Assembly (NCBI GenBank): GCA_018340375.1
Contig: JAFFJZ010000003.1
Location: 22,940,001 to 23,004,000, forward strand
Direction of reading: 5' to 3'
From: Gonatopus flavifemur
Taxonomy: Eukaryota; Arthropoda; Insecta; Hymenoptera; Dryinidae
Length of the DNA stretch: 64,000 bases
Position numbers and translations under genes: made by a program. The notes beneath the pieces were generated by a model that was not told the DNA's origin, searched no databases, and saw only the letters and a list, made by a program, of their open reading frames with translations. Positions 1-64,000 of the stretch are shown here, piece after piece. Every line of letters starts with the position of its first letter. The first letter of the stretch is position 1.

Positions 1-590
1 CGGATAAAGAATATAAAAATTTCATTGTTATCGAAAGATAGTATCCGATAAGATTAGCTTCGAGTGGAATGACGATTCAAAGTTTATCGCTATGAAATAA
101 GAAAAAACCATTATCATAAATTTGTCAATTGATTCTCATTATTTTGAGGTTAATGTTGTTATAGTTAGGTTATGTGAATCTCTTATAATTAACGATAATG
201 TTCTAATGATGCTCTAAAGACCAGGTGATTAGAAACATATTGATCTTAATTTTTGCATTATTCGTAAAATACGTATATACACATATATGGATACATACTG
301 AGTTTTCCTGCATTATTTCGATAACGAATATCCGTGATACATTGTCATCTCATTTATCGGACTTTTGCAACGTTCATTGGTATCGCGAATGACCGCTTGT
401 GACCGCCCACGGGCCACGAACGATGCAGCGTGCATGCATAACAACATATAGACGCATACAAAAGAGAGGCGATAAAAGTAAATGTGATGGTTCAGTCATT
501 GAATAGTCATCTGAAGTTATTGGTGGATAAATTTTCATGACTGTTTGATGTATACAATTTGATTACGTTCATGAAAAATATTTTCATAGG
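1..590. other. AT-rich stretch, no gene seen
   Basis: I see no coding segment, RNA gene or clear inverted repeat here. Confidence 0.5.
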
Positions 591-1141
591 TTATATGTCA
601 ATTAAACATACATTGCAACTTTGAAATTTCGGCGCGCGAAATTCTGGAGCCAGTAATAGTGGCAAGTGAAACATAAATATGTCAACGAGATTGGCTCTTA
701 TCAGCAAAAATCCCTCTAGTGGATGATCGTAGGGAAATTTATTACACTTTGACCAAAACGCTTCATTTTTACTCCAAAAAATTGGAGTAAAAATGAAGCA
801 TTTTGGTCCGAATGTAGCAGAGATGTGCATTATTTGAAATGCTTCCATTTCAAATGGGAATACAAAATGGAAAATACCCATTTTCATTTTGTATTTGAAA
901 TGCTTATTTTGTAATAGCATTTTCCATGTGCATTTGAATGTTTTTTTGTACCCATTTTCTATTTTAAAAGAGAAAATGGGTATAAAATAATCATTGCCCT
1001 GTGATTCGAAGAGAGAATGCACTCACAGAAAGGATTTCTTGAAATGAGGAAATTTTTCTTGTCGCTGGCACGAAACTCATTTTTTTCTTGAGGCTAGAAA
1101 ACTTTACTTGAATCAAGAAAAGTTCGTTTTGACTTCAAAAC
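591..1141. repeat. Low-complexity and hairpin-rich segment
   Basis: The segment is made of short mirrored blocks. Positions 751-808 form a near-perfect hairpin (GACCAAAACG at the left, CATTTTGGTC at the right), followed by repeated AAATGGGTA/CCCATTTT blocks. An open frame on the minus strand is only a by-product of this low complexity. The segment abuts the left edge of the hAT transposase relic and is probably another insertion. Confidence 0.55.
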
Positions 1142-1281
1142 CTCAAGTATTGTCATCCTTTGGTACAGGTTATTGATAAAAATTTTAGTCGACGTTTCAA
1201 AAAATTCCTGCTACTGGAATCTTCAGTGAATGATGCGATATCAGCCTCAATATCTCATCCATTTTTGAAACTGAAATGGGC

Positions 1282-2415
1282 CCCTGGTAAAAAAATCTCT
1301 CTGAATCTCTCTGAAAATTTCACGTTTCAGAGAGATTCAGAAAGAATCAGAGAAATTCAGAGCAATTCAGCGTGGTTCAAAGGATTTCAGAGACTAGTGG
1401 ATTGAGAGAACTTGTGCTTCGAATTTTTCAGAAGGATTCAGAAAAATTCAGAGGAACTCAGAGAGATGCAGGGAAATTCTGGGAAATTCAGAGAGGAACA
1501 AATTCAGTGAACTTCTTGGTCCTGGATTTCAGAAGCGTTCAAGGAGTGTCAGACACTTTCAGAGATAGATGAATTCAGAAAGATTGTGCGCAGAAATTTT
1601 CAGAAATATTCAGAGGAATTTAGAAAGATTTAAAGTAATTCAGAGAGATTCAGAGGAATTCAGAGAAATTCAAAGAGGAATTAATTCAGCTAAATTTTTG
1701 GTTTAGGATTTCAGAGGTATTCAGGGAGTGTCAGAGACTCACAGAGACAGGTGAATTAGGAAAAATTGTGCGTGGGATTTTTCAGAAAAATTCAGAGAGA
1801 TTCAAAGGAATTTAGAGAGATGCAGGAGGGTCTGGGAAATTCAGAGAGGAATGAATTCAATAAAATTCTTGGTCCTGCATTTCAGAGGCTTTCTGGAAGT
1901 TTCAGAGAATTCCAAAGGAAGATAGATTGAGAAAAATTGGACGTGGAATTTTTGAGAAATATTTAGAGGAATTTAGAAAGATTCAGAGTAATCCAGAGAG
2001 ATTCAGAGAAATGCAGGGGAATTCAGAGGAAGCTTTGAAATCTGAATACATTAAATTCCTGGAGATTTAGAGGAATTCAGAGAGATTCAGAGAAATTCAG
2101 AGGGATTCAGAGGAAGCTTTGAAATTTGTATACATTAGATTCCGGGAGATTTAGAGAAATTTAGAAATATTCAGGTAAATTCAGAGGGAGCTTTGAAATT
2201 TAAATATATAAAATTCTGAGGGATTCAGTGATATGCGGAGAGATTCAGAGAAAGTTGAAGAATCCAGAAAGCATCACTATCGGAAAAGTCTCTAACTTCC
2301 TCTGAGTTACTCTAGAATTACCCTGAATCTCTTTGAAATTTGTCCCAAAATATAAAGAGATTCAGAGAAATTCAGAGAGATTTCAGAGAGATTCAGAGAG
2401 ATTTTTTCACCAGGG
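1282..2415. mobile_element. Foldback element A, TTCAGAGA-array body
   Basis: Termini are CCCTGGTAAAAA and its complement TTTTTTCACCAGGG, flanked by GC on both sides (palindromic, so weak on its own). The interior of about 1.1 kb is a degenerate tandem array of TTCAGAGA / GAGATTCAGA units that changes orientation at both ends. It sits inside the hAT frame, which is restored when it is omitted with one GC. A related array is at 28660-29960. Confidence 0.8.
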
Positions 2416-2753
2416 GCACCAAAAGACAAGCGAGAATGTGTGAAAGCACCAATATCAATAGAAGTCCGAAACATAAAGCATGTGGAGAAACAAAATTTAG
2501 AAAAAGATAGCACCTGTACAAAGCAGAAAGAAAAAGACGAATCATACTACATGTTTCAAGAGGACTCAAACTCATAATTTGCTGATGTCGATACTAATGA
2601 GAGCGATCTGGAAGTTCTTCAATATCTTGAAGACGTGAACACTTCTCTTGAAATGCTGCATGCTTACCCCACAATTAAAAAAATATTCTTAAGATTCAAT
2701 ACTTGTCTACCTAGCTCTGCGCCAGTGGAACGCCTGTTTTCATTCGGAGGTAT

Positions 2754-3007
2754 CCCAATAAACATTTGATTTCTCAAGATATGTTTTAGATATGTTTAAG
2801 ATGTCTTATGCGACACTTTTAGATATCTAAAAGATAACTTTTCGTATCTTGAGATATCTTAAACATGTCTTGGACGTTTTAAGAGACGTAAGATATGTTT
2901 AAGATATCTCAAGATACGAAAAGTTATCTTTCAGATATCTAAAAGTGTCGCATAAGACATCTTAAACATATCTAAAACATATCTTGAGAAATCAAATGTT
3001 TATTGGG
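2754..3007. mobile_element. Foldback element B, AAGATATCTT-type body
   Basis: This is an almost perfect 254-bp palindrome with termini CCCAATAAACATTTGAT and its complement, flanked by AT on each side. The arms contain repeated AGATATCTT/AAGATAT motifs. It interrupts the hAT frame directly after the GG of the VERLFSFGG segment; omitting the element and one AT restores the frame. Its arms are very similar, so it is probably young. It shares tips with the element at 30313-30553. Confidence 0.9.
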
Positions 3008-4084
3008 ATGATTATGAGACCTCATAGGAGAAAAATGAGTGACGAATTATTTGAAAAACTAGTCCTATTAAAATCAAACAAATTTTAATTAAAAAACAAA
3101 TGAAATTATTTTTATTCATTCTTCAATTAACTATAGTATACTTATTTTATTGCGATGAATTAATCAAACACTCGGTAATGATGTAGCTTCAAATTCTCCA
3201 TGAAAACCAAAAATTCTATTTCCAATGAAACCATTTCCAAAATACCCATTTTGCATTTTGCATTTTCCATATGTCTTCCAAAACTATTTTACATTTCGCA
3301 TTTGAAATTGGAAATAATTAGGCATTTTATATTTTCTATTTCAAATGCATTACAACACCCATTTTGCACATCTCTGTCGTGAACCCAAAAAAAGGACACA
3401 CACACAAACATACGCAGATAGACAGAAAGACACACAGACATTTCTGGAGATCGCGTTTTTTCGACGTTCTGAAGCTTTTGGCAAAGACGAAATACCCTCT
3501 TCTGCATAATGGATTTTTGACGGTATCACAATACTCCCGTTTCCTTATGCATAAGGAATATGAGAATAAAAATTGGCGACCGCATCATTCCGAACATTAT
3601 GTATTCTTTCTTCGTGTATATTCAAGTATTCGTAGTTCAATGCGAGTGTGAGTAAATCAAACTTCCAGAGCAAGCATTGACATCAGCCCTTGTTAGGCCC
3701 TTCCAAGTTCCTCCCCAACTAACATTCAGACATCTTAAAGATATCTTTAAGAAGTCTCAATGCGTTTGTAAGAAGTCTTAAAAAACGTTCTAAAAGATAC
3801 CGAAACGAATCCTAAAAGATGTCTTATGAAACACGTATAGAATTCGAAAAGATATCTTGAAGAGTTCTTAAAGATGTCTTGAAGAGTTCTTAAATATGTC
3901 TTGAAGAGTTCTTAAAGATGTCTTGAAGAGTTCTTAAAGATGTCTTGGAGAATTCATAAAAACGTCTTGGAAGACTCTTGAATTTGTTCACAAAAAAAAT
4001 TCTTAACCTTTTCTTTTTCCTTTCCCTCCTGTTTCTTCAACTGCTCTCGCGTTCCGATAAAGTTTACCTGATTTCGACCCTTGT

Positions 4085-4155
4085 TGTTACGGGAATCGAA
4101 CCCATTCACTTGACGATATATTTACGCCTCAGTCACTTGAGCTATACGTACAACA
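4085..4155 (-). repeat. tRNA-like (SINE-type) sequence
   Basis: Read on the minus strand there is a perfect B-box GGTTCGATTCC with a TTCGATT loop closed by a 5-bp stem (one wobble pair), and an A-box-like TAGCTCAAGTGACTGAGG upstream. The outer 7-nt arms pair at 6 of 7 positions. The spacing between the acceptor arm and the D arm is too long for a normal tRNA, so I read it as a tRNA-derived SINE head or pseudo-tRNA. Confidence 0.45.
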
Positions 4156-4576
4156 TGGTAGAGACGCCCATAATTGGCAATATGACATAATGAAATATGT
4201 CAGCGGTGTCCAGTTTCAAAGTGAAAATGATCTTTTGAACAAACTGTTATCACATGAATAAATATCAAAAGAGTTGAATGTAATTACAAATAGGAAAGAT
4301 GAATAAATTTAGTGAAACATATTTAGAAATCAATTCTGTGTTCTAGTAGTCGTTAATATTTCGTGAATACCGCAGATTCTTCCTAAAGTATTTCTGACGA
4401 ATTGTTGTGAAGTGGATATTCGGTAATTTTATTGTGCACGTCATAAGGCGACAAAATCGTACTTTTTACAAACTTTCAAATTTCTTGATATCTCAATGAT
4501 TGATTCAAGATTTTAATTCATGGATATGGAATCACCTCATTTGCAATACGATTGTAATAACAGGTACATTCAAAGT

Positions 4577-4582
4577 TTTATT
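4577..4582 (-). terminator. Candidate poly(A) signal of the peptidase gene
   Basis: AATAAA on the minus strand (CAGAATAAAACTT), about 380 nt past the stop at 4961. No AATAAA occurs in the 76 bp between the stop and foldback element C, so this signal, inside the element, is the nearest candidate I see. Confidence 0.3.
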
Positions 4583-4960
4583 CTGTGTTATTCATGATCA
4601 TGTGCTCATATAACCTCAAAGCTGCTGAAAAATTTATGTTCTTAAACGTGTCTTAATCAAGACATCTTTCCGAAATCTCCTCAAGACTTCTAAAAGATAT
4701 CTTCAAGAACTCTTCAATAACGTTCTTGAAGACCTCTGAATCAAGACATCTTTTAGAAATCTTTTACAAGATGTCTTTCCAACACTTCTAAGAGATATCT
4801 TTAAGAACTCTTCAAGAAAGTTCTTAAAGATCTCTCAATTAAGTATTCTTTTAGATATCTTCAAGAATTGAAATGTTAGTTGGGTCCTTAGCGGCTGGAC
4901 TCACGCTAGTCCCTGATGAGATTCTCGTGAGTTCCGAGAATTGCGCTGCAAGGGTCGTTT

Positions 4961-5143
4961 TCACTTCCATATATTACACTTTTTTTCTGGGTTCATTGGG
5001 CTTCCAGCTGGGCACTTGAAAACCTCAGCAAACTCTTGAGAATTTGAAACACGACCATTAATTCTCAGACGATTAACCGCATGGTCCTCATCCCTTGCTT
5101 CTTCCATCAGGATCTCTGAATCAATCTTTGCTTCACAGTATGC
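4961..5143 (-). CDS. M13 peptidase exon 16 (C-terminus)
   Basis: Acceptor TTGTAG|GCATAC; 60 codons plus TGA at 4961-4963. Carries the conserved His and Arg six residues apart (H778, R784), the N-G-R-V-S-N-S segment, the cysteine and NPEKKC block, and the terminal C-x-x-W motif followed by one extra Lys. The intron before it is only 59 bp. Confidence 0.93.
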
Positions 5144-8100
5144 CTACAACGGAATTTTTGAATGAAATAATAAATCAAATATAAAAGTATGATTGAACTT
5201 ACATTGGCGAAGGATAAAAAGAATAACTGATCGTTACTGAGGTTTTGTAAGCCAGGGAGCACTTCTCGCGAGACACCGTTTTTCTCTTCTCTTCGTTTAA
5301 AAGCTGCGAAAGCAGACAATAGTCCCATGGTGTCTGCGATATTTTCATCCCTCGTTTGATTACCATAGCCCTATGCACGGGGAAGAATAATTCGTTAATA
5401 TTTGGATAGCCAAAAATATTGCTGCAACAGCTAAATTTCAGCAGCTAAGTAGCTAGCACGGGCACGGACAGCCATTAAATTAGCTCCTGCAGCTAAATTT
5501 AATGGCTGTCCGTGTCCGTGCTAGCTACTTAGGGATCGTCCATAAATTACGTAACGCTATTGACTGTATCTTTCTCTATCTCGCTCATCATGTCTGAAGT
5601 TGATGCAACAAGGAACGACAGAAGGAAAAGCGTTACGTAATTTATGGACAGTCCCTTAGCTGCTGCAGCTGAATTATTTTTTCCGTGTATGGTAATAACT
5701 TTTGTTGCCATAGCTGAAAATAGCTACCAAAACTTTTCGTCAGTTACCCAAATATCAACATCTTTTTTTCCATGTATATGTGTTATATATGGATCATATA
5801 TGTCTAATTTTCACTGAGGGAAAACGTAACTGTCACAGCAAAAATATCACGGCTGAATTGTTTTGCTATCAAAATATCCACCACCAAAGTTTTGCTGTCA
5901 CAGCTACGAAGTTTTGCTGGGACAGCTGATAAACAGCTATAGATGCCTTCATTTTATCTGTAAAAGCGACAAGAGTGAGGCAAAAAAGTGAGTAACTGCC
6001 ACGGCAAATTCATTTCTCTCCGTATGAGCTTCCCTGCTGAAAGTGCCAGGCAGATCCGGACAAAAAATAATTGTCTGGATTTGATCAGTTTTTCTCCCAA
6101 GAAATCCAGTGAAAAACTGACAAAATTTCTACCTGGTTTCGTCCGGAATCACCGAATTGTAATAGCCTGTCAAAACCTGGCAGAAACATTTTAACATCTT
6201 CGTCAGGTTTTGACTGGATATCACAGTCTGCGAATTTCAAAAAGAACCGTCGCAAAAAATGTCTGTCAGTTTTTGACTGGATATTCCAATTTGGTGATTC
6301 CGGACGAAACCAGGTAGAAATTTTGTCAGTTTTTGACCGGATTTCCTGGGACAAAAACCGATCAAATCCTAACAAATATTCTTCGTCCGGATTTGCCTGG
6401 CATTTCCAGCAGGGTTGTCAGAAACAAATGAGAATCAATTTGCATAGCGAAAGTATTATGAATAAAAACATATGATTACGTACCTCAATTCGAGTACCGT
6501 TATTATCAATGCTGTAGCCCTCATACTGATCAACAAAACATTGTACTCTTTTGCTCCATTCATCGGTCATTGTCGATGACCATTTGACGTCTGTACCGTT
6601 TTTGCCGTTTAAATGCCCTGGGAACGGAAAAATACATGGAATCATCCTTTCTGATGAAAAGAATTGAAATTTATTTCATTATCACCATTATGCACAGTCA
6701 TATCCTTAGTAATTTACATAGTTTATATACAGTCTATATCCCACATAACACAAGGGGGCATAACGAATACAATGTATTCGTATATAATTCTTTTAGAACT
6801 CTTGTGCTATCTGGGATATAAGTCTCCTCCATTACTAAGCGGCTGGCCACGCCGATGATAATCACCACTTACTGGAATCATCGAATCCGTGGTTTAGCTC
6901 ATGACCCATAGTTACACCCACGCTGCCAAAATTGATTGCACTGAAATCATAATAAAACCAATCGGACCAAAATTGGAAGCACTAGAATCATTCGAGTTTG
7001 TTTCTCAATCTAATTTTCATCCCTGGTCAAAAAACTGAATAAACCTCAAGAAACAATTCTACTTACGACTACTTCCGACCTACTTACTATGTGTTTTCAT
7101 CTCGTAAATTTCGGGAATAAAACTAAACACCATTTGTATGCATCATTTCTGTATAAACGTATTCAATGACCTTAGTATTGTTTCCGTATATCATCAATCG
7201 ACTTTCTCAGGTCAACTTCAAGCTTTAATGAAACAAATTACTTCATCACACTTCCGCAAACAAAGAATTTGATTTTTTAGGTCCTGTTCCGCACTTGGAA
7301 AAACAATTTACTTGAAATTGAATATCCGATTTACGAAGAACTGGAGCAAAAATAAAATAAAAATTATTTCGAATCGATCAAAAAATTCTATACATTCTAT
7401 GAATTTGTGAACACCTATATTTTTGTATTCCACTTGGAAATTAGGATGAATTTATTGATACCTAAAGGGGATTGAACTCTTACCGAATCTATCTACTTAT
7501 AAGACTCACCTAATTAATCTCTAAGGAACAGGAAGGAACAGGACAGTCACCGAAGAATTACGTTGCATCTCCGAAAAATTGAGGGAGATGAAAGGGAGGG
7601 GTGGATATAACGCGGCACAATAACGGAGAAGCAGCGCGCTGCAGCGGGGAGGCGACAAAGAAATGTCCGGGCCGTTTTTTCGGGTGGACATCTCTCCGTT
7701 GCCTCTACTCTGCTTCTCCGTCGTACCACGCTGTATCTACCGACCTTTTTTCTCCCTGAATTCCACGGAGAGGCGACGTAGGTGTCCTGTATGGGTAACA
7801 CGCTGCTCCAAGATTAAATATTTGATAATGGGGATAAGAAGTTCCAAGACCAAGGCAAAAATTAGTGTTTGTCGAGACGGGTATTTATTGTAAAATCCTT
7901 CAGCCGCACGACGTTTCGAGTTGATACAACTCTTTTTCAAGTACAAAAAAAGATTTCTTTGGTCTTGGCACTTCTTATCCCCATTATCAACGATTTGCAC
8001 ACCAGGCACTCTCCAACCAGTAATAAAAGAGTAAATATTGTCACTCATATTGTAGAGGGGATCGAAAGTCTGATTACGCATTCGTGATTCTGTTTCGGTT

Positions 8101-11100
8101 TCCGTAGTTGGAAGTAGTTACATTTCGCGTTTGAGAAGATAATTTTCAATTAACTATACGAACATCTTTGGTTTTAATCTACTCTGGTTGACTTATGAAA
8201 AATCTGAGATGGAATTTTGAACAAAAATTACGCATCATGACCACCTGATCAGCTTCCGCGAATTTCCGTCGGGGGCTATTGCGAATAATTCCATGCACTT
8301 CTGAGGAAAAGAATTTTGGTTCATAAATCAACGTACTTATATTCACACGCAAGATATGTCCACGTAATCGGAAGTCATACATGCGGACACTAAACATAAC
8401 TGCACCCAAGTAATACATGGGAACTGTGTTCTTAGGTCTGAGCAGAAGTCCGCGAAAGTTGATCAGGTCACATGACATTATTTCCGATTTTTCATAAGTA
8501 AACAGATTTGAACCTAAGATGGACCTAAGTAATTGGAAGTCATCCACGCGGTCAGTGAACTCAATGACCCCAAAATAAATTCGTGCGAAAATAAATCGGA
8601 AATGCATCGAAACAGTTTTCTTGCATCCGGAGATGACCGGAATCATAGTGTCGTCCAGGTTATCATAGGCGTGTCCAGGTTAGCCAAATTGTGGGCAGTG
8701 CTGCCAGAAATGAAGGAGCTCCAGCGTTTTACCCCCTCCATGTACCATCGCAGAGCACGCACGCTATAACTATATATATGACATCTATAGTTATAGCGTG
8801 CGTGCTCTGCGATGGTACATGGAGAGGGTAAAACGCTGGAGCTCCTTCATTTCTGGCAGCACTGATTGTGGGTGCCCAAGTGGCAAATTTTTCAAAATTA
8901 TATATAAATTATATATAAACTATATTGAATTATACATGAGTGTTACATACACGGAGAAAAAATGGACTGCTACTATAGCGCCTACATAGAAATTTATTGT
9001 CCTTTCAAAAATATTCACTCCAGCAGCTAAGACGGTTAACAAATCCTGTTAACAAATTTGTTTATGTCAGCAAAAAAATGTAGTTGTGTCAATCATTTTT
9101 CTTGCTCTTGCAACTAATTTTTTTTTGTAATAACAAACCTACTTGTTATGCCAGCAATACTTTTTCCTCCGTGTATAATTTTGAGAATTTTTCCACTTTG
9201 TTGTCAGTACCCTTATTTTTGTTGATTTAGCATTTCCTATGCTGTATTGTTTCGTCTAGATAATATTGTTGTGGAAAGGAATAGATATCGGACTGTGAAT
9301 TGTGGGTGCCAGTGCACCCACGGCACCCACCGTAGGCACGCCTATGCAGGTTATACGTAACTGAACCCATACTCTCTACGTGTGGATTGCGGAAGTCGGT
9401 GAAATCAATTATCACTTAGATGGCAATTTAGCCTTGCTGCAATGTTGTCAGGGAAGCTTGTGACAAGGTTGACATAAGCCCCCTAGTTGACACACGAGAA
9501 GGATACAAGCTTACAAAACCCTTGCAGCAGAGTTGTAGCAACCTTACACTGACAAGGTTGTCAATAACAACTCAAAAACAATCGAATGACAAGTCTGACA
9601 AGCTTATGACAAGCTCACATGTTATCTGGGCATGTGGAAGAGAATCCTAAGGGATGGGGAACTCTCTACACGTGTAAAATTTTCATTCGGAAGTACTCGG
9701 AAGAGATTCCAAATGATTTGAAAACATCTATTTTGAAAACATTTAGGTTTGTTAAGATATTTTAACCAGGAATAAATAACGCACGATCAAGAATGAATTG
9801 TGTGAAAATAGTTTTCGAGTTTCTGAAATCATACCATAATTTGTCTCTCTTTATTAGAATTGTACAATCAGTCACAAATTGATCAGGAGTTCTACTCACC
9901 TAGTTAGTTTAGGACTAAGTAATATATCCAGCAATACAGCTGCAGGGAATCCTAAGAAGTGAATTAGATGTTGAAAAGACCATTCAGCTCTCACGAATCC
10001 CGTATTGAAATTGACAACTGTACTCACCTACTACGACATTGTTTAAATCGTCATACCACGCATTGTAAACAAGAGGCCTATACTCCCATCTGAAACGGGA
10101 AGTAATTCACCGTACTCAGAGTGGTTTTAAGTTTGAAGAAGTATATTTTAAATTTGGATAATTTATTCAAAGATGATGAATGCAAAACCTACCGAACAGG
10201 TTCATTTTGTTTAAAAAGTTGGAATCCTTTTTTTAGCTTCCACTTGACGAACCTCAGTGTATTCTCATAAAATGAGCGATCCATCATAAACTGGAATACA
10301 ATGCAATAATGATTTTATTCTTGAATAATAATTAATATATAATATATGTTGGATAAGCGAAAAATCAAATGATCTCATTCAAATGTACTTGGAATCAAAA
10401 GACTATAAGAACTGATCTGTAACAAATGTTTGAAACCCACATAAAAATCTTCAAGCTCCACCAATACTGACGATAGAATATAGCTGAACGCAAGGCTGGA
10501 CAATCCACGCAAAAGCAAAAGTGGTTGACAATGTTTTAGATATTGTACCAATATAAGCGATCAATAAATTCCGTTCGTTAATGCATCATTGATCATAGGC
10601 TGCGCCACGCCTGACCCATCCTTCGACCAATATTGTCTGGAGAAAAAAACTAGTTCCACACAAGGGTTTTTAGCGCATGGCGGAACCCTGCCTCAAGCAT
10701 TAGGCAATAGCTTGGTCCAGCTTAAGCGACGGTTATGCCCGGCTTGAACAGTAGCTTGACTCAACTTCAGCGCACTTCAGCGATGGCTTGGCCCAAGAAG
10801 AATCAGATAGAGTGGAAACGGCCATAACACAACAATACAATTTTCCGTGGCAAGTTTCAGCGCCTCCTCGTATCTCAGTGGCTAAGTATTTCGAAGAGAT
10901 ACACACAGAGAGAAAATGAGAGGGCTCACGGGCACCTTTTCACTGATAGTAAAAGTTCCACCGGTCCTCTGACGGTTCGATCATGAAAGTTGACACACTG
11001 CAATTTTATTTTTTAATACTACAAAATCGCGCATTTCTTTCGTATACTTTTCAACACGTATTTGATTAAAATGATTTTATGTATCGATGTTGAATGCATA

Positions 11101-14100
11101 TAATTTTTCATCATCATGAATAAGAAAAATGGAAAATGAGAGAGGGGGTTGATGGACCAGGTTCCGTTTTCCATCCGATGAGAGGGCGCTTCGATGTTTA
11201 CTATCGATGGAACCCCGGCCGTGAGCTCTCTCATCTAGGGATCCTTTAATGAGGGATCGGACAATCAACTGCTGATAACGGATTGGTCGGCCGCCATTAG
11301 TGGGATAGGTACTGGTATTTATGAAAATATTCGAGATACATATTTAAAGTCAGCTTATTCATGTATAATACTTACAATTAAGTGAATCTGAAACATTCTT
11401 CGAACAAAGCATGTAAATACATTTGAGAAAAATGATTTTAATAAAATAACATACACTATGCATGCTTAACTAAACCATAGAAAAAACCGGAAGTATCCCA
11501 CTAATGGTGACTGATTGTCCGATCCCTCATTAAAGGATCCCTACTCTCATCTTCTCTCTGATACACATGATGAATAGGAGCAGTTTGCCACTGAGACTGC
11601 AGATGGCCTACTTAGCCGAATACGCAGCGCTTCCACTATCTGATCCTCTTTGGCTTGGCCCAGGGTGACACTCCCTTCTCAAGCGACAAATTGCGATAAC
11701 GCTCACCAGAATGTTGCTTGCTTCTATTGCGAGGGACAAACCAAGCATTCAATGAATATATAACCCATACAGCACCACAGATTTCAGTAATATTTCATAA
11801 ATATTCTTGAAACATTGCAGAAATAATTCAGAAATATTGCATTGAAATGTAAGATTAGCGGACATCTCAATATTTCTGAAAGAATTTTGAAACCTCGGTG
11901 TGACATGCAGCAATGTCATAGAAACATTTCAATGTTCCAGATGTTAGATTTCTGCAATCTTAATGAAATCTTCGGTGCTGTGTGGGAAGTCTCCTCTGAA
12001 GATTCCATGACTGAAGGAATTCTCCGACATTTATTTCCTTCATATCGAAATGACTGAATGGATGTTTTTTTTTTATTTTCAACTACAATAAAAAATTAAA
12101 ACGATCATTGGCGTGAGATAGGTGCAACACTGCCGCAAGATTACGACAGCGTTGGCTCTTCTCTGGCCAAAAAATTTTTCTACTGTTTCCCATTTATGAG
12201 GAATGCTATCACAACCCTATCCCCAGTGTTGAGTCTCTATTATAGAAACTATTGGGCTGAGGCTCGAATGATGTTATGATTTCAGAGTTGCACCATGCAT
12301 GGTAACCTAAGCTCGACCCATCTTGATGAGCCTAACGCCCATGGTAAATTTTCATCTGGGAAACGTTCATGTTTCAAAATTCGAATAAGCATTTTGTGAG
12401 TTGCGATATCTTTTAGACAGGTTCCAGATCACTACGCAACACTTTTAGACAACGTTCGAACCAATTCTATTGAAAAGTTCATCCAAAACATATCTTCAAC
12501 GTGATCTTGCATCTAAAAGATGTCTTGAAAACAAGTTTACAAATATCAACGTCCTATTAAGAAATACTTATTGTGTGCGGTGAATCATTGATTTTTCATA
12601 CTCATGCATTGATGTCGAATTCTCAAACACTTATTGCAGATCAGTTTTTGCGATAATTCATACGAATGAGATAAAAGACGTGGCCCAATACATTGAATGC
12701 TCATTGCGCCGAAAATTCATATTTCGAACACCTATAGACCGAAAGTTCATTATGTTGGAAACGATCAGATCCGTCAATCTTGTAAAATCCACAAAAAATT
12801 GGGATTTTCATTCAATCAGCTACATCTGGCATAGTAATCTTTCGGTCTATCAGCGATCGGATTGTAGATTTTCGGTGCAATGAGCATTCGGTGTATTGTA
12901 GGCTCACTGAAATCAAGTCATTCAACTTTGAGATATGTTATTAAATTTCATTATTCATGGAATGCTTTTTCCCTTCCTTTGTCTTTGATATGTACATCTG
13001 TGACGATCAAGGGGGGGGGTTCATACATACAGCCAATACGCTGATTCAGAAGTCAGGAATTTTTCCTACAAACATACCCCTTTGTAGTGTTGTTGCATCA
13101 TCGTTTCATTCTTATACCAACTTGGATAACCAACTAGTTTTTCAATGTCTTTCAATTTCTCGAGCAAAATCTCCTTTGTTTCTGCATCCAACCATTCTGA
13201 TCCTTCAACTTGTATTTCACATTCTCTTTGGATGTCATCGAGCATTTCTAAAACCTAAGAAATTGAGAAAATCCATATTCATTATATATTATGCCCCCAT
13301 ACGATGTATGGTACATGATCGCACTGGAAAAAAAAACCAAAGTTTTCCTCCAAGTTGGAAGAAACATTTTGATCTAAAAAATTTTGAATTTGGAGACAAA
13401 ACAGTGTTTTGTCCATCGACAGGATCACAGCGCTTCCCTCTAACGAGAAAGCAAAAGTATGGTTCCCGTAACGATCTAAAAGTATTTCAATTATAGCTAT
13501 CTTGATAGATGGTCAAAGTGACGATCCGTATTGTTGTCATAACTATACGGTACTTTTACCATCTGTGAAGTTAGCTATAATTGAAATACTCGTGGATTGT
13601 TTCAGGAACTATACTTTCTTTCATTGCAAGTTAAGGTATACCAGCGAGTGCTGGAGATGCAACGCGAGCAAAATCTTTTCTGACAAATTATTCGAAAACA
13701 AAGCAATAAAATCAAAATATCGCTCCGTACAGACCATTTTTATTGATTAAAAAAGGTCTGTACAGATCCATATTTCGATTTTATTGCTTTATTTACGTAC
13801 AATTTGTCAGAATAATTTGTCTTTTCCCAAAGAATGGTTCTTGTTGCGTCTTCAGGGGTCGCTGGTATCCCTTCAATGAATATAAATCACTTCAGAGTGA
13901 AAATCTGATGTTTAATCGCTGACAACGTTCACACAAAACCATCTCAAAAATACAAACCAGGGAAAATTCACTTTCGAAGGCCATAAAAGTCGAATTTTCA
14001 AAAGGTTCCTGGTTAAACATATTTTGTGTTAACCTTAGGTACACTGTTAAAAATTTCTTGAAATTTCATTCATTTTTCCAGTAGACTTGTGAATGAAATT

Positions 14101-17100
14101 TCCAATTCGTGGTGATTGAACTAGGAATTCAATTACACGTGATTGAATTTTCAATTTTTGCTATTTATATTATATTACCCATAAGAATATACCCGAAGAG
14201 AACATGAAGCTTCAGCGAACGTTCAGATCAGGTGTGTACAGATCGGGCCGGAGGTTCATTAGAGCTAACTTTTAGATTCACAAACGTTTGACAAAGGTTC
14301 TACGGACGTTGAAATGTCCGCCTCGAAATACGTTCAGGAAACATAGACGGAACGTTCGCTAAAGGTTCATCGAAGGTTTGACGAAGCTTTACAAAAATAT
14401 CTATACTTATATTAATTTTGAATAATTTATATGGAAAATAAATTAATTAATAAACATAAATGATTATAAATTAATCCAAGTATAGACATTTTTGTGAAGC
14501 TTCCTCAAACCTTCGATGAACCTTCAATGAACGTTCCATCTATGTTTCCTGAAAGTATCTTGAGGCGGACATTTCAACCTTCGTAGTACCTTCGACAAAC
14601 GTTTGTGAATCTAAAAGTTAGCTTTCATGAACCTTCGACCCAATCTATACAGATCTAATCTGAACGTTTGCTGAAGCTTCATGTTCTCTTCGGGTAGTTC
14701 AGTAACTGAATTTCCATTCATATGTGGTTGAAATTTGAAGAACTTCTTCAATCACGTGAGTGGAAATGGCTTCCATTACATGTGATTGAAGCTTCATGCA
14801 GAAATTTTCAACAGTGTAAACAAATCTTATCGGATACGAAAGCGCACTTATACCTCTTTTTTAGTATCTTCGGAGAAATGTTTTCTAATATATTCATATG
14901 CTATGGCATGCTCCGGTGATACTACGTCCAAACATTCTTCTTCCCTGCGAACAGAGTTTCACAAAAGTCAGTCAATTTGTCAAGACAGTCTACGCACAGA
15001 AGGAAGATGATTTGAAATCGGAGTTGTGTTGCAATCCCACAAGCCTGCGAAGTCAATTCTTAATGAGCATGTTCCATGTCTGAAATATGTCTTGTAGAAA
15101 TGTTGTAGAAGATTTTATTTCAATGCCCAGAAGACATTCCAAACAACATTTAAATAAGACATGTGTAAGGTAACTTTCATCCTTCCAGTTGAACTTCACG
15201 AGGCGGATATGCAGGCCTACTCTGACGGCGCAGACACATTCAATTCTTACCCAATAGTTGGAAGGGCGAGATCCATTTTAGATGCGCGTGTATGAAGAAT
15301 CCTATAAATTTAATTGAAACTCCCAAATCCCATGGGAATTTTCTCACCACTCGACAATCAATTACTGGATAAATACGGAAAATTCCTAACGCATTTATGC
15401 ATTGATCACTTCACATATATATATATATATATATATGGTGATGTTCTCATAAAAATGTTTCACAGTATTCGACATGCAGATTCTGTATAATTAATTGTAT
15501 TTTTCCAATTCACGAGAGAATTTTCTAGAAAGCAACTCATATGTACATAAACGTTGGGCCATTATTGATCCAAGATTGGCCGGGCTGGGCCAAGAATGAA
15601 CCGAAATTGGCCTAACATTCATGCACACATGGGAAGAAAAGATGATGAGCATTGAGTTCATAACATTTGTTACCTTTGTTGATCTCTCACCCTACGTGTC
15701 GAAAGTCCTTTGTACAGCCGGTTGTTCTTTGAGTTTGTCACATGTTTTGTAGTTGTAAGAGGGAAATCATTTACAAAAACCCAATGAATATAATTAACTG
15801 TAAGAGAAATTTGATTTTTTGTTGGAATTTTTCAACATTTTCTAATCCAATATTATTCAGAATTTGATAAAAGTATTTTTTCATCATAAAAATATTGTCA
15901 TAGGGCTGACCAATTGTTAGTTCTGGTGTTTCATCCAATAACTTGTTTAGACACTTGAAGTATTTTACCCTCTCGACCATTATTTGACTTCCTTCTATGC
16001 TCAGTCCGACTTCATTGAGTTCTTCGATTAATGTACCAGTCCAATCAACCTGCAGGATAGTAAAAAAGATTCTAGTGAAAAATAACCTTGCATTTTGTAA
16101 AATCAACGACATATGTCCTACTTTTGATTTTGAAGTATTTCGTGCTAGTTCGTCGTACCATTTTTGAAAATCGCTCAACATTATTCTTGTCCCATTAGAT
16201 GAAAGATGTCGTCTAATCTGTTGAATTCAAGGGATGATTGAGCATCTTATTGATGAGCTCGAATAATAGTTGGAACATTTTGGAGGATTCATTCGAACGC
16301 TGAGACTGCTGAATTGATAAATCCCGGGAAAAAAATGATCAGATCTGACCAGATCTAAATTTTGGTCAGATCTAAACAGATCTATTAAGATCTGAAAAAC
16401 TGCGATTTTGGCTTGTGTTTGTCACAATATATGTGCAAAATCAAATTCATATACAGACAGATATCACAAAATTTCTGACAATTGAACCAACAATTGCTTA
16501 TTAAGATTTAATCTAATATTCAATTCAGATCTAACCAGATGTGCCAAGATCTGATCAGATCTACTGAGATCTGAACAGATCTAATCTGATCTTTTGAACC
16601 AGATCTGACCAAAAATCAGATCCACTCAGATCTATTCAGATCTGAATAGATCTAATGATTTTTTCCTGGGATACCATGAAATGGAGTAAAAGTAAATGAT
16701 TTGAGATGAGATTGGACATTAATTTTCAATGCATCAATCTATGTCCTTCACCTTACGGAAGCTGCGTGCAAACATACCACTTTGATACAATCAATTCTGA
16801 ATTTCAAGAACTCAAAAAGAAATAGGAATCCAATTCTAAAGGAATAAAATATTACGAATAGAATTTCAAGTCTCGGGGCTCGACTTCTCTGTTCTTAATT
16901 CCACTTCAAATAATTGAAAATTCATTACCTCATATAAAGCTCTTTGGAATTCTACAATATCTAGGATTTGTGGAACCATTTGGTCTTTAGAAACCAGAGA
17001 ATCTCTTTCTTCAGCTAAAAATTGAGCAACTTTAAATATCCTTCGGGCGTGAGTTCTCATTCGAGAATTCCATGGCCTGTTTAGATTATAACAATATTCT

Positions 17101-20100
17101 TCTCCTTGTTCTTCTATTCCTTTAGGACTTCTTGATTCTCCATTCATGTGGGTGTTCTCTCCATGTTTCCCTTGTATCGTTGTGTTTTGCGTCATCCGTT
17201 CATAGATTTTCCCCACATGAGGTTCATTTTGGTTGGGTATTGCTAGATCAATTTTTTCATTATGATTTTCTCCTGCTGTATATTCATTTTTTAACAATTC
17301 CAATAAAAGCCTGTAAAGAATGAAAGTGAATCGAATCAAATGTCTACCAGTAGCATCGAAAATGTCCAATCAGAACGATAGTATCGAGAAGATTAACTTG
17401 GTCAGAATTCTGAATCAGAATTTGAAATCTCGAGAACACTGTTCAATCTGTTGATCATTGACAAAGAATTACGTGTTTCAAGTGTGTTTGAGAAAGAGCT
17501 AAGTACATTCGATTTTATTCGCCACCACGTAGCTTTTATTCCACGAGATTTCATTCGTAAATAATAACTTTCCTCACTTTCGCTTGTATATATATCTCAG
17601 TGTTCGAACTATTGATGCTCTAATCCTTTTCCAAGGTCAGGCTTACTCCCCTCTCTTAGACATTTCGCACGTCTACGTGCGTTAATTATCGCCCGTCGCC
17701 TCCACATAGAACCTCCACCGATCTATCTCATCCACCAATTTTCCACCTCAATTCTATGTGGAGGCGATGAATCCCATCGGTGATTGTCTTGTACAAGGGC
17801 GATTTTTACACATCAGAGTCGTGCCGCATGTCTTATGAGACGTGATTCATTTATATCATTCTCACGATTATCGCTTTCCGCCCAAAAGACATAGTTCCCT
17901 TTTGCTAATTATTCAACCGCGTGTACGAATTTATTAACCACTTTTGTACGAATTATGAACCAAACGAAGTTCATTCGCATCATCGCTCATACGCGATTGT
18001 ATGTGGTGTATATGACTCTTAGTTTGAAATAACACGTTTAATATGGATCTGTTATCAACTTTCACTGTGTCGCGAGTGATCTTTATTGAAACTATTATGC
18101 ATTTTATGTCCATCTCCGCAGTTTAGTGCACTTCAAATCAGTGTCCTTAGCTCTTTCTCAATACAATCCCGATTCCAAGGAACTGCAGTATCCTTGCCAG
18201 TGCCGGATTAATGGTTATCGAGGCCCCTGGGCGCTTGAGCATATGAAGCCCCTTGTAAGGAAATTTTTCTAGGGTATTCTCTTTTTTTTGAGCTTTGAAA
18301 AATTTGAGGCCCCCCAGGAGCTCGAGGCTCCTGGCCCAGGCCCATCTAGACCCATACATTAATCCGGCACTGATCCTTGCAATATCTTTCTCCTTCAAAG
18401 TGATGAAATTTCATCAATTCACTTTGAACATTACATACCCAGGAATCAAATCTTCTGAAAAAGGACGTGTAGAGGGGGAATTCTTACTATTATTATCGTT
18501 CCCGTCAGTTCTATTCCCATCACTATGACCGTTTTCCGTCTGCTTATCTTCATCATCACCATGAAAGGAATTCCATGGTAGCACGGCAGGGCGTGACTTG
18601 TTTATGAAATACACAAGCATAGAGTGAATAGTGAATTGAGGATACTGTAGTATGATATCATGGATTATCGAATGAAATATATTCTACCATCACAACATTG
18701 AGAGATTCTTCTCCATCCCGTTCTAAATAAAATGCATGAAAGCTAGTTCTCCCATAAAGTTTCATGTAATACTGTTCTACTCTCTGCCATGTGTACTTTT
18801 TTTCATCCCATTCCTCAGGTTCCATTATCAATGGCCAACCTCCATTTCTCGAAAGATCAGATATCATGGACTGGAGTCTTTCTTCCTGCACATCATCTTA
18901 AATAACAAACAATATAAGATGGAATCGTTCAATTGATCTTGCCAGTGTTGTAAGCTACGCTATTTGGCATAGAACCACCTAATTGAGCGTAGATGGCACT
19001 ACGTAGTTGTGTTCCGAAACTACACGAAATTATAATGAGATTGTAGAAATATGTAGCTTGGTGTGGAGACTAAAATAATTCACTTCATTAGAGAACTGCA
19101 TACCAGCTCAAGATTTGTACGACCTCGAATATCTCAACATTTCGTTTCAGCGTACTTCTTTGTCAAAGTAAATACTAGTCCAAGTGCTAGATCCAGGAGC
19201 TTTCCGAAGTGTTCGACCCGGGGCGTCTGGGGCGTGAACTACGGATACCTATTGATTCATTCCACGCCCCTGACACCACGGGTCACACACTTCGGAAAGC
19301 TCCCCAGAGAGGTAATAAATTGTGGTGAGGGTGCAGATTCTGCTCAGCAGGAAATTTTTTTACTCATCACACTCAAACAGGGCGTACTCGACCATGAGGT
19401 CCTCCTTGGATATACTGTAAAAAATTTCTATTGGAAACTTCCAGGTTTTCACTGGGCGTTATTAACCAGTACATTGGACTAGAAATTCCAGTACATTTGC
19501 TGGGATATCCCGGCGCATTCAACAGGATTTCACAGCAAAGATTGGAATTAAACAGTACAAAATCCATAAAATTTCAGAGAACGTACTGGAAATAAAACTG
19601 AAATTCTCCAGTACCAGGTGCACCTTATAGTTTCCAATTCCAGTACAGGCCTTTAACGGCTCATCAATGGCATTGCAGAACCATCAGTACCAATATATGA
19701 CTATTCTACACGGACAGAATGAGATTTGACTGGTTACGATCCTGGATTGTACTGAGCCCCATCTATAGTAAAAATTTTTCTCAGATAGAAACCAGCACGA
19801 TGTAAATTGTACTGAGTACCCACTACCGTCTGCGACAGTTCAATGTGAGATTGTACTGAGTACCATCTCGGATAGAACTGAGTTAAGCGTAAATTGTACT
19901 CAATACAATTTACATCGTAGTGGCATCTATCTGAAAAAAATGTTCACTATAGATGGGGCTCAGTACAATCCAGGATCGTAACCACTCAAATCTCATTCTT
20001 CCCGTGTACGCTAATGATACATTGTTAGAAATTTTTGCATGACGCTCCGATCACATGTAGTGGAAGCGATTTCCACTCACGTATTTGCAAAATCTCTTGA

Positions 20101-23100
20101 AATTTCTATTAACTGTGAAGGACAACTCTAGCGTGATAAGGATCAGTTTCTGGCAAGATTTAGCTCAAAAATATTTTCTCCACATCTGCGCGGGAAGCGA
20201 CTCTTTGTTGACTGGTTTTTGGGAAGAAAGTGATCAGTTCCAGACTAAAGTTGTCAAGCTGACCCATAAGACCGTGGGCAACGGATCGAAAATTTTCCTC
20301 CCAGCACTGATGCGGGAAAAAATGGTGTGTTCACCTCGGGGGAGGATTCAGACTTGTGTGATGTTTTCTCCTCGTCTCCGGCGCGGAGAAGGTCAACTTC
20401 ACATTTGTCCGAAATGACGTGTCTTCCCCTCTTGGTGAACAATATGCTGTTTTACAAGAGTGGTCCACGGGTTTTGAGGGAAAAGATATGAATTATGACT
20501 CACCAAGATTTACGCAGGATTTATATAATTTCCTTATTGATCTCAGTGCTGGAATATCATCTGGTTGAGGGTCGGAGTTCAGAATTTCTGTGTAGGAACA
20601 TACATTTACATAAATTGTTTTTCCGTCAATTCAATAATGGAATCAAAATAAGCATTTTTACTGCACGGAAAAAGATATACAAAGTGATGAATGTGCTTAC
20701 TTCTGTATAGGCAATGAATTCTCGTGTCATATATAAGATTTTGCGTATCGAAGTAAATGGAGATTTTTAATCTTTCAGAACTTCAATTATGAATCGACAG
20801 GAAATTTTCAGTCAATTGATAGGTTTTCTCTTGACGTACTCGAGGTAATACCAGCAACCCTTGAAGATGCAACCAGATCCGTTGGTTGGAAAAGGACACA
20901 ACCAAAACTATTCTGACAAATGACTCGAAAACGAAGGAATAAAATTAAAACATCACTTTGTACATATCTTCTTCAATCAATGAAGATGGTCTGTACAGAG
21001 CGATATTTTCCTTCCGTTGCTTTATTTTCGAATAATTTAACAGAAAAGATTTGGCTTGGATTGCATCTTCAGGGGCTGTTGGTATCCCCTTGATGACTCC
21101 ATGTACCCCAATAGGACAGGAAATCCAATGGACGTCGTAAGATGTCTAGTGGATGCCCGCGAATATCCCATAGACGTTCTGAACGTCTATAGAATTTCCT
21201 CGTGCTTATAAGGGACATATACATGAAGTTTTCTGTGAACAATTTTTCCCTTATCCTAACTGTAAGATTTTGATACTGGACCTTAAAATTCAGAATCATA
21301 TATTCTCTGTATACAGTTATTGAAGTTTGTATGAATATTGTATGAATTATATGTAATAAAAATCTTCACAATTTTTATCATGTATAATTAGTCCAGATCA
21401 GTGAGGCCAGATTCGAGACCGTTTTTACCCTCTCCATCGACCGCTTTCCCTTTCTCCCACCATGCGGAATAAGTTAGACGAGCGAGAAAGAGTGCCCACA
21501 CAACACTCGTTGTCTAAAAGATATCTCCAGAAATAATTAAGAACAATGCAAGAAGTCTTATGCAACATGAATAAACATCTTTTAGGAGTCTTAAACTGTT
21601 CTCACTTCTAAGAGATATCTTCAAGAACGTCTTCAAAAACCTTTGAGAAGTTTCTGAAAGATATCTTTGAGAACATTCGAAAAGGTTTCTGAAAACGTTC
21701 TTGCAGATATCTTTTAGAAGTAAAAACAGACTATGACTTCTAAAAGATATCTATCCATGTTGCATAAGACTTCTTGCATTGTTCTTAATTGTTTCTGAAG
21801 ATATCTTTTAGACAACGAGTGCTGTGTGGGTGCTAGTTACTCTTTCTCTCTCGCTCGCTCGACTTATTCCGCAAGGTGGGAGAAAGGGAAATCGGTCTCG
21901 GTCTCGAATCTGGTATCACTGGTTCAAATTCCATGTATTACCTTATAAAGATTTTATTAATCCTTGTATGAACTTCAATAATTATGTATCATGCATATGG
22001 AGCCTTCTTTGACAAATCGAACACTTTTTAGACGACCACCCTAGATTGATCAGGAAATTTTTTTATAGATGCCATATATGAAGTGAGGGGACACGATTTC
22101 CACTATTTTCAGAAATACACGTATTCGAAATGTTACCCATCTCCCAACTACAACAATTTTCAAACAATCATCACTCTGGTTCTATCCATCCTTGAAACTT
22201 GATTTGTTTTTTCAATTTGAAGGTAATGGAACGAACTTTACTTACAAGGAGGTACCAGTCACAAAAACTTGCAAATTCATATAGTTATAAGCAATTGAAA
22301 TGTTTAAAACGGATTTCCTCACTGTTACCCAAATCGTAGACACTGGAAGACATCGTTTTCCGTGTTCAATTTTCTATAAAAATCATCCTCTATATTAATG
22401 TAGTCTCTGCAAGAAGTGTTGAAGAAATATCAATTTGTTAGGAGCCACACGTTCAGCAATGACACGCTGAATCCGTGACATCCAAGACTGCACGCCTTGG
22501 AGCACTGTCCGTTTGATAGATGAATTTTATTCGTGTTATGAACAATTTTTTTTGTTACTAGTGTTTGAAAAACACGTGTTCGTGATGGGTAAGTGTAAAA
22601 TATCAAAATATATGTGTGACTTTTGAAAGATGAAAAGAGTATCGTCATGTGTTTCAAAATGAAGGGTACTTTTTTTATAAAAATTTTACATCAATTCTAT
22701 GATGAATCCTATACAGTACGATACATTCAGGACCCTCATTAAGAATTCATCGTTTCTCATCATTCTTTGTTGTGAACTTTGAGCGAGGTAGATTATAGGT
22801 CTTATCAGCTTTTACTCTCCTGATTTCTCTGGCGAGAAATTGTCTCAACTAATTTCACTTAATTGATTATGATCAATCACTTTCCTCAGTGCACAATTGG
22901 TGTTTATTATTTCAGACATAACTGTGGTTACTGTTACTAATTTGAATTTTTCAATGCTACAGTCCCTAACAGCACATCCACCGTGGATAAACGGAGATTC
23001 CACGCGAAGGCAACGTAGAAATATCCGGTGCTGTACGGGGTGTTTATTACCGGTTTATTTGGTTTTATTATGGTCTGTCTACATAGACAGAAAAACGGAG

Positions 23101-26100
23101 AACGTAAACGTGGACGGCCGCGCACAACTCATATACTGTTTCTGCGCATCCGTTCTTACGTTTACGTTGGTTATGTAAACAGACCATTACTCGGAATTAT
23201 TTCCACCATCAACTTCAATTCATTGATTTGGATGGATTTTTCTTTTGTCTTAACGTCTTCCCGATGGAACATCGTAAGCAACTTCAATCGAATTTTCGGT
23301 TTCTTATAAAAATCAGGAATTCAAAAATACAACCACACAGAGTTTGATCAGAATATTGTTCACGAAGGTATCAAATATCATATAAAATTATAACCACAAT
23401 TACACAAGCCAGCGTACCTAGTTCTCTTATCATTCAATGTTCATTTTCAATGTTCAATTGTGCACTGAGAAAAGTGATTCATCAGAATCGATCAAGTGAA
23501 ATTAGTTGAGACAATTTCTCACCAGTAATAGGAAAGTAAAAGCTGATTAGAACTATAATACACCTTGCTCAAAGTTTTCAACAAAGAAGAGTGAGGAACG
23601 AATTTTCTCTATCGTTCTTGATGAGGTTCCTAAATACGGGATTCACAGTGTTATGTCGTTATCAATTGATAGAACTCTGATATTGCGTGATGTATCGTAC
23701 AGTATAGAATTCAACATAGAATGGATGTGATATTATCGTAACATTTATATAAATAAAATACACCATGTGTAGTTGCCTTCAGTCGATAATTCAAATAATA
23801 AGAATAAGACTAACAATGCCTTGGAACCGAACCCACACATCAAAAAGAGTTCTGAGAGAATTATTTAAGAATCCCACATGAATTCTTGAAGAACTCCATA
23901 ACTCGTCCGAAAGAATTCAAAAAGAATTCTCAAAGAATCCCCGGAATGTCAGTTCAGAATGAATCGCTGGGGAATTCTTTTTCTCGTCCAAAAGAATTCT
24001 TAGAGAATCCCAAAAAAGTTCGCAAAGAGGTCTTGAAGAATTCATAAAGAATTCTACAAGAGTTCATGAAGAATTCTCCAAAAGTTCATTAAGAATTCTA
24101 TATGTGCTTTTCAAAAAATGTGAATAATTCATTGAAACACTCCAAAAACTCTTCAAACCGTTCACCCGAGCATCCCGGGATATTGTAGAAGAGTTGAAAG
24201 AATTCGTTACAAATTCATTGAAAAGTTCAAAGTGAGTAATTCTAATCGAACTGAAAAAGATTCAACACAAATCCACAACAATATCGAAGGATGTTATGGA
24301 ACAGACATTCGGATACTGGTGTATGTATATTTAGTCACTCTTGGACCTTACAGTGAGGTGTCTCCATGTATGTGCAAGATTTCATTGCTTGATCTCAGTT
24401 AACAGAAAGAAAACAGCGTCACAGACTCAGCGAAGCAACTGCAGAAATGTTTTCAAGGGCCATATTTTGATTTTACCAGACTATTTCTGAATACATTGAA
24501 ATGTGATCAACCATTAGCAGTGTAAAGGACATGTAAAAAGATTGAGAGTATTCTTATCGGGTAATGTGAAGCATTAAATGTATTTTATAACTTGACGCAA
24601 GGTACATTTAGAATTGATTTCATACAAAACTATTTGCTAATAAATTCTGAAATTCTTTATACAATAGAACATTCCATTATAAATCGCTGTAACATTTCAA
24701 TCAAGTCAAGTTTCAGCAAGTTGATGGAAATGAATTTGAAAAATTAGGAAACTTATAAACAGAGATGGGCATCCTCGATCACTCTTTGTACCCAAGGTAC
24801 TTTTTTCCTGTCAAGTACTTTTATATTTCTATGAAATAAATAGAAATTTTCAACATTAACTTAAAAAGTACTTGATAAGACTTCTTTTTGAATTCTTCAC
24901 AGAGCTCTTTAGGAGTTCTTTTGGACGAGAAAAAGAACTCCCCCAGCGATTCATTCTGAACTGACATTCCGGGGATTCTTTGAGAATACCTTGCGAATCA
25001 TTATGAATACTTCATGAACTCTTTTCTAAGCTCTTTAAGAACTCATTTAGAATTCTTTACGATCTGATTGGATTCTTTATGAATTCTTTAAGAACTCTTA
25101 TTAAAGAATTCATATTAAATTCTTTTTATAGAGTTCTTTGCGAATCCATATGGAACTGTGGTGCTGTGTGGGAAGAAACATATTTACATCGATCAATGGA
25201 ATAATCGATGCGTGTGTTGCTGATACAGCAAATTTGAACACACGAGCGGATCCATGTCTCTAATAACCACAACTCCTTACTCAAAGTATGTAGTTAGATG
25301 GAAAGAGATGAATTTTTTCCAAATATCTCGAAATGTGTGAAATAATTATTCTCTATCATGACGAGTAAGCGATACGATACGTACCAGACAAACTAATCGT
25401 TGAAGAGAGAATACGGACTCGTTTCAAGATTCAAACATTCAAGTTTCACATGAACTGAAAATGAATTGAATCTTGAAAAAGAAATCGCCATCGCCAGGAG
25501 TGGAACCTGGAACTACCCATAGGCACTGGGGTGGGTTAACCAATTACGCCACCATGACCCCTGACGACCCCCTTCTCAAGATTTCCTTCAAATAATTATA
25601 AAGGACATGGTGGCGTCATGGTGGGGTCATGATGGCGTAATTGGTTAACGCACCCCAGTACCTATGGGCAGTTCCAGGTTCGACTCCTGGCCATGGCGAT
25701 TTCTTTTTCAAGATTTAATTCATTTTCAGTTCATGTGAAACTTGAATATTTGAATCTTGAAACGAGTCCGTATTCTCTCTTTAACGATGACTTCCAGTGT
25801 CTACGATTTGGGTAACAATGAGTAAATCCATTTTAAACATTTGAATTGCTCATAACTATATGAATTTGCAAGTTTTTGTCACTGGTACCTCCTTGTAAAT
25901 GAAGTTCGTTCCATTACCTTCAAATTGAAAAACCAAATCAAGTCTCAACGATGGATAGAACTAGAATTATGATCGTTTGAAAATTGGAAAATTGGGAGAT
26001 GGGTACAACTTCGAATTCGTGTTTTTCTGAGGATGATGAGAATAACAACTCCTGATACAGGTGTCCCCTCATTTCAACTATAGAACCCATAAAAAAATTC

Positions 26101-27013
26101 CCAGATAAATCCAGGGGGGTCGTCTGAAAAATGTTTGACTTGTAAAAGAATACCCCACACGGAAAATAGACAGTTGTAATGACTGTCTATAGTACAGGCA
26201 TATCAGTATAATTGCCATGACGAAACAGATCCTTCGAAGAACTATATAGATGGTTAGCCTAAGCCATCTATATCGTTACCATAGCGATACAATATCGCCA
26301 CTTACACTTCCCTTCTAACTATACTTCAGATCGTTACGATAACCATACTTTCTTTCCGTGCATATATAATATTTTTTTAACAGGGAATTTGATACAGCGG
26401 ACAAGTAATAATCCAATTACAGATAACATATTAACTGAAAGATAACATATATGTCATCTTCGTCAGCTAGTTGCTCTGAAAGACAACAAACATGTTATCT
26501 TCAAGGGCTTTGTGTTGTCTAGGATGGTTCTTGAGATTTCCGGGGCGCTACAATTACCTTTGTAATTGCTCATTGACGGCATCTAAGAATAAATTACGAA
26601 CCTCTGATGCGCTCTTTAACGATCTCTTCCCTCAAACGCTGTCCAGTCCAAATCTTTCCTTTTTCCGGAGGAGGGTTATTCATTTCCCAATTACCACAAG
26701 CGTATTCGTAGAAATCATCACAGGGATCAACCGATGCGTTCATGCTTTTTTTTAATATATCAGCCACTGTTTTACATTCTTGGGTTTCACACACTATTTG
26801 TTTATGTTCCGGACGGTTAGAAAAATCATAACTGACGTTGACCTTGGCCACTTGCAAAACATGCGCATCATCGGCAAACATGGAAAGAGATGCTCTGAAA
26901 ATAGGGAATCATCAATCTTTAAAAAAAAAGTCCAAGAAGTTGTTGCCAAGAATTTGATGGCCTTGTTATTGCACACAAGAATCAATTACTCACAAGAAAT
27001 TAAACAGTATCAT
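4961..27013 (-). CDS. Secreted neprilysin-like M13 zinc metallopeptidase, 16 exons
   Basis: M13 peptidases cleave small peptides outside the cell. I assembled 16 exons, in coding order: 26994-27013, 26602-26894, 20504-20587, 18688-18896, 18439-18596, 16929-17310, 15775-16049, 14854-14944, 13078-13254, 10193-10290, 10028-10089, 9900-9951, 6873-6940, 6484-6617, 5203-5370, 4961-5143. They total 2454 nt (817 residues plus stop) with every intron phase consistent. Landmarks: [13 protein letters not shown] (residues 64-76), GGWP (151-154), substrate-binding N605-A606, zinc motif HELNH (H647, E648, H651), ENIAD (E710, D714), H778 and R784 matching the family His/Arg pair, and a C-terminal CNIW. All expected catalytic residues are present, so activity is predicted. 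Residues 1-14 look like a signal peptide in place of the usual membrane anchor. A polar insert of about 110 residues (roughly 214-331) makes it longer than the usual 670-770. Parasitoid wasps are known to secrete M13 proteins in venom; that role here is only inference. Confidence 0.93.
5203..5370 (-). CDS. M13 peptidase exon 15 (ENIAD exon)
   Basis: 168 nt, phase 0 at both ends, donor AAT|GTAAGT. Encodes DENIADTMG, which holds the third zinc ligand Glu and the supporting Asp, then [19 protein letters not shown], a standard M13 segment. Confidence 0.92.
5446..5530. repeat. 85-bp hairpin
   Basis: Arms AAGTAGCTAGCACGG and its complement CCGTGCTAGCTACTT continue inward to GACAGCCATTAAATT with one mismatch and one indel. 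It belongs to an intron element built on AGCTGCTGCAGCT motifs (about 5400-5760). Confidence 0.7.
5532..5655. mobile_element. PIF/Harbinger-like MITE
   Basis: 124 bp with TIRs GGGATCGTCCATAAATTACG and its complement (CGTAATTTATGGACAGTCCC), flanked by a TTA direct repeat on both sides, the 3-bp target typical of PIF/Harbinger. It is inserted immediately beside the hairpin at 5446-5530. Confidence 0.75.
6032..6414. mobile_element. Foldback element E, GTCCGGAT / AAACTGACAAAA body
   Basis: 383 bp. Termini CCCTGCTGAAAGTGCCAGGC and complement GCCTGGCATTTCCAGCAGGG, with a non-palindromic 2-bp duplication TT. The interior repeats CCTGGTTTCGTCCGGA and AAAACTGACAAAATTTC blocks in both orientations. Lies in the intron between peptidase exons 14 and 15. 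A short related fragment is at 28977-29040. Confidence 0.8.
6484..6617 (-). CDS. M13 peptidase exon 14
   Basis: Acceptor TTCCCAG|GGCATT, donor GAG|GTACGT. Encodes the stretch just after the zinc motif ([12 protein letters not shown] ... [12 protein letters not shown]), matching the family W-W ... C-x-x-x-Q-Y block, with two N-x-T sites. Confidence 0.9.
6740..6815. mobile_element. Foldback element F (76 bp)
   Basis: Termini CCCACATAACACAAG and complement CTTGTGCTATCTGGG flanked by AT on both sides; the centre is the palindrome ATACAATGTATTCGTAT. The tip matches the element at 33981-34088. Confidence 0.75.
6873..6940 (-). CDS. M13 peptidase exon 13 (zinc-binding HExxH)
   Basis: 68 nt. Acceptor GATTTCAG|TGCAATC, donor TCCA|GTAAGT. 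Encodes [14 protein letters not shown]: both zinc-binding histidines and the catalytic glutamate are intact. Confidence 0.94.
7545..7800. repeat. GC-rich mirrored segment in intron 12
   Basis: A GC-rich patch within the AT-rich intron, edged by AGGACAGTCACCG and GGTGTCCTGTATG. It contains CTCCGTTGCCTC and ATTGAGGGAGATG blocks that also occur in the inverted repeat at 50706-51030, so it is probably a diverged copy of the same element type. Confidence 0.4.
7823..7990. repeat. Inverted repeat, 168 bp
   Basis: Arms GATAATGGGGATAAGAAGT and its complement ACTTCTTATCCCCATTATC, continuing into CCAAGACCAAGG / CTTTGGTCTTGG. No clear target duplication. Confidence 0.65.
8696..8864. mobile_element. Young hAT-like MITE with 8-bp duplication
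   Basis: 169-bp near-perfect palindrome with arms of about 80 bp differing at very few positions. Termini CAGTGCTGCC / GGCAGCACTG, flanked by the exact 8-bp direct repeat ATTGTGGG (8688-8695 and 8865-8872). Tip and duplication length fit the hAT superfamily. Confidence 0.9.
8950..9173. mobile_element. Foldback element with CACGGAGAAAAA tips
   Basis: Termini CACGGAGAAAAA and TTTTTCCTCCGTG flanked by TA. The body repeats GTTAACAAAT and ACTTGTTATG motifs. The CACGG tip recurs at 19709, 26158 and 61820 with different bodies. Confidence 0.7.
9430..9630 (-). mobile_element. ACAAGCTTGTCA-family element, one recognisable end
   Basis: On the minus strand the element starts CCCAGATAACATGTGAGCTTG and aligns over about 170 bp with 33079-33245. 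The body is an array of GACAAGCTTGTCA-like units. The distal terminus is not recognisable in either copy. Confidence 0.6.
9900..9951 (-). CDS. M13 peptidase exon 12
   Basis: 52 nt, acceptor CTTAG|GATTCCC, donor ACTAG|GTGAGT. Encodes [16 protein letters not shown], the counterpart of the family FPAGILQPPFF segment, here diverged after PAA. Confidence 0.88.
10028..10089 (-). CDS. M13 peptidase exon 11 (NAxY substrate motif)
   Basis: 62 nt between GTTTCAG and GTGAGT. Encodes [19 protein letters not shown]; Asn-Ala of NAWY are the conserved substrate-backbone binding residues. Confidence 0.9.
10193..10290 (-). CDS. M13 peptidase exon 10
   Basis: 98 nt, acceptor TATTCCAG|TTTATG, donor TTCG|GTAGGT. 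Encodes [18 protein letters not shown], the usual FxN-hydrophobic helix after YPxW. Confidence 0.9.
10907..11559. mobile_element. Mutator-like MITE, disrupted by a nested hAT-like MITE
   Basis: Tips AGAGAGAAAATGAGAG / CTCTCATCTTCTCTCT, flanked by 9-bp repeats GATACACAC and GATACACAT (8 of 9). An intact relative is at 34144-34458. A second element (11236-11543) is inserted near its right end and duplicated CTCTCATC. Lies in intron 9 of the peptidase gene. Confidence 0.75.
11236..11543. mobile_element. Nested hAT-like MITE
   Basis: 308 bp with TIRs TAGGGATCCTTTAATGAGGG and complement, continuing to GATCGGACAATCA. Flanked by the exact 8-bp repeat CTCTCATC (11228-11235 and 11544-11551), which is part of the host Mutator-like MITE. 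Confidence 0.85.
11764..11986. mobile_element. Foldback element L, AATATT-type body
   Basis: Termini CCCATACAGCACCACAG and GGTGCTGTGTGGG with the non-palindromic duplication AA. The arms hold AATATTTC / TGAAATATT units. Confidence 0.75.
12685..12899. repeat. Inverted repeat, probable MITE
   Basis: Arms CAATACATTGAATGCTCATT and TGCAATGAGCATTCGGTGTATTG, followed inward by CGAAAATTCA / AGATTTTCG. No target duplication was recognised. Confidence 0.6.
13078..13254 (-). CDS. M13 peptidase exon 9
   Basis: 177 nt, acceptor TTTCTTAG|GTTTTA, donor GGG|GTATGT. Encodes [12 protein letters not shown] ... [15 protein letters not shown] ... [10 protein letters not shown]: the family W-M-D-x-x-T-K and IGYP blocks. 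The long open frame on the opposite strand (12957-13496) is a shadow of this exon. Confidence 0.93.
13633..13873. mobile_element. Foldback MITE, ATACCAGC tips, copy 1
   Basis: 241-bp palindrome with tips AAGGTATACCAGC and GCTGGTATCCCTT. The central arms (AAAGCAATAAAATC / GATTTTATTGCTTT) enclose GGTCTGTACAGA. A second copy is at 20843-21090. The superfamily is not recognised. Confidence 0.75.
14042..14816. mobile_element. Foldback element O (outer), CACTGTTAAAAATTTC tips
   Basis: Termini CACTGTTAAAAATTTC and GAAATTTTCAACAGTG flanked by TA. The body repeats TTCAATCACGTGATTGAA-like motifs. It hosts a second foldback element at 14192-14694. Its right end is only 31 bp from the donor hexamer of peptidase exon 8. 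Confidence 0.8.
14192..14694. mobile_element. Foldback element (inner), CGAACGTTCG-type body
   Basis: 503 bp. Termini CCCGAAGAGAACATGAAGC and its complement GCTTCATGTTCTCTTCGGG flanked by TA. Arms carry GAACGTTC and TTCGACAAACGTTTG units. The same family, with the same tip, is at 34725-35217. Confidence 0.85.
14854..14944 (-). CDS. M13 peptidase exon 8
   Basis: 91 nt, acceptor GTTCGCAG|GGAAGA, donor GAG|GTATAA. Encodes [18 protein letters not shown] ... FSEDTKKE, matching the family C ... A-x-x-x-Y-x-x-x-x-F-x-x-x-T-K segment; it joins exon 9 in phase. Confidence 0.87.
15416..15437. repeat. (TA)n microsatellite
   Basis: An uninterrupted run of TA dinucleotides in intron 7. Confidence 0.85.
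15775..16049 (-). CDS. M13 peptidase exon 7
   Basis: 275 nt, acceptor ATCCTGCAG|GTTGAT, donor TTT|GTAAAT. Starts [18 protein letters not shown] and [15 protein letters not shown], the family VDW and YL-x-x-L blocks. The second half is weakly conserved, so the donor rests mainly on phase agreement with exon 8 and on length (67 versus about 62 residues in neprilysin). Confidence 0.8.
16323..16670. mobile_element. Foldback element P, AGATCT-array body
   Basis: 348 bp. Termini CCCGGGAAAAAAATGATCAG and AATGATTTTTTCCTGGG flanked by AT. Both arms are tandem TCAGATCTGA / AGATCT units. A second copy of the family is at 32119-32479. Confidence 0.85.
16929..17310 (-). CDS. M13 peptidase exon 6 with polar insert
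   Basis: 382 nt, acceptor TCTTTACAG|GCTTTT, donor GAG|GTAATG. The first 70 or so codons are charged, Asn/Gln/Glu-rich and unlike M13 proteins, with an N-T-T sequon. The second half ([14 protein letters not shown] ... [13 protein letters not shown]) is the normal family segment before VDW. The insert is in frame and could be a surface loop. Confidence 0.85.
17697..17766. repeat. Hairpin CGCCTCCACATAGAA
   Basis: Arms CGCCTCCACATAGAA and TTCTATGTGGAGGCG enclose TCCACC/CCACC repeats, as in the larger inverted repeat at 50706-51030. Within intron 5; the rest of 17311-18197 holds nothing else I recognise. Confidence 0.55.
18198..18372. mobile_element. hAT-like MITE with 8-bp duplication
   Basis: 175 bp, termini CAGTGCCGGATTAAT / ATTAATCCGGCACTG, flanked by the exact 8-bp repeat ATCCTTGC (18190-18197, 18373-18380). 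It lies 66 bp from the 3' edge of peptidase exon 5. Confidence 0.9.
18439..18596 (-). CDS. M13 peptidase exon 5 with acidic/Asn-rich segment
   Basis: 158 nt, acceptor AACAAG|TCACGC (weak polypyrimidine tract), donor CCTGG|GTATGT. Begins [11 protein letters not shown], aligning with the family Q-P-x-L-x-L-P block, then turns into a low-complexity stretch rich in Asp, Asn, Ser and Gly ([12 protein letters not shown] and similar). The phases match exons 4 and 6. Confidence 0.78.
18688..18896 (-). CDS. M13 peptidase exon 4 (GGWP)
   Basis: 209 nt, acceptor TTATTTAAG|ATGATG, donor GTGATG|GTAGAA. Encodes [18 protein letters not shown], the conserved GGWP block, then [12 protein letters not shown]. 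The acceptor was chosen because it keeps frame with exon 3; an AG 11 bp further in would break phase. Confidence 0.88.
19196..19309. repeat. Inverted repeat, GC-rich MITE-like
   Basis: Arms GGAGCTTTCCGAAGTG and CACTTCGGAAAGCTCC around CCCGGGGCGTC / CCACGCCCCTG. No target duplication seen. Confidence 0.6.
19709..20006. mobile_element. Foldback element T, ATTGTACTGAGTAC body
   Basis: Termini CACGGACAGAATGAGATTTG and CTCATTCTTCCCGTG flanked by TA. The arms repeat GTACTGAGTACC / TTGTACTGAG. Intron 3 of the peptidase gene. Confidence 0.75.
20504..20587 (-). CDS. M13 peptidase exon 3
   Basis: 84 nt, acceptor TTCCTACACAG|AAATTC, donor CTTG|GTGAGT. Encodes [13 protein letters not shown], the family L-Y-x-S-C-M/V segment, and links exons 2 and 4 in phase. 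Confidence 0.9.
20843..21090. mobile_element. Foldback MITE, ATACCAGC tips, copy 2
   Basis: Tips AGGTAATACCAGCAACCC and CTGTTGGTATCCCCT, with TTGAAGATGCAA / TTGCATCTTCAGG inside and GGTCTGTACAGA near the centre. Same family as 13633-13873. Confidence 0.7.
21399..21921. mobile_element. hAT-like MITE (outer) carrying a nested foldback element
   Basis: Termini CAGTGAGGCCAGATTCGAG and CTCGAATCTGGTATCACTG, extending inward to TTTCCCTTTCTCCCACC. Flanks GTCCAGAT and GTTCAAAT agree at 6 of 8 positions, fitting an aged 8-bp duplication. Its centre is occupied by the element at 21495-21830. Confidence 0.7.
21495..21830. mobile_element. Foldback element (inner), AAGATATCTTTTAGA body
   Basis: 336 bp. 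Termini CCCACACAACACTCG and CGAGTGCTGTGTGGG with the non-palindromic duplication TG. Arms repeat CTAAAAGATATCT and AAGAACG motifs and are strongly similar. Confidence 0.85.
22687..23730. mobile_element. Long inverted-repeat element nested in the 4.1-kb element
   Basis: Arms of about 220-280 bp: ATACAGTACGATACATTCAG at the left with its complement near 23690-23710, and CAATTGTGCACTGAG / CTCAGTGCACAATTG innermost. The middle (22911-23446) has open frames with no convincing protein, apart from a short basic RKRGRPRTT stretch. Confidence 0.6.
23832..25172. mobile_element. Foldback element X, AAGAATTC-array body
   Basis: Termini CCCACACATC and GTGGTGCTGTGTGGG with the non-palindromic duplication AA. 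The two arms (about 23860-24260 and 24870-25150) are arrays of AAGAATTCTT/GAAGAATTC units. The middle of about 600 bp is unrelated and unrecognised. Confidence 0.75.
25486..25558 (-). tRNA. tRNA-like sequence (pseudo-tRNA or SINE head), left arm
   Basis: 73 nt on the minus strand. T arm CCAGG TTCCACT CCTGG, A-box GTGGCGTAATTGG, seven-nt acceptor arms pairing at 6 of 7, and anticodon loop GTGCCTA (GCC if read as tRNA). The D stem is weakened and the B-box deviates (GGTTCCACTCC). Probably not a working gene. Confidence 0.4.
25626..25698 (+). tRNA. tRNA-like sequence (pseudo-tRNA or SINE head), right arm
   Basis: 73 nt fold: acceptor arms pair at 6 of 7 with one wobble, D stem GCGT/ACGC is perfect, the anticodon stem pairs at 4 of 5 with loop GTACCTA (ACC if read as tRNA), and T stem CCAGG/CCTGG is perfect around TTCGACT. 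The B-box GGTTCGACTCC is canonical. An ACC anticodon and its position in a palindrome argue for a mobile tRNA derivative rather than a host tRNA. Confidence 0.45.
26158..26360. mobile_element. Foldback element Y, CACGGAAAATAGACAG tips
   Basis: Termini CACGGAAAATAG and TTTCTTTCCGTG with the non-palindromic duplication CA. Inner hairpin ATATAGATGGTTAG / CTAAGCCATCTATAT. Confidence 0.7.
26602..26894 (-). CDS. M13 peptidase exon 2 (ectodomain start)
   Basis: 293 nt, acceptor CTATTTTCAG|AGCATC, donor AGAG|GTTCGT. After a few hydrophobic residues (ASLSMFA) it encodes the two-cysteine block [26 protein letters not shown] and the following proline-rich turn, the standard start of the M13 ectodomain. 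Confidence 0.92.
26994..27013 (-). CDS. M13 peptidase exon 1 (start and signal peptide)
   Basis: 20 nt: ATG plus five codons and 2 nt, donor TTCTT|GTGAGT. It fuses in phase to exon 2 to give MILFNFLASLSMFA, a short hydrophobic run ending at a plausible signal-peptidase site. A at -3 suits initiation. It is the nearest ATG with a phase-compatible donor; a further upstream exon cannot be excluded. Confidence 0.6.
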
Positions 27014-28073
27014 CCTGAGTTCATGCGGCCAGTAATACTTAATTCGTTGTCAACGTTTCACCGTGTACTTATTTGAACACTAAATCATTTATTCGCAGCG
27101 AATCTATTCAAACGGATAAATTAAAGTGTATTGATACGCAAAAGTGGATAATCATGTGAAAAATGTACTCATAATCTCACGATCGAAAAATGTTCAAGTT
27201 TCAAGAAGTTTAGCAGAAAATGATTCTTTATATATTGTGATATAAAATATGAGTATCATTTTTTATGGTCTGATTGTTTTCTGTCGGCTTGATATGACAC
27301 GATTCTTGTGAGAAATGTTTACCACTTCCTAGTATTTTTAGCAAACATACGTGATATGCACACGCTGCAAAAACTGATATCTTATTCTAAGATACTTTTG
27401 TGGTGACTTTTCAAACATTCCAAAATGTCACTGTAATCACCAGGGCAACCAAAAATATGCTCTAAAAAAGTTGTTTTAAGCGCTTAAAATATGCTCCAAA
27501 AATTGGTTTTTATGCTCAAAAAATATGCTCTTAAAAAAGTGTCTTTTGTACTAAAAATGTGCCATAAAAACCAGGTTTCATAGTTTCAACATGGAATCAT
27601 ACGCTTTCCAGATATGTAGTTATATTCCACAGTAAAAAATAATCGTCGTTATTTTGTATGCGGCAACCAGGAAATTCCGATCACCGGATAGAAAATTAAT
27701 TTCCAGCACATGTGTATAAAATTCATCATGAGTTTAACTGAAAATTCCAAACTTTATGGTTTTTAACACTCATTCTTACATCGAGGAAAAAAAGTTGTAA
27801 AATTTACATCTTATTGAGTAAATATATGGATGATTCAAAATATGGTTCGAGTGGGTGTACCATATGGGAAATTTACATTCTTGGAATGTACGCAGAACAT
27901 ATGAAAAATTAGTTTCAAAGAATCATCTGAGAAGATTTATTGGTAGATCATCTATCATAATCCATTTCTCCTTCGAACAAAATTTTGGATATCTTTCGTC
28001 AAATGACACAAAAATATGCGATTCTTCAGTATTGTAAAATATCGTCCTAACTGAAGTCTTTTACACGGAGGGA

Positions 28074-28326
28074 AATGTAGTTTACAATACATATTACTGC
28101 ATTTTGTACTAAATTAGCAGTATAAGTGAAATTATATAATTTTGACAACACAGGGTGGTGAAAATTCATGCTTTATGATGTGATGTTCCGCCAAATTGAA
28201 CGATTTTTCAAATCATTGAGCATGAATTTTTACTACACTGTATTGTAAAAATCACACTATTTGACTTATACTGTTACTTAAGTACAAAATGTAGTAATAT
28301 TTGGAACATTATTTTTTTCCATTCAC
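28074..28326. mobile_element. Foldback element, CACGGAGGGAAATGTAG tip
   Basis: Arms ATTACTGCATTTTGTACT / AGTACAAAATGTAGTAAT enclose CATGCT/AGCATG repeats. The right tip is decayed, so the end is approximate. Confidence 0.55.
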
Positions 28327-28659
28327 AAGTCAAGATTTAGACAAGCGAAATTTTGAAATTTCAAAAAAAGATCTTTTGGGAGATTCCTGAAAGAAATCTG
28401 ATACGATGGTTTTCATCTTCTGGAACACATTTTGAGGAAGATTGCTGAAGAACATTTAAAAGGAATATGTTCGACACTTTTGAAAAATCTTCCTCAAGCG
28501 AATAATTTCTGAATATCTTAGGAATTTTGCGGGCATACTCAAACTAATTCGAGTTGACTATACTCTAAAAATGAAATTATGCCCTTAATATGAAAAATGT
28601 TTGATGTACTGTGTTGTTTGAGAGAAAAGAAATCGGAACAAAAATTTTCATCAGTATGA

Positions 28660-29960
28660 TTCTTTGGTAAAAAAAATCTCTCTGAATCTCTATATTTCGG
28701 GACATTTTCCAGAGAGATTCAGAGTAATTTCAGAGTGATTTAGAGGAATTGAGAGACTTGTCAGATAGTGATACATCTTGAATATCTCCAATTTTCTGTG
28801 ATTCTCTCGGAATTTTTCTAATAGAGATTTAGAAATTTTCCGAAGTCTTTCTGAATTGATTTTAATTCATTCATTTATTTAGAATTCAAAGCTTTCTCTA
28901 AATTTGAGTGAATTTTTCTGAATTCCTCTGAATCCCACTGAAAAATACACCGCACAATTGTTCCTAATTCGCTCCTGTCGAAAATGCCAGACAGAAACAG
29001 GCTAAAATGACAAAATCTGTACAGAAACAGGTAGGAACAAGTCACCTGCACTGAGGAAAGTATACGGTAACGGTTACTAGAAATAATAGTAATTCGGTGA
29101 CAGATATTTCAGATTCGCGATAAGACCATCCGAGATCAGATTGAATGTGAGGAACTGTTTACATCACCATGGAAACGGTAGGTTAACATAAGAACGATCA
29201 CCAAACCGCGAGTCATCTCTCAACTCCTATTCTAAAGTCGTGATGAGAACTGGAGCGAATGGTAATCAATCCCATATATTTTTCTCCGTGTGTATCTGTA
29301 TCTCTCCTAAACTACCTGAAAGCCCCTGCACAGTAAAAAATTTATCGTCATTGTGTGAAATCTTTAACCCAAAATTTCATTGAATATATTCTCCCCTGAA
29401 TTCCTCTGAATTTCTCTGAATCTTTCTGAAAAGTTCAGTGCACGATTTTTTCTTATATTCACCTGTCTCTGAATGTCTCTGAAACTTGCTACCTTTGAAA
29501 TTTTCGACCAAAAATTCACCCCATATTTCTATCTGAATCTTCCTAAATTTCTCTGAATCCCTCTGAAAAATCCATCGCCCAATTTTCCATACTTTACCTT
29601 TCTCTGAATCTCTCCAAAACTCCCGGAATCCCTCTGAATCTTGGAACAAAACTTTTACTGAATTTACTTTTCTCTGAATTTTCCTGAACTCCTCCGAATC
29701 TCTCTGAATCCCTCTGAAAAGTTCAACGCACAATTTTCCCCAACTCACCTGTCTCCAAATCTCTATGAAATTCCCTAAATGCCTTTGAAATCTTGAACCA
29801 AAAATTTCATTCAATTTATTTTCTTCTTAATTTCCCTGAATCCTTCTAAAAAGTTCGACACATAATTTTTCCAAAACCAACAGTCTCTGAATTTCTTTGG
29901 ATTTCCCTGAATCACGATGAATTGCTCCGAATTCCTCTGAATCATCCTGAATCTGAATAG
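28660..29960. repeat. Second TTCAGAGA-array region
   Basis: Starts TTGGTAAAAAAAATCTCTCT, like the tip of element A, and consists largely of CCTCTGAATTTCTCTGAA units, mostly in one orientation after 29390. Interrupted by the element at 29049-29290. The minus-strand open frames here are repeat translation. Confidence 0.65.
29049..29290. mobile_element. Foldback element AA, GTAACGGTTAC body
   Basis: Termini CACTGAGGAAAGTAT and ATTTTTCTCCGTG with the non-palindromic duplication TG. Contains GGTAACGGTTAC and inverted CCAAACCGCG/GGTAATC blocks. Confidence 0.65.
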
Positions 29961-30312
29961 ATATTTCATATTTTCTGAGACAGGATAATGTTGACATTTT
30001 ATTGCAATTGTTAATTGATTCGATTTATAGATTTCGATCAAAAGCTAAATGCAAAAATGTACATCACAATTAGAAAACCAGGTTTCTATCTTGCATTACT
30101 TGTATGTGTTTGAAAAGTTCAATACTCATCTTTTATTGAGATGTTGATTGAAAATTATCTTTTAATATATCAAAATCAAAGTGAATCAAGTATCTTTCAG
30201 AGCAATATGTTTTGGATTTTTGATATACCAGTGATCCCAGCTTGTGAATAAGTAGATGAGTGAATAAACCAATAAATAAATGAATCAATAAATTAATATT
30301 TAAAAAATATAC

Positions 30313-30553
30313 CCCAATAAACATTTTTGGATCAGTCTAAAAGATATCTCAAAGAGGTCCAAAAGATTTCTTACGCAACAAATGTAGATAAGTTTAAGAC
30401 ATCTTGTAGAAAGATATCTTTGAGATATCTAAAAGACATTTTGAAGGAAGACATCTCAAACATATCTAAATTTGTTACGTAAGACATGTTTTAGATCTCT
30501 TTCAGATTTCTTTTAGAGTGTTCCAGAAGACTTCTATAAAAATGTTTATTGGG
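30313..30553. mobile_element. Foldback element BB, AAAGATATCT body
   Basis: 241 bp. Termini CCCAATAAACATTTT and AAAATGTTTATTGGG with the non-palindromic duplication AC. Same tips as 2754-3007. Confidence 0.85.
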
Positions 30554-31533
30554 ACGTAATAAAATAAACTTATATTACAAAAAATATTTTGTGAAAATAT
30601 TCTACTCGAGATAATGTTGATTGGAAATGTGAATGTTATGCTCCGTGAAATATATTTCCATTGACAAAAATACAAATATGCTAAAATATGCACTTTTTCA
30701 CAAAATATCCCAAAATATGCACGCATCTATAAAATATGCAAAAATATGCTCTAACAAATGTGGCTTAAACGGTTCATTTTGATCTGCAATGGATGAATAT
30801 CAAAGCTATTTGTCCTTCAGATGCAGAATAAAAAATATGCTGTTGCATGTTTTCGGTTGCCCTGGTAATCATATTCAAAACACAAAACTACGTTTTCATT
30901 CAAGACATGACGTGTTTGATTAGCAAACAAAAATGCTCCAAAGCTCTATGTAGAAACAATAACCTCAAATTACTATAACGTCAACGTCAAGGTGAAGAGC
31001 AGGAACAATGTATTCCAAATGTATATTGTGCCATTTTGAAGCAAAACTAAACGAGATTCTAATCAACCTTATGATTAAAAATCATTAATTTGATCCATTT
31101 CTTCAAGTTAAATGTGATGAACCACACCTCTTATCATCTATACTTTGAAAACAAACATATTGAAACGTCTGTGTCGCGAAATAAGATACAGATGTTTTCC
31201 AGTTAAAACAGTCAAGTGTTTGATTTGAATTATCAAACATATAGTGTCTTATTCAGCCCTCTCTAACTCCCCCACTCTTTGTGTTCCTTACTATCGCCAA
31301 ATGGAACTAATCCGCATATCACGCTGATGGTCTTGGTGGGCTGCATAAAATATACCTATTATTCAGTCGTCCAATCAAATTAAAAGGAATAGCCCATCAA
31401 CACAAGTGGCGCAATCTATCGGTTTAATGTTTTTGGACAAACTAAGAATAACAAGTCTTCTATAGTTTAGTCAGGGAGTCGGATAGGGCTGGTCTTATTT
31501 CAAGACATATCTTCGACGGCAATTTTTGCAGTG

Positions 31534-31744
31534 CAGTGGCGTAGCAAGGGGGAGGTGGCGGGGGCGGACCACCCCGGGTGCCAAATTCAAGGGGCTGCCA
31601 AACTTTGGTTCGCATTCAGATTTTACTGAATTAGAGCTTCTTCTACGTTTTTTTTTCTTCTACAAAAGAAGATGAAATTCCAGGCGAGGGGTTGTTCCGC
31701 TATCGCGTCCGCCCCGGGAACCATTTGGCCACGCTACGCCACTG
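31534..31744. mobile_element. hAT-like MITE, CAGTGGCGTAGC tips
   Basis: 211 bp, GC-rich, termini CAGTGGCGTAGC / GCTACGCCACTG. I could not find a clean 8-bp duplication, so ends are by TIR only. Confidence 0.65.
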
Positions 31745-31864
31745 GACATGCAAAGTGAAACAAACAGTCAAAAAATTTTGTCCATAACACTCGTGCGGAA
31801 AGTGCCACTTCTCACGCCTGTAGAGCAGGAGTAAAGAATGTTTTCTCTCTCCCTAGGGAGTGAA

Positions 31865-31972
31865 CCCTACAAACAATGAGTACTGGCGTTTCAATGGGCC
31901 GCTGATGGTCCGGCAATGCCGTTGAAGAGCCGTCACTGGCCCTTTGAAACGCCAGCAGTCGTGTTTGCTGGG
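31865..31972. mobile_element. Foldback element (108 bp), GGCCGCTGATGG hairpin family
   Basis: Termini CCCTACAAACA and TGTTTGCTGGG with the non-palindromic duplication AA. Arms ACTGGCGTTTCAATGGGCC and GGCCCTTTGAAACGCCAG. A decayed copy is at 54924-55043. Confidence 0.75.
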
Positions 31973-32118
31973 AAAGTGAGCAACCTTTGTTCCTCGATTC
32001 CAAGAAGGACAAAAGGATAGATAAATTGATAATATATTTGTCATACAGGGCCAAGCATCATGTAATACAAATTAGAGAGAGAATGTAGATGAATTTTATA
32101 TTTTGCTGTGAGAGTAAT

Positions 32119-32479
32119 CCCGGGGAAAAGAGATTAGATCTGATCAGATCTGATTTTTGGCCAGATCTGAACAGGTCCATTGAGATTTGAAAAACTGCAA
32201 TTTTAACTTTCATTTGTTAACATATATGTTCAAATTTGAATTCAAACATGGAAAAATATCACAAATCTTTCAGTACTTGAGCAAACAATTGTTCATAAAG
32301 ATTGAACATGATCTTCAATTCAGATCCAACGAGATCTACCCGGATCTAACCAAATCTGTCAAGATCTAGTCAGATCTATTGACATCTCGATAGATCAAAA
32401 TCTGATCTTGTGAGCCAAACTTCAAATCTACTCAGATCTGATGAGATCTAGATAAATAGATGTCATTTTTTTCCTCGGG
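32119..32479. mobile_element. Foldback element CC, AGATCT-array body
   Basis: 361 bp. Termini CCCGGGGAAAAGAGATTAG and TCATTTTTTTCCTCGGG flanked by AT. Tandem CAGATCTG units in both arms, as in 16323-16670. Confidence 0.8.
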
Positions 32480-33078
32480 ATCATTCCATCGAGTCCATGA
32501 ACGGTCTGTGCGCACTTTTATGTTTCTTGCGTAGTCTCACGGGAATTGCATGAACTTTCCGCGCGAATGATATGAAAAATAGTACACGTATCTCGGAAGG
32601 TAAGTACATCATTAAGGGAGATCGAGGATAGGCAACAAAAGTGATTGCAATAGCACCTAAAATCTAGTTGTTACAGCAACATTTTTGACTAAAGGTCAAA
32701 ATCTCGTCGGCAGTGCAAATGCTTCGTTGATTTTGACTGCGAGTCTACTTACCCCTTCTTAATAAAGTCTTATCTCTTCAGAATGAATACCACTACAGAA
32801 CTCAACCGCTGTGGGAATAATTCTCTGAAAAACTCTTTAAAAGTGTCCAGAACCCGAGTGAAAATTTTCATTTTGGGTTCGCGAAACGGGACTGGTACAG
32901 GAGTGTTGCGTTTTTTAATCAAAATTTTTACTCGGGAACTCTGAATAAGACTTGCTGAAAGTCTTAATATCCCTGATTATGTCAAGAAAAGCGTTCATAA
33001 GTCTTGGTAACTCTGAAAACCCTTGAAAAGTCTTATTTTCCCTGAAATTTCAGGCTTTCTGCAAGAGTTATTATATAA

Positions 33079-33245
33079 CCCAGATAACATGTAAGCTTAT
33101 CATGAGCTTGTCAGACTTGTCATTTGATTGTTTTAGACTTGTTATTCACAGCCTAGTCAGTGTAAGGTTGCTACAACTCTGCTGCAATGGTTTTGTAAGC
33201 TTGTGCCCTTGTCGTGTGTCAACTAGAAGGCTTATATCAATATAA
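33079..33245 (+). mobile_element. ACAAGCTTGTCA-family element, second copy
   Basis: Starts CCCAGATAACATGTAAGC after AA and aligns along its length with the minus strand of 9430-9630. The right end is not recognisable. Confidence 0.55.
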
Positions 33246-33248
33246 GAC

Positions 33249-33710
33249 TTCTGTGAGTAATTGAACGTGATAGAAGACTCTGGGGCCGCCATTTGTTTGT
33301 GGGCTGAATGATTAATTTTGGTGGTAAATTTGAATGCTATCGAAGTATTTTGTGCAGTATATCAATATTAATCCAATCCTGATACCCAATATTGTGTAGC
33401 ATGATGGGAAATTCGGAAAAATTATGACTGATTACAGTTTGAATGGTTTGGAACGTTTCTATAATTGAAAATATACATTTTTTTGTGAAATTCACAAAAA
33501 CTCAACAATAAGCAGAATCTCATGCTTGTTTGCATTATGAACTAAACTTAAGATGACATGGGAAAGGATAATGAAAAATTTTTCAATTACGTGAAAATAT
33601 AATGTAGATTTTGTTGGAAATACGTTGATACGGTTCAAATTTACCGCTAAAAAATGACCATTCATCCCACAACAAAATGGCGGCTCAAGTCTTCAATTCG
33701 TCACAAGAAA
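33249..33710. repeat. Inverted repeat, probable MITE
   Basis: Arms around GGGGCCGCCATTTG / CAAAATGGCGGCTC plus GTGGGCTGAATG / CATTCATCCCAC; no target duplication identified. Confidence 0.55.
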
Positions 33711-33980
33711 TTTTCAGTATCCGCTATACAGTGTATAATAGAGATCAGTGATGTCACTCCAATACAAAACCTATCTCGAAAAGAGGCCATTTATTGTCGT
33801 TGACCCTAGACCCGAACCAGGTGGCGCTTCATGTTCAGTGGGTACGGAGCGAAATAAACATAGATGCGAACTTGACCTTTGAAGTGAAGATTATAGTAGC
33901 TTCGAGAATATTATACGTGTTAAACAGAATAGGAAGAATAATTTGAACAATTTATTGGAACAATATCACCACTGTTTTAA

Positions 33981-34088
33981 CCCAAGTAACACAAGAAGTT
34001 CTAAGAATGGGCTCGAACATTCTAAGAATGGTCCAGCACCTTCTTAGACTGTTCGAGCACATTCTTAGAACTTCTTGTGTTACTTGGG
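33981..34088. mobile_element. Foldback element EE (108 bp)
   Basis: Termini CCCAAGTAACACAAGAAG and complement, perfect for about 30 bp, with the non-palindromic duplication AA. Body motif TTCTAAGAATG. Confidence 0.85.
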
Positions 34089-34143
34089 AAAATATTGATC
34101 CAAATAAAAGACAATAAAAGTCCTACTTTAGAGTGGCAGTGGC

Positions 34144-34458
34144 AGAGAGAAGATGAGAGCGCTCACGGTCGGGGTTCCATTGCTAGTAAGTGGATCACGT
34201 GAAACAGACCCACCGACTCCCTCTCTCATATTTTCCTCTTCGAATTCGTGATAATAAAGAATCATATCCATTCAGAATTGATACGTGATTAAATTTTGAT
34301 TAAGCACGTATTGAAAAGTATTCAAAAGAAATACGGAATTTTTGGTGATTAAAAAATAAAATCGCTGTAGGTCTACTTTCATGATCCAACCGCCAGGAGG
34401 CCAGTGGAACTCTTACTAGCGGCGCATAGGTGCCCGTGAGCGCTCTCATCTTCTCTCT
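34144..34458. mobile_element. Mutator-like MITE with 9-bp duplication
   Basis: 315 bp, TIRs AGAGAGAAGATGAGAGCGCT and complement, flanked by the exact 9-bp repeat GGCAGTGGC (34135-34143 and 34459-34467). The 9-bp length fits Mutator-like elements. Relative of 10907-11559. Confidence 0.85.
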
Positions 34459-34724
34459 GGCAGTGGCATAGGGCTGGCCTCGAATCTGGCAGCGCTGATG
34501 GTCACAAGACCAGATGGAACCACACTCGATCAAATACAGATCTTAAATTTTCTAATCCGTTCTTACTTGCAGAGACTTATGCTTGTGCCGTCCTTACGTC
34601 ATCTAGCTTGCCACCCCTTGTAAAGATAGCAAAAATTAAGAGAAATTTGAATTACCTAAATTAGTCGAACAGTAAATCAAGAAATATGATTTTCCAAAAA
34701 ATGTTGTTTCACTACCCGAAGGGA

Positions 34725-35217
34725 ACATGAAGCTCCGACGAACGTTCAGAATAGATCATGATAGATCAGACTGAAGCTCCGTTGGAGCTCAATTTTAGAT
34801 TCGGAAACGTTCGACGAAGGTCCGATGAACGTTGAAATGTCCGCTTGAAAATAGCTTGAATGAAGGTTCATAGAACGTTTATTAAAGATTCTACGAAGAT
34901 TCATTCAACCTTCAGTTTTTTATGTTTCAGACGGAATTACAATTATAGTTAGAAATGCCCCAATCTTTCATTTTTTCGTGGAAAAATATACTTTGAAAAA
35001 AACTTTGATCGAAAAATTGCAACTCGAACGAACCTTTAGCAAACGTTCGATGAACGTTTTATAAACGTTCATTCAAACTATTTTCAAGTGGACATTTCAA
35101 CGTTCATCGGACCTTCGTCGAACGTTTACGAATCTAAACTTGAGCTCCAACAGAGCTTCAGTCTGATCTATCATGATCTATTCTGAACATTTGTCGGAGC
35201 TTCATGTTCCCTTCGGG
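34725..35217. mobile_element. Foldback element GG, CGAACGTTCG-type body
   Basis: 493 bp. Termini CCCGAAGGGAACATGAAGCT and complement flanked by TA. Arms repeat GAACGTTCG and TGATCATGATAG units. Same family as 14192-14694. Confidence 0.85.
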
Positions 35218-37603
35218 TACTTAGAATTTATTATTCTCCTGAAAATTATTTTTAAATTATTAAAATTGTAAAAAAACTTTTCCTTGACACGATTGCCGCC
35301 CCTACGCCATGGCGTTGTTGGCGTAGGCCATAGTCCGCTCCTGCTTACCTGACTGTTTCAACAGGGATTCTTGACGCTCCAAGAATGCGAATAAGAGAAA
35401 AAGCATCGAATTTTTCATCGTCGAGTACGATCACCTTCCCTTAAAAGAATACGATGTGGACATCCCCTGCCATTGGGAGAATATTCACTTCTCCAATTCG
35501 AGAATATGATTCTGACATCAATACAATAATTATACAACATTTTTACAATAGTACTCAATAGTAGTAGATTAGGGGTATTTCAAAAACTCACATTCAAGTT
35601 CATACAGATCTTTATTTGAAGGACGTCCATCAAATTTGTACATAACTTTCATATAATTCCAGAATTTACATTCAAATTACAAGTGAAGTTTCGTACACTT
35701 CAATCGTAATACTTCTCTGCTTTTCTTGATAATATTTGAAAGTTCAACATATTAATATCGATACATTTACATTTATCATATTAACAATTTTGAAATATCG
35801 AATCTCAATGAAAATGAGAAAAATAAACTCATGCTATAATTGGCATTCGTTGATATATATATATATATATATTTTAATATATCATTTTTTTCATTATTAT
35901 TGATATTCTAAATCATTTTATTCGATCGCAGTGAACATTGAACAATACAGCTATAAAATTCTATATTTTTTGAACAAAATATTCTTCATATATATATTAT
36001 ACATATCATATGTATATGTATAGATGTATATAGATTTTAAGACACATTGTTCAACAGTTATATATTCTATCAATCCCATTAGGACGCAAACGTTTGCAAA
36101 ATTAAAAAGCCCTTGTGAACAAAGTAAGTATAGCATTAATCATTCCTGAATTCGAAGGTGGTACAGAATCAATTTTCATACTTGAGATGTATGGGATTTG
36201 ATTATGAACTATACATTTTAATAAAGGATCAATCAATCTCATACTCGATACTTTTATCAGGGACAGTTTTATAAGAGGAAGTTCAATAGTAAAGTGCATT
36301 ATGAATGAACCAAACACAAAATACGTCTTTAAGATTTTTATCGTAAGCTGAATACTTTGAGAATAAATTTGAATGGTGACAAAAATGTGATATGATATAT
36401 CAAACGTGAGAATTAAGAAAAATCGTAACAATGAACTGTGGAACCGATAACATTTGTTGCAGATTATGCAATCATTCAAGAACCTTCGAATTTCTCTCGT
36501 ATAAGTTCAACGTATGTTCTTTAAAATTCTATTCAAGACAGGTGATAATAATTTCATTCTATAAAGATCTACACAGAGAGAAGTAAAAATTGATTTTCCT
36601 CCAAAAACATATTTTCTATTGGCAAAAGGCTGTTGAATTGGATTAATTTTTTCCTCTGTACGCTTTTTGCAATATTATAATCGTCTGTAACGTAAATTTT
36701 CCATATATATAATAATCCTTTGATTCTTTGTTAGAAATATGATATGTTGCATTTATATGACTATAAGCAAAACATAACGACCATATATATTTTAAAACTA
36801 CGAGTAGGTGCATAAAATTCAATTCAACCTCAATTCTAGCGGATATTTTTTTCGTGTTTTGTGTGAGAAATTGCAACGTATCATAGACAAATTCTTCAAC
36901 ATAACATAAAAGTTCGTTAAATAATAACAATAGTCTTCAATTTTTCTCATTAAGCTTTTAAAATTCAATGACGAATGTATTCTTAAATTACATGTAATAT
37001 CAATTTGATTTCTACAACGATGCGGTACAATGCGCGGTGATTCTTATCAATTTAACCGATACAGCACAACCCCCGGTATGTTGCTATAAGTCAGCGAACA
37101 TTTCTTCGTTGATCCACCTCACTTCACATCCGAATCTTCCACTCTTCCATTTCATCTCTACAGAAATGCAACGAAGACATCAGGGGTGTGCTGTAAGGGG
37201 AGAGAGAATCTCATCCAGTTATCCTACCTTTGAAGAAAATATTTATTCCATTTATTCGTTTTTTTCACATTCCGAGGTGGGAATTTTCCTCTACTACATC
37301 AATGTTAATGGGAATAGAAAACAAAGATATTTCTATGTCGTGTTCATATTTATGTTTATATGTATATTTATAGTTTTATAGGCAGGAAAGTTAATCTTTG
37401 ATGTAGTATAGTGAAATTGATTATTATTATTATCAATTTTAGACTCCGTTATTCCAAACATTCAGCCGACCGTAATTGAGATGATTCAAATCAAGAATCT
37501 TTTCGTCACAGCTGATATTTCATTGTAACAGAATGAATCACGTTTTTCAAGAATTTGTTTTTGATACTTGTGGTAGTGATCGTTACTTTCGATGTTGAAC
37601 AAA
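35218..37603. other. AT-rich stretch downstream of calexcitin
   Basis: No convincing gene. A (TA)n run is near 35850-35876. Minus-strand open frames at 36102-36930 are low-complexity and resemble no family I know. The right part is probably calexcitin 3' UTR. Confidence 0.5.
37242..37256 (-). terminator. Candidate calexcitin poly(A) signals
   Basis: Two AATAAA hexamers on the minus strand (plus-strand TTTATT at 37242-37247 and 37251-37256), about 350 nt past the stop codon. Confidence 0.4.
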
Positions 37604-37711
37604 CTAGAATGAAGTTTTGCCGAATATAAAGTTTCCAGGGGTGTTTGGATCATCTGATGAGAAATATTGTTCCCATAGAGCGATGAATTTTTCACGAGTC
37701 ACTTCGGTTCC
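37604..37711 (-). CDS. Calexcitin last exon
   Basis: 36 codons including TAG at 37604-37606; acceptor TTTTATAG|GGAACC. Encodes [16 protein letters not shown] and the FIFGKTSF terminus. Confidence 0.93.
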
Positions 37712-40700
37712 CTATAAAATAAATCGATTAATTTTTGCATCATTTATTTGGTTCAGTGTGAATGTACGTGATATCTGTGTCAATGATGGGTAATGATCTA
37801 CAAAATCTCTAGAATTATCTTTCGAATGTCCTTTGACACATCATATTTTGTGCCCCAGTTGGAAGTTCCTGGGCGGGACATGGTTCATTAGCATGGAAAT
37901 CAGGACAAAATTTGATTTGGTTGCATGGGAATCAGGTCAGATACTGACCTGAAGGGATGGCATGAGATTCCACACGGAGAAAAGTAAACAGTAACGGTTG
38001 AAAAACAAATACAAGTGATCATGCAAAATCTCACCGATTGAGAAGTATTTATACAAAATGACGCTGTGTTGATTCTTTTCATCACGAAGGCACATGCTTT
38101 ATCGTGCTAAATCGGGCCCAAACGCATGCGCGTACGCCTGATTACGCGTGATCATGCCTGAAAACTGGAAACTAAAAAATGAAAGGCTCCTGTATAAGTA
38201 TAATAAGTAAGAATGATTGACAATACATTAGTATTTTATCAAAATAGAAAAAGGATGATGAAAGGAACTCTTCTTTTTGTCAAGTGATACAACTTATTAA
38301 AACTGTATGAATTCCTCATGCATAATGGAGCGAAATCAAGCGTGACTGAGCGTGGTTGAGCATGATCAATCCTCATCACGTGGGTACAAAATTGAGGCCT
38401 GATCACGGCTAATCACGCCTGATGAATAAAGCCTGATCAGGCGTAAACAGGCGTGGGCCATTTTTTCACGAGAGGACTGGAATCACTTGCACCGGCAGAA
38501 AATTTTCTTTTTATACATGCGAAGAGTCGGTGGATAAGATCTCAAGATCCAAATGGTTAGCGGTGGTTGCCTGATTTCAGTGGTGGTTGAAACAGATGCA
38601 CGAGACGAATGGTCACGCACATAATCGATTATTCGATCCGCTCATTTAATTATTAAAAACCTTACATCCCTTCATTACGCATCCCATCTTCAAATTTAAT
38701 GTATATTCTTCCATAGTATTTACTCACCACACCCAATTTTGAAAAAGCATCTCTGGATTCAGCTTCTGGAACTCCATGACAACTGCAAACATTACTGAAT
38801 TCATCTACGTCAATCGACCCGTCACCTGTTGACAAATGGTATAGGTGAATTTCAGTGCGGCATGAGCAAAAATAAATGCGGAAATCATCTAATCGATAAA
38901 ATTGTTTCCTCTTCAGAGGGAAGTTTCATGATCGTTTTCGGGGGCCGAAAGTTTTTTGGTCTCCAAAATGTTGCTGACGTTTGAATCGTTTATTGAAACG
39001 AATGAGCGATTGAAAAACCAAATGCTAAGTTTATTAGATTTTGTGAATTTAAATTTTCGATTTGAACTTCAAAAACATGTCTCCAAACTCAAAAATTTTT
39101 GGTTTCGTGTCTGTCTGTGTATATCTTGGGTGTGTGTGTGATATTTTTCGTTCCCATTATTCGGTCGTCATGAAATTTTTACCACGGTAATGTGTAGTCT
39201 TGATAATGATCCCATACACGTTTCAACCTAATCCTCACAAAAAAACGGGAGACAGAAAGAAAACATGTTATCAAAAATCGTGATTCTGAGACAAGGGCAT
39301 GTTTTCGCTTCCTGTTATCCGATTGAAATGAAATTCATACCACGGTTCAGTTATGATCCCATAGTAGTCCCACATGAGTTTTATCACAATCGGTTGAGAA
39401 ATGTCGAAAAAGAGTCTTCAGCGATCTGCATTCTTTGACGACATTTTCAAAAGTTTCATCAAAAAACCCAATCAGAAAAGTCCGAATTATGCCAATGTTG
39501 ATAACAGGTGCAGTACAGTGCCAGTATTGGGTCCCCAACATTTGGCCAACACATATATTTGGGAATTAGTACCGACTCCATAAAAATCCAGTATTATGCC
39601 TGTACTTTTGAACCAGTACTGAGAGGTTAATGTAGACCGGGTTCTGATCCAGTACAGGCATTGCACTGATTGCGAATAATTTTATTAGTACTAATCTCCA
39701 ATACGGAAAAGCGTTATCTTCCCAGACGAATTCCAGTACCTTACCAGTCTTGGCCAGTTTCTGGTGCAGTGCTGCGTCTGTTGTAAATTTTTGGTTGGGA
39801 ATTGGTTGATTAGGAACGAGGGAGTTGTTTGCCAATCGGTGGCAGAGTTTTTTCCACCCATTTTATACCCTGCATGGAATCAAATGCAAATTTATTCCCA
39901 CTATACCCGAGTTTCCCCTGTAAGTATTCACTCAGAGTATAAATTAAATGGAGGAAGATGAACTTTTCAATCTTGAAATGTATCCAATATCGTCTACACT
40001 TATTATCGGAAATGCCAGTATTGTTGATAGAGTGACTTCAAGAATGAGTACTAATTGAGGGACAAAACTGGCATCTTCGATAATAAATGCGAATAATACT
40101 TGATTCATTTCAAGACTGAAAAGGCAATTTCTTTTCATTCCATCTATGCTCCAAGTGAAGAGTTGAAGTGATTGACTACAGTACAGTACTCTCTGAATTT
40201 TTTGGAGTGAAAATCCACTCCTAAAGAGTAAAAATACTGCAAGTCCGATAAGAGTGAGGAGCCACTTCATGAGAGTGAATATTCACTCTATTGGAGTGAG
40301 CATTTCACTTCTATAAAAGGATGGAATTCAAAGCGAGATGGAATGGATGAGTGGAGGATGGAATTTTATCAGCGAGTAAAAATTTCACTCTGAGAGAGCG
40401 AGATTCCAGTCTTATGAAGTGGAAATTCGCTCTTTCAGAGTGCAATCTCACTCTTGTTGGACTCGCAGTATTTTCATGCTTTGAGAGTGAATGTTTCACT
40501 CCAAGAAATTTAGAAAGTATTTATTATAGCAACTTCCTCGTCAGTTACTCGTTAATGCCCACTTAGTTTTCCTGATTAGTCCCTCGTTAGTGCGAGCGTT
40601 ACATCCCTCACCAGTTACTTGTAAGTGTTCCCGATGAATGCCTCACCAGTAAAAAGCATGAACTGATAAGTGTCTCAGGGTTTACTAGTAAGAATTTCTA

Positions 40701-43700
40701 TCTGGGGACTTCGAGTTTACGCCTTGTTCTGATATTTCTATGAACAATGTTATCACTCTTCTATAAGATTTTGAATTACGATCGCAGATGGTTTTATAGA
40801 TTTGAAACCAGACCAGACGCAATAGATTTCATTTCATATGATTTTAAATATGAAATAAAAATAAGGACAGGGAAAAAAGCAATTTCACAAATCACTGTTG
40901 TAATAATTTTCTGATAAATGCTTATAAAATTCATTCCAAGACTTCCTCAGATACATTAAACAAAGAGAAAGAAAAGTAACTCTACGTTCAATCTTGTCTA
41001 TACTATATGTATGCGGCAGTTGAGAAGTTTGATAAATGCTGCTGTCGAATGAAGTATCAAAAAGACAGTTGGAAGTGAGTTCTCAAGAATAATGGTTGAA
41101 CGCTGAATACTTCAAAGCACACGTTCTCCCCTCACGTTTTCTAAAGTTTGAAATTCAAAAAGCTTATAACCCCAATTTTTCAACAATCCAACCTCCAAGA
41201 TTCATTTTGGAATGCAAATACATGCAGATCGACGAATAAAAAGGAAGTTGAAACTTGCAGCATTTCTCACAGTGGTGACGTTTTTTTTCTCGAATAGTGG
41301 TTGGAAGGGAAAGTAGGTACGAACAAGATTCTGTCCAACAATGACGAGTCTTAGATTGTGTAACTTCTGCTATAGATCCGTATCATAGTATTTCACAGAG
41401 ATGTATTGTAATGAATATAAATTTATGTTCTGAAAATTCCTCTTCAGGAACTCATCCCAATGGATAGTCAGTCATGGTACATTTGTTAATATTTTTGAAA
41501 TGGTCACACAAGTTTGGCACAAGTGTCAAAATCGAGTATTCGTTGAGAACAATTGTGCCAATATTGCCCACATAAGTGGCACAATGTTTATAAATATTGA
41601 CTTAATGTTGATCAAAATTATAATTCAACAATAGAATCAAAATTGATTGAAATATTAAGAACGCAAATTTTCCAATGATGCTACAAGCTTGTCCCAGTCT
41701 AATCACATTTTTTCTATCGTTTTAAGATAATTCATGTACGGTATCCTGAGGGAGAAAGTCATGAACTGAAATATGAATCAATTACTTTTTTCATCCATAT
41801 CTGCGATCAAAGGAGCATTGGTTGATGCTTGGTAAATGAATTGGACCGGGCCTGGCAAAATCACTGGTCCAAGCTTGTCCTGATCTCATCATTCCCAAGC
41901 CTGGGCCAAGTTTGGTAAATTGTTCAAGACAAGTCTCGGCAGGTCTTGTGCTAGGCTTGGTCCATCATTGGACCATTGGTCCATACACACATGGATCCCC
42001 ATAAGGATTATATGTAAGTTATCCAATTCCCATAGTAAAAATTCCTGTAATGTAATTCAGAAAGTCATGGATTTTTAAGAAAATTTCTTATTCAGTGAAT
42101 ATTGTACTGGACATCACTATAAATTACTGTGGATTTTTCTGGAATTGGATGAAAATACCATAATTTTTCTTGTCAATTCTAATCTGTTCCGTGGATAGTG
42201 ATCTACCACGGTAATTTCAACTGTATTTTTCTCCCCGTGTATCGGTAATACAGTCTTCATCGATCAAGCTTCATCAAATTTCACAATATAATCTGCTATA
42301 CTTTTTTTCATACAATAATTAGGAACTTGATGATTGTGCATCCTTCTGAGAGGTATCATCCAGTCAAGATTTTAATAATGTTCAGCAACCGACTTCTTGT
42401 CTACTATAAGTACATGACTTGGGATGGCAATTAATTGCATTGAACAGATAAGCAGATATGTTTTATTACCTTCCACATCCGTATCACGTCTTAACTGATC
42501 GTTAAATACTTGATCGACCTGTGAATAGTGCATTTGAGAGTTATCATTGTTTCGTACTAGTCGAACGTTACTATATAACGACATGAATTAATTTGATAAA
42601 TTGTGGATATTCGTTATTCAACCTTCATTGTTTACGTTTACGTACTCATTAGTTTCAATTCAACCATTTTCTTTCGTTTCTTCTGTTAAATGGAATCGAT
42701 TTGCTGAACATGGTGGAATCCAGAAATGAAAATTTATCCACTTGAGTTTTTTCTTTTTAATTCAGTATCCTATGTTTCGGCTGATTCTAGATTTCACTTA
42801 GATCATGCCCTGAAGGAAACAATTGTTTTTGCCGGAGTCTGGAATTGTTTTGCTGGAGTATACACTTATCTTGAACTATAACGATATCCTTATTAAAGAT
42901 ATATTTTCAAAGATCTAGTTGTGAAAATGTACCATGATACTGTCTTGTATAAAATTTAATACTGGATGTCACTGTAATAGCTCATGCAGTATGTATTCGT
43001 TTCCTCTTGGAAATGCACAGACACGCCCCGGTAAATTATCTCGTGGAATAACATTTGTGAAATATTATTTAATTCCACTTGATTTTGAAAAATATCATGT
43101 TAGGAATTGAATTCTTGAATTTTTTATTCAAAATCATATACTGAATGATTATCGTAACCTGCGATGACTTGAAACTAGACGTGATGTCAAGATTCTAATC
43201 TAGAAGTAAAATTTCAGTTGAAAATAAAAAACGTATTGAAGGAGCTCCGGTTTATGTTATTGCGGGAACTGTTCACTCGGAATGACCTTTTTACATCGCA
43301 AACTAAACATCTCGCGTAGCGGAATTGAACAGGAATTTGCCACGTTTTATATGTTTGTGTGTGTATTGAGTATCAGAGGCTAATGCAAACTTTTCTACGT
43401 GTAACAATAATTTGTTGAAAACATGCCACTTGAAAAGTGTGCTAATTATCTTTGAACCTTACCCGACGAATCTTCTAGATCGAACATGAAATTCATGTAG
43501 ATTTGTTGCCACTCCAGCGCATGAGCTGGATCTTTAGCGTACTCTTCCCACATGGAGTACCATTCCTCTCGACTAATCTGAAACATTGCATAAGAAGAAA
43601 TTTGAATCTTCATTCCGTGAAATCCAAGAACCACAGGGTATTTTGTTTCTGATTTTGATCGATTGATTTTGGGAATTTCATCGCGAACTAATGATGTCTT

Positions 43701-46700
43701 CACAAATATCAATTATTGGCATTTCAACAGGCCTTTGAGAGTTCAGTTATGTGGATAAAGATCTGTCAGTGACCCTTCGAAACGTCAAACACTCGATGGA
43801 AAATATTGCATAAGACGTCTTGTGGATATCTATTAGGTGTTGGAATTAATTAGTAGCGTTATACAAAAGCTGACCCCAGTGAACACAGTTACGTAAATAT
43901 TACATAAAAACTACATAACGTCAAGTAACTGGTTACGTAACTTGGGAGTCACATGTGAGTCACATGTGACTCACAATTTCCTACTCATTTACGTAACCAT
44001 GTGAGGAACAATGTTACATTGCAGTTACTTACATGAAGAAGTAGGATCTTCACGTAACCAATATATAACTGCAATGTAATGCCGATGGCAGAACTCTGTA
44101 TTGGGAAACAAAATTTTTATTACATGAAAATTCAATTTCCCTATCTTCTCAGCAATAACGCTGAACGTAACATTGACGTAACTCTTACGTACCCAAGTAC
44201 TCTGTTGATTGTACACTCTTATTTTGGTAACTCAAATACATAACTAATACATAACATGAACTTTCAAAATCATGTTTTCTTCAGGTCCCTTGCATATGAA
44301 GTAAATAAAACGTAACATAGAAATAACAAATTGTGACTTAATATGAGCGTAAATTGTTGTATAATTATTACATCATATATACGTAACAGAGTTACGTAAC
44401 TTGTGATTTCTGTGTTATGTAACATTTACATCACATATACGTAACAGAGTTAGAGTTATGTAACTTGTGATTTCTGTGTTATGTAACATTTACATATGGT
44501 GTTCACTGGGACGTAGGTAGTACAGTATTCCGTTGTTACCTACAATAATCTATTCACCGTGAAACAGCTATTATTGGGCGTCATTTGTTTTACATAACCT
44601 TTTTTTGAATCGTAAATAACAACACTTCATTGATTGGTATTTCAACAAGACAAATCTGCCATCAAAATTATTCATTTTTACTGTACATCTTTGTACCAAT
44701 TGAGCGTGGCAGTTAAATTATCTTCAATTCATAGAAGATGAATCATGTATATTGTATTTGTTCCAAATATAAATGTACATGCATAAACCGTTGTTTATCT
44801 TTGATAATGACACGAGCTTTGAAATATATGTGGAATTTTCCGTCCTATTAAGTGCCAAAACCTCCCCCTGCTTCTCCATCGAGCGGTGGTCCTCCTTTCA
44901 TGTGTTCACACGTCATGCGCTCATTATTACCCTTTCGCTGATGTCACGTGCACGCTCGCGAAAGCTTAAATATTGTTGGCTATTTACCGAAGCAACGGAA
45001 TAAAGTTTTACAAGTGCACGTAATCTATGTTAATATAATAATAAATATCCTTTGAAATATTTGAGTTTTTCATGTGTCTCTATCCTTTATTCATAGAACC
45101 TGCGTTTTAGACACATTTTCACAAATTCACAATGATGATACTTTTCCTCTGGAAATCTTTGAAAAACTTGGAATAATTGATCACCGGAATTGATATTCAT
45201 TTATATCCACATTTTTCATCCATATATATCTCTTTGATTAAAGTTGAGTGATAAATTAATTTGTGATTCTGATAACGAAAACAACAAGATCAAGTGATTC
45301 AGATCGAAATTAACTACAATTTATAACAAATCAACAAATACAGTGATGCACCGGATGGAGTACTTAATTTATATCCTGTGAAACGAATCTCTGACCCCAA
45401 ATTCTCATTTGACAAAAGTTTTCAAAGAACACTCCGCGTTGAGGAGAAAAATCAACTAAAATACATTATATTATGATACGGGAAAGAGATATTGAATGAA
45501 ACATAGATAGATGCTTGTCGAGCTTGGTATATGATAAACAGATCATAGAGGGAATGAAGAATGTGCTGGAGGTTAACAGTCTAGACGAGGTTGAAGAGTT
45601 GCATTAAACCACTCTACAAAATAATTACTCTTGATGGAACAACAAACAGAAGCACGTTATTCAACGTTAAAAGGACGATAATTTACTGTAATACGAAACT
45701 TTGGAGAGATTTGAAGTAAATTGAAGTTTGAAGTCAGGATAAAATAACTGATAATTATTTCGCGATTAGTTGAAGTTCCTTGAAAATCGTTCAAGAAAGA
45801 AACTGAAAGGAAATTTATCACTAAACTCATTATTTTCAGAATTCTCTGAATATGATTTATTTGTTTGAAAATTATTGATTGAATTCCTGGTAATGGAAAT
45901 CAATACCACTGGCTGCTGGATGTTCAAACTCTGAGGAAAGAAAGTTGATAAGGAAAAGGAAACACGGGCAGCTACTGACTCGGCACTGTTGTCAGAGTTA
46001 CTGGTATTGGCAAATCAAGAGCTGCTACCAAAACCACCAAAGGTGGCCAGGAGTCAAAATGATAATGTACTGTTGATTAATGCCAGAGTTATACTATGGT
46101 AGAACTGATTCAACACCCGTACCAGACCATTTGTCAATCTCGGCAATTTCCACATGAAGAATTTCGAAATTGAGAGAGTAATATAACGTTGGAAGACAAT
46201 CCTTTGACAATTGTAACTCAGATTTCTGAGAAGGTTGTTTCTAGCAGAGCCGTTTTGTTTTTCTCGACTGGTTTCTGTAGTCTTTCGAAACACGTGTTCG
46301 TATAAAAATTTCACCATCGCGCAAGGCTGACGAACATTGGTGAAACCTTGGGAGAAAACTTGACTGAGGTCTAGAATGATGCACGGAGAAAATACCAATC
46401 AAACCAATGGTATCTCGAACTTAACGATTTAGTGAAATATGGACAGACCAAATGTTTAGTATTAGAAACCGAATGCACATACAATTCAGGTCACCATAAC
46501 AAGTCAAATTAATTTTACTAAACTTGTATTTCATTCGATTACTCAAGCATTGTTATTCGTACTAAACAGTGAATGGTCGCATAATTGATTCCACCACACA
46601 AATCATCTATTCCTCGGAATGGGCATGATAATTTTTACTAAACAACAATATGAATTCGATTCAATAGTAAAAAATTTCTTGTCATATTATGAAGGTTGTT

Positions 46701-49700
46701 AATGTTGTCTTTAGAAATAATTTCCCAAAGCAGTAAACATTTTGATTGCTTGACATCAATTCACTTCCTTTTTAAGAAAAAAAATTCGAGAAAAACACCT
46801 TATTTTGGAATTCGCTTGATGATCACTTCCCCTTAATCAACATTGGCTCAATATAAATTCCCTACGCTTAGCTGTCATGCTTGGTCCAAACCAGGCCCCT
46901 GACACTTTAATGATTTTTCACTAGATTCATGTCCATTAAATGTCCTCTATCCGCTAGGAGCGCTGGATGGCATGTTGGCGAATTTGGAATGAACGTAAGA
47001 ATTAATCAATGCGCAGATACTCCATCGAACTCGTACGCAATTTCATACGCTTACGTGAGAAGTGTTCATTGGATGTATTGAAAATTCTCTGCCAGAGTTA
47101 GCGATGGAACAGCGAGCGTCCTCAGGACAAGTTTCGGACAGGTGAAACACGGGATTGTCAGGGGCCTGGTCCAAACCATTGCGCGTGTTCAATATTGATG
47201 GGTACTGAATCTTCATATGACTGGATATACAAAAATGCCATTCTAATATATGAATTTATGATACATAAAATAACTCATGAAAATATTTACTTGGCCATCT
47301 TGATCCGCGTCTGCTCGTTGTTTTAAACCTTCCCAAACTTTCAGCAGAGTCTCTTTAGTTTGTTTGCTCCTTGGATTATCGTTGGACCAACGTCTCGAAT
47401 CGCAAATTCGCTGTGAACATAAGGAAAAATTCACATGAATTAGAAGTTATTCTCAATTGTAGGACACGGTAATTGTCAATAATTGGATTCAATGTACTCC
47501 GAACAAATCATGTACGTACCCTGTAGAAGAAATATTCCATTGAAAGGAATTAAGAACCGCACGTATGAATATGATTTTTGTATATTTGACGATTGGAAAC
47601 ATTGAATTCTAATTTTTCCCAATTCCTCTTTGAAGATTCAAATTTCCGTCTGTGCGTCTGTGCATTCACTGTAAAAAATGGTTGTGGAATTTTCCACCAT
47701 AATTTGGTGGACTCTTCCTTCATTCATGGAAGATTCAACGCCCAAAAAGCAAAATTATTCTTCAAAGAGGTGGTAAAATCCCTCATTTTTCATGAAAAAC
47801 CAATTTTCCCACGATGAGGGGACAAAATCCACCAACAGTGTGAAGAAAAACCCTCCACATTTTTTACAGTGTTGTTTTCGGTAATAAGTTCCTCCGGAAT
47901 TCTTCTGGAATATTGGAATTTGTGCATTTAAATTCCTGTCAACTCCTAAACTCTTTTAAGATCCAATTGCAATTGGAATGCAAATTATTAAATCCCTTGA
48001 GTCGCCCGAATACAAGGAGCTCTCAAATTACGTTTTTAGTTGGAACAACTAATTTAAAAAATTAATTTGTATTTGTATTACTCCAGAGGTATTCAGCAAT
48101 CGTATTCGTCCTCATTAAAATTCCTAATTCTCTTGAATGGATAATTTTCTACAGGGTATACTTTAATTATTCATTCAAGAATGACCTGGAAGAAGTTTCT
48201 TCGATAAATCGAAAGTGGTTGTTCGTGGTGTGATGAGTTCGTTCTTAAAATTTTATGCAGTCTCCTTTAGGATATTTGAAAATTTGGTTTCCTACACTGA
48301 AAGAATTTCATTCAAAAAATTACTGTAAAATTCCAGTTATCGAGGGACGAGTAGGAATTTCTCCGAATATTACTGTGCATTTTGTAAAAATTAGAGAAAA
48401 TATCAATTTCAACTGTTGAGAAATTTACTCACTTTTACAGATTCGATTACTGGATTTCCACGGTAATTCTTTCCAACAAAATTCTTTCAGTGCATTCTCG
48501 ATTTTCAATAATATAAATCCTGTATAAACCGTTTGCAACATAAAATTTTTCAATATTAAACGTTTAGGAACCAAAATTTATCATCAAAGAGAGTTACTCA
48601 GTAATATCATGATGAATTTCATGAAAGATGTTCAGTTCTTTTGATAAACGTAGTTTTTATCAAAAATTCACTGATCTTACAATCTTTCGCCTTCTTTTGA
48701 TATGCTCATTACTTCCGTATACAAAAATCCCTGGTCAAAATCCGATGTACGTTCGTGTAAGGGATTATAATTTTACACTCCAAAATGCAGGAATTTCCTC
48801 TCGGTGTACATTCGCATTCAATTTCCGTAATACTTCGTTGCATTGTTGACACTTTATTTTCACCAGGTATAGAATATTAATCTAAGAAATCCAGTTTCCC
48901 TCTATTCGATAACACATCAAGGAAAAGACTAATTATTTTGTCGACATAAAAAAAGAAAATACAGTATCAAAAAATAGTCGTTAATGTTAAGTAAAATAAT
49001 TGAAGAAGGGAATTGTAACATTCCGATGAATATTTTTAGTGACCAGTGAAGTTTCGATTAATTAAAATTCTAATGAATTTGATTTTTGATCGGATTTTGT
49101 GTGTAAGAAGATTATGGTAAATGGAGATTCGAATAATTGGATCCTGACGAGTTTCATCACTAAACAAAAGGAAATTGGAAATTTTTAAATACACAAAAGG
49201 ATGGGTGAATTCATTTTTCTGGAACGTTGAAACCACACATCGATTTGTATGAAAAGTAATGACATTTCATTATCGCGTAAATACTTTCTATGGTTGCAAT
49301 TTCATCATCAAATCGAAGAATCAAAATAGAACTTGATCAGGTTTGGAAGATTATTTTGATGGAAACGGGAATTAATCGAACATAAATCGATTTGCGAAAT
49401 ACCACTCATTTGGAAGATTTCAAATATAAAACGGAGATGATGTGCGAAACGAAATGCGATAAAGACGTTCCACATTGATGTGCCATTCATGTAACATATT
49501 CGTAACGGAGATGTAATGATACTTAAGTACCAATGATCGAAGTGGAGTAGAATTATCTATTGAGAGAGATTGGTATTGAATTTGGGGATTCACATGATTC
49601 CATTGTAAAATATAATTATCAATGACAAGAAACTTCGGTGTTACGCCAAGAATAATATTGCACTGATACACCGAGAAAAGAGATTTAGTTGAAATCGTAC

Positions 49701-52700
49701 CAGATGGTACAAACGTTTCAAAGAGGGCAATCATAGTTTGAATAACCAGGAACGCGAAGGTTGTCCAGAAAATTGTCTAAACGAATATTTGCAAGTGTTG
49801 CTTGACGAAAACCCACGCTAAGTAAAAAAGAATTAGTGAACGTGCTTGGGATTGATAATCCCGACTAGAAATTTAGCCCATGGACCAGATCAGGTCAACT
49901 TTGATCCAGCCCAGGTCCTGGTAAGGCAACCTCCTCAGGACCTGACAAGTCATGTTACGCTTTACTAATATAAGGACCCTATGAGGCAAGACTAATAAGG
50001 ATTTGATGCGAAATCCCATACCAAAACCTCCAGAATAAATCGAAATTAGGATATAAACAGGAAATTCACAACCCAAAAATTTTTTATTCGGCATGGAGAG
50101 ATCTAACTTGAAAGATATGCACACTTGACATCTGTTCAGAAATATACAATCAGGAGTATACCATCTAAAATTAAGACATTTTTGCATTCACTTTATTAAA
50201 CTATATTTTATAAACATGTATGTTCATAATCTCAGGATAACCTAACATTGTCTTGATGAGATTACAGCGAGGGAAATCTATTTCAACCTTCTAGGACAAT
50301 TTAGGGGAAACCTAATTAGGATCAAATGGGCTTATCCCTACGTGGGGCATCCACATCCAATTCTGTTTAGGACTTCAGCAAGTATACCGTATTTCGGATG
50401 ACCTTGTTAGGTCCTTACCATATGTCACGTTAACCCTATGATAATTTCCGGTCGGGATGGAACACGATTTTCAGGCATTTAAACACGATGAGAAAAATTG
50501 TGAAAGCAGGACGGTGGGTTCAGGAAATTCGGTCTCTGAATCCCGGCGAGTTGTCAGGGCAAGGAAGTGGGGCTGCAGCCGTTGTCATCATGCTAACACA
50601 GTTCTGTGCTGGGGGATCACTCTTTTTAAGTCCCATAATGAGCATGAACCTAGGACCACCTTTTGTCTACCCTGAGACTATTCGCGTCACCGTTCAACGG
50701 AGAGACCCGTACAGCACAACCACCGTTTCTTCACCTAGGACTTCGGTGGAGAATTGGTGGAGAAATGGGAGTCGTGAAAGTAAGAGAGAAATATTTTCAA
50801 TAAAATTCATGTTGGTGGATTAATACATTCAGATTTGGTGATGTAAATGCACCGTTATGAATTTTACTGAAAATACAGAGGGCGAACATTCCTCCGTCAC
50901 CTCTCCGTTGCCTCAACGAAGACTCTCCCTCATTTTTCCCTCATTCACACGGCTCCCATTTCTCCATCAATTTTCCACCTTCATTCCACCGAAGTTCTAG
51001 GTGGGGGATCGGTGGTTGTGCTGTACTGGGAGTTTGGTCCTTCTCTCGCTGACCTGTCTTTCCTATTAGCTTCGAAATTGAGGAGGGTTGAGCCACTTCT
51101 CATTCCCTATTTTAGCCAACTTCGTTGGATGTTCACGGAAATATGCAAGCAGAAGACCGAACGCTCACTCAAAATCATTTGACTCATTATAGTCATGGCA
51201 ACTATGTGAGAGGACAAATATTCAATCATAATTTCTCCAACTCTTTTTATAGGTAATGCGAGTATATAAATAGTTTTCATTACTGTAAACAAATTACTGT
51301 ACCTGTTTATTTAGTTGTGGATACTGAATGCGAATAGTTGTCCTCAAACAGTTGATGTGACTATTTAAATTTCTCTCGGTGTATGATTTATGTTGCAAGT
51401 TTTGAAATGTAGGGAAACCCACTACACCTCGCCACCTTCTGCAACTACCGAAATGGCGGCGGCGGGCTGTGTCTCATGGGGGTCTGACCCGGTAACACGA
51501 GATTCCCATCTGGGAATTTTCCACAGAGTTTTGTTATCTCGTGTGAATATGACTTCATACGTTACTGGACAAAATGAATCATACACTGCTTACGAAATTC
51601 CAATTGTTTTATGACTGAACGGGACGTTGAGTACCGACAAAAGGGAAGGATGAGGATTTCTCGAGATTGAGGAAGCCAAATATGACGAAGAGTATACTGA
51701 ATTTGGCAGGAAACAATCCATTATATACGACATAGTTGTGAGTGGTGCATGATTTATTTTGTGCATCAGTGTATGAGATTAAGGGCATTCCAAAGTCCTA
51801 AGAAATCCTGAATCCCCCCCCCCTCCCCCTACTCTTCTCGAAAGCGCCTAAATAAATCGAAAAATAAAACGTTCTGGGCCGTACTTGAAGTAGAATGAAT
51901 TCTAATGATGGAGTTTGTAGCCCAATTCGGAAAATTTAATAGAAAGCTCGACTAATTACTTGGAATTGGACTATAAACTTTATTATTAGAATCCATTCTA
52001 CTCCAAGTACAGCCCAGAACGTTTTGTTTTGTCGCATCAACACGAAACGTTGAAAAACGATTAATTACTTGGAATCGGACTACAAATTTCATTATTTTCC
52101 GATTTATTCAGTCGTTTCCGAGAAAAGTGATGGAGATATTTGGGATTTCTTGGGACTTTGAATCCACATACGAATTTCGCGATCCCATCTATCCGGGGAT
52201 TCTGAATTGGGCCAATGTTCGATCCCGAATGGACCAGGTTCGTATACATATGAGGGCTTATTTATTTCCTGGACGGGACAATACAGGACCTACATGACCA
52301 CACGAAGGTTCCACCCGATCATATGAGAGTTTCACCCGGAAATTTCCAATATGGGAGACTCTTAGTTCTGGTTGAATGATTGGATTTTATTCGAGTTTTC
52401 GTGTTCCGTCCGAGTTCTTATGTCCGACTTGGATCTCCACACCCCGTCCGAGTTCCCGCCCCTCCCCAGACTTCTATATGGAATGAGATTCCCAAATTTG
52501 CATATAATTCAGTTCTCGACTAGGTACCCGGGGATCTGGGTACTTCAATTATAACACAAATTTCACCTATAAAATAATTTTTTACTACAGGAGTTTCTTT
52601 CAATTATCAAATATTTTATATATAGACTCTGCAAATGCGATTTGATTTATGCCCAGATAGCACACAATGTCTCAGTAATATTCTCAAAATATCACAAATA

Positions 52701-55700
52701 TCTCACTCTGAACATTCTATGTTGAATATTTCTACGAGATTCCATAGCTATTGCGGATAGAATATTTCATCAAAAATATTTTGAGAATCTCGCAATTGAA
52801 ATATTGCACATATGATATCCTGCAATGTTCTGGGAATCTATGATGAGGGATATTTAATGTTTGTTGCAAATGGAATATTCTGAGAATATTTCAGTAGCAA
52901 TATTTCATGTGGCAGTAAGAATTTTTGTTCATCAGACCCGGTACTTCGTAAAATTTACAAGTCGGGGGCGAAAGAACCCACTGAGCATTTCCGTTAAAAC
53001 CTTGCATTAATATTGCAGCATAAAATTGCACCGATGTTACATTGTCAAGTGATATTCCACTGATATTTCTGAAAGTTACATTTGTGATATTGTATTTGTA
53101 CATTGAAAAACAAGTACTTCCAAGATCACATCAACATTGCTGCAAAGTTAATGCGAGGTTCTAACGGAAATGCTCAGTGGGAAACCTCTCTCCCACGACC
53201 TATTCAATTTCAGTTTCAGAGGATTCTAAATTGATTGTTCTATATCCCACGGGAACAAATTTATTAGAAATACATCATTATGATGACAAAGAGTGGCACT
53301 TCAAGGGCATTGAAGTCATCTCAATGATTAGCGGAGGTGATAGAGGCTTTGTCCATGACTCGGAGAACTGGGGTTCGATCCTTACTGAGGGAATTCTCCT
53401 AATAATCGACATTCAATGTGTATTTCTCTGACAAATTCATCCAAATTATATTCTGTACAACATTTGTAGAGGAACTCATTCTGAAGAAAACTTTTTTTCC
53501 ACAAAAAGCATTATTTTGGACCATTGTTAATATACATAATTATGAGACGTTTTAAGAATATTACGACAATCATCTCAGTGATATTGCAGAATGTCACAAA
53601 AGACATTCTGGAGACATTCTAGCAATATTCTTGAGATGTACGCCACAATATTGCATATTTCGAATATAATATTCTGGCAATGTCATTGAGACATTCTGTG
53701 CTATGTGGGTGTAGAATAGATTTTTTTTTATTCACCGTACATCGAGGCATCGTTGAATAATGCAATGGTTCGGAAACAATTTTGAGTGAACCATAATACA
53801 AGTAATTCAGTTTCATTGCTTTCTCTTGGTCAATCTTCGTTTATTTTCATTCGCACACAATATTGACACACTGATAGGGCAAAAATATCGAATACAATTC
53901 CATTTATTTTTCAACCCCCGATCTTCGTATTTGTCATGAGACAAATTGCCATTTCGTATCGTCGTAATTTTCTTCCCAACGCTCAAGTGAAAAAGCGTAC
54001 TGTGGTTTGGAAAATAATTTCACATACGTTACATATTGAATCTAATGGGCATTTACGTGGAATTAAATATGTACATTTCACATGCATTGCCGTTAAGCTT
54101 TGTATATATTCTGCACGAAAATCAATTTTCATGGATTTTCAGGCGCAGAAAGCTTCCGGTAAACCGTATTGAAATTCATAACATTTTGAGCAGTGTGAAA
54201 TGTTTTATTATTCCACGAAATTCGAAGGAATAATTTATGAAAATTCAGAATTCATACAATGTTTATTGAGCATGGAAATTTTGTACATCTGGCCAATAAT
54301 TTTCAGATCGTTGAACCAAACGAATTCGTTTTTACTTAGCTAATTACCGAAACCGCTTCGATTTATAGCATTGAAATTCATTCAAACTTCTTTTATTTCA
54401 GTTCTTCTTCTCTACTGAAAAATCCCCTCCAGTGAATGTAAATGAGACACTTGATAAATAAGGTTGAATAAATCGCTCTCTTATAATCACCTTTTTTTCA
54501 AATGTATATAATTCATCTGGAATATATTGTGCGCGTAAATTTTTCATTCATTCGATGAAATATATTTGAGAGTATAATAAGGGTCAGGTTTGAATCCGAA
54601 TACTTCTTCGGTATCTGAGGGAATTTATATGAATGCAATGCTACAACCCTATCCATCCTAAAAAATGTTAAGCCTAATTTTCACAGAAAATTCGATTATG
54701 TATTTACATGGAGAAGAGAGATCGTGGAATCATTACTAGAAATGATAGTAAATTGGTTACTACTGCGAATTTTGTACACAGTCGCTATCAGGGACGAGCA
54801 ATGGTTCCTGATTTCATATATTTAAATACAATTTAGGATTCACGCAGGAATAGAAATATCTTTGAAATATTGAAACACCGAGATCTGTATCTCCAAAGAA
54901 AATGGATTGTTTCCCTCTTTGTACCATACAAAAATGATTACTGGCATTTCAATGGGCCGCTGATGGTCCTACGCTGTCAGGGAAGAGCCGTCACTGGGCC
55001 TTTAAGATGTCTACAATCGTGTTCGCTAAGATCATTCCACGTTCATCCACGAAAATTTAATACTATTGATTTGGATATTGTATTGCGGTGTTATTGCTCC
55101 TCCTCCTCTTTGTAATTCGCTCGTTTAAACATATTAAATTGATTTGAATACATTAATTCAAACTTTTACGTACTTTCATTCGCCGAGTTCAGGGGATTAT
55201 ACAATACATTATTCCTATTATTTCAACCGTAAGAGAAATAAATTTTTTCTTGGTTTCTGTTTTATTCTGCTCTGTTTTCTTACTCTTGTTGTTACATCTG
55301 ACAGTTGAATGACAATGATTCCTCATTGCCGCAGATTTACAACTACAAAAAAGTATAAAAATTATTTATCTTTTCCCTTTGTTCCTTTTTTCTCCCTGTA
55401 TTGTATCTTTCAATTAATTTTTCTCTATCGCTTCAAATTATCACGACGAATTTCGATTCTCCGATTGATCAGTAGGTATTCGTTGAGTTTATTTTGTCGA
55501 CTAACGCTTGGCAAGAAAAGTTCCTCGTCATTGTTCTAGCACCCGATTCGCCATTGGATTTTCTTTTCTTCATACATCTCAAGGAAGATATTCTTTTTAC
55601 TTCTGTAAGAGCTGTGTAGGTCGCTTCCGAGAGATAAAAGGTTTTTATTTCTTCGGGTTGTGTCTTCACAATGTCACAAGGTGGTTTTCATCGGAGAACA

Positions 55701-57148
55701 AAAACAAGTACTTTGAGAATTCAGTCCAAAAAAGGCAATGACTTTCCCAATTAGCTTCGAATTGAAATTCAAAAGAACAACGGAAGATATTGTCAAATCA
55801 GTTGACAGTGATTATGGCACTTGGTGCATTTTTGTTCGATATCAAAGTAATTCAAATCATTACCATTTTCCATTTGTTCCATCGGATAAGAAATAAATAT
55901 AAAATCAAAATTCATTTTATTGGAAGTTTTCTAATTTATCATCAACGAAGATTAAAAAATGCTGCGAAGGTTCGATAAATTATTTTACAAAACTTCAAAC
56001 TGATTGCATTCTCATTTGCGCTAGACTTTCATAAGCGTGATTTACTCTCGTGTGAATATCCATGGAAAAAAATGTTTCGCATCAATTCCGTATCATTGGT
56101 TATTCTTTATATCACATTTCACGTGTCACTTTTAATGTACCGTGCTTCACTTATGATCTTTTTCTAGAAGCACCGATAAAATTTCAGCATGTTTGCCATC
56201 TCTAGTGGAAACTTTCTGGTTGCGAATTTAATCGATTCAACGTTAAATTAACGGATTGAATGAGAATTTTCAATTTCTGTAAGAATATTTGGGGAATAAT
56301 GGAAACTAAATGAGTGGAAATAATTCCTAGGTCTCTTTCTTCTTTAATGGTAATTTGTAGAGCGATCGATCGTTTTATAACAAAATAACGAAATAATTTG
56401 TTGCTCATTTTTGTTTGCGGTGAACAAATGGTTCATGTACATATTCTCTCAACGAACAAACAGAGTTGTATTTGTTTTGGATATTTGCCATCCAATACTT
56501 AGGAATGATTCATCAGATCCATGAGCAACCTACACAGTTTCTGATGCCACGAACGAGTCTCATTGGAACACGTACCACTGTAATTGCCTCACTTATCGGT
56601 GAATCGAATGATTCATTTCTAATAACGACAGGGAATAATCACGTAAGGAGCGATGGAATCAATTTACTAAACAAACAATCTTTTCAGATTGATCCTCAGT
56701 TGGTTTACTTGAAAGAAGGAACGTCGAAAATGTTAATGTATCAATATTTTATTGTCTTGTATTTATGGAATTATACGGAAATCACTTTTGGTGTGAAAAC
56801 GTAGGTAATGAGAAAGCAGTTACAAATTTTCTATTCATTTAATGTGGAATGCTTAATCTGAAATAAATGTGTATCGTGCAGAGTAAAAATTTCGAACCGA
56901 ATAAAATTCATTTACTCCTTGTTTCATGTCCAAACAATAGAATTCTTGAATGCTTTTGGAACCAATACACATATATATATATATATATTTTTTTTTCATT
57001 TTGTAGAGGAACTGGGAATTATTTTATCAATAATTCTTGAAAAGTAGAAGAAAGGGTTTCAGTATGGAAAAAAAAAGGAAGAAAAGTAGACTTACTTGTA
57101 CTGCGAGGTCGAAGTCTTTTTTATCGATGGCGCCACTTTGATTGACAT
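37604..57148 (-). CDS. Calexcitin (EF-hand calcium-binding protein), 5' end missing
   Basis: Calexcitin is a cytosolic calcium sensor of the sarcoplasmic calcium-binding protein group, best known from invertebrate neurons and muscle. Five exons are visible, in coding order: 57096-57148, 47291-47410, 43463-43577, 38728-38825, 37604-37711 (494 nt, about 164 residues), with all phases consistent. EF-hand loops: [26 protein letters not shown] and [12 protein letters not shown], each with the expected acidic positions. The protein ends [13 protein letters not shown], the conserved calexcitin C-terminus. About 24 N-terminal residues (the basic DFRKKKLL helix in relatives) are not found between 57149 and 64000, so the first exon probably lies outside the window. 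Introns of 1.0, 4.6, 3.7 and 9.7 kb are filled with transposons and AT-rich sequence. Confidence 0.93.
38728..38825 (-). CDS. Calexcitin exon with EF-hand 3
   Basis: Acceptor GTCAACAG|GTGACG, donor GTG|GTGAGT. Completes the [12 protein letters not shown] loop started in the previous exon. Confidence 0.92.
40144..40560. repeat. GAGTGAAATTTCACTC array
   Basis: Repeated GAGTGA and TCACTC units in both orientations (for example 40200-40510), the same architecture as the foldback elements, but no clear termini were found. Confidence 0.55.
43463..43577 (-). CDS. Calexcitin exon, EF-hand 2 end to EF-hand 3 start
   Basis: Acceptor ATGTTTCAG|ATTAGT, donor TCGG|GTAAGG. Encodes [18 protein letters not shown] and [10 protein letters not shown]. 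Confidence 0.93.
43875..44510. mobile_element. Foldback element II, GTTACGTAAC-array body
   Basis: 636 bp. Termini CCCAGTGAACACAGTTACG and GTAACATTTACATATGGTG...CACTGGG, with the non-palindromic duplication AC. Interior is GTTACGTAAC, TACATAAC and ACATGTGACTC units. Confidence 0.8.
47291..47410 (-). CDS. Calexcitin exon with EF-hand 2 start
   Basis: 40 codons, phase 0 at both ends; acceptor TGTTCACAG|CGAATT, donor CAA|GTAAAT. Encodes RICDSRRW ... [20 protein letters not shown]. Confidence 0.93.
47667..47871. mobile_element. Foldback element KK, CACTGTAAAAAATG tips
   Basis: 205 bp. Termini CACTGTAAAAAATGG and CATTTTTTACAGTG with the non-palindromic duplication TT. The body includes GGTGGA/TCCACC and GAAAAATGAGGG blocks. 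Confidence 0.75.
48295..48492. mobile_element. Foldback element, CACTGAAAGAATTTC tips
   Basis: Tips CACTGAAAGAATTTC and AAAATTCTTTCAGTG; flanks TA and CA do not match. Body shows ATTACTGT / ACGGTAAT. Confidence 0.6.
50706..51030. repeat. Inverted repeat, CCACCG/CGGTGG family
   Basis: Tips CCCGTACAGCACAACCACCG and CGGTGGTTGTGCTGTACTGGG; the inside repeats CTCCACC-type blocks. Flanking dinucleotides GA and AG do not match. GC-rich compared with surroundings. Confidence 0.65.
51790..52163. repeat. Long inverted repeat
   Basis: Outer arms near AAAGTCCTAAGAAATCC / GGATTTCTTGGGACTTT and inner arms AAAACGTTCTGGGCCGTAC / GTACAGCCCAGAACGTTTT. The inner CTTGGAAT block is present twice in the right half. 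Confidence 0.65.
52652..53709. mobile_element. Foldback element NN, AATATTCT-array body
   Basis: 1058 bp. Termini CCCAGATAGCACACAATGTC and GACATTCTGTGCTATGTGGG with the non-palindromic duplication TG. Both ends are arrays of GAGAATATTCTC-like units; another foldback element sits inside at 52977-53181. Confidence 0.8.
52977..53181. mobile_element. Nested foldback element, AATATTGCAGCA body
   Basis: 205 bp. Termini CCCACTGAGCATTTCCGTTA and TAACGGAAATGCTCAGTGGG with the non-palindromic duplication AA. Confidence 0.8.
53710..57095. other. Calexcitin intron, mostly AT-rich
   Basis: No coding exon found. Contains a decayed GGCCGCTGATGG hairpin copy at about 54924-55043 and an (AT)n run near 56971-56990. 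Open frames such as 56466-56804 match nothing I recognise. Confidence 0.45.
57096..57148 (-). CDS. Calexcitin exon with EF-hand 1
   Basis: 53 nt, acceptor TCTTTTGTAG|ATGTCA, donor CAA|GTAAGT. Encodes [17 protein letters not shown]; the loop's first Asp codon is split with the missing upstream exon. Confidence 0.9.
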
Positions 57149-57193
57149 CTACAAAAGAAAACAAATTTGCATTAGACGATATTCAAATGTATA

Positions 57194-57492
57194 CAGGGTG
57201 TCCCAGAATTCGCGGATCGGATTTCACAGGTATATTCTGCATCTAAAATGAAAAAAATTTTCCGATGCTTAGTTTTGGAGATATAAGCATTTTTAGATTT
57301 TTTTTCAAATCCAAATCATTCAAAAACACTGTATGCTACATACTTGAGCTTAACACCATTCGATTAGTTGGAAAACGGCGGATCTATAGAAAAAAAATTA
57401 AACTATTTTATCATTGATAGTTCCGGAGCTATAGCGATTTTAGCTGCAGAATATACCTGTGAAATTCGATCCGCGAATTCTGGAACACCCTG
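57194..57492. mobile_element. MITE with CAGGGTGTCCC tips
   Basis: 299 bp, TIRs CAGGGTGTCCCAGAATTCGC and complement (GCGAATTCTGGAACACCCTG), flanked by TA; probably Tc1/mariner-related. It lies 45 bp upstream of the EF-hand 1 exon. Confidence 0.75.
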
Positions 57493-57799
57493 TATATCTA
57501 ACTAACCAATGACAAAGGAATTTTCATTGATTGTGTGGATTGATTAGAATTTGATATGAAAAGAAGTAATAGATAATCGAATCTAATGATTCACTAAAAT
57601 ATATCATTGATTGTTATGCCACGATTGATACAAATTTGTATCAAGTTCTTGTTTTTTCGCCAAACGATAACAATGTTGTCTTTTCAAAATCTTTTCCTTG
57701 AGATAAAATTCTGCACAATGAAGACTTCATATGGGTTACAATGTGATCAGAGTTGCTACCTCGGAATAAGAACAAAATGTGTGCATTCCCAAATGGAAA

Positions 57800-59460
57800 G
57801 ATGGGCCAATACTGGCTGAGTACTGTTGCCAGTACTGGCGAATGCACTCTCACCGTTACAGAGCCAGTTGAATTAACGATACTGACCCGGATTAGGAATG
57901 ACAACACCGTTGAACGTAAGGGCCAGAATAACATCTACCGCTGTGTCAGGACTGGTTTTTTATGAGGGATCTCTGGCGCTTCAAAAGGACCAGTTGTTTT
58001 GCCAGAGCTAATTAAGAGATTGGAATACATTTTCCTCAGTATTGTTAACGAAGAAAGGCATTTTGAAAGTGACGCCTTGCAAGTACACCTAATGAGAATT
58101 GAACCCAGGTTCCTGTGAGTGGAAAACCCGAGTCTCTATCAAATCAGCCAATCTCCAATGTGTTGTATTCTATGTTGTTATGAAGTCTGGCTTAGTACTG
58201 GCGTATCTCTGTATCACTAAAACAGCCGTATTCCTACACTGTGAAAAATAATCGAAATTTTCCTATACGCAGCAATCGGAACCAATTTCTCATGAATTGA
58301 CCTAAAAATTTCAAACTTTATGGAATTTTTACTATCATCTTTTAGCAAATTTCCAATGAAATACGGGAAATTCCTAACGTATGTATGTATCAACTACTCC
58401 CGAATATTTATGCAAAGTTTCCCATATAAATTTTTTACAGTGTAAACCGTTGATTGGAACTTCACCCCCCATTGATTCCGTAGTGAGATAAAGTTGTATC
58501 AATACTGGCATAGTGTAGTTCTTTTACGGTATTCTACGTCATTATAGAGTCTGGTTTAGTACTGGCAGATCTCGATCTCATTGAAACAGCCTTATTCCTA
58601 GACCGTTAGTTGGAACTCCGTTCCTCTATCGATTCCGTAGTAAGAAAGAGTTGTATCAATACTAGTACAGTCTCATACCTTTTCAGTGATGTACACTGAC
58701 ACCTTTGGTTTGGTACTGGCACTGTGTTGTTACACAAAAAGAAATATGTCGTTACGAACTTAATTTTACCTCAAATTCACTACTGATTCCGTGGTAAGAC
58801 AACGTTGCACCGGTGCTGGTAGTATGTTGTCTTTTCGTGTATTCCGCAGCGTTATCAGTTCTGGTTCACTACTGGCCCAGTCTCGTCTTACGAAAGCAAC
58901 TGTACAACTACAGAATGAATTTGGTTTCTGATCTCTTACCAACTCAGTATTAGGAGAACGTTGTAGCAATACCGTTAGAGTATCATTTAATTAGTGCTGG
59001 CTCAGTTCTGACATAGCCTGGGTCTATTGAAATAAAGTTGATTTGGATTCTGATTCACAACCGATTTTGTAGTGAGACAATGTTGTATGAATACTAGCTC
59101 GTACAAGGTTGCCAACTCTAGTTTGATACTGGGACAGTTTCGTTTTCCTAAAACTTGAGTGAAGATTGAGTACTGGCGCAGAACTGTCTGTCTACGGGAA
59201 CCAATACTTTTTGAAATCCGTCCAACGATTGGTGTCAGTTGAGAAACAGTAATGACCCTGTATGGAAATCGTTGTTTCTGTCGGATTCCGGCAAATACAA
59301 CCTTGCCAATACTGCGCCTCTTGACAACTCTGGTAATTTCCACATGGGCACTATGGAGTTCGTTGAGGTGGTTAACGCGGTGCTTACCCTGACTACTAAT
59401 GAGTTGCAACAACTACTCAACCACGGCTCGAAAGCCGAGTAAGGCAGATCGAGGCAAATC
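57800..59460. repeat. CCAGTACTGGC-array region
   Basis: Many scattered units of CCAGTACTGG, AGTACTGGC and CAATACTGG in both orientations, interrupted at 58237-58442. Short open frames here are repeat translation. Similar units occur at 39480-39830 and 45970-46190. Confidence 0.6.
58237..58442. mobile_element. Foldback element QQ, CACTGTGAAAAATAATCG tip
   Basis: 206 bp. Termini CACTGTGAAAAAT and ATTTTTTACAGTG flanked by TA. Nested in the CCAGTACTGG array. Confidence 0.65.
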
Positions 59461-59759
59461 GAATCACAAGGTGAATCTGATTAGAATCAGCATATTGGCT
59501 GTTTTTGATTTTTTTATTGTTAATTACACTCTCTTCACGTGTCAGTTGCTTACATAATCTCACCACCCACTGGAGAAAAAGATAACACGACCGTAAAACA
59601 CATCATTTAGTCCTGGGCAATGATACAAGTTGTAGTTTCGTGCGCATGAAGGAGAATTTTATCATTGATATACACGGGAAGAATATCATCTTATAAATTA
59701 CACTGGTCAAAATTGAGGCGGTAGCTATAAGAAGGGCACATTTTTCCATCCTCCTCAGC

Positions 59760-60259
59760 AGAAATCACTCTAGTAATTCTCTAGGCCCTGCGACACCTCA
59801 CCAGCACGATGTAAGAAGAATAGGTGTGTTATCTTTTGTATGTGTTGTGGGATTTTTCTGTCCTAGTTCTTGATTTTGCCACTACGAAATTCGAGTAGCT
59901 AAGGCCAAAAAAAAGCGGTGAATTCAAATTAGATGTTAGAAATACTAATCCAAATTGATCAAGACAGAAATTAAAATCGTATTATAAGACATAACATTTA
60001 CAGAGGGAAGTTATTTTTCATTTAAACTTGATTTTATTTTAAAAAATCGAAATTTATCTGGCCTTCACGACACTTTCGCCAACTGGTGGCGAAATTGGAA
60101 CTAGGACAAAGCCTGCATCAAAAAATGTTCACACCGACAGGGAAGATAACACACCTATTCTTCTTACATCGTGCTCACCAGGCACTTGTGAGGGACTTGC
60201 GGGGCCTCGCGAGGCCTTGTAATCGCCTGGAGAACGACTAGAGCGATTTCTACTAGGGC
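59760..60259. repeat. Long inverted repeat
   Basis: Arms contain CACGATGTAAGAAGAATAGG and complement, then GTGTGTTATCTT / AAGATAACACAC; outside these CTAGTAATTCTC and GCGATTTCTACTAG mirror weakly. Probably two nested elements. Confidence 0.6.
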
Positions 60260-61819
60260 TACACATTACTTTTCATTTCAACAATCAAATTCACATCGTT
60301 GTCATTCCATCAAAGATTTAAATCTCCACCAAAAATTGAGCATTTTTTCGAACTATTCAGTCTAACGAATAAAGAACTTCGTTCCAATTCGATTTTTTTC
60401 TTCAATGTATAACTGCATTACACAGTAAGAAGTCGAATTGAATGTGGCTGCATGTTACTCGAAAACTTGATTGAAATTCAGCCTTTTCCATTGTCTTGGC
60501 ATTTGTTTTCGGTGCTGAATTTCAGGTGAAACAGGGCTAGTTTTGGCTGCATCTTAAAATCAGCTAATATTCAGGATGAAAGTTAGTTTGACTTTTTATA
60601 GTGAATATAAAAACATTGATGATCTTCAAGAAATTCTATAGATATAATCATTTAAATACATCATACACAATTAATTGTAAATCATTGTGAAAGATCCGTT
60701 AAATTCAGCATCTGATTTGTTTTCTAATTATCGACATTTCCTTTCGCTTGCGTGTGTTTTTTTGTACTCTCAAGTACCTGACAAATTCCAACCACGCGAA
60801 TACCACCAATTCATTCCAAGCAATTATACCGCGCGGAATTACCGAGATAACATCCTGTGTAACAAGAGTTGCAGGCGAAACCTCATCTCCCCCCGTCGTT
60901 AACAGACCAGAAATGCGCTACAACTGTGATACGTATACCTGTAGTGTGTCTTTGTTGATTTCTTCGTTATTTTTTCATTCATTTATACTAGTCGGGTAAC
61001 CTTGTATACTTCATTGAACTTTCAAAACCAAGCGAAATGAATGCATTAAGTTCACCGCCAATTTTGTGACAAATATTTTACGTTCATATCAAGCTTGGGC
61101 AGAACACATTTGCATAGAATTGTTCGATGAAGAAAACTCGATCCGCTGATGCAGACCTGAGAGGATTGAAAATCAAATTATCAAACCTAGTTTCATTTTT
61201 GTTCTTCGGTATGACTCTGACAGATGTTTCCAATGATCTAAACGAACCGCTACGGTTCGTGTATAGATATGCAAAATCAGCTACGCTATCACACGGTAAT
61301 CGAAAACTTCATTAGTGTTCTCATTTGGATTACGTTTGTTGCAAGTCGAGTGGATGGGATCATTATGTTTTTACATGCAGGGGTTTTATACGCTTGTGGG
61401 TTTGTTGATTGTTTTCTTTTGGTACCATCCATTGTGAATTATTTAGTACTTTTGGTTGAGAATTCTTCTGAGAGCTAAAGATATATTTTTACTCCTATAG
61501 GATTATAATCAATTCATCATCACCCTAGTGACAATCAGCACATGGAGCGACATGGAAGAGTCAAAAAAGCAGCATCTAAGCGGGAAAGAAGCGGATATTG
61601 AAACGTTTTGACACTTCATTCGTTTCAACATTCGTTTTATGTGTTCCAACATTCGCTTTCCACGAGCGGAAATTTTCACCAGGGCATACACGGAAAAAAT
61701 ATTGTCATCATCACTTTTCAGTTTTGTTACCATAGCCATACACAATATGCTCAAAGGAAGAAGTTTATTGGTTATTGGTTATAAATGACTGAGGCACATT
61801 TATGCGTATACCACAAGTA
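60260..61819. other. Calexcitin intron, no gene recognised
   Basis: AT-rich sequence with open frames of up to 83 codons that match no family I know. An unpaired CACGGAAAAAATATTG tip is at 61689. Confidence 0.4.
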
Positions 61820-62120
61820 CACGGAAAGACCGGGTCTATTAATATTTAGAAAAATGACTGTCAATTTAGGGAACAGGAGGATCGCTGAAAAATATTCGTA
61901 GTGAGTCTACTAAAAGTTCGTAGTCGATGTATTAACAATTGACAGTTTCACTGTGAAAAATACCAATGAAACTATATCATCTGTTAATATTTTGACTAAG
62001 AATTTTTGGTAGACTCACTACAAATATTTTTCAGCGATCCTCTTTTTCCCTCAACTGACAGTCATTTTTCCAAACGTTGATAAATTCTTTCTCAATATTA
62101 ATAGACCCAGTCTTTCCATG
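61820..62120. mobile_element. Foldback element RR, CACGGAAAGACCGGG tip
   Basis: 301 bp. Termini CACGGAAAGAC and GTCTTTCCATG flanked by TA; arms GGATCGCTGAAAAATATT / AATATTTTTCAGCGATCC. Confidence 0.75.
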
Positions 62121-62263
62121 TATGAAACCGGAATTTCCCTATCAGTTTAGGGACCCTAAGACCACTTCTTCAGCACCATCATCTCCCCCTCACAGCTGAT
62201 GAAGATATTCAACGCAGAACAATAGAAGTTCTGTACACCCGTCATTGTTATATAATCTTAAAA

Positions 62264-63191
62264 ATGTCGAGTTTTGTGCCTGCAAACTACGATCTGCGGC
62301 CGGCATTGGTTTTTTGTTATCATTTGGAGAAAACTGCTGCAGAATCACATCGAGTGCTTGTCAAAGCTTACGGTGAACATACCCTTGGTACAACCCAGTG
62401 TTTCGAGGGGTTCAAAAAATGTCAAAGTGGTGATTCCGACGTGAGAAACGAAGGGCGTGGGAAACCATCGAAGAAGTTCGCAGACGACAAATTACAAGCC
62501 TTATTGGATGAAGATAATGCTCAAACTCAACAAGAATTCGCGGATCAACCGAATGTGACGCAGAAAGCCGTCTCCATTCGGTTGAAGGCCATGGAAAAGA
62601 TTCGGAAGGTGGGAAAATGGGTTCCGCATTGAACCACTTGTGAAATGCTGTTCGACAGATACAAAAGAAAGTCATGTTCCCATCGAATTGGGACAGGTGA
62701 TGAAAGATGGATATATTATGAATCTAGGCGAACCATCGACATCCACTGCAAGACGAAATCGTTTTGGGAAGAAGACAATGCTCTGTGTTTGGTGGGATCA
62801 GAAGGGTGTAATCTACTATGAGCTGCTAAAACCTGGGCAAATCATCAACACTGATCGCTACCAACGGCAAATGATCGAATTGAATCACGCATTGCGTGAA
62901 AAACGAGGGGAATATGGAAAAAGGCAACACAAAGTCATCTTGCTCCACGATAATGTTCCATCACACACAGCGAAACGGGTCAGGGAAACGATGGCTCCGT
63001 CCGATTATCATCCGTTCGCATCAATGAGACACGCTCTCGCTGAACAACGCTTCAATTCGTATGAAAATGTAGGAGAATGGCTCGATAACTGGTTCGCTTC
63101 AAAAGAGGAACTGTTTTTTTGGCGTGGCATTCATAAACTGCCGGAAAGGCGGGAAAAATGTATAAAGAGCAATGGAGATTATTTCGAATAA
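62264..63191 (+). pseudogene. mariner transposase relic
   Basis: The N-terminal half (62264-62632) has the mariner helix-turn-helix region and ends at a TGA. The same frame continues with YKRKSCSHRIGTGDERWIYY, which holds the first catalytic Asp, then shifts by one into the frame 62640-63191. That part has LLHDNVPSHTAK (second Asp), APSDYH (third Asp) and the typical GIHKLPERREK ... DYFE end. About 19 residues between the second and third Asp are missing compared with intact mariners, so the D-D34-D spacing is broken. A stop, a frameshift and a deletion make it inactive. Terminal repeats were not identified. Confidence 0.9.
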
Positions 63192-64000
63192 AATATTTTT
63201 CATCATTTTCAAATAATTGTGTGATTTTTACGAAAAAAATTCCGCTTGGCTGCAGGTTGGGCCAACCTAGGCGTCCTGATTTTAATTCAGCCCCTGATTT
63301 GGTTACCCTCATAGGGCCTAAACAGGATTGTCACGCACACATCTCCAGGGTCTGCATAGTATTCCCAACCCAGGCTTATGTAGGACACCCATGATGCAGC
63401 CAATGCGGGCGCTGAAACTAATACCTTTGAACGGATAATAAATTGTTGGGAATATTATCAAATTGAATAAATATTGTTAGGAGAGAATCCCAGGTGGAAA
63501 CTTTCATTCTTCTCGATCGACCAATCATTAAGGGAAGGAAAAGAAATACCTTAATGCCAACACGCCATTGTTGTAATATTCATTTTTATTTATAAACAGA
63601 GTTCCGTTTTGTGCCCATTAGTTAATCTCGAGTCTTTCTTAAAGTGTTAGAAAAACAGCCTATTCTAATTGTATCTTATGATCTGCTCACAAACACTCAA
63701 TTACGTGAACCTTGAATCATATATTCTCCATACTACGTTGCGCAATTCTCATATGATCACGAATATAATCATTAAACCGAGCTTCCATGTGATCTTATAG
63801 TAATAATAGCCGGAGGTGGAGTATGCTCATCATGGAATTCAGGTGTTCAGTGAACGATATCAATATCATCAGATGTTCGAAGACAAAGTATATCTTTCCT
63901 CATTCGGTTACAAGTACGTCATAAATTTGGTGTGCGCTATTAAAATCTAGTACACGCAAACAATATCTTTATGATAAGGAACATGTTTCAGGAAAAAAAT
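63192..64000. other. Calexcitin intron continuing past the window
   Basis: No exon recognised. Short palindromic blocks such as GGTTGGGCCAACCTAGG at 63256-63272 suggest another decayed foldback element. Confidence 0.4.

Follow-up and report, generated by a model that had tools for sequence, protein, structure and literature searches.

The window, a 64,000-nucleotide stretch of the Gonatopus flavifemur genome (contig JAFFJZ010000003.1, positions 22,940,001 to 23,004,000), contains 30 catalogued inverted-repeat elements with CCC or CAC tips, in agreement with the original prediction of at least 25. Identical 2-bp flanks are present at 29 of them; the list was compiled by eye with the flanks visible, so that 29 out of 30 cannot be used as a rate. 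It omits, for example, a CAC inverted repeat at 48295-48492 (flanks TA/CA) as well as motif pairs without arm similarity, and no strand is assigned to any of the 30. We found no transposase coding within any window element.

Many of the elements are bordered by identical dinucleotides that are not self-complementary. TC is duplicated at the CCCAACTAACATT foldback (3714..4884), which carries 11-bp repeats of the AAGATATCTT type, and TT at the CCCTGCTGRAARTGCC foldback (6032..6414) and the CACTGTAAAAAATG foldback (47667..47871). The duplication is AA at the elements CCCATACAGCACC (11764..11986), CCCACACATCA/CCCACACAGCAC (23832..25172, with GAATTC 11-bp repeats), CCCGAGTGAAAATTTT (84 bp, 32853..32936), and CCCAAGTAACACAAG (108 bp, 33981..34088); AA/AA also flanks a CCC...AAAAAA element with weak arms (26086..26385) that encloses the CAC element CACGGAAAATAGACAG (26158..26360, duplication CA). 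TG borders the CCCACACAACACTCG foldback (21495..21830), which lies within the loop of a second foldback (21399-21921), and the elements CACTGAGGAAAGTATA/CACGGAGAAAAATATA (29049..29290) and CCCAGATAGCACAC (52652..53709). The last of these has AATATT repeats and a coding-like tract inside, and the CCCACTGAGCATTT element (52977..53181, duplication AA) is nested in it. AC is duplicated at CCCAATAAACATTTTT (30313..30553) and CCCAGTGAACACA (43875..44510, with TACGTA repeats), and GT at the 76-bp element CCCTAACAGCAC/CCCGTACAGCAC (22964..23039), whose arms have no 8-mer in common. The CCCGTACAGCACAACC element (50706..51030) has flanks GA/AG, which become AG/AG only with the left end moved one base outward; its sequence family also includes L037:1013-1404 (flanks TT/TT).

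Self-complementary dinucleotides flank other elements. AT is duplicated at the CCCAATAAACATT foldback (2754..3007), which sits within the remnant of a hAT transposase gene and has an empty site defined by the reading frame; AT/AT also flanks CCCACATAACAC (76 bp, 6740..6815; no 8-mer common to both arms), CCCGGGAAAAAAATG (16323..16670; AGATCT 10-bp repeats), and CCCGGGGAAAAGAG (32119..32479; weak arms). TA/TA is found at CACGGAGAAAAAATGG (8950..9173) and CACTGTGAAAAATAA (58237..58442), both without an 8-mer common to the two arms; at CACTGTTAAAAATTTC (14042..14816), which encloses the CCCGAAGAGAACATG foldback (14192..14694, TA/TA, with TT and CT flanks at family copies elsewhere); at the foldbacks CACGGACAGAATGAG (19709..20006) and CCCGAAGGGAACATG (34715..35217); and at CCCTGTAGAAGAAAT (47519..48156), which encloses the CAC element at 47667-47871. 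The CCCTGGTRAAAAAA element (1282..2415), with TTCAGA 10-bp repeats, has GC/GC flanks, which are self-complementary and therefore uninformative.

All 14 of the non-self-complementary dinucleotide pairs named in the original prediction are present in the window. When the far end was chosen by its best 16-base match, blind to the flanks, the named dinucleotide was recovered at 13 of the 14. The exception is the CCCTACAAACA/CCCAGCAAACAC element (31865..31972), where 31865 pairs with 31972 through the inner arms and the tip rather than through the best 16-base match, with flanks AA/AA.

Flank matching was then compared over all 64 tips. In the window, identical non-self-complementary flanks occur at 11 of 19 CCC pairs, compared with 129 of 3328 pairs for the other 63 tips; CAC tips alone give 3 of 28, which is by itself unconvincing. 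In 200 kb of random genome (20 randomly placed stretches of the same genome), identical flanking dinucleotides are seen at 12 of 38 CCC and 10 of 58 CAC pairs and at 402 of 7843 pairs for all non-CCC tips, which puts CCC highest among the 64 and CAC next. Motif-only, flank-blind pairing of CCCNNNNARCAY tips (window plus 31 loci) yields matches at 18 of 21 pairs and at 13 of 15 informative ones (window, 9/10; outside the window, 4/5). Arms lacking a common 8-mer are found in all three mismatching pairs and also in five of the 18 matching ones. Motif-only pairing joined start 28936, and not 29049, to the end of the element at 29049..29290. A first, looser rule for ARCAY tips, applied to the 200 kb alone, gave 5 of 12 matches (3/10 informative), a low rate because partners were visibly mispaired, and was superseded by the reciprocal pairing rule; loose pairing on a CCC..RRAA motif matched at only 12 of 52. 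For CACNG..AAA tips, motif-only pairing gives 13 informative matches out of 33 (controls: CAG, 0/18; CTC, 3/27). The tips are conserved, and their consensus is better formulated as CCCANNNARCAY, which occurs 26 times; 30 Markov simulations gave 1.2 occurrences on average.

Two window elements have an empty site with a single-copy dinucleotide, as the original prediction requires. The element at 52977 is missing from all seven fetched sibling copies of 52652-53709, and the siblings hold one AA. Excising 2754-3007 with one AT left rejoins a hAT dimerisation domain scoring 27.5 bits; the left part alone scores 15.3 bits and the right part nothing. Copies of single families give the same picture. 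For the 108-bp family (33981..34088; 393 genome candidates, 40 copies scored including itself, 97-100% identity), the 2-bp flanks are identical at 16 of 19 copies examined (11 of 13 informative) and mismatch at three, and 3-bp flanks are identical at only one of the 19. The element at 52652..53709 has 688 candidate copies in the genome, of which 40 were scored; among siblings with both ends in view, one of three has mismatched flanks (L007, by eye). Flanks also mismatch at L029:2767-3559 (AC/CA).

The PF02992 (Transposase_21) profile has 90 matches in the genome, 80 of them above the cut-off, and none in 14 control genomes; all four fetched loci were again above the cut-off on rescanning. One of these genes lies in a 13.1-kb element with inverted repeats of ~470 bp that are 97% identical and start with CCC. 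Its tip is CCCACGCAGAAAA, its own flanks are AT/AT (self-complementary), and of the 41 alignments to its terminus, with both of its own ends counted, 37 start at CCC. Among its relatives, five of six fetched end pairs have identical non-self-complementary dinucleotides (AG, GA, CA, AA, and TG) and one is mismatched; PF02992 does not match the 14.9-kb relative located on C197. In 15 aligned transposases D233 and D318 are invariant and E478 is present in at least 90%, residues that we take to be the catalytic triad. The suggested search for an autonomous element with the same tips thus far yields a closely similar CCC tip, CCCACGCAGAAAA, though not the exact CCCANNNARCAY nor one for each short family: none of the fetched loci ties a transposase to the exact CCCANNNARCAY tip.

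At the other three fetched transposase loci (L029, L030, and L031) element ends were not found. The L031 locus was traced over 17 kb (L036, L035, L031, and L037) without finding ends; it has received several insertions, among which is a separate CACTG element of high copy number. Matches to CCCACACACCGGGG, a stretch that occurs three times near the L029 transposase, were rejected as element ends, and so was L030:461-3702, which by eye is a hAT element whose tips are CAGGG and whose duplication is 8 bp long, ACTGTGAT. A scan of viral contigs with the 15 aligned transposases found no relative.

The duplications do not fit several known classes. Tc1/mariner elements duplicate only TA, and here we see AG, GA, CA, AA, TG, TT, GT, and others; the CCCGAAG family, flanked by TA/TA at both of its window copies, has TT and CT at other loci. 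The TTAA target duplication of piggyBac is absent at CCC pairs and in the 108-bp family. Chapaev duplicates 3-4 bp, compared with 2 bp at the 52977 empty site and in the 108-bp family, and Drosophila foldback (FB) elements duplicate 9 bp, not 2 bp. Plant-type CACTA elements do not fit either: the tips are CCC, and in the 108-bp family 3-bp flanks agree at only one of 19 copies.

The features found are instead those of animal CACTA (TRC) transposons: CCC at both tips, a 2-bp duplication of free sequence, conserved acidic transposase residues, and, for tip CCCACGCAGAAAA, Transposase_21 in a full-length relative in the same genome. SmTRC1 of Schistosoma and the TRC elements of Tribolium and Aedes belong to the CACTA superfamily and, in the available sections of the report, share CCC tips, a 2-bp target duplication, and Transposase_21 with the CCC elements here (PMC1636069). 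The Tribolium tip CCCTAGTAGCACC (starting CCCTAGTAGCACCGAATATTTG...) conforms to CCCNNNNARCAY, with a 2-bp duplication. The Tribolium element is 5.2 kb long and the Aedes element 9.2 kb according to the same sections, whereas those described here are mostly foldbacks of 76-1341 bp, with no gene found and with 10/11-bp internal repeats in many families. The tip of Hydra EnSpm-4N1_HM / Spongebob, CCCAGCCAACATT (CCCAGCCAACATTGAC), conforms to CCCANNNARCAY, and this element likewise has 2-bp duplications and short non-autonomous copies in insects; an internal period is not mentioned in the available part of that paper, and the likeness rests on tips, duplication, and short copies (PMC4298943, in part).

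We conclude that the CCC elements are very probably non-autonomous, end-only derivatives of animal-branch CACTA (En/Spm; TRC) cut-and-paste transposons, moved by Transposase_21-type enzymes. Such enzymes, whose genes lie in larger relatives at other places in the genome, would recognise a short conserved tip, CCC plus four bases and A[A/G]CAY or [A/G]AAA, and insertion at a 2-base staggered cut would leave the 2-bp duplication with loose sequence preference. The element body would be mainly an inverted subterminal region holding a ~11-bp (in some families 10-bp) repeat array of family-specific sequence, and the repeats may be binding sites for an accessory protein or a subunit of the transposase. 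Each short CCC family would be moved by an enzyme of this type, and CAC elements perhaps by a related one.

The probability is negligible that the dinucleotides match only because inverted repeats were extended or ends were paired by chance. Self-complementary AT, TA, GC, and CG alone prove nothing (they make up five of the 18 matches in CCCNNNNARCAY motif-only pairing), and loose rules join wrong ends; yet non-self-complementary identical flanks are enriched for CCC (window and 200 kb) and for CAC (200 kb; unclear in the window), motif-only pairing and single-family copies are enriched too, and the empty sites and the 108-bp family refute this reading. It is also improbable that the CCC elements are moved by another short-duplication superfamily, be it Mirage, Chapaev, ISL2EU, or one not yet described, the Transposase_21 element being a look-alike in its tip. 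No exact CCCANNNARCAY-tipped element with a transposase inside was found in this genome, but the in-genome Transposase_21 element has CCC and an 11-bp period at its ends, its relatives have 2-bp duplications, and published Tribolium and Hydra elements link Transposase_21 to this tip core, again with 2-bp duplications (PMC1636069; PMC4298943; both in part). The chances are about even that the CCC elements form one lineage and the CAC elements another, with only duplication length in common, CAC being perhaps CACTA proper, Mirage, or other. Their tips, repeat period, and copy structure differ, and no transposase in this genome was linked to CAC elements; against this, CAC elements behave like CCC elements in their loose 2-bp duplication and have a broadly similar tip, C[C/A]C....[A/G]AAA. 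Of the single lineage originally proposed, the shared duplication stands, and the list mixes tip classes with differing internal repeats; the suggested CACTA link holds for CCC elements (tip core, 2-bp duplication, and 13.1-kb Transposase_21 element).

Inside the elements there is a repeat period of 11 bp, or 10 bp in some families, and the repeated sequence differs by family. Autocorrelation maxima lie at 11, 22, 33, and 44 and are the reliable measure; a spectral estimate of 11.6 is blurred. CAC elements have a weak period of ~20-22 bp, and one large CACTG family has a strong 22-bp period at its end. Plant CACTA elements (En/Spm and Tgmt) similarly combine a conserved tip with family-specific subterminal repeats, ascribed to TNPA-like DNA-binding proteins (PMC2613891, in part). 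Tgmt, however, has CACTA tips and a 3-bp duplication, compared with CCC and 2 bp here, and plant motifs measure 12 bp (En-1) to 17-20 bp (Tgm), compared with 10/11 bp. The available text of that paper does not use the term "helical" and leaves undecided whether every such repeat is a protein recognition site. A limited literature search, from which we do not claim absence from print, found no report that CACTA ends or MITEs have a period of 11 bp or a helical one, and the internal 11/10-bp period of these elements is possibly new.

The period may have arisen neutrally, as short units were duplicated in tandem, and not be a functional register, a reading to which we give only slightly less than an even chance. 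Tandem Repeats Finder detects diverged arrays of 10-, 11-, 20-, and 22-bp units, the period is a whole number (10 or 11 by class) instead of 10.5 throughout, and best lags near a turn multiple are also frequent in other inverted repeats (28/54) and random segments (35.5%). Against it, 10 of the 16 unrelated sequence families have 11 bp as their top period, compared with 7% of random segments, and the 13.1-kb element shows this period mainly at its ends and not over the transposase region. We tentatively suggest, as a distinctly less than even possibility, that CCC-tipped CACTA ends carry a family motif about once in every turn of the DNA, at 11 or 10 bp, throughout foldbacks and at full-length ends. 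A fast-changing subterminal-binding protein might then lie along one face of the ends and leave the conserved tip to be read by the transposase, with motif and protein co-evolving and spawning many independent families in an unchanged register.

The short CCC foldbacks belong to the already known animal CACTA branch, and a scatter of seemingly unrelated hairpins becomes one explained class with conserved CACTA tips and interchangeable internal repeats. If the 11-bp rule proves functional, it would allow sequence-independent recognition of such elements and provide a testable model of CACTA end assembly.

The original prediction named 14 inverted-repeat elements with CCC or CAC tips whose outer dinucleotides are identical but not self-complementary (informative pairs, which inverted-repeat extension cannot explain), and all 14 pairs are present. 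When the far end was taken as the best 16-base match, blind to the flank, it carried the expected dinucleotide in 13 of the 14; the exception is 31865-31972, the ends of which were paired through arms and tip. The strongest class of tips consists of CCC, four bases, and ARCAY (consensus CCCANNNARCAY), occurring 26 times in the window over both strands, whereas 30 first-order Markov sequences average 1.2 occurrences and never exceed 4. Our catalogue of the window comprises 30 elements: 14 CCC....ARCAY, nine with other CCC tips, and seven CAC. Identical 2-bp flanks occur in 29 of the 30, which is not a rate, since the catalogue was compiled by eye with the flanks visible and omits at least one convincing CAC inverted repeat whose flanks differ (48295-48492, TA/CA). 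The remaining element, 50706-51030, fits only with a one-base offset. In occasional copies (window 50706 and the loci L064 and L007 from the same genome) one additional base separates the duplication from CCC, or three bases match (GTA), a hint that the stagger varies. By coordinates, four elements are nested: 52977 in 52652, 14192 in 14042, 26158 in 26086, and 47667 in 47519.

When all 64 possible tip trinucleotides were compared in the window, flanks that are identical and not self-complementary were found for 11 of 19 CCC pairs, against 129 of 3328 for all others; CAC taken alone gives three of 28. A random sample of 80 stretches of 10 kb was drawn from six large contigs of the same genome, and in the first 20 of these (200 kb) CCC (12 of 38) and CAC (10 of 58) show the top two fractions among the 64 tips, the pooled non-CCC figure being 402 of 7843. 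When the ARCAY tips of these 200 kb were first paired under a looser rule, five of 12 pairs matched (three of 10 informative), with mispairs visible. The stricter test was reciprocal pairing on motif and arm similarity, blind to flanks, over the window and 31 loci. Here 18 of 21 ARCAY pairs have identical flanks, including 13 of 15 informative pairs: nine of 10 in the window, the source of the motif, and four of five outside it. All three ARCAY mismatches have arms without a shared 8-mer, yet so do five of the 18 matches. The four CCCGAAG pairs are all identical (TA, TA, TT, and CT); CACNG..AAA tips match in 13 of 33 informative pairs and the loose CCC..RRAA tips in 12 of 52, while the control tips CAG and CTC match in 0 of 18 and three of 27. 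These counts indicate that the CCC and CAC groups both make loose 2-bp duplications, and the result is stronger for CCC than for CAC. The observation of CCC/CAC inverted repeats with identical outer dinucleotides is confirmed.

Two window elements have empty sites. The element 52977-53181 sits within a member of the 52652 family and is absent from all seven siblings examined (L002-L008, out of 40 scored matches), each of which has a single AA at the junction; one base is deleted alongside the junction in L004, and four bases slightly further on in L005. The element 2754-3007 splits a hAT transposase remnant, whose frame is open over 84 residues to a stop with one AT, but not with two or none. 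On the rejoined site the hAT dimerisation profile scores 27.5 bits (cut-off 21.4); the left part alone scores 15.3 and the right part has no match. Inspection by eye shows CC duplicated around a CCCTGG element in L006, at a point where L002 and the window copy each have a single CC, and shows that the loop of the foldback surrounding 21495-21830 closes with one TG retained.

Copies of single families could be compared directly. For the 108-bp element 33981-34088, 40 of 393 candidate copies were scored, the element itself being one of them; their identity is 97-100%, and in 35 of the 40 the alignment spans exactly bases 1-108. In 19 other copies with flanks, nearly all from the top of the match list, the dinucleotides are identical in 16 (11 of 13 informative), and three identical bases are seen in only one. 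Three siblings of the 52652 family show both ends: by eye, the flanks are identical in L002 (CA) and L005 (GA) but differ in L007. The interior of 52652-53709, like that of L002, holds a coding-like tract (frame 53165-53428), for which no Pfam match was found and which is perhaps a captured gene piece.

The window has other features. Two tRNA-Gly genes at 25396-25788 (gcc on the minus strand, acc on the plus strand) make up the two arms of an inverted repeat of 393 bp, with 157 of 166 arm bases matching; only the plus-strand copy is accepted at Rfam gathering thresholds. An ACC anticodon is unusual for Gly. A mariner transposase remnant lies at 62126-63191 in two overlapping frames (HTH_48 and Transposase_1), and an M13 peptidase exon (Peptidase_M13_N; 26597-26908, minus strand) is likely part of a host gene.

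DeMarco and colleagues describe the animal CACTA-related TRC transposons as having a Transposase_21 transposase, CCC tips, and 2-bp direct repeats, the last in seven of 14 copies of SmTRC1, and give the Tribolium tip as CCCTAGTAGCACCGAATATTTGTAAAA (PMC1636069). A Hydra member is reported to have the tip CCCAGCCAACATTGAC and a 2-bp duplication (PMC4298943). Both tips are compatible with those of the window. The Gonatopus genome has 90 matches to Transposase_21 (PF02992), 80 of them above the cut-off, compared with none in 14 control genomes. Proteins from four loci all pass a PF02992 rescan, and the named relatives of the L031 protein (7989 candidates scored) include ants, braconid wasps, thrips, and fishes. 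Among 15 aligned transposase proteins D233 and D318 are invariant and E478 nearly so.

The same genome has a full-size relative: Transposase_21 frames lie inside a CCC-tipped 13.1-kb element on contig C68 (1873464-1886565), with inverted repeats of ∼470 bp (97% identity) beginning CCCACGCAGAAAAAAATTGG and CCCGCGCAGAAAAAAATTGG and with AT on both sides. Frames around joined positions 9600-11800 are candidates for a second gene product. A genome search with the element's terminus, in which 40 of 124 candidates were scored, yielded 41 terminal alignments; 37 of them, the element's own two ends included, start exactly at CCC. Opposite-facing matches delimit one 14.9-kb copy, which has no PF02992 match in the genome profile search, and five copies of 0.8-2.2 kb. 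The flanks of these six relatives (AG/AG, GA/GA, CA/CA, AA/AA, TG/TG, and one mismatch, TA/CA) indicate that full-size and shortened CCC-tipped elements make the same loose 2-bp duplication. With TRC-type tips, 2-bp duplications, and an in-genome Transposase_21 as evidence, the proposed CACTA link proves right for the CCC elements; the original interpretation is largely correct, and the elements are of a known kind.

Element ends were sought at the transposase loci L029, L030, and L031 and not found. Inserted in the L031 locus, from 123 to ∼3220, is a distinct repeated element whose 725-aa frame falls just under the cut-off for DUF7869; three sibling loci share bases 1-122 only. A high-copy element ending ...TTTACAGTG covers L031:8950-10000 and L037:1-114. 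Of its 667 candidate copies 40 were scored, at 95-100% identity; an array of 22-bp repeats lies close to the element's end, and the right flanks of three copies are TA, TG, and TG. The window foldback 57190-57496, with TATACAGGGTGTCC tips, is related to copies in L031 and, via L031, in L010. A hAT element that has CAGGGTACCC tips and the 8-bp duplication ACTGTGAT occupies L030:461-3702, next to a Transposase_21 gene.

Inside the elements an 11-bp period is prominent. We measured base identity over 42 lags in 23 ARCAY-class elements, including two whose flanks do not match. The z-score averages 4.45 at lag 11 and 2.42 at lag 22, compared with set means of at most 0.85 at every lag in random-segment sets (n = 20). 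Lag 11 is the best lag in 17 of the 23 (18 of 24 with one element added) and in 10 of 16 families, counted as separate when they have no mutual BLAST match of at least 50 bp at E 1e-6, against 7% of 400 random segments. The other six families have best lags of 10, 21, 21, 22, 31, and 9. Of 54 inverted repeats that do not have CCC/CAC at both ends, five have lag 11 as the best lag; judged by coordinates, each of these five either contains a CCC-tipped element or lies inside one. A best lag near a multiple of the helical turn is found in 19 of 21 CCC/CAC inverted repeats, 28 of 54 others, and 35.5% of random segments, a criterion that separates the groups less well than lag 11. In nine further CCC elements, with tips such as CCCTGG, CCCGGG, and CCCTCG, lag 10 is best in four and lag 11 in four; CAC elements have a weak 20-22-bp period, and close to the end of a large CACTG element a 22-bp period is strong (z 10.3). 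The repeat words are family-specific: GATATC, GAATTC, TACGTA, AATATT, AGATCT, and TTCAGA. In 600-bp bins of the 13.1-kb element (the final bin extending ∼100 bp beyond its end), lag 11 is among the top three of the 42 lags in seven of eight outer bins and in none of the 10 bins spanning 3615-9614, the transposase frames being within that span; in the four bins between, it is first in one (9615) and third in one.

Plant CACTA elements have conserved tips and variable subterminal repeats thought to be bound by TNPA-like proteins (PMC2613891). Here, similarly, the tips are common, the repeats are family-specific, and they are concentrated toward the ends of the full-size element. A Transposase_21-type transposase most likely cuts the tips and joins them to the target with a 2-base stagger, the observed duplication being its trace, and the short elements would be ends without the middle. 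The spacing of about one helical turn suggests that protein is aligned along a single face of the helix; a serious alternative for the 10/11-bp spacing is that tandem units grew neutrally. A literature search, with most subscription journals outside its reach, found no published account of the layout. Of the findings, the 10/11-bp layout across independent families may be the new one.
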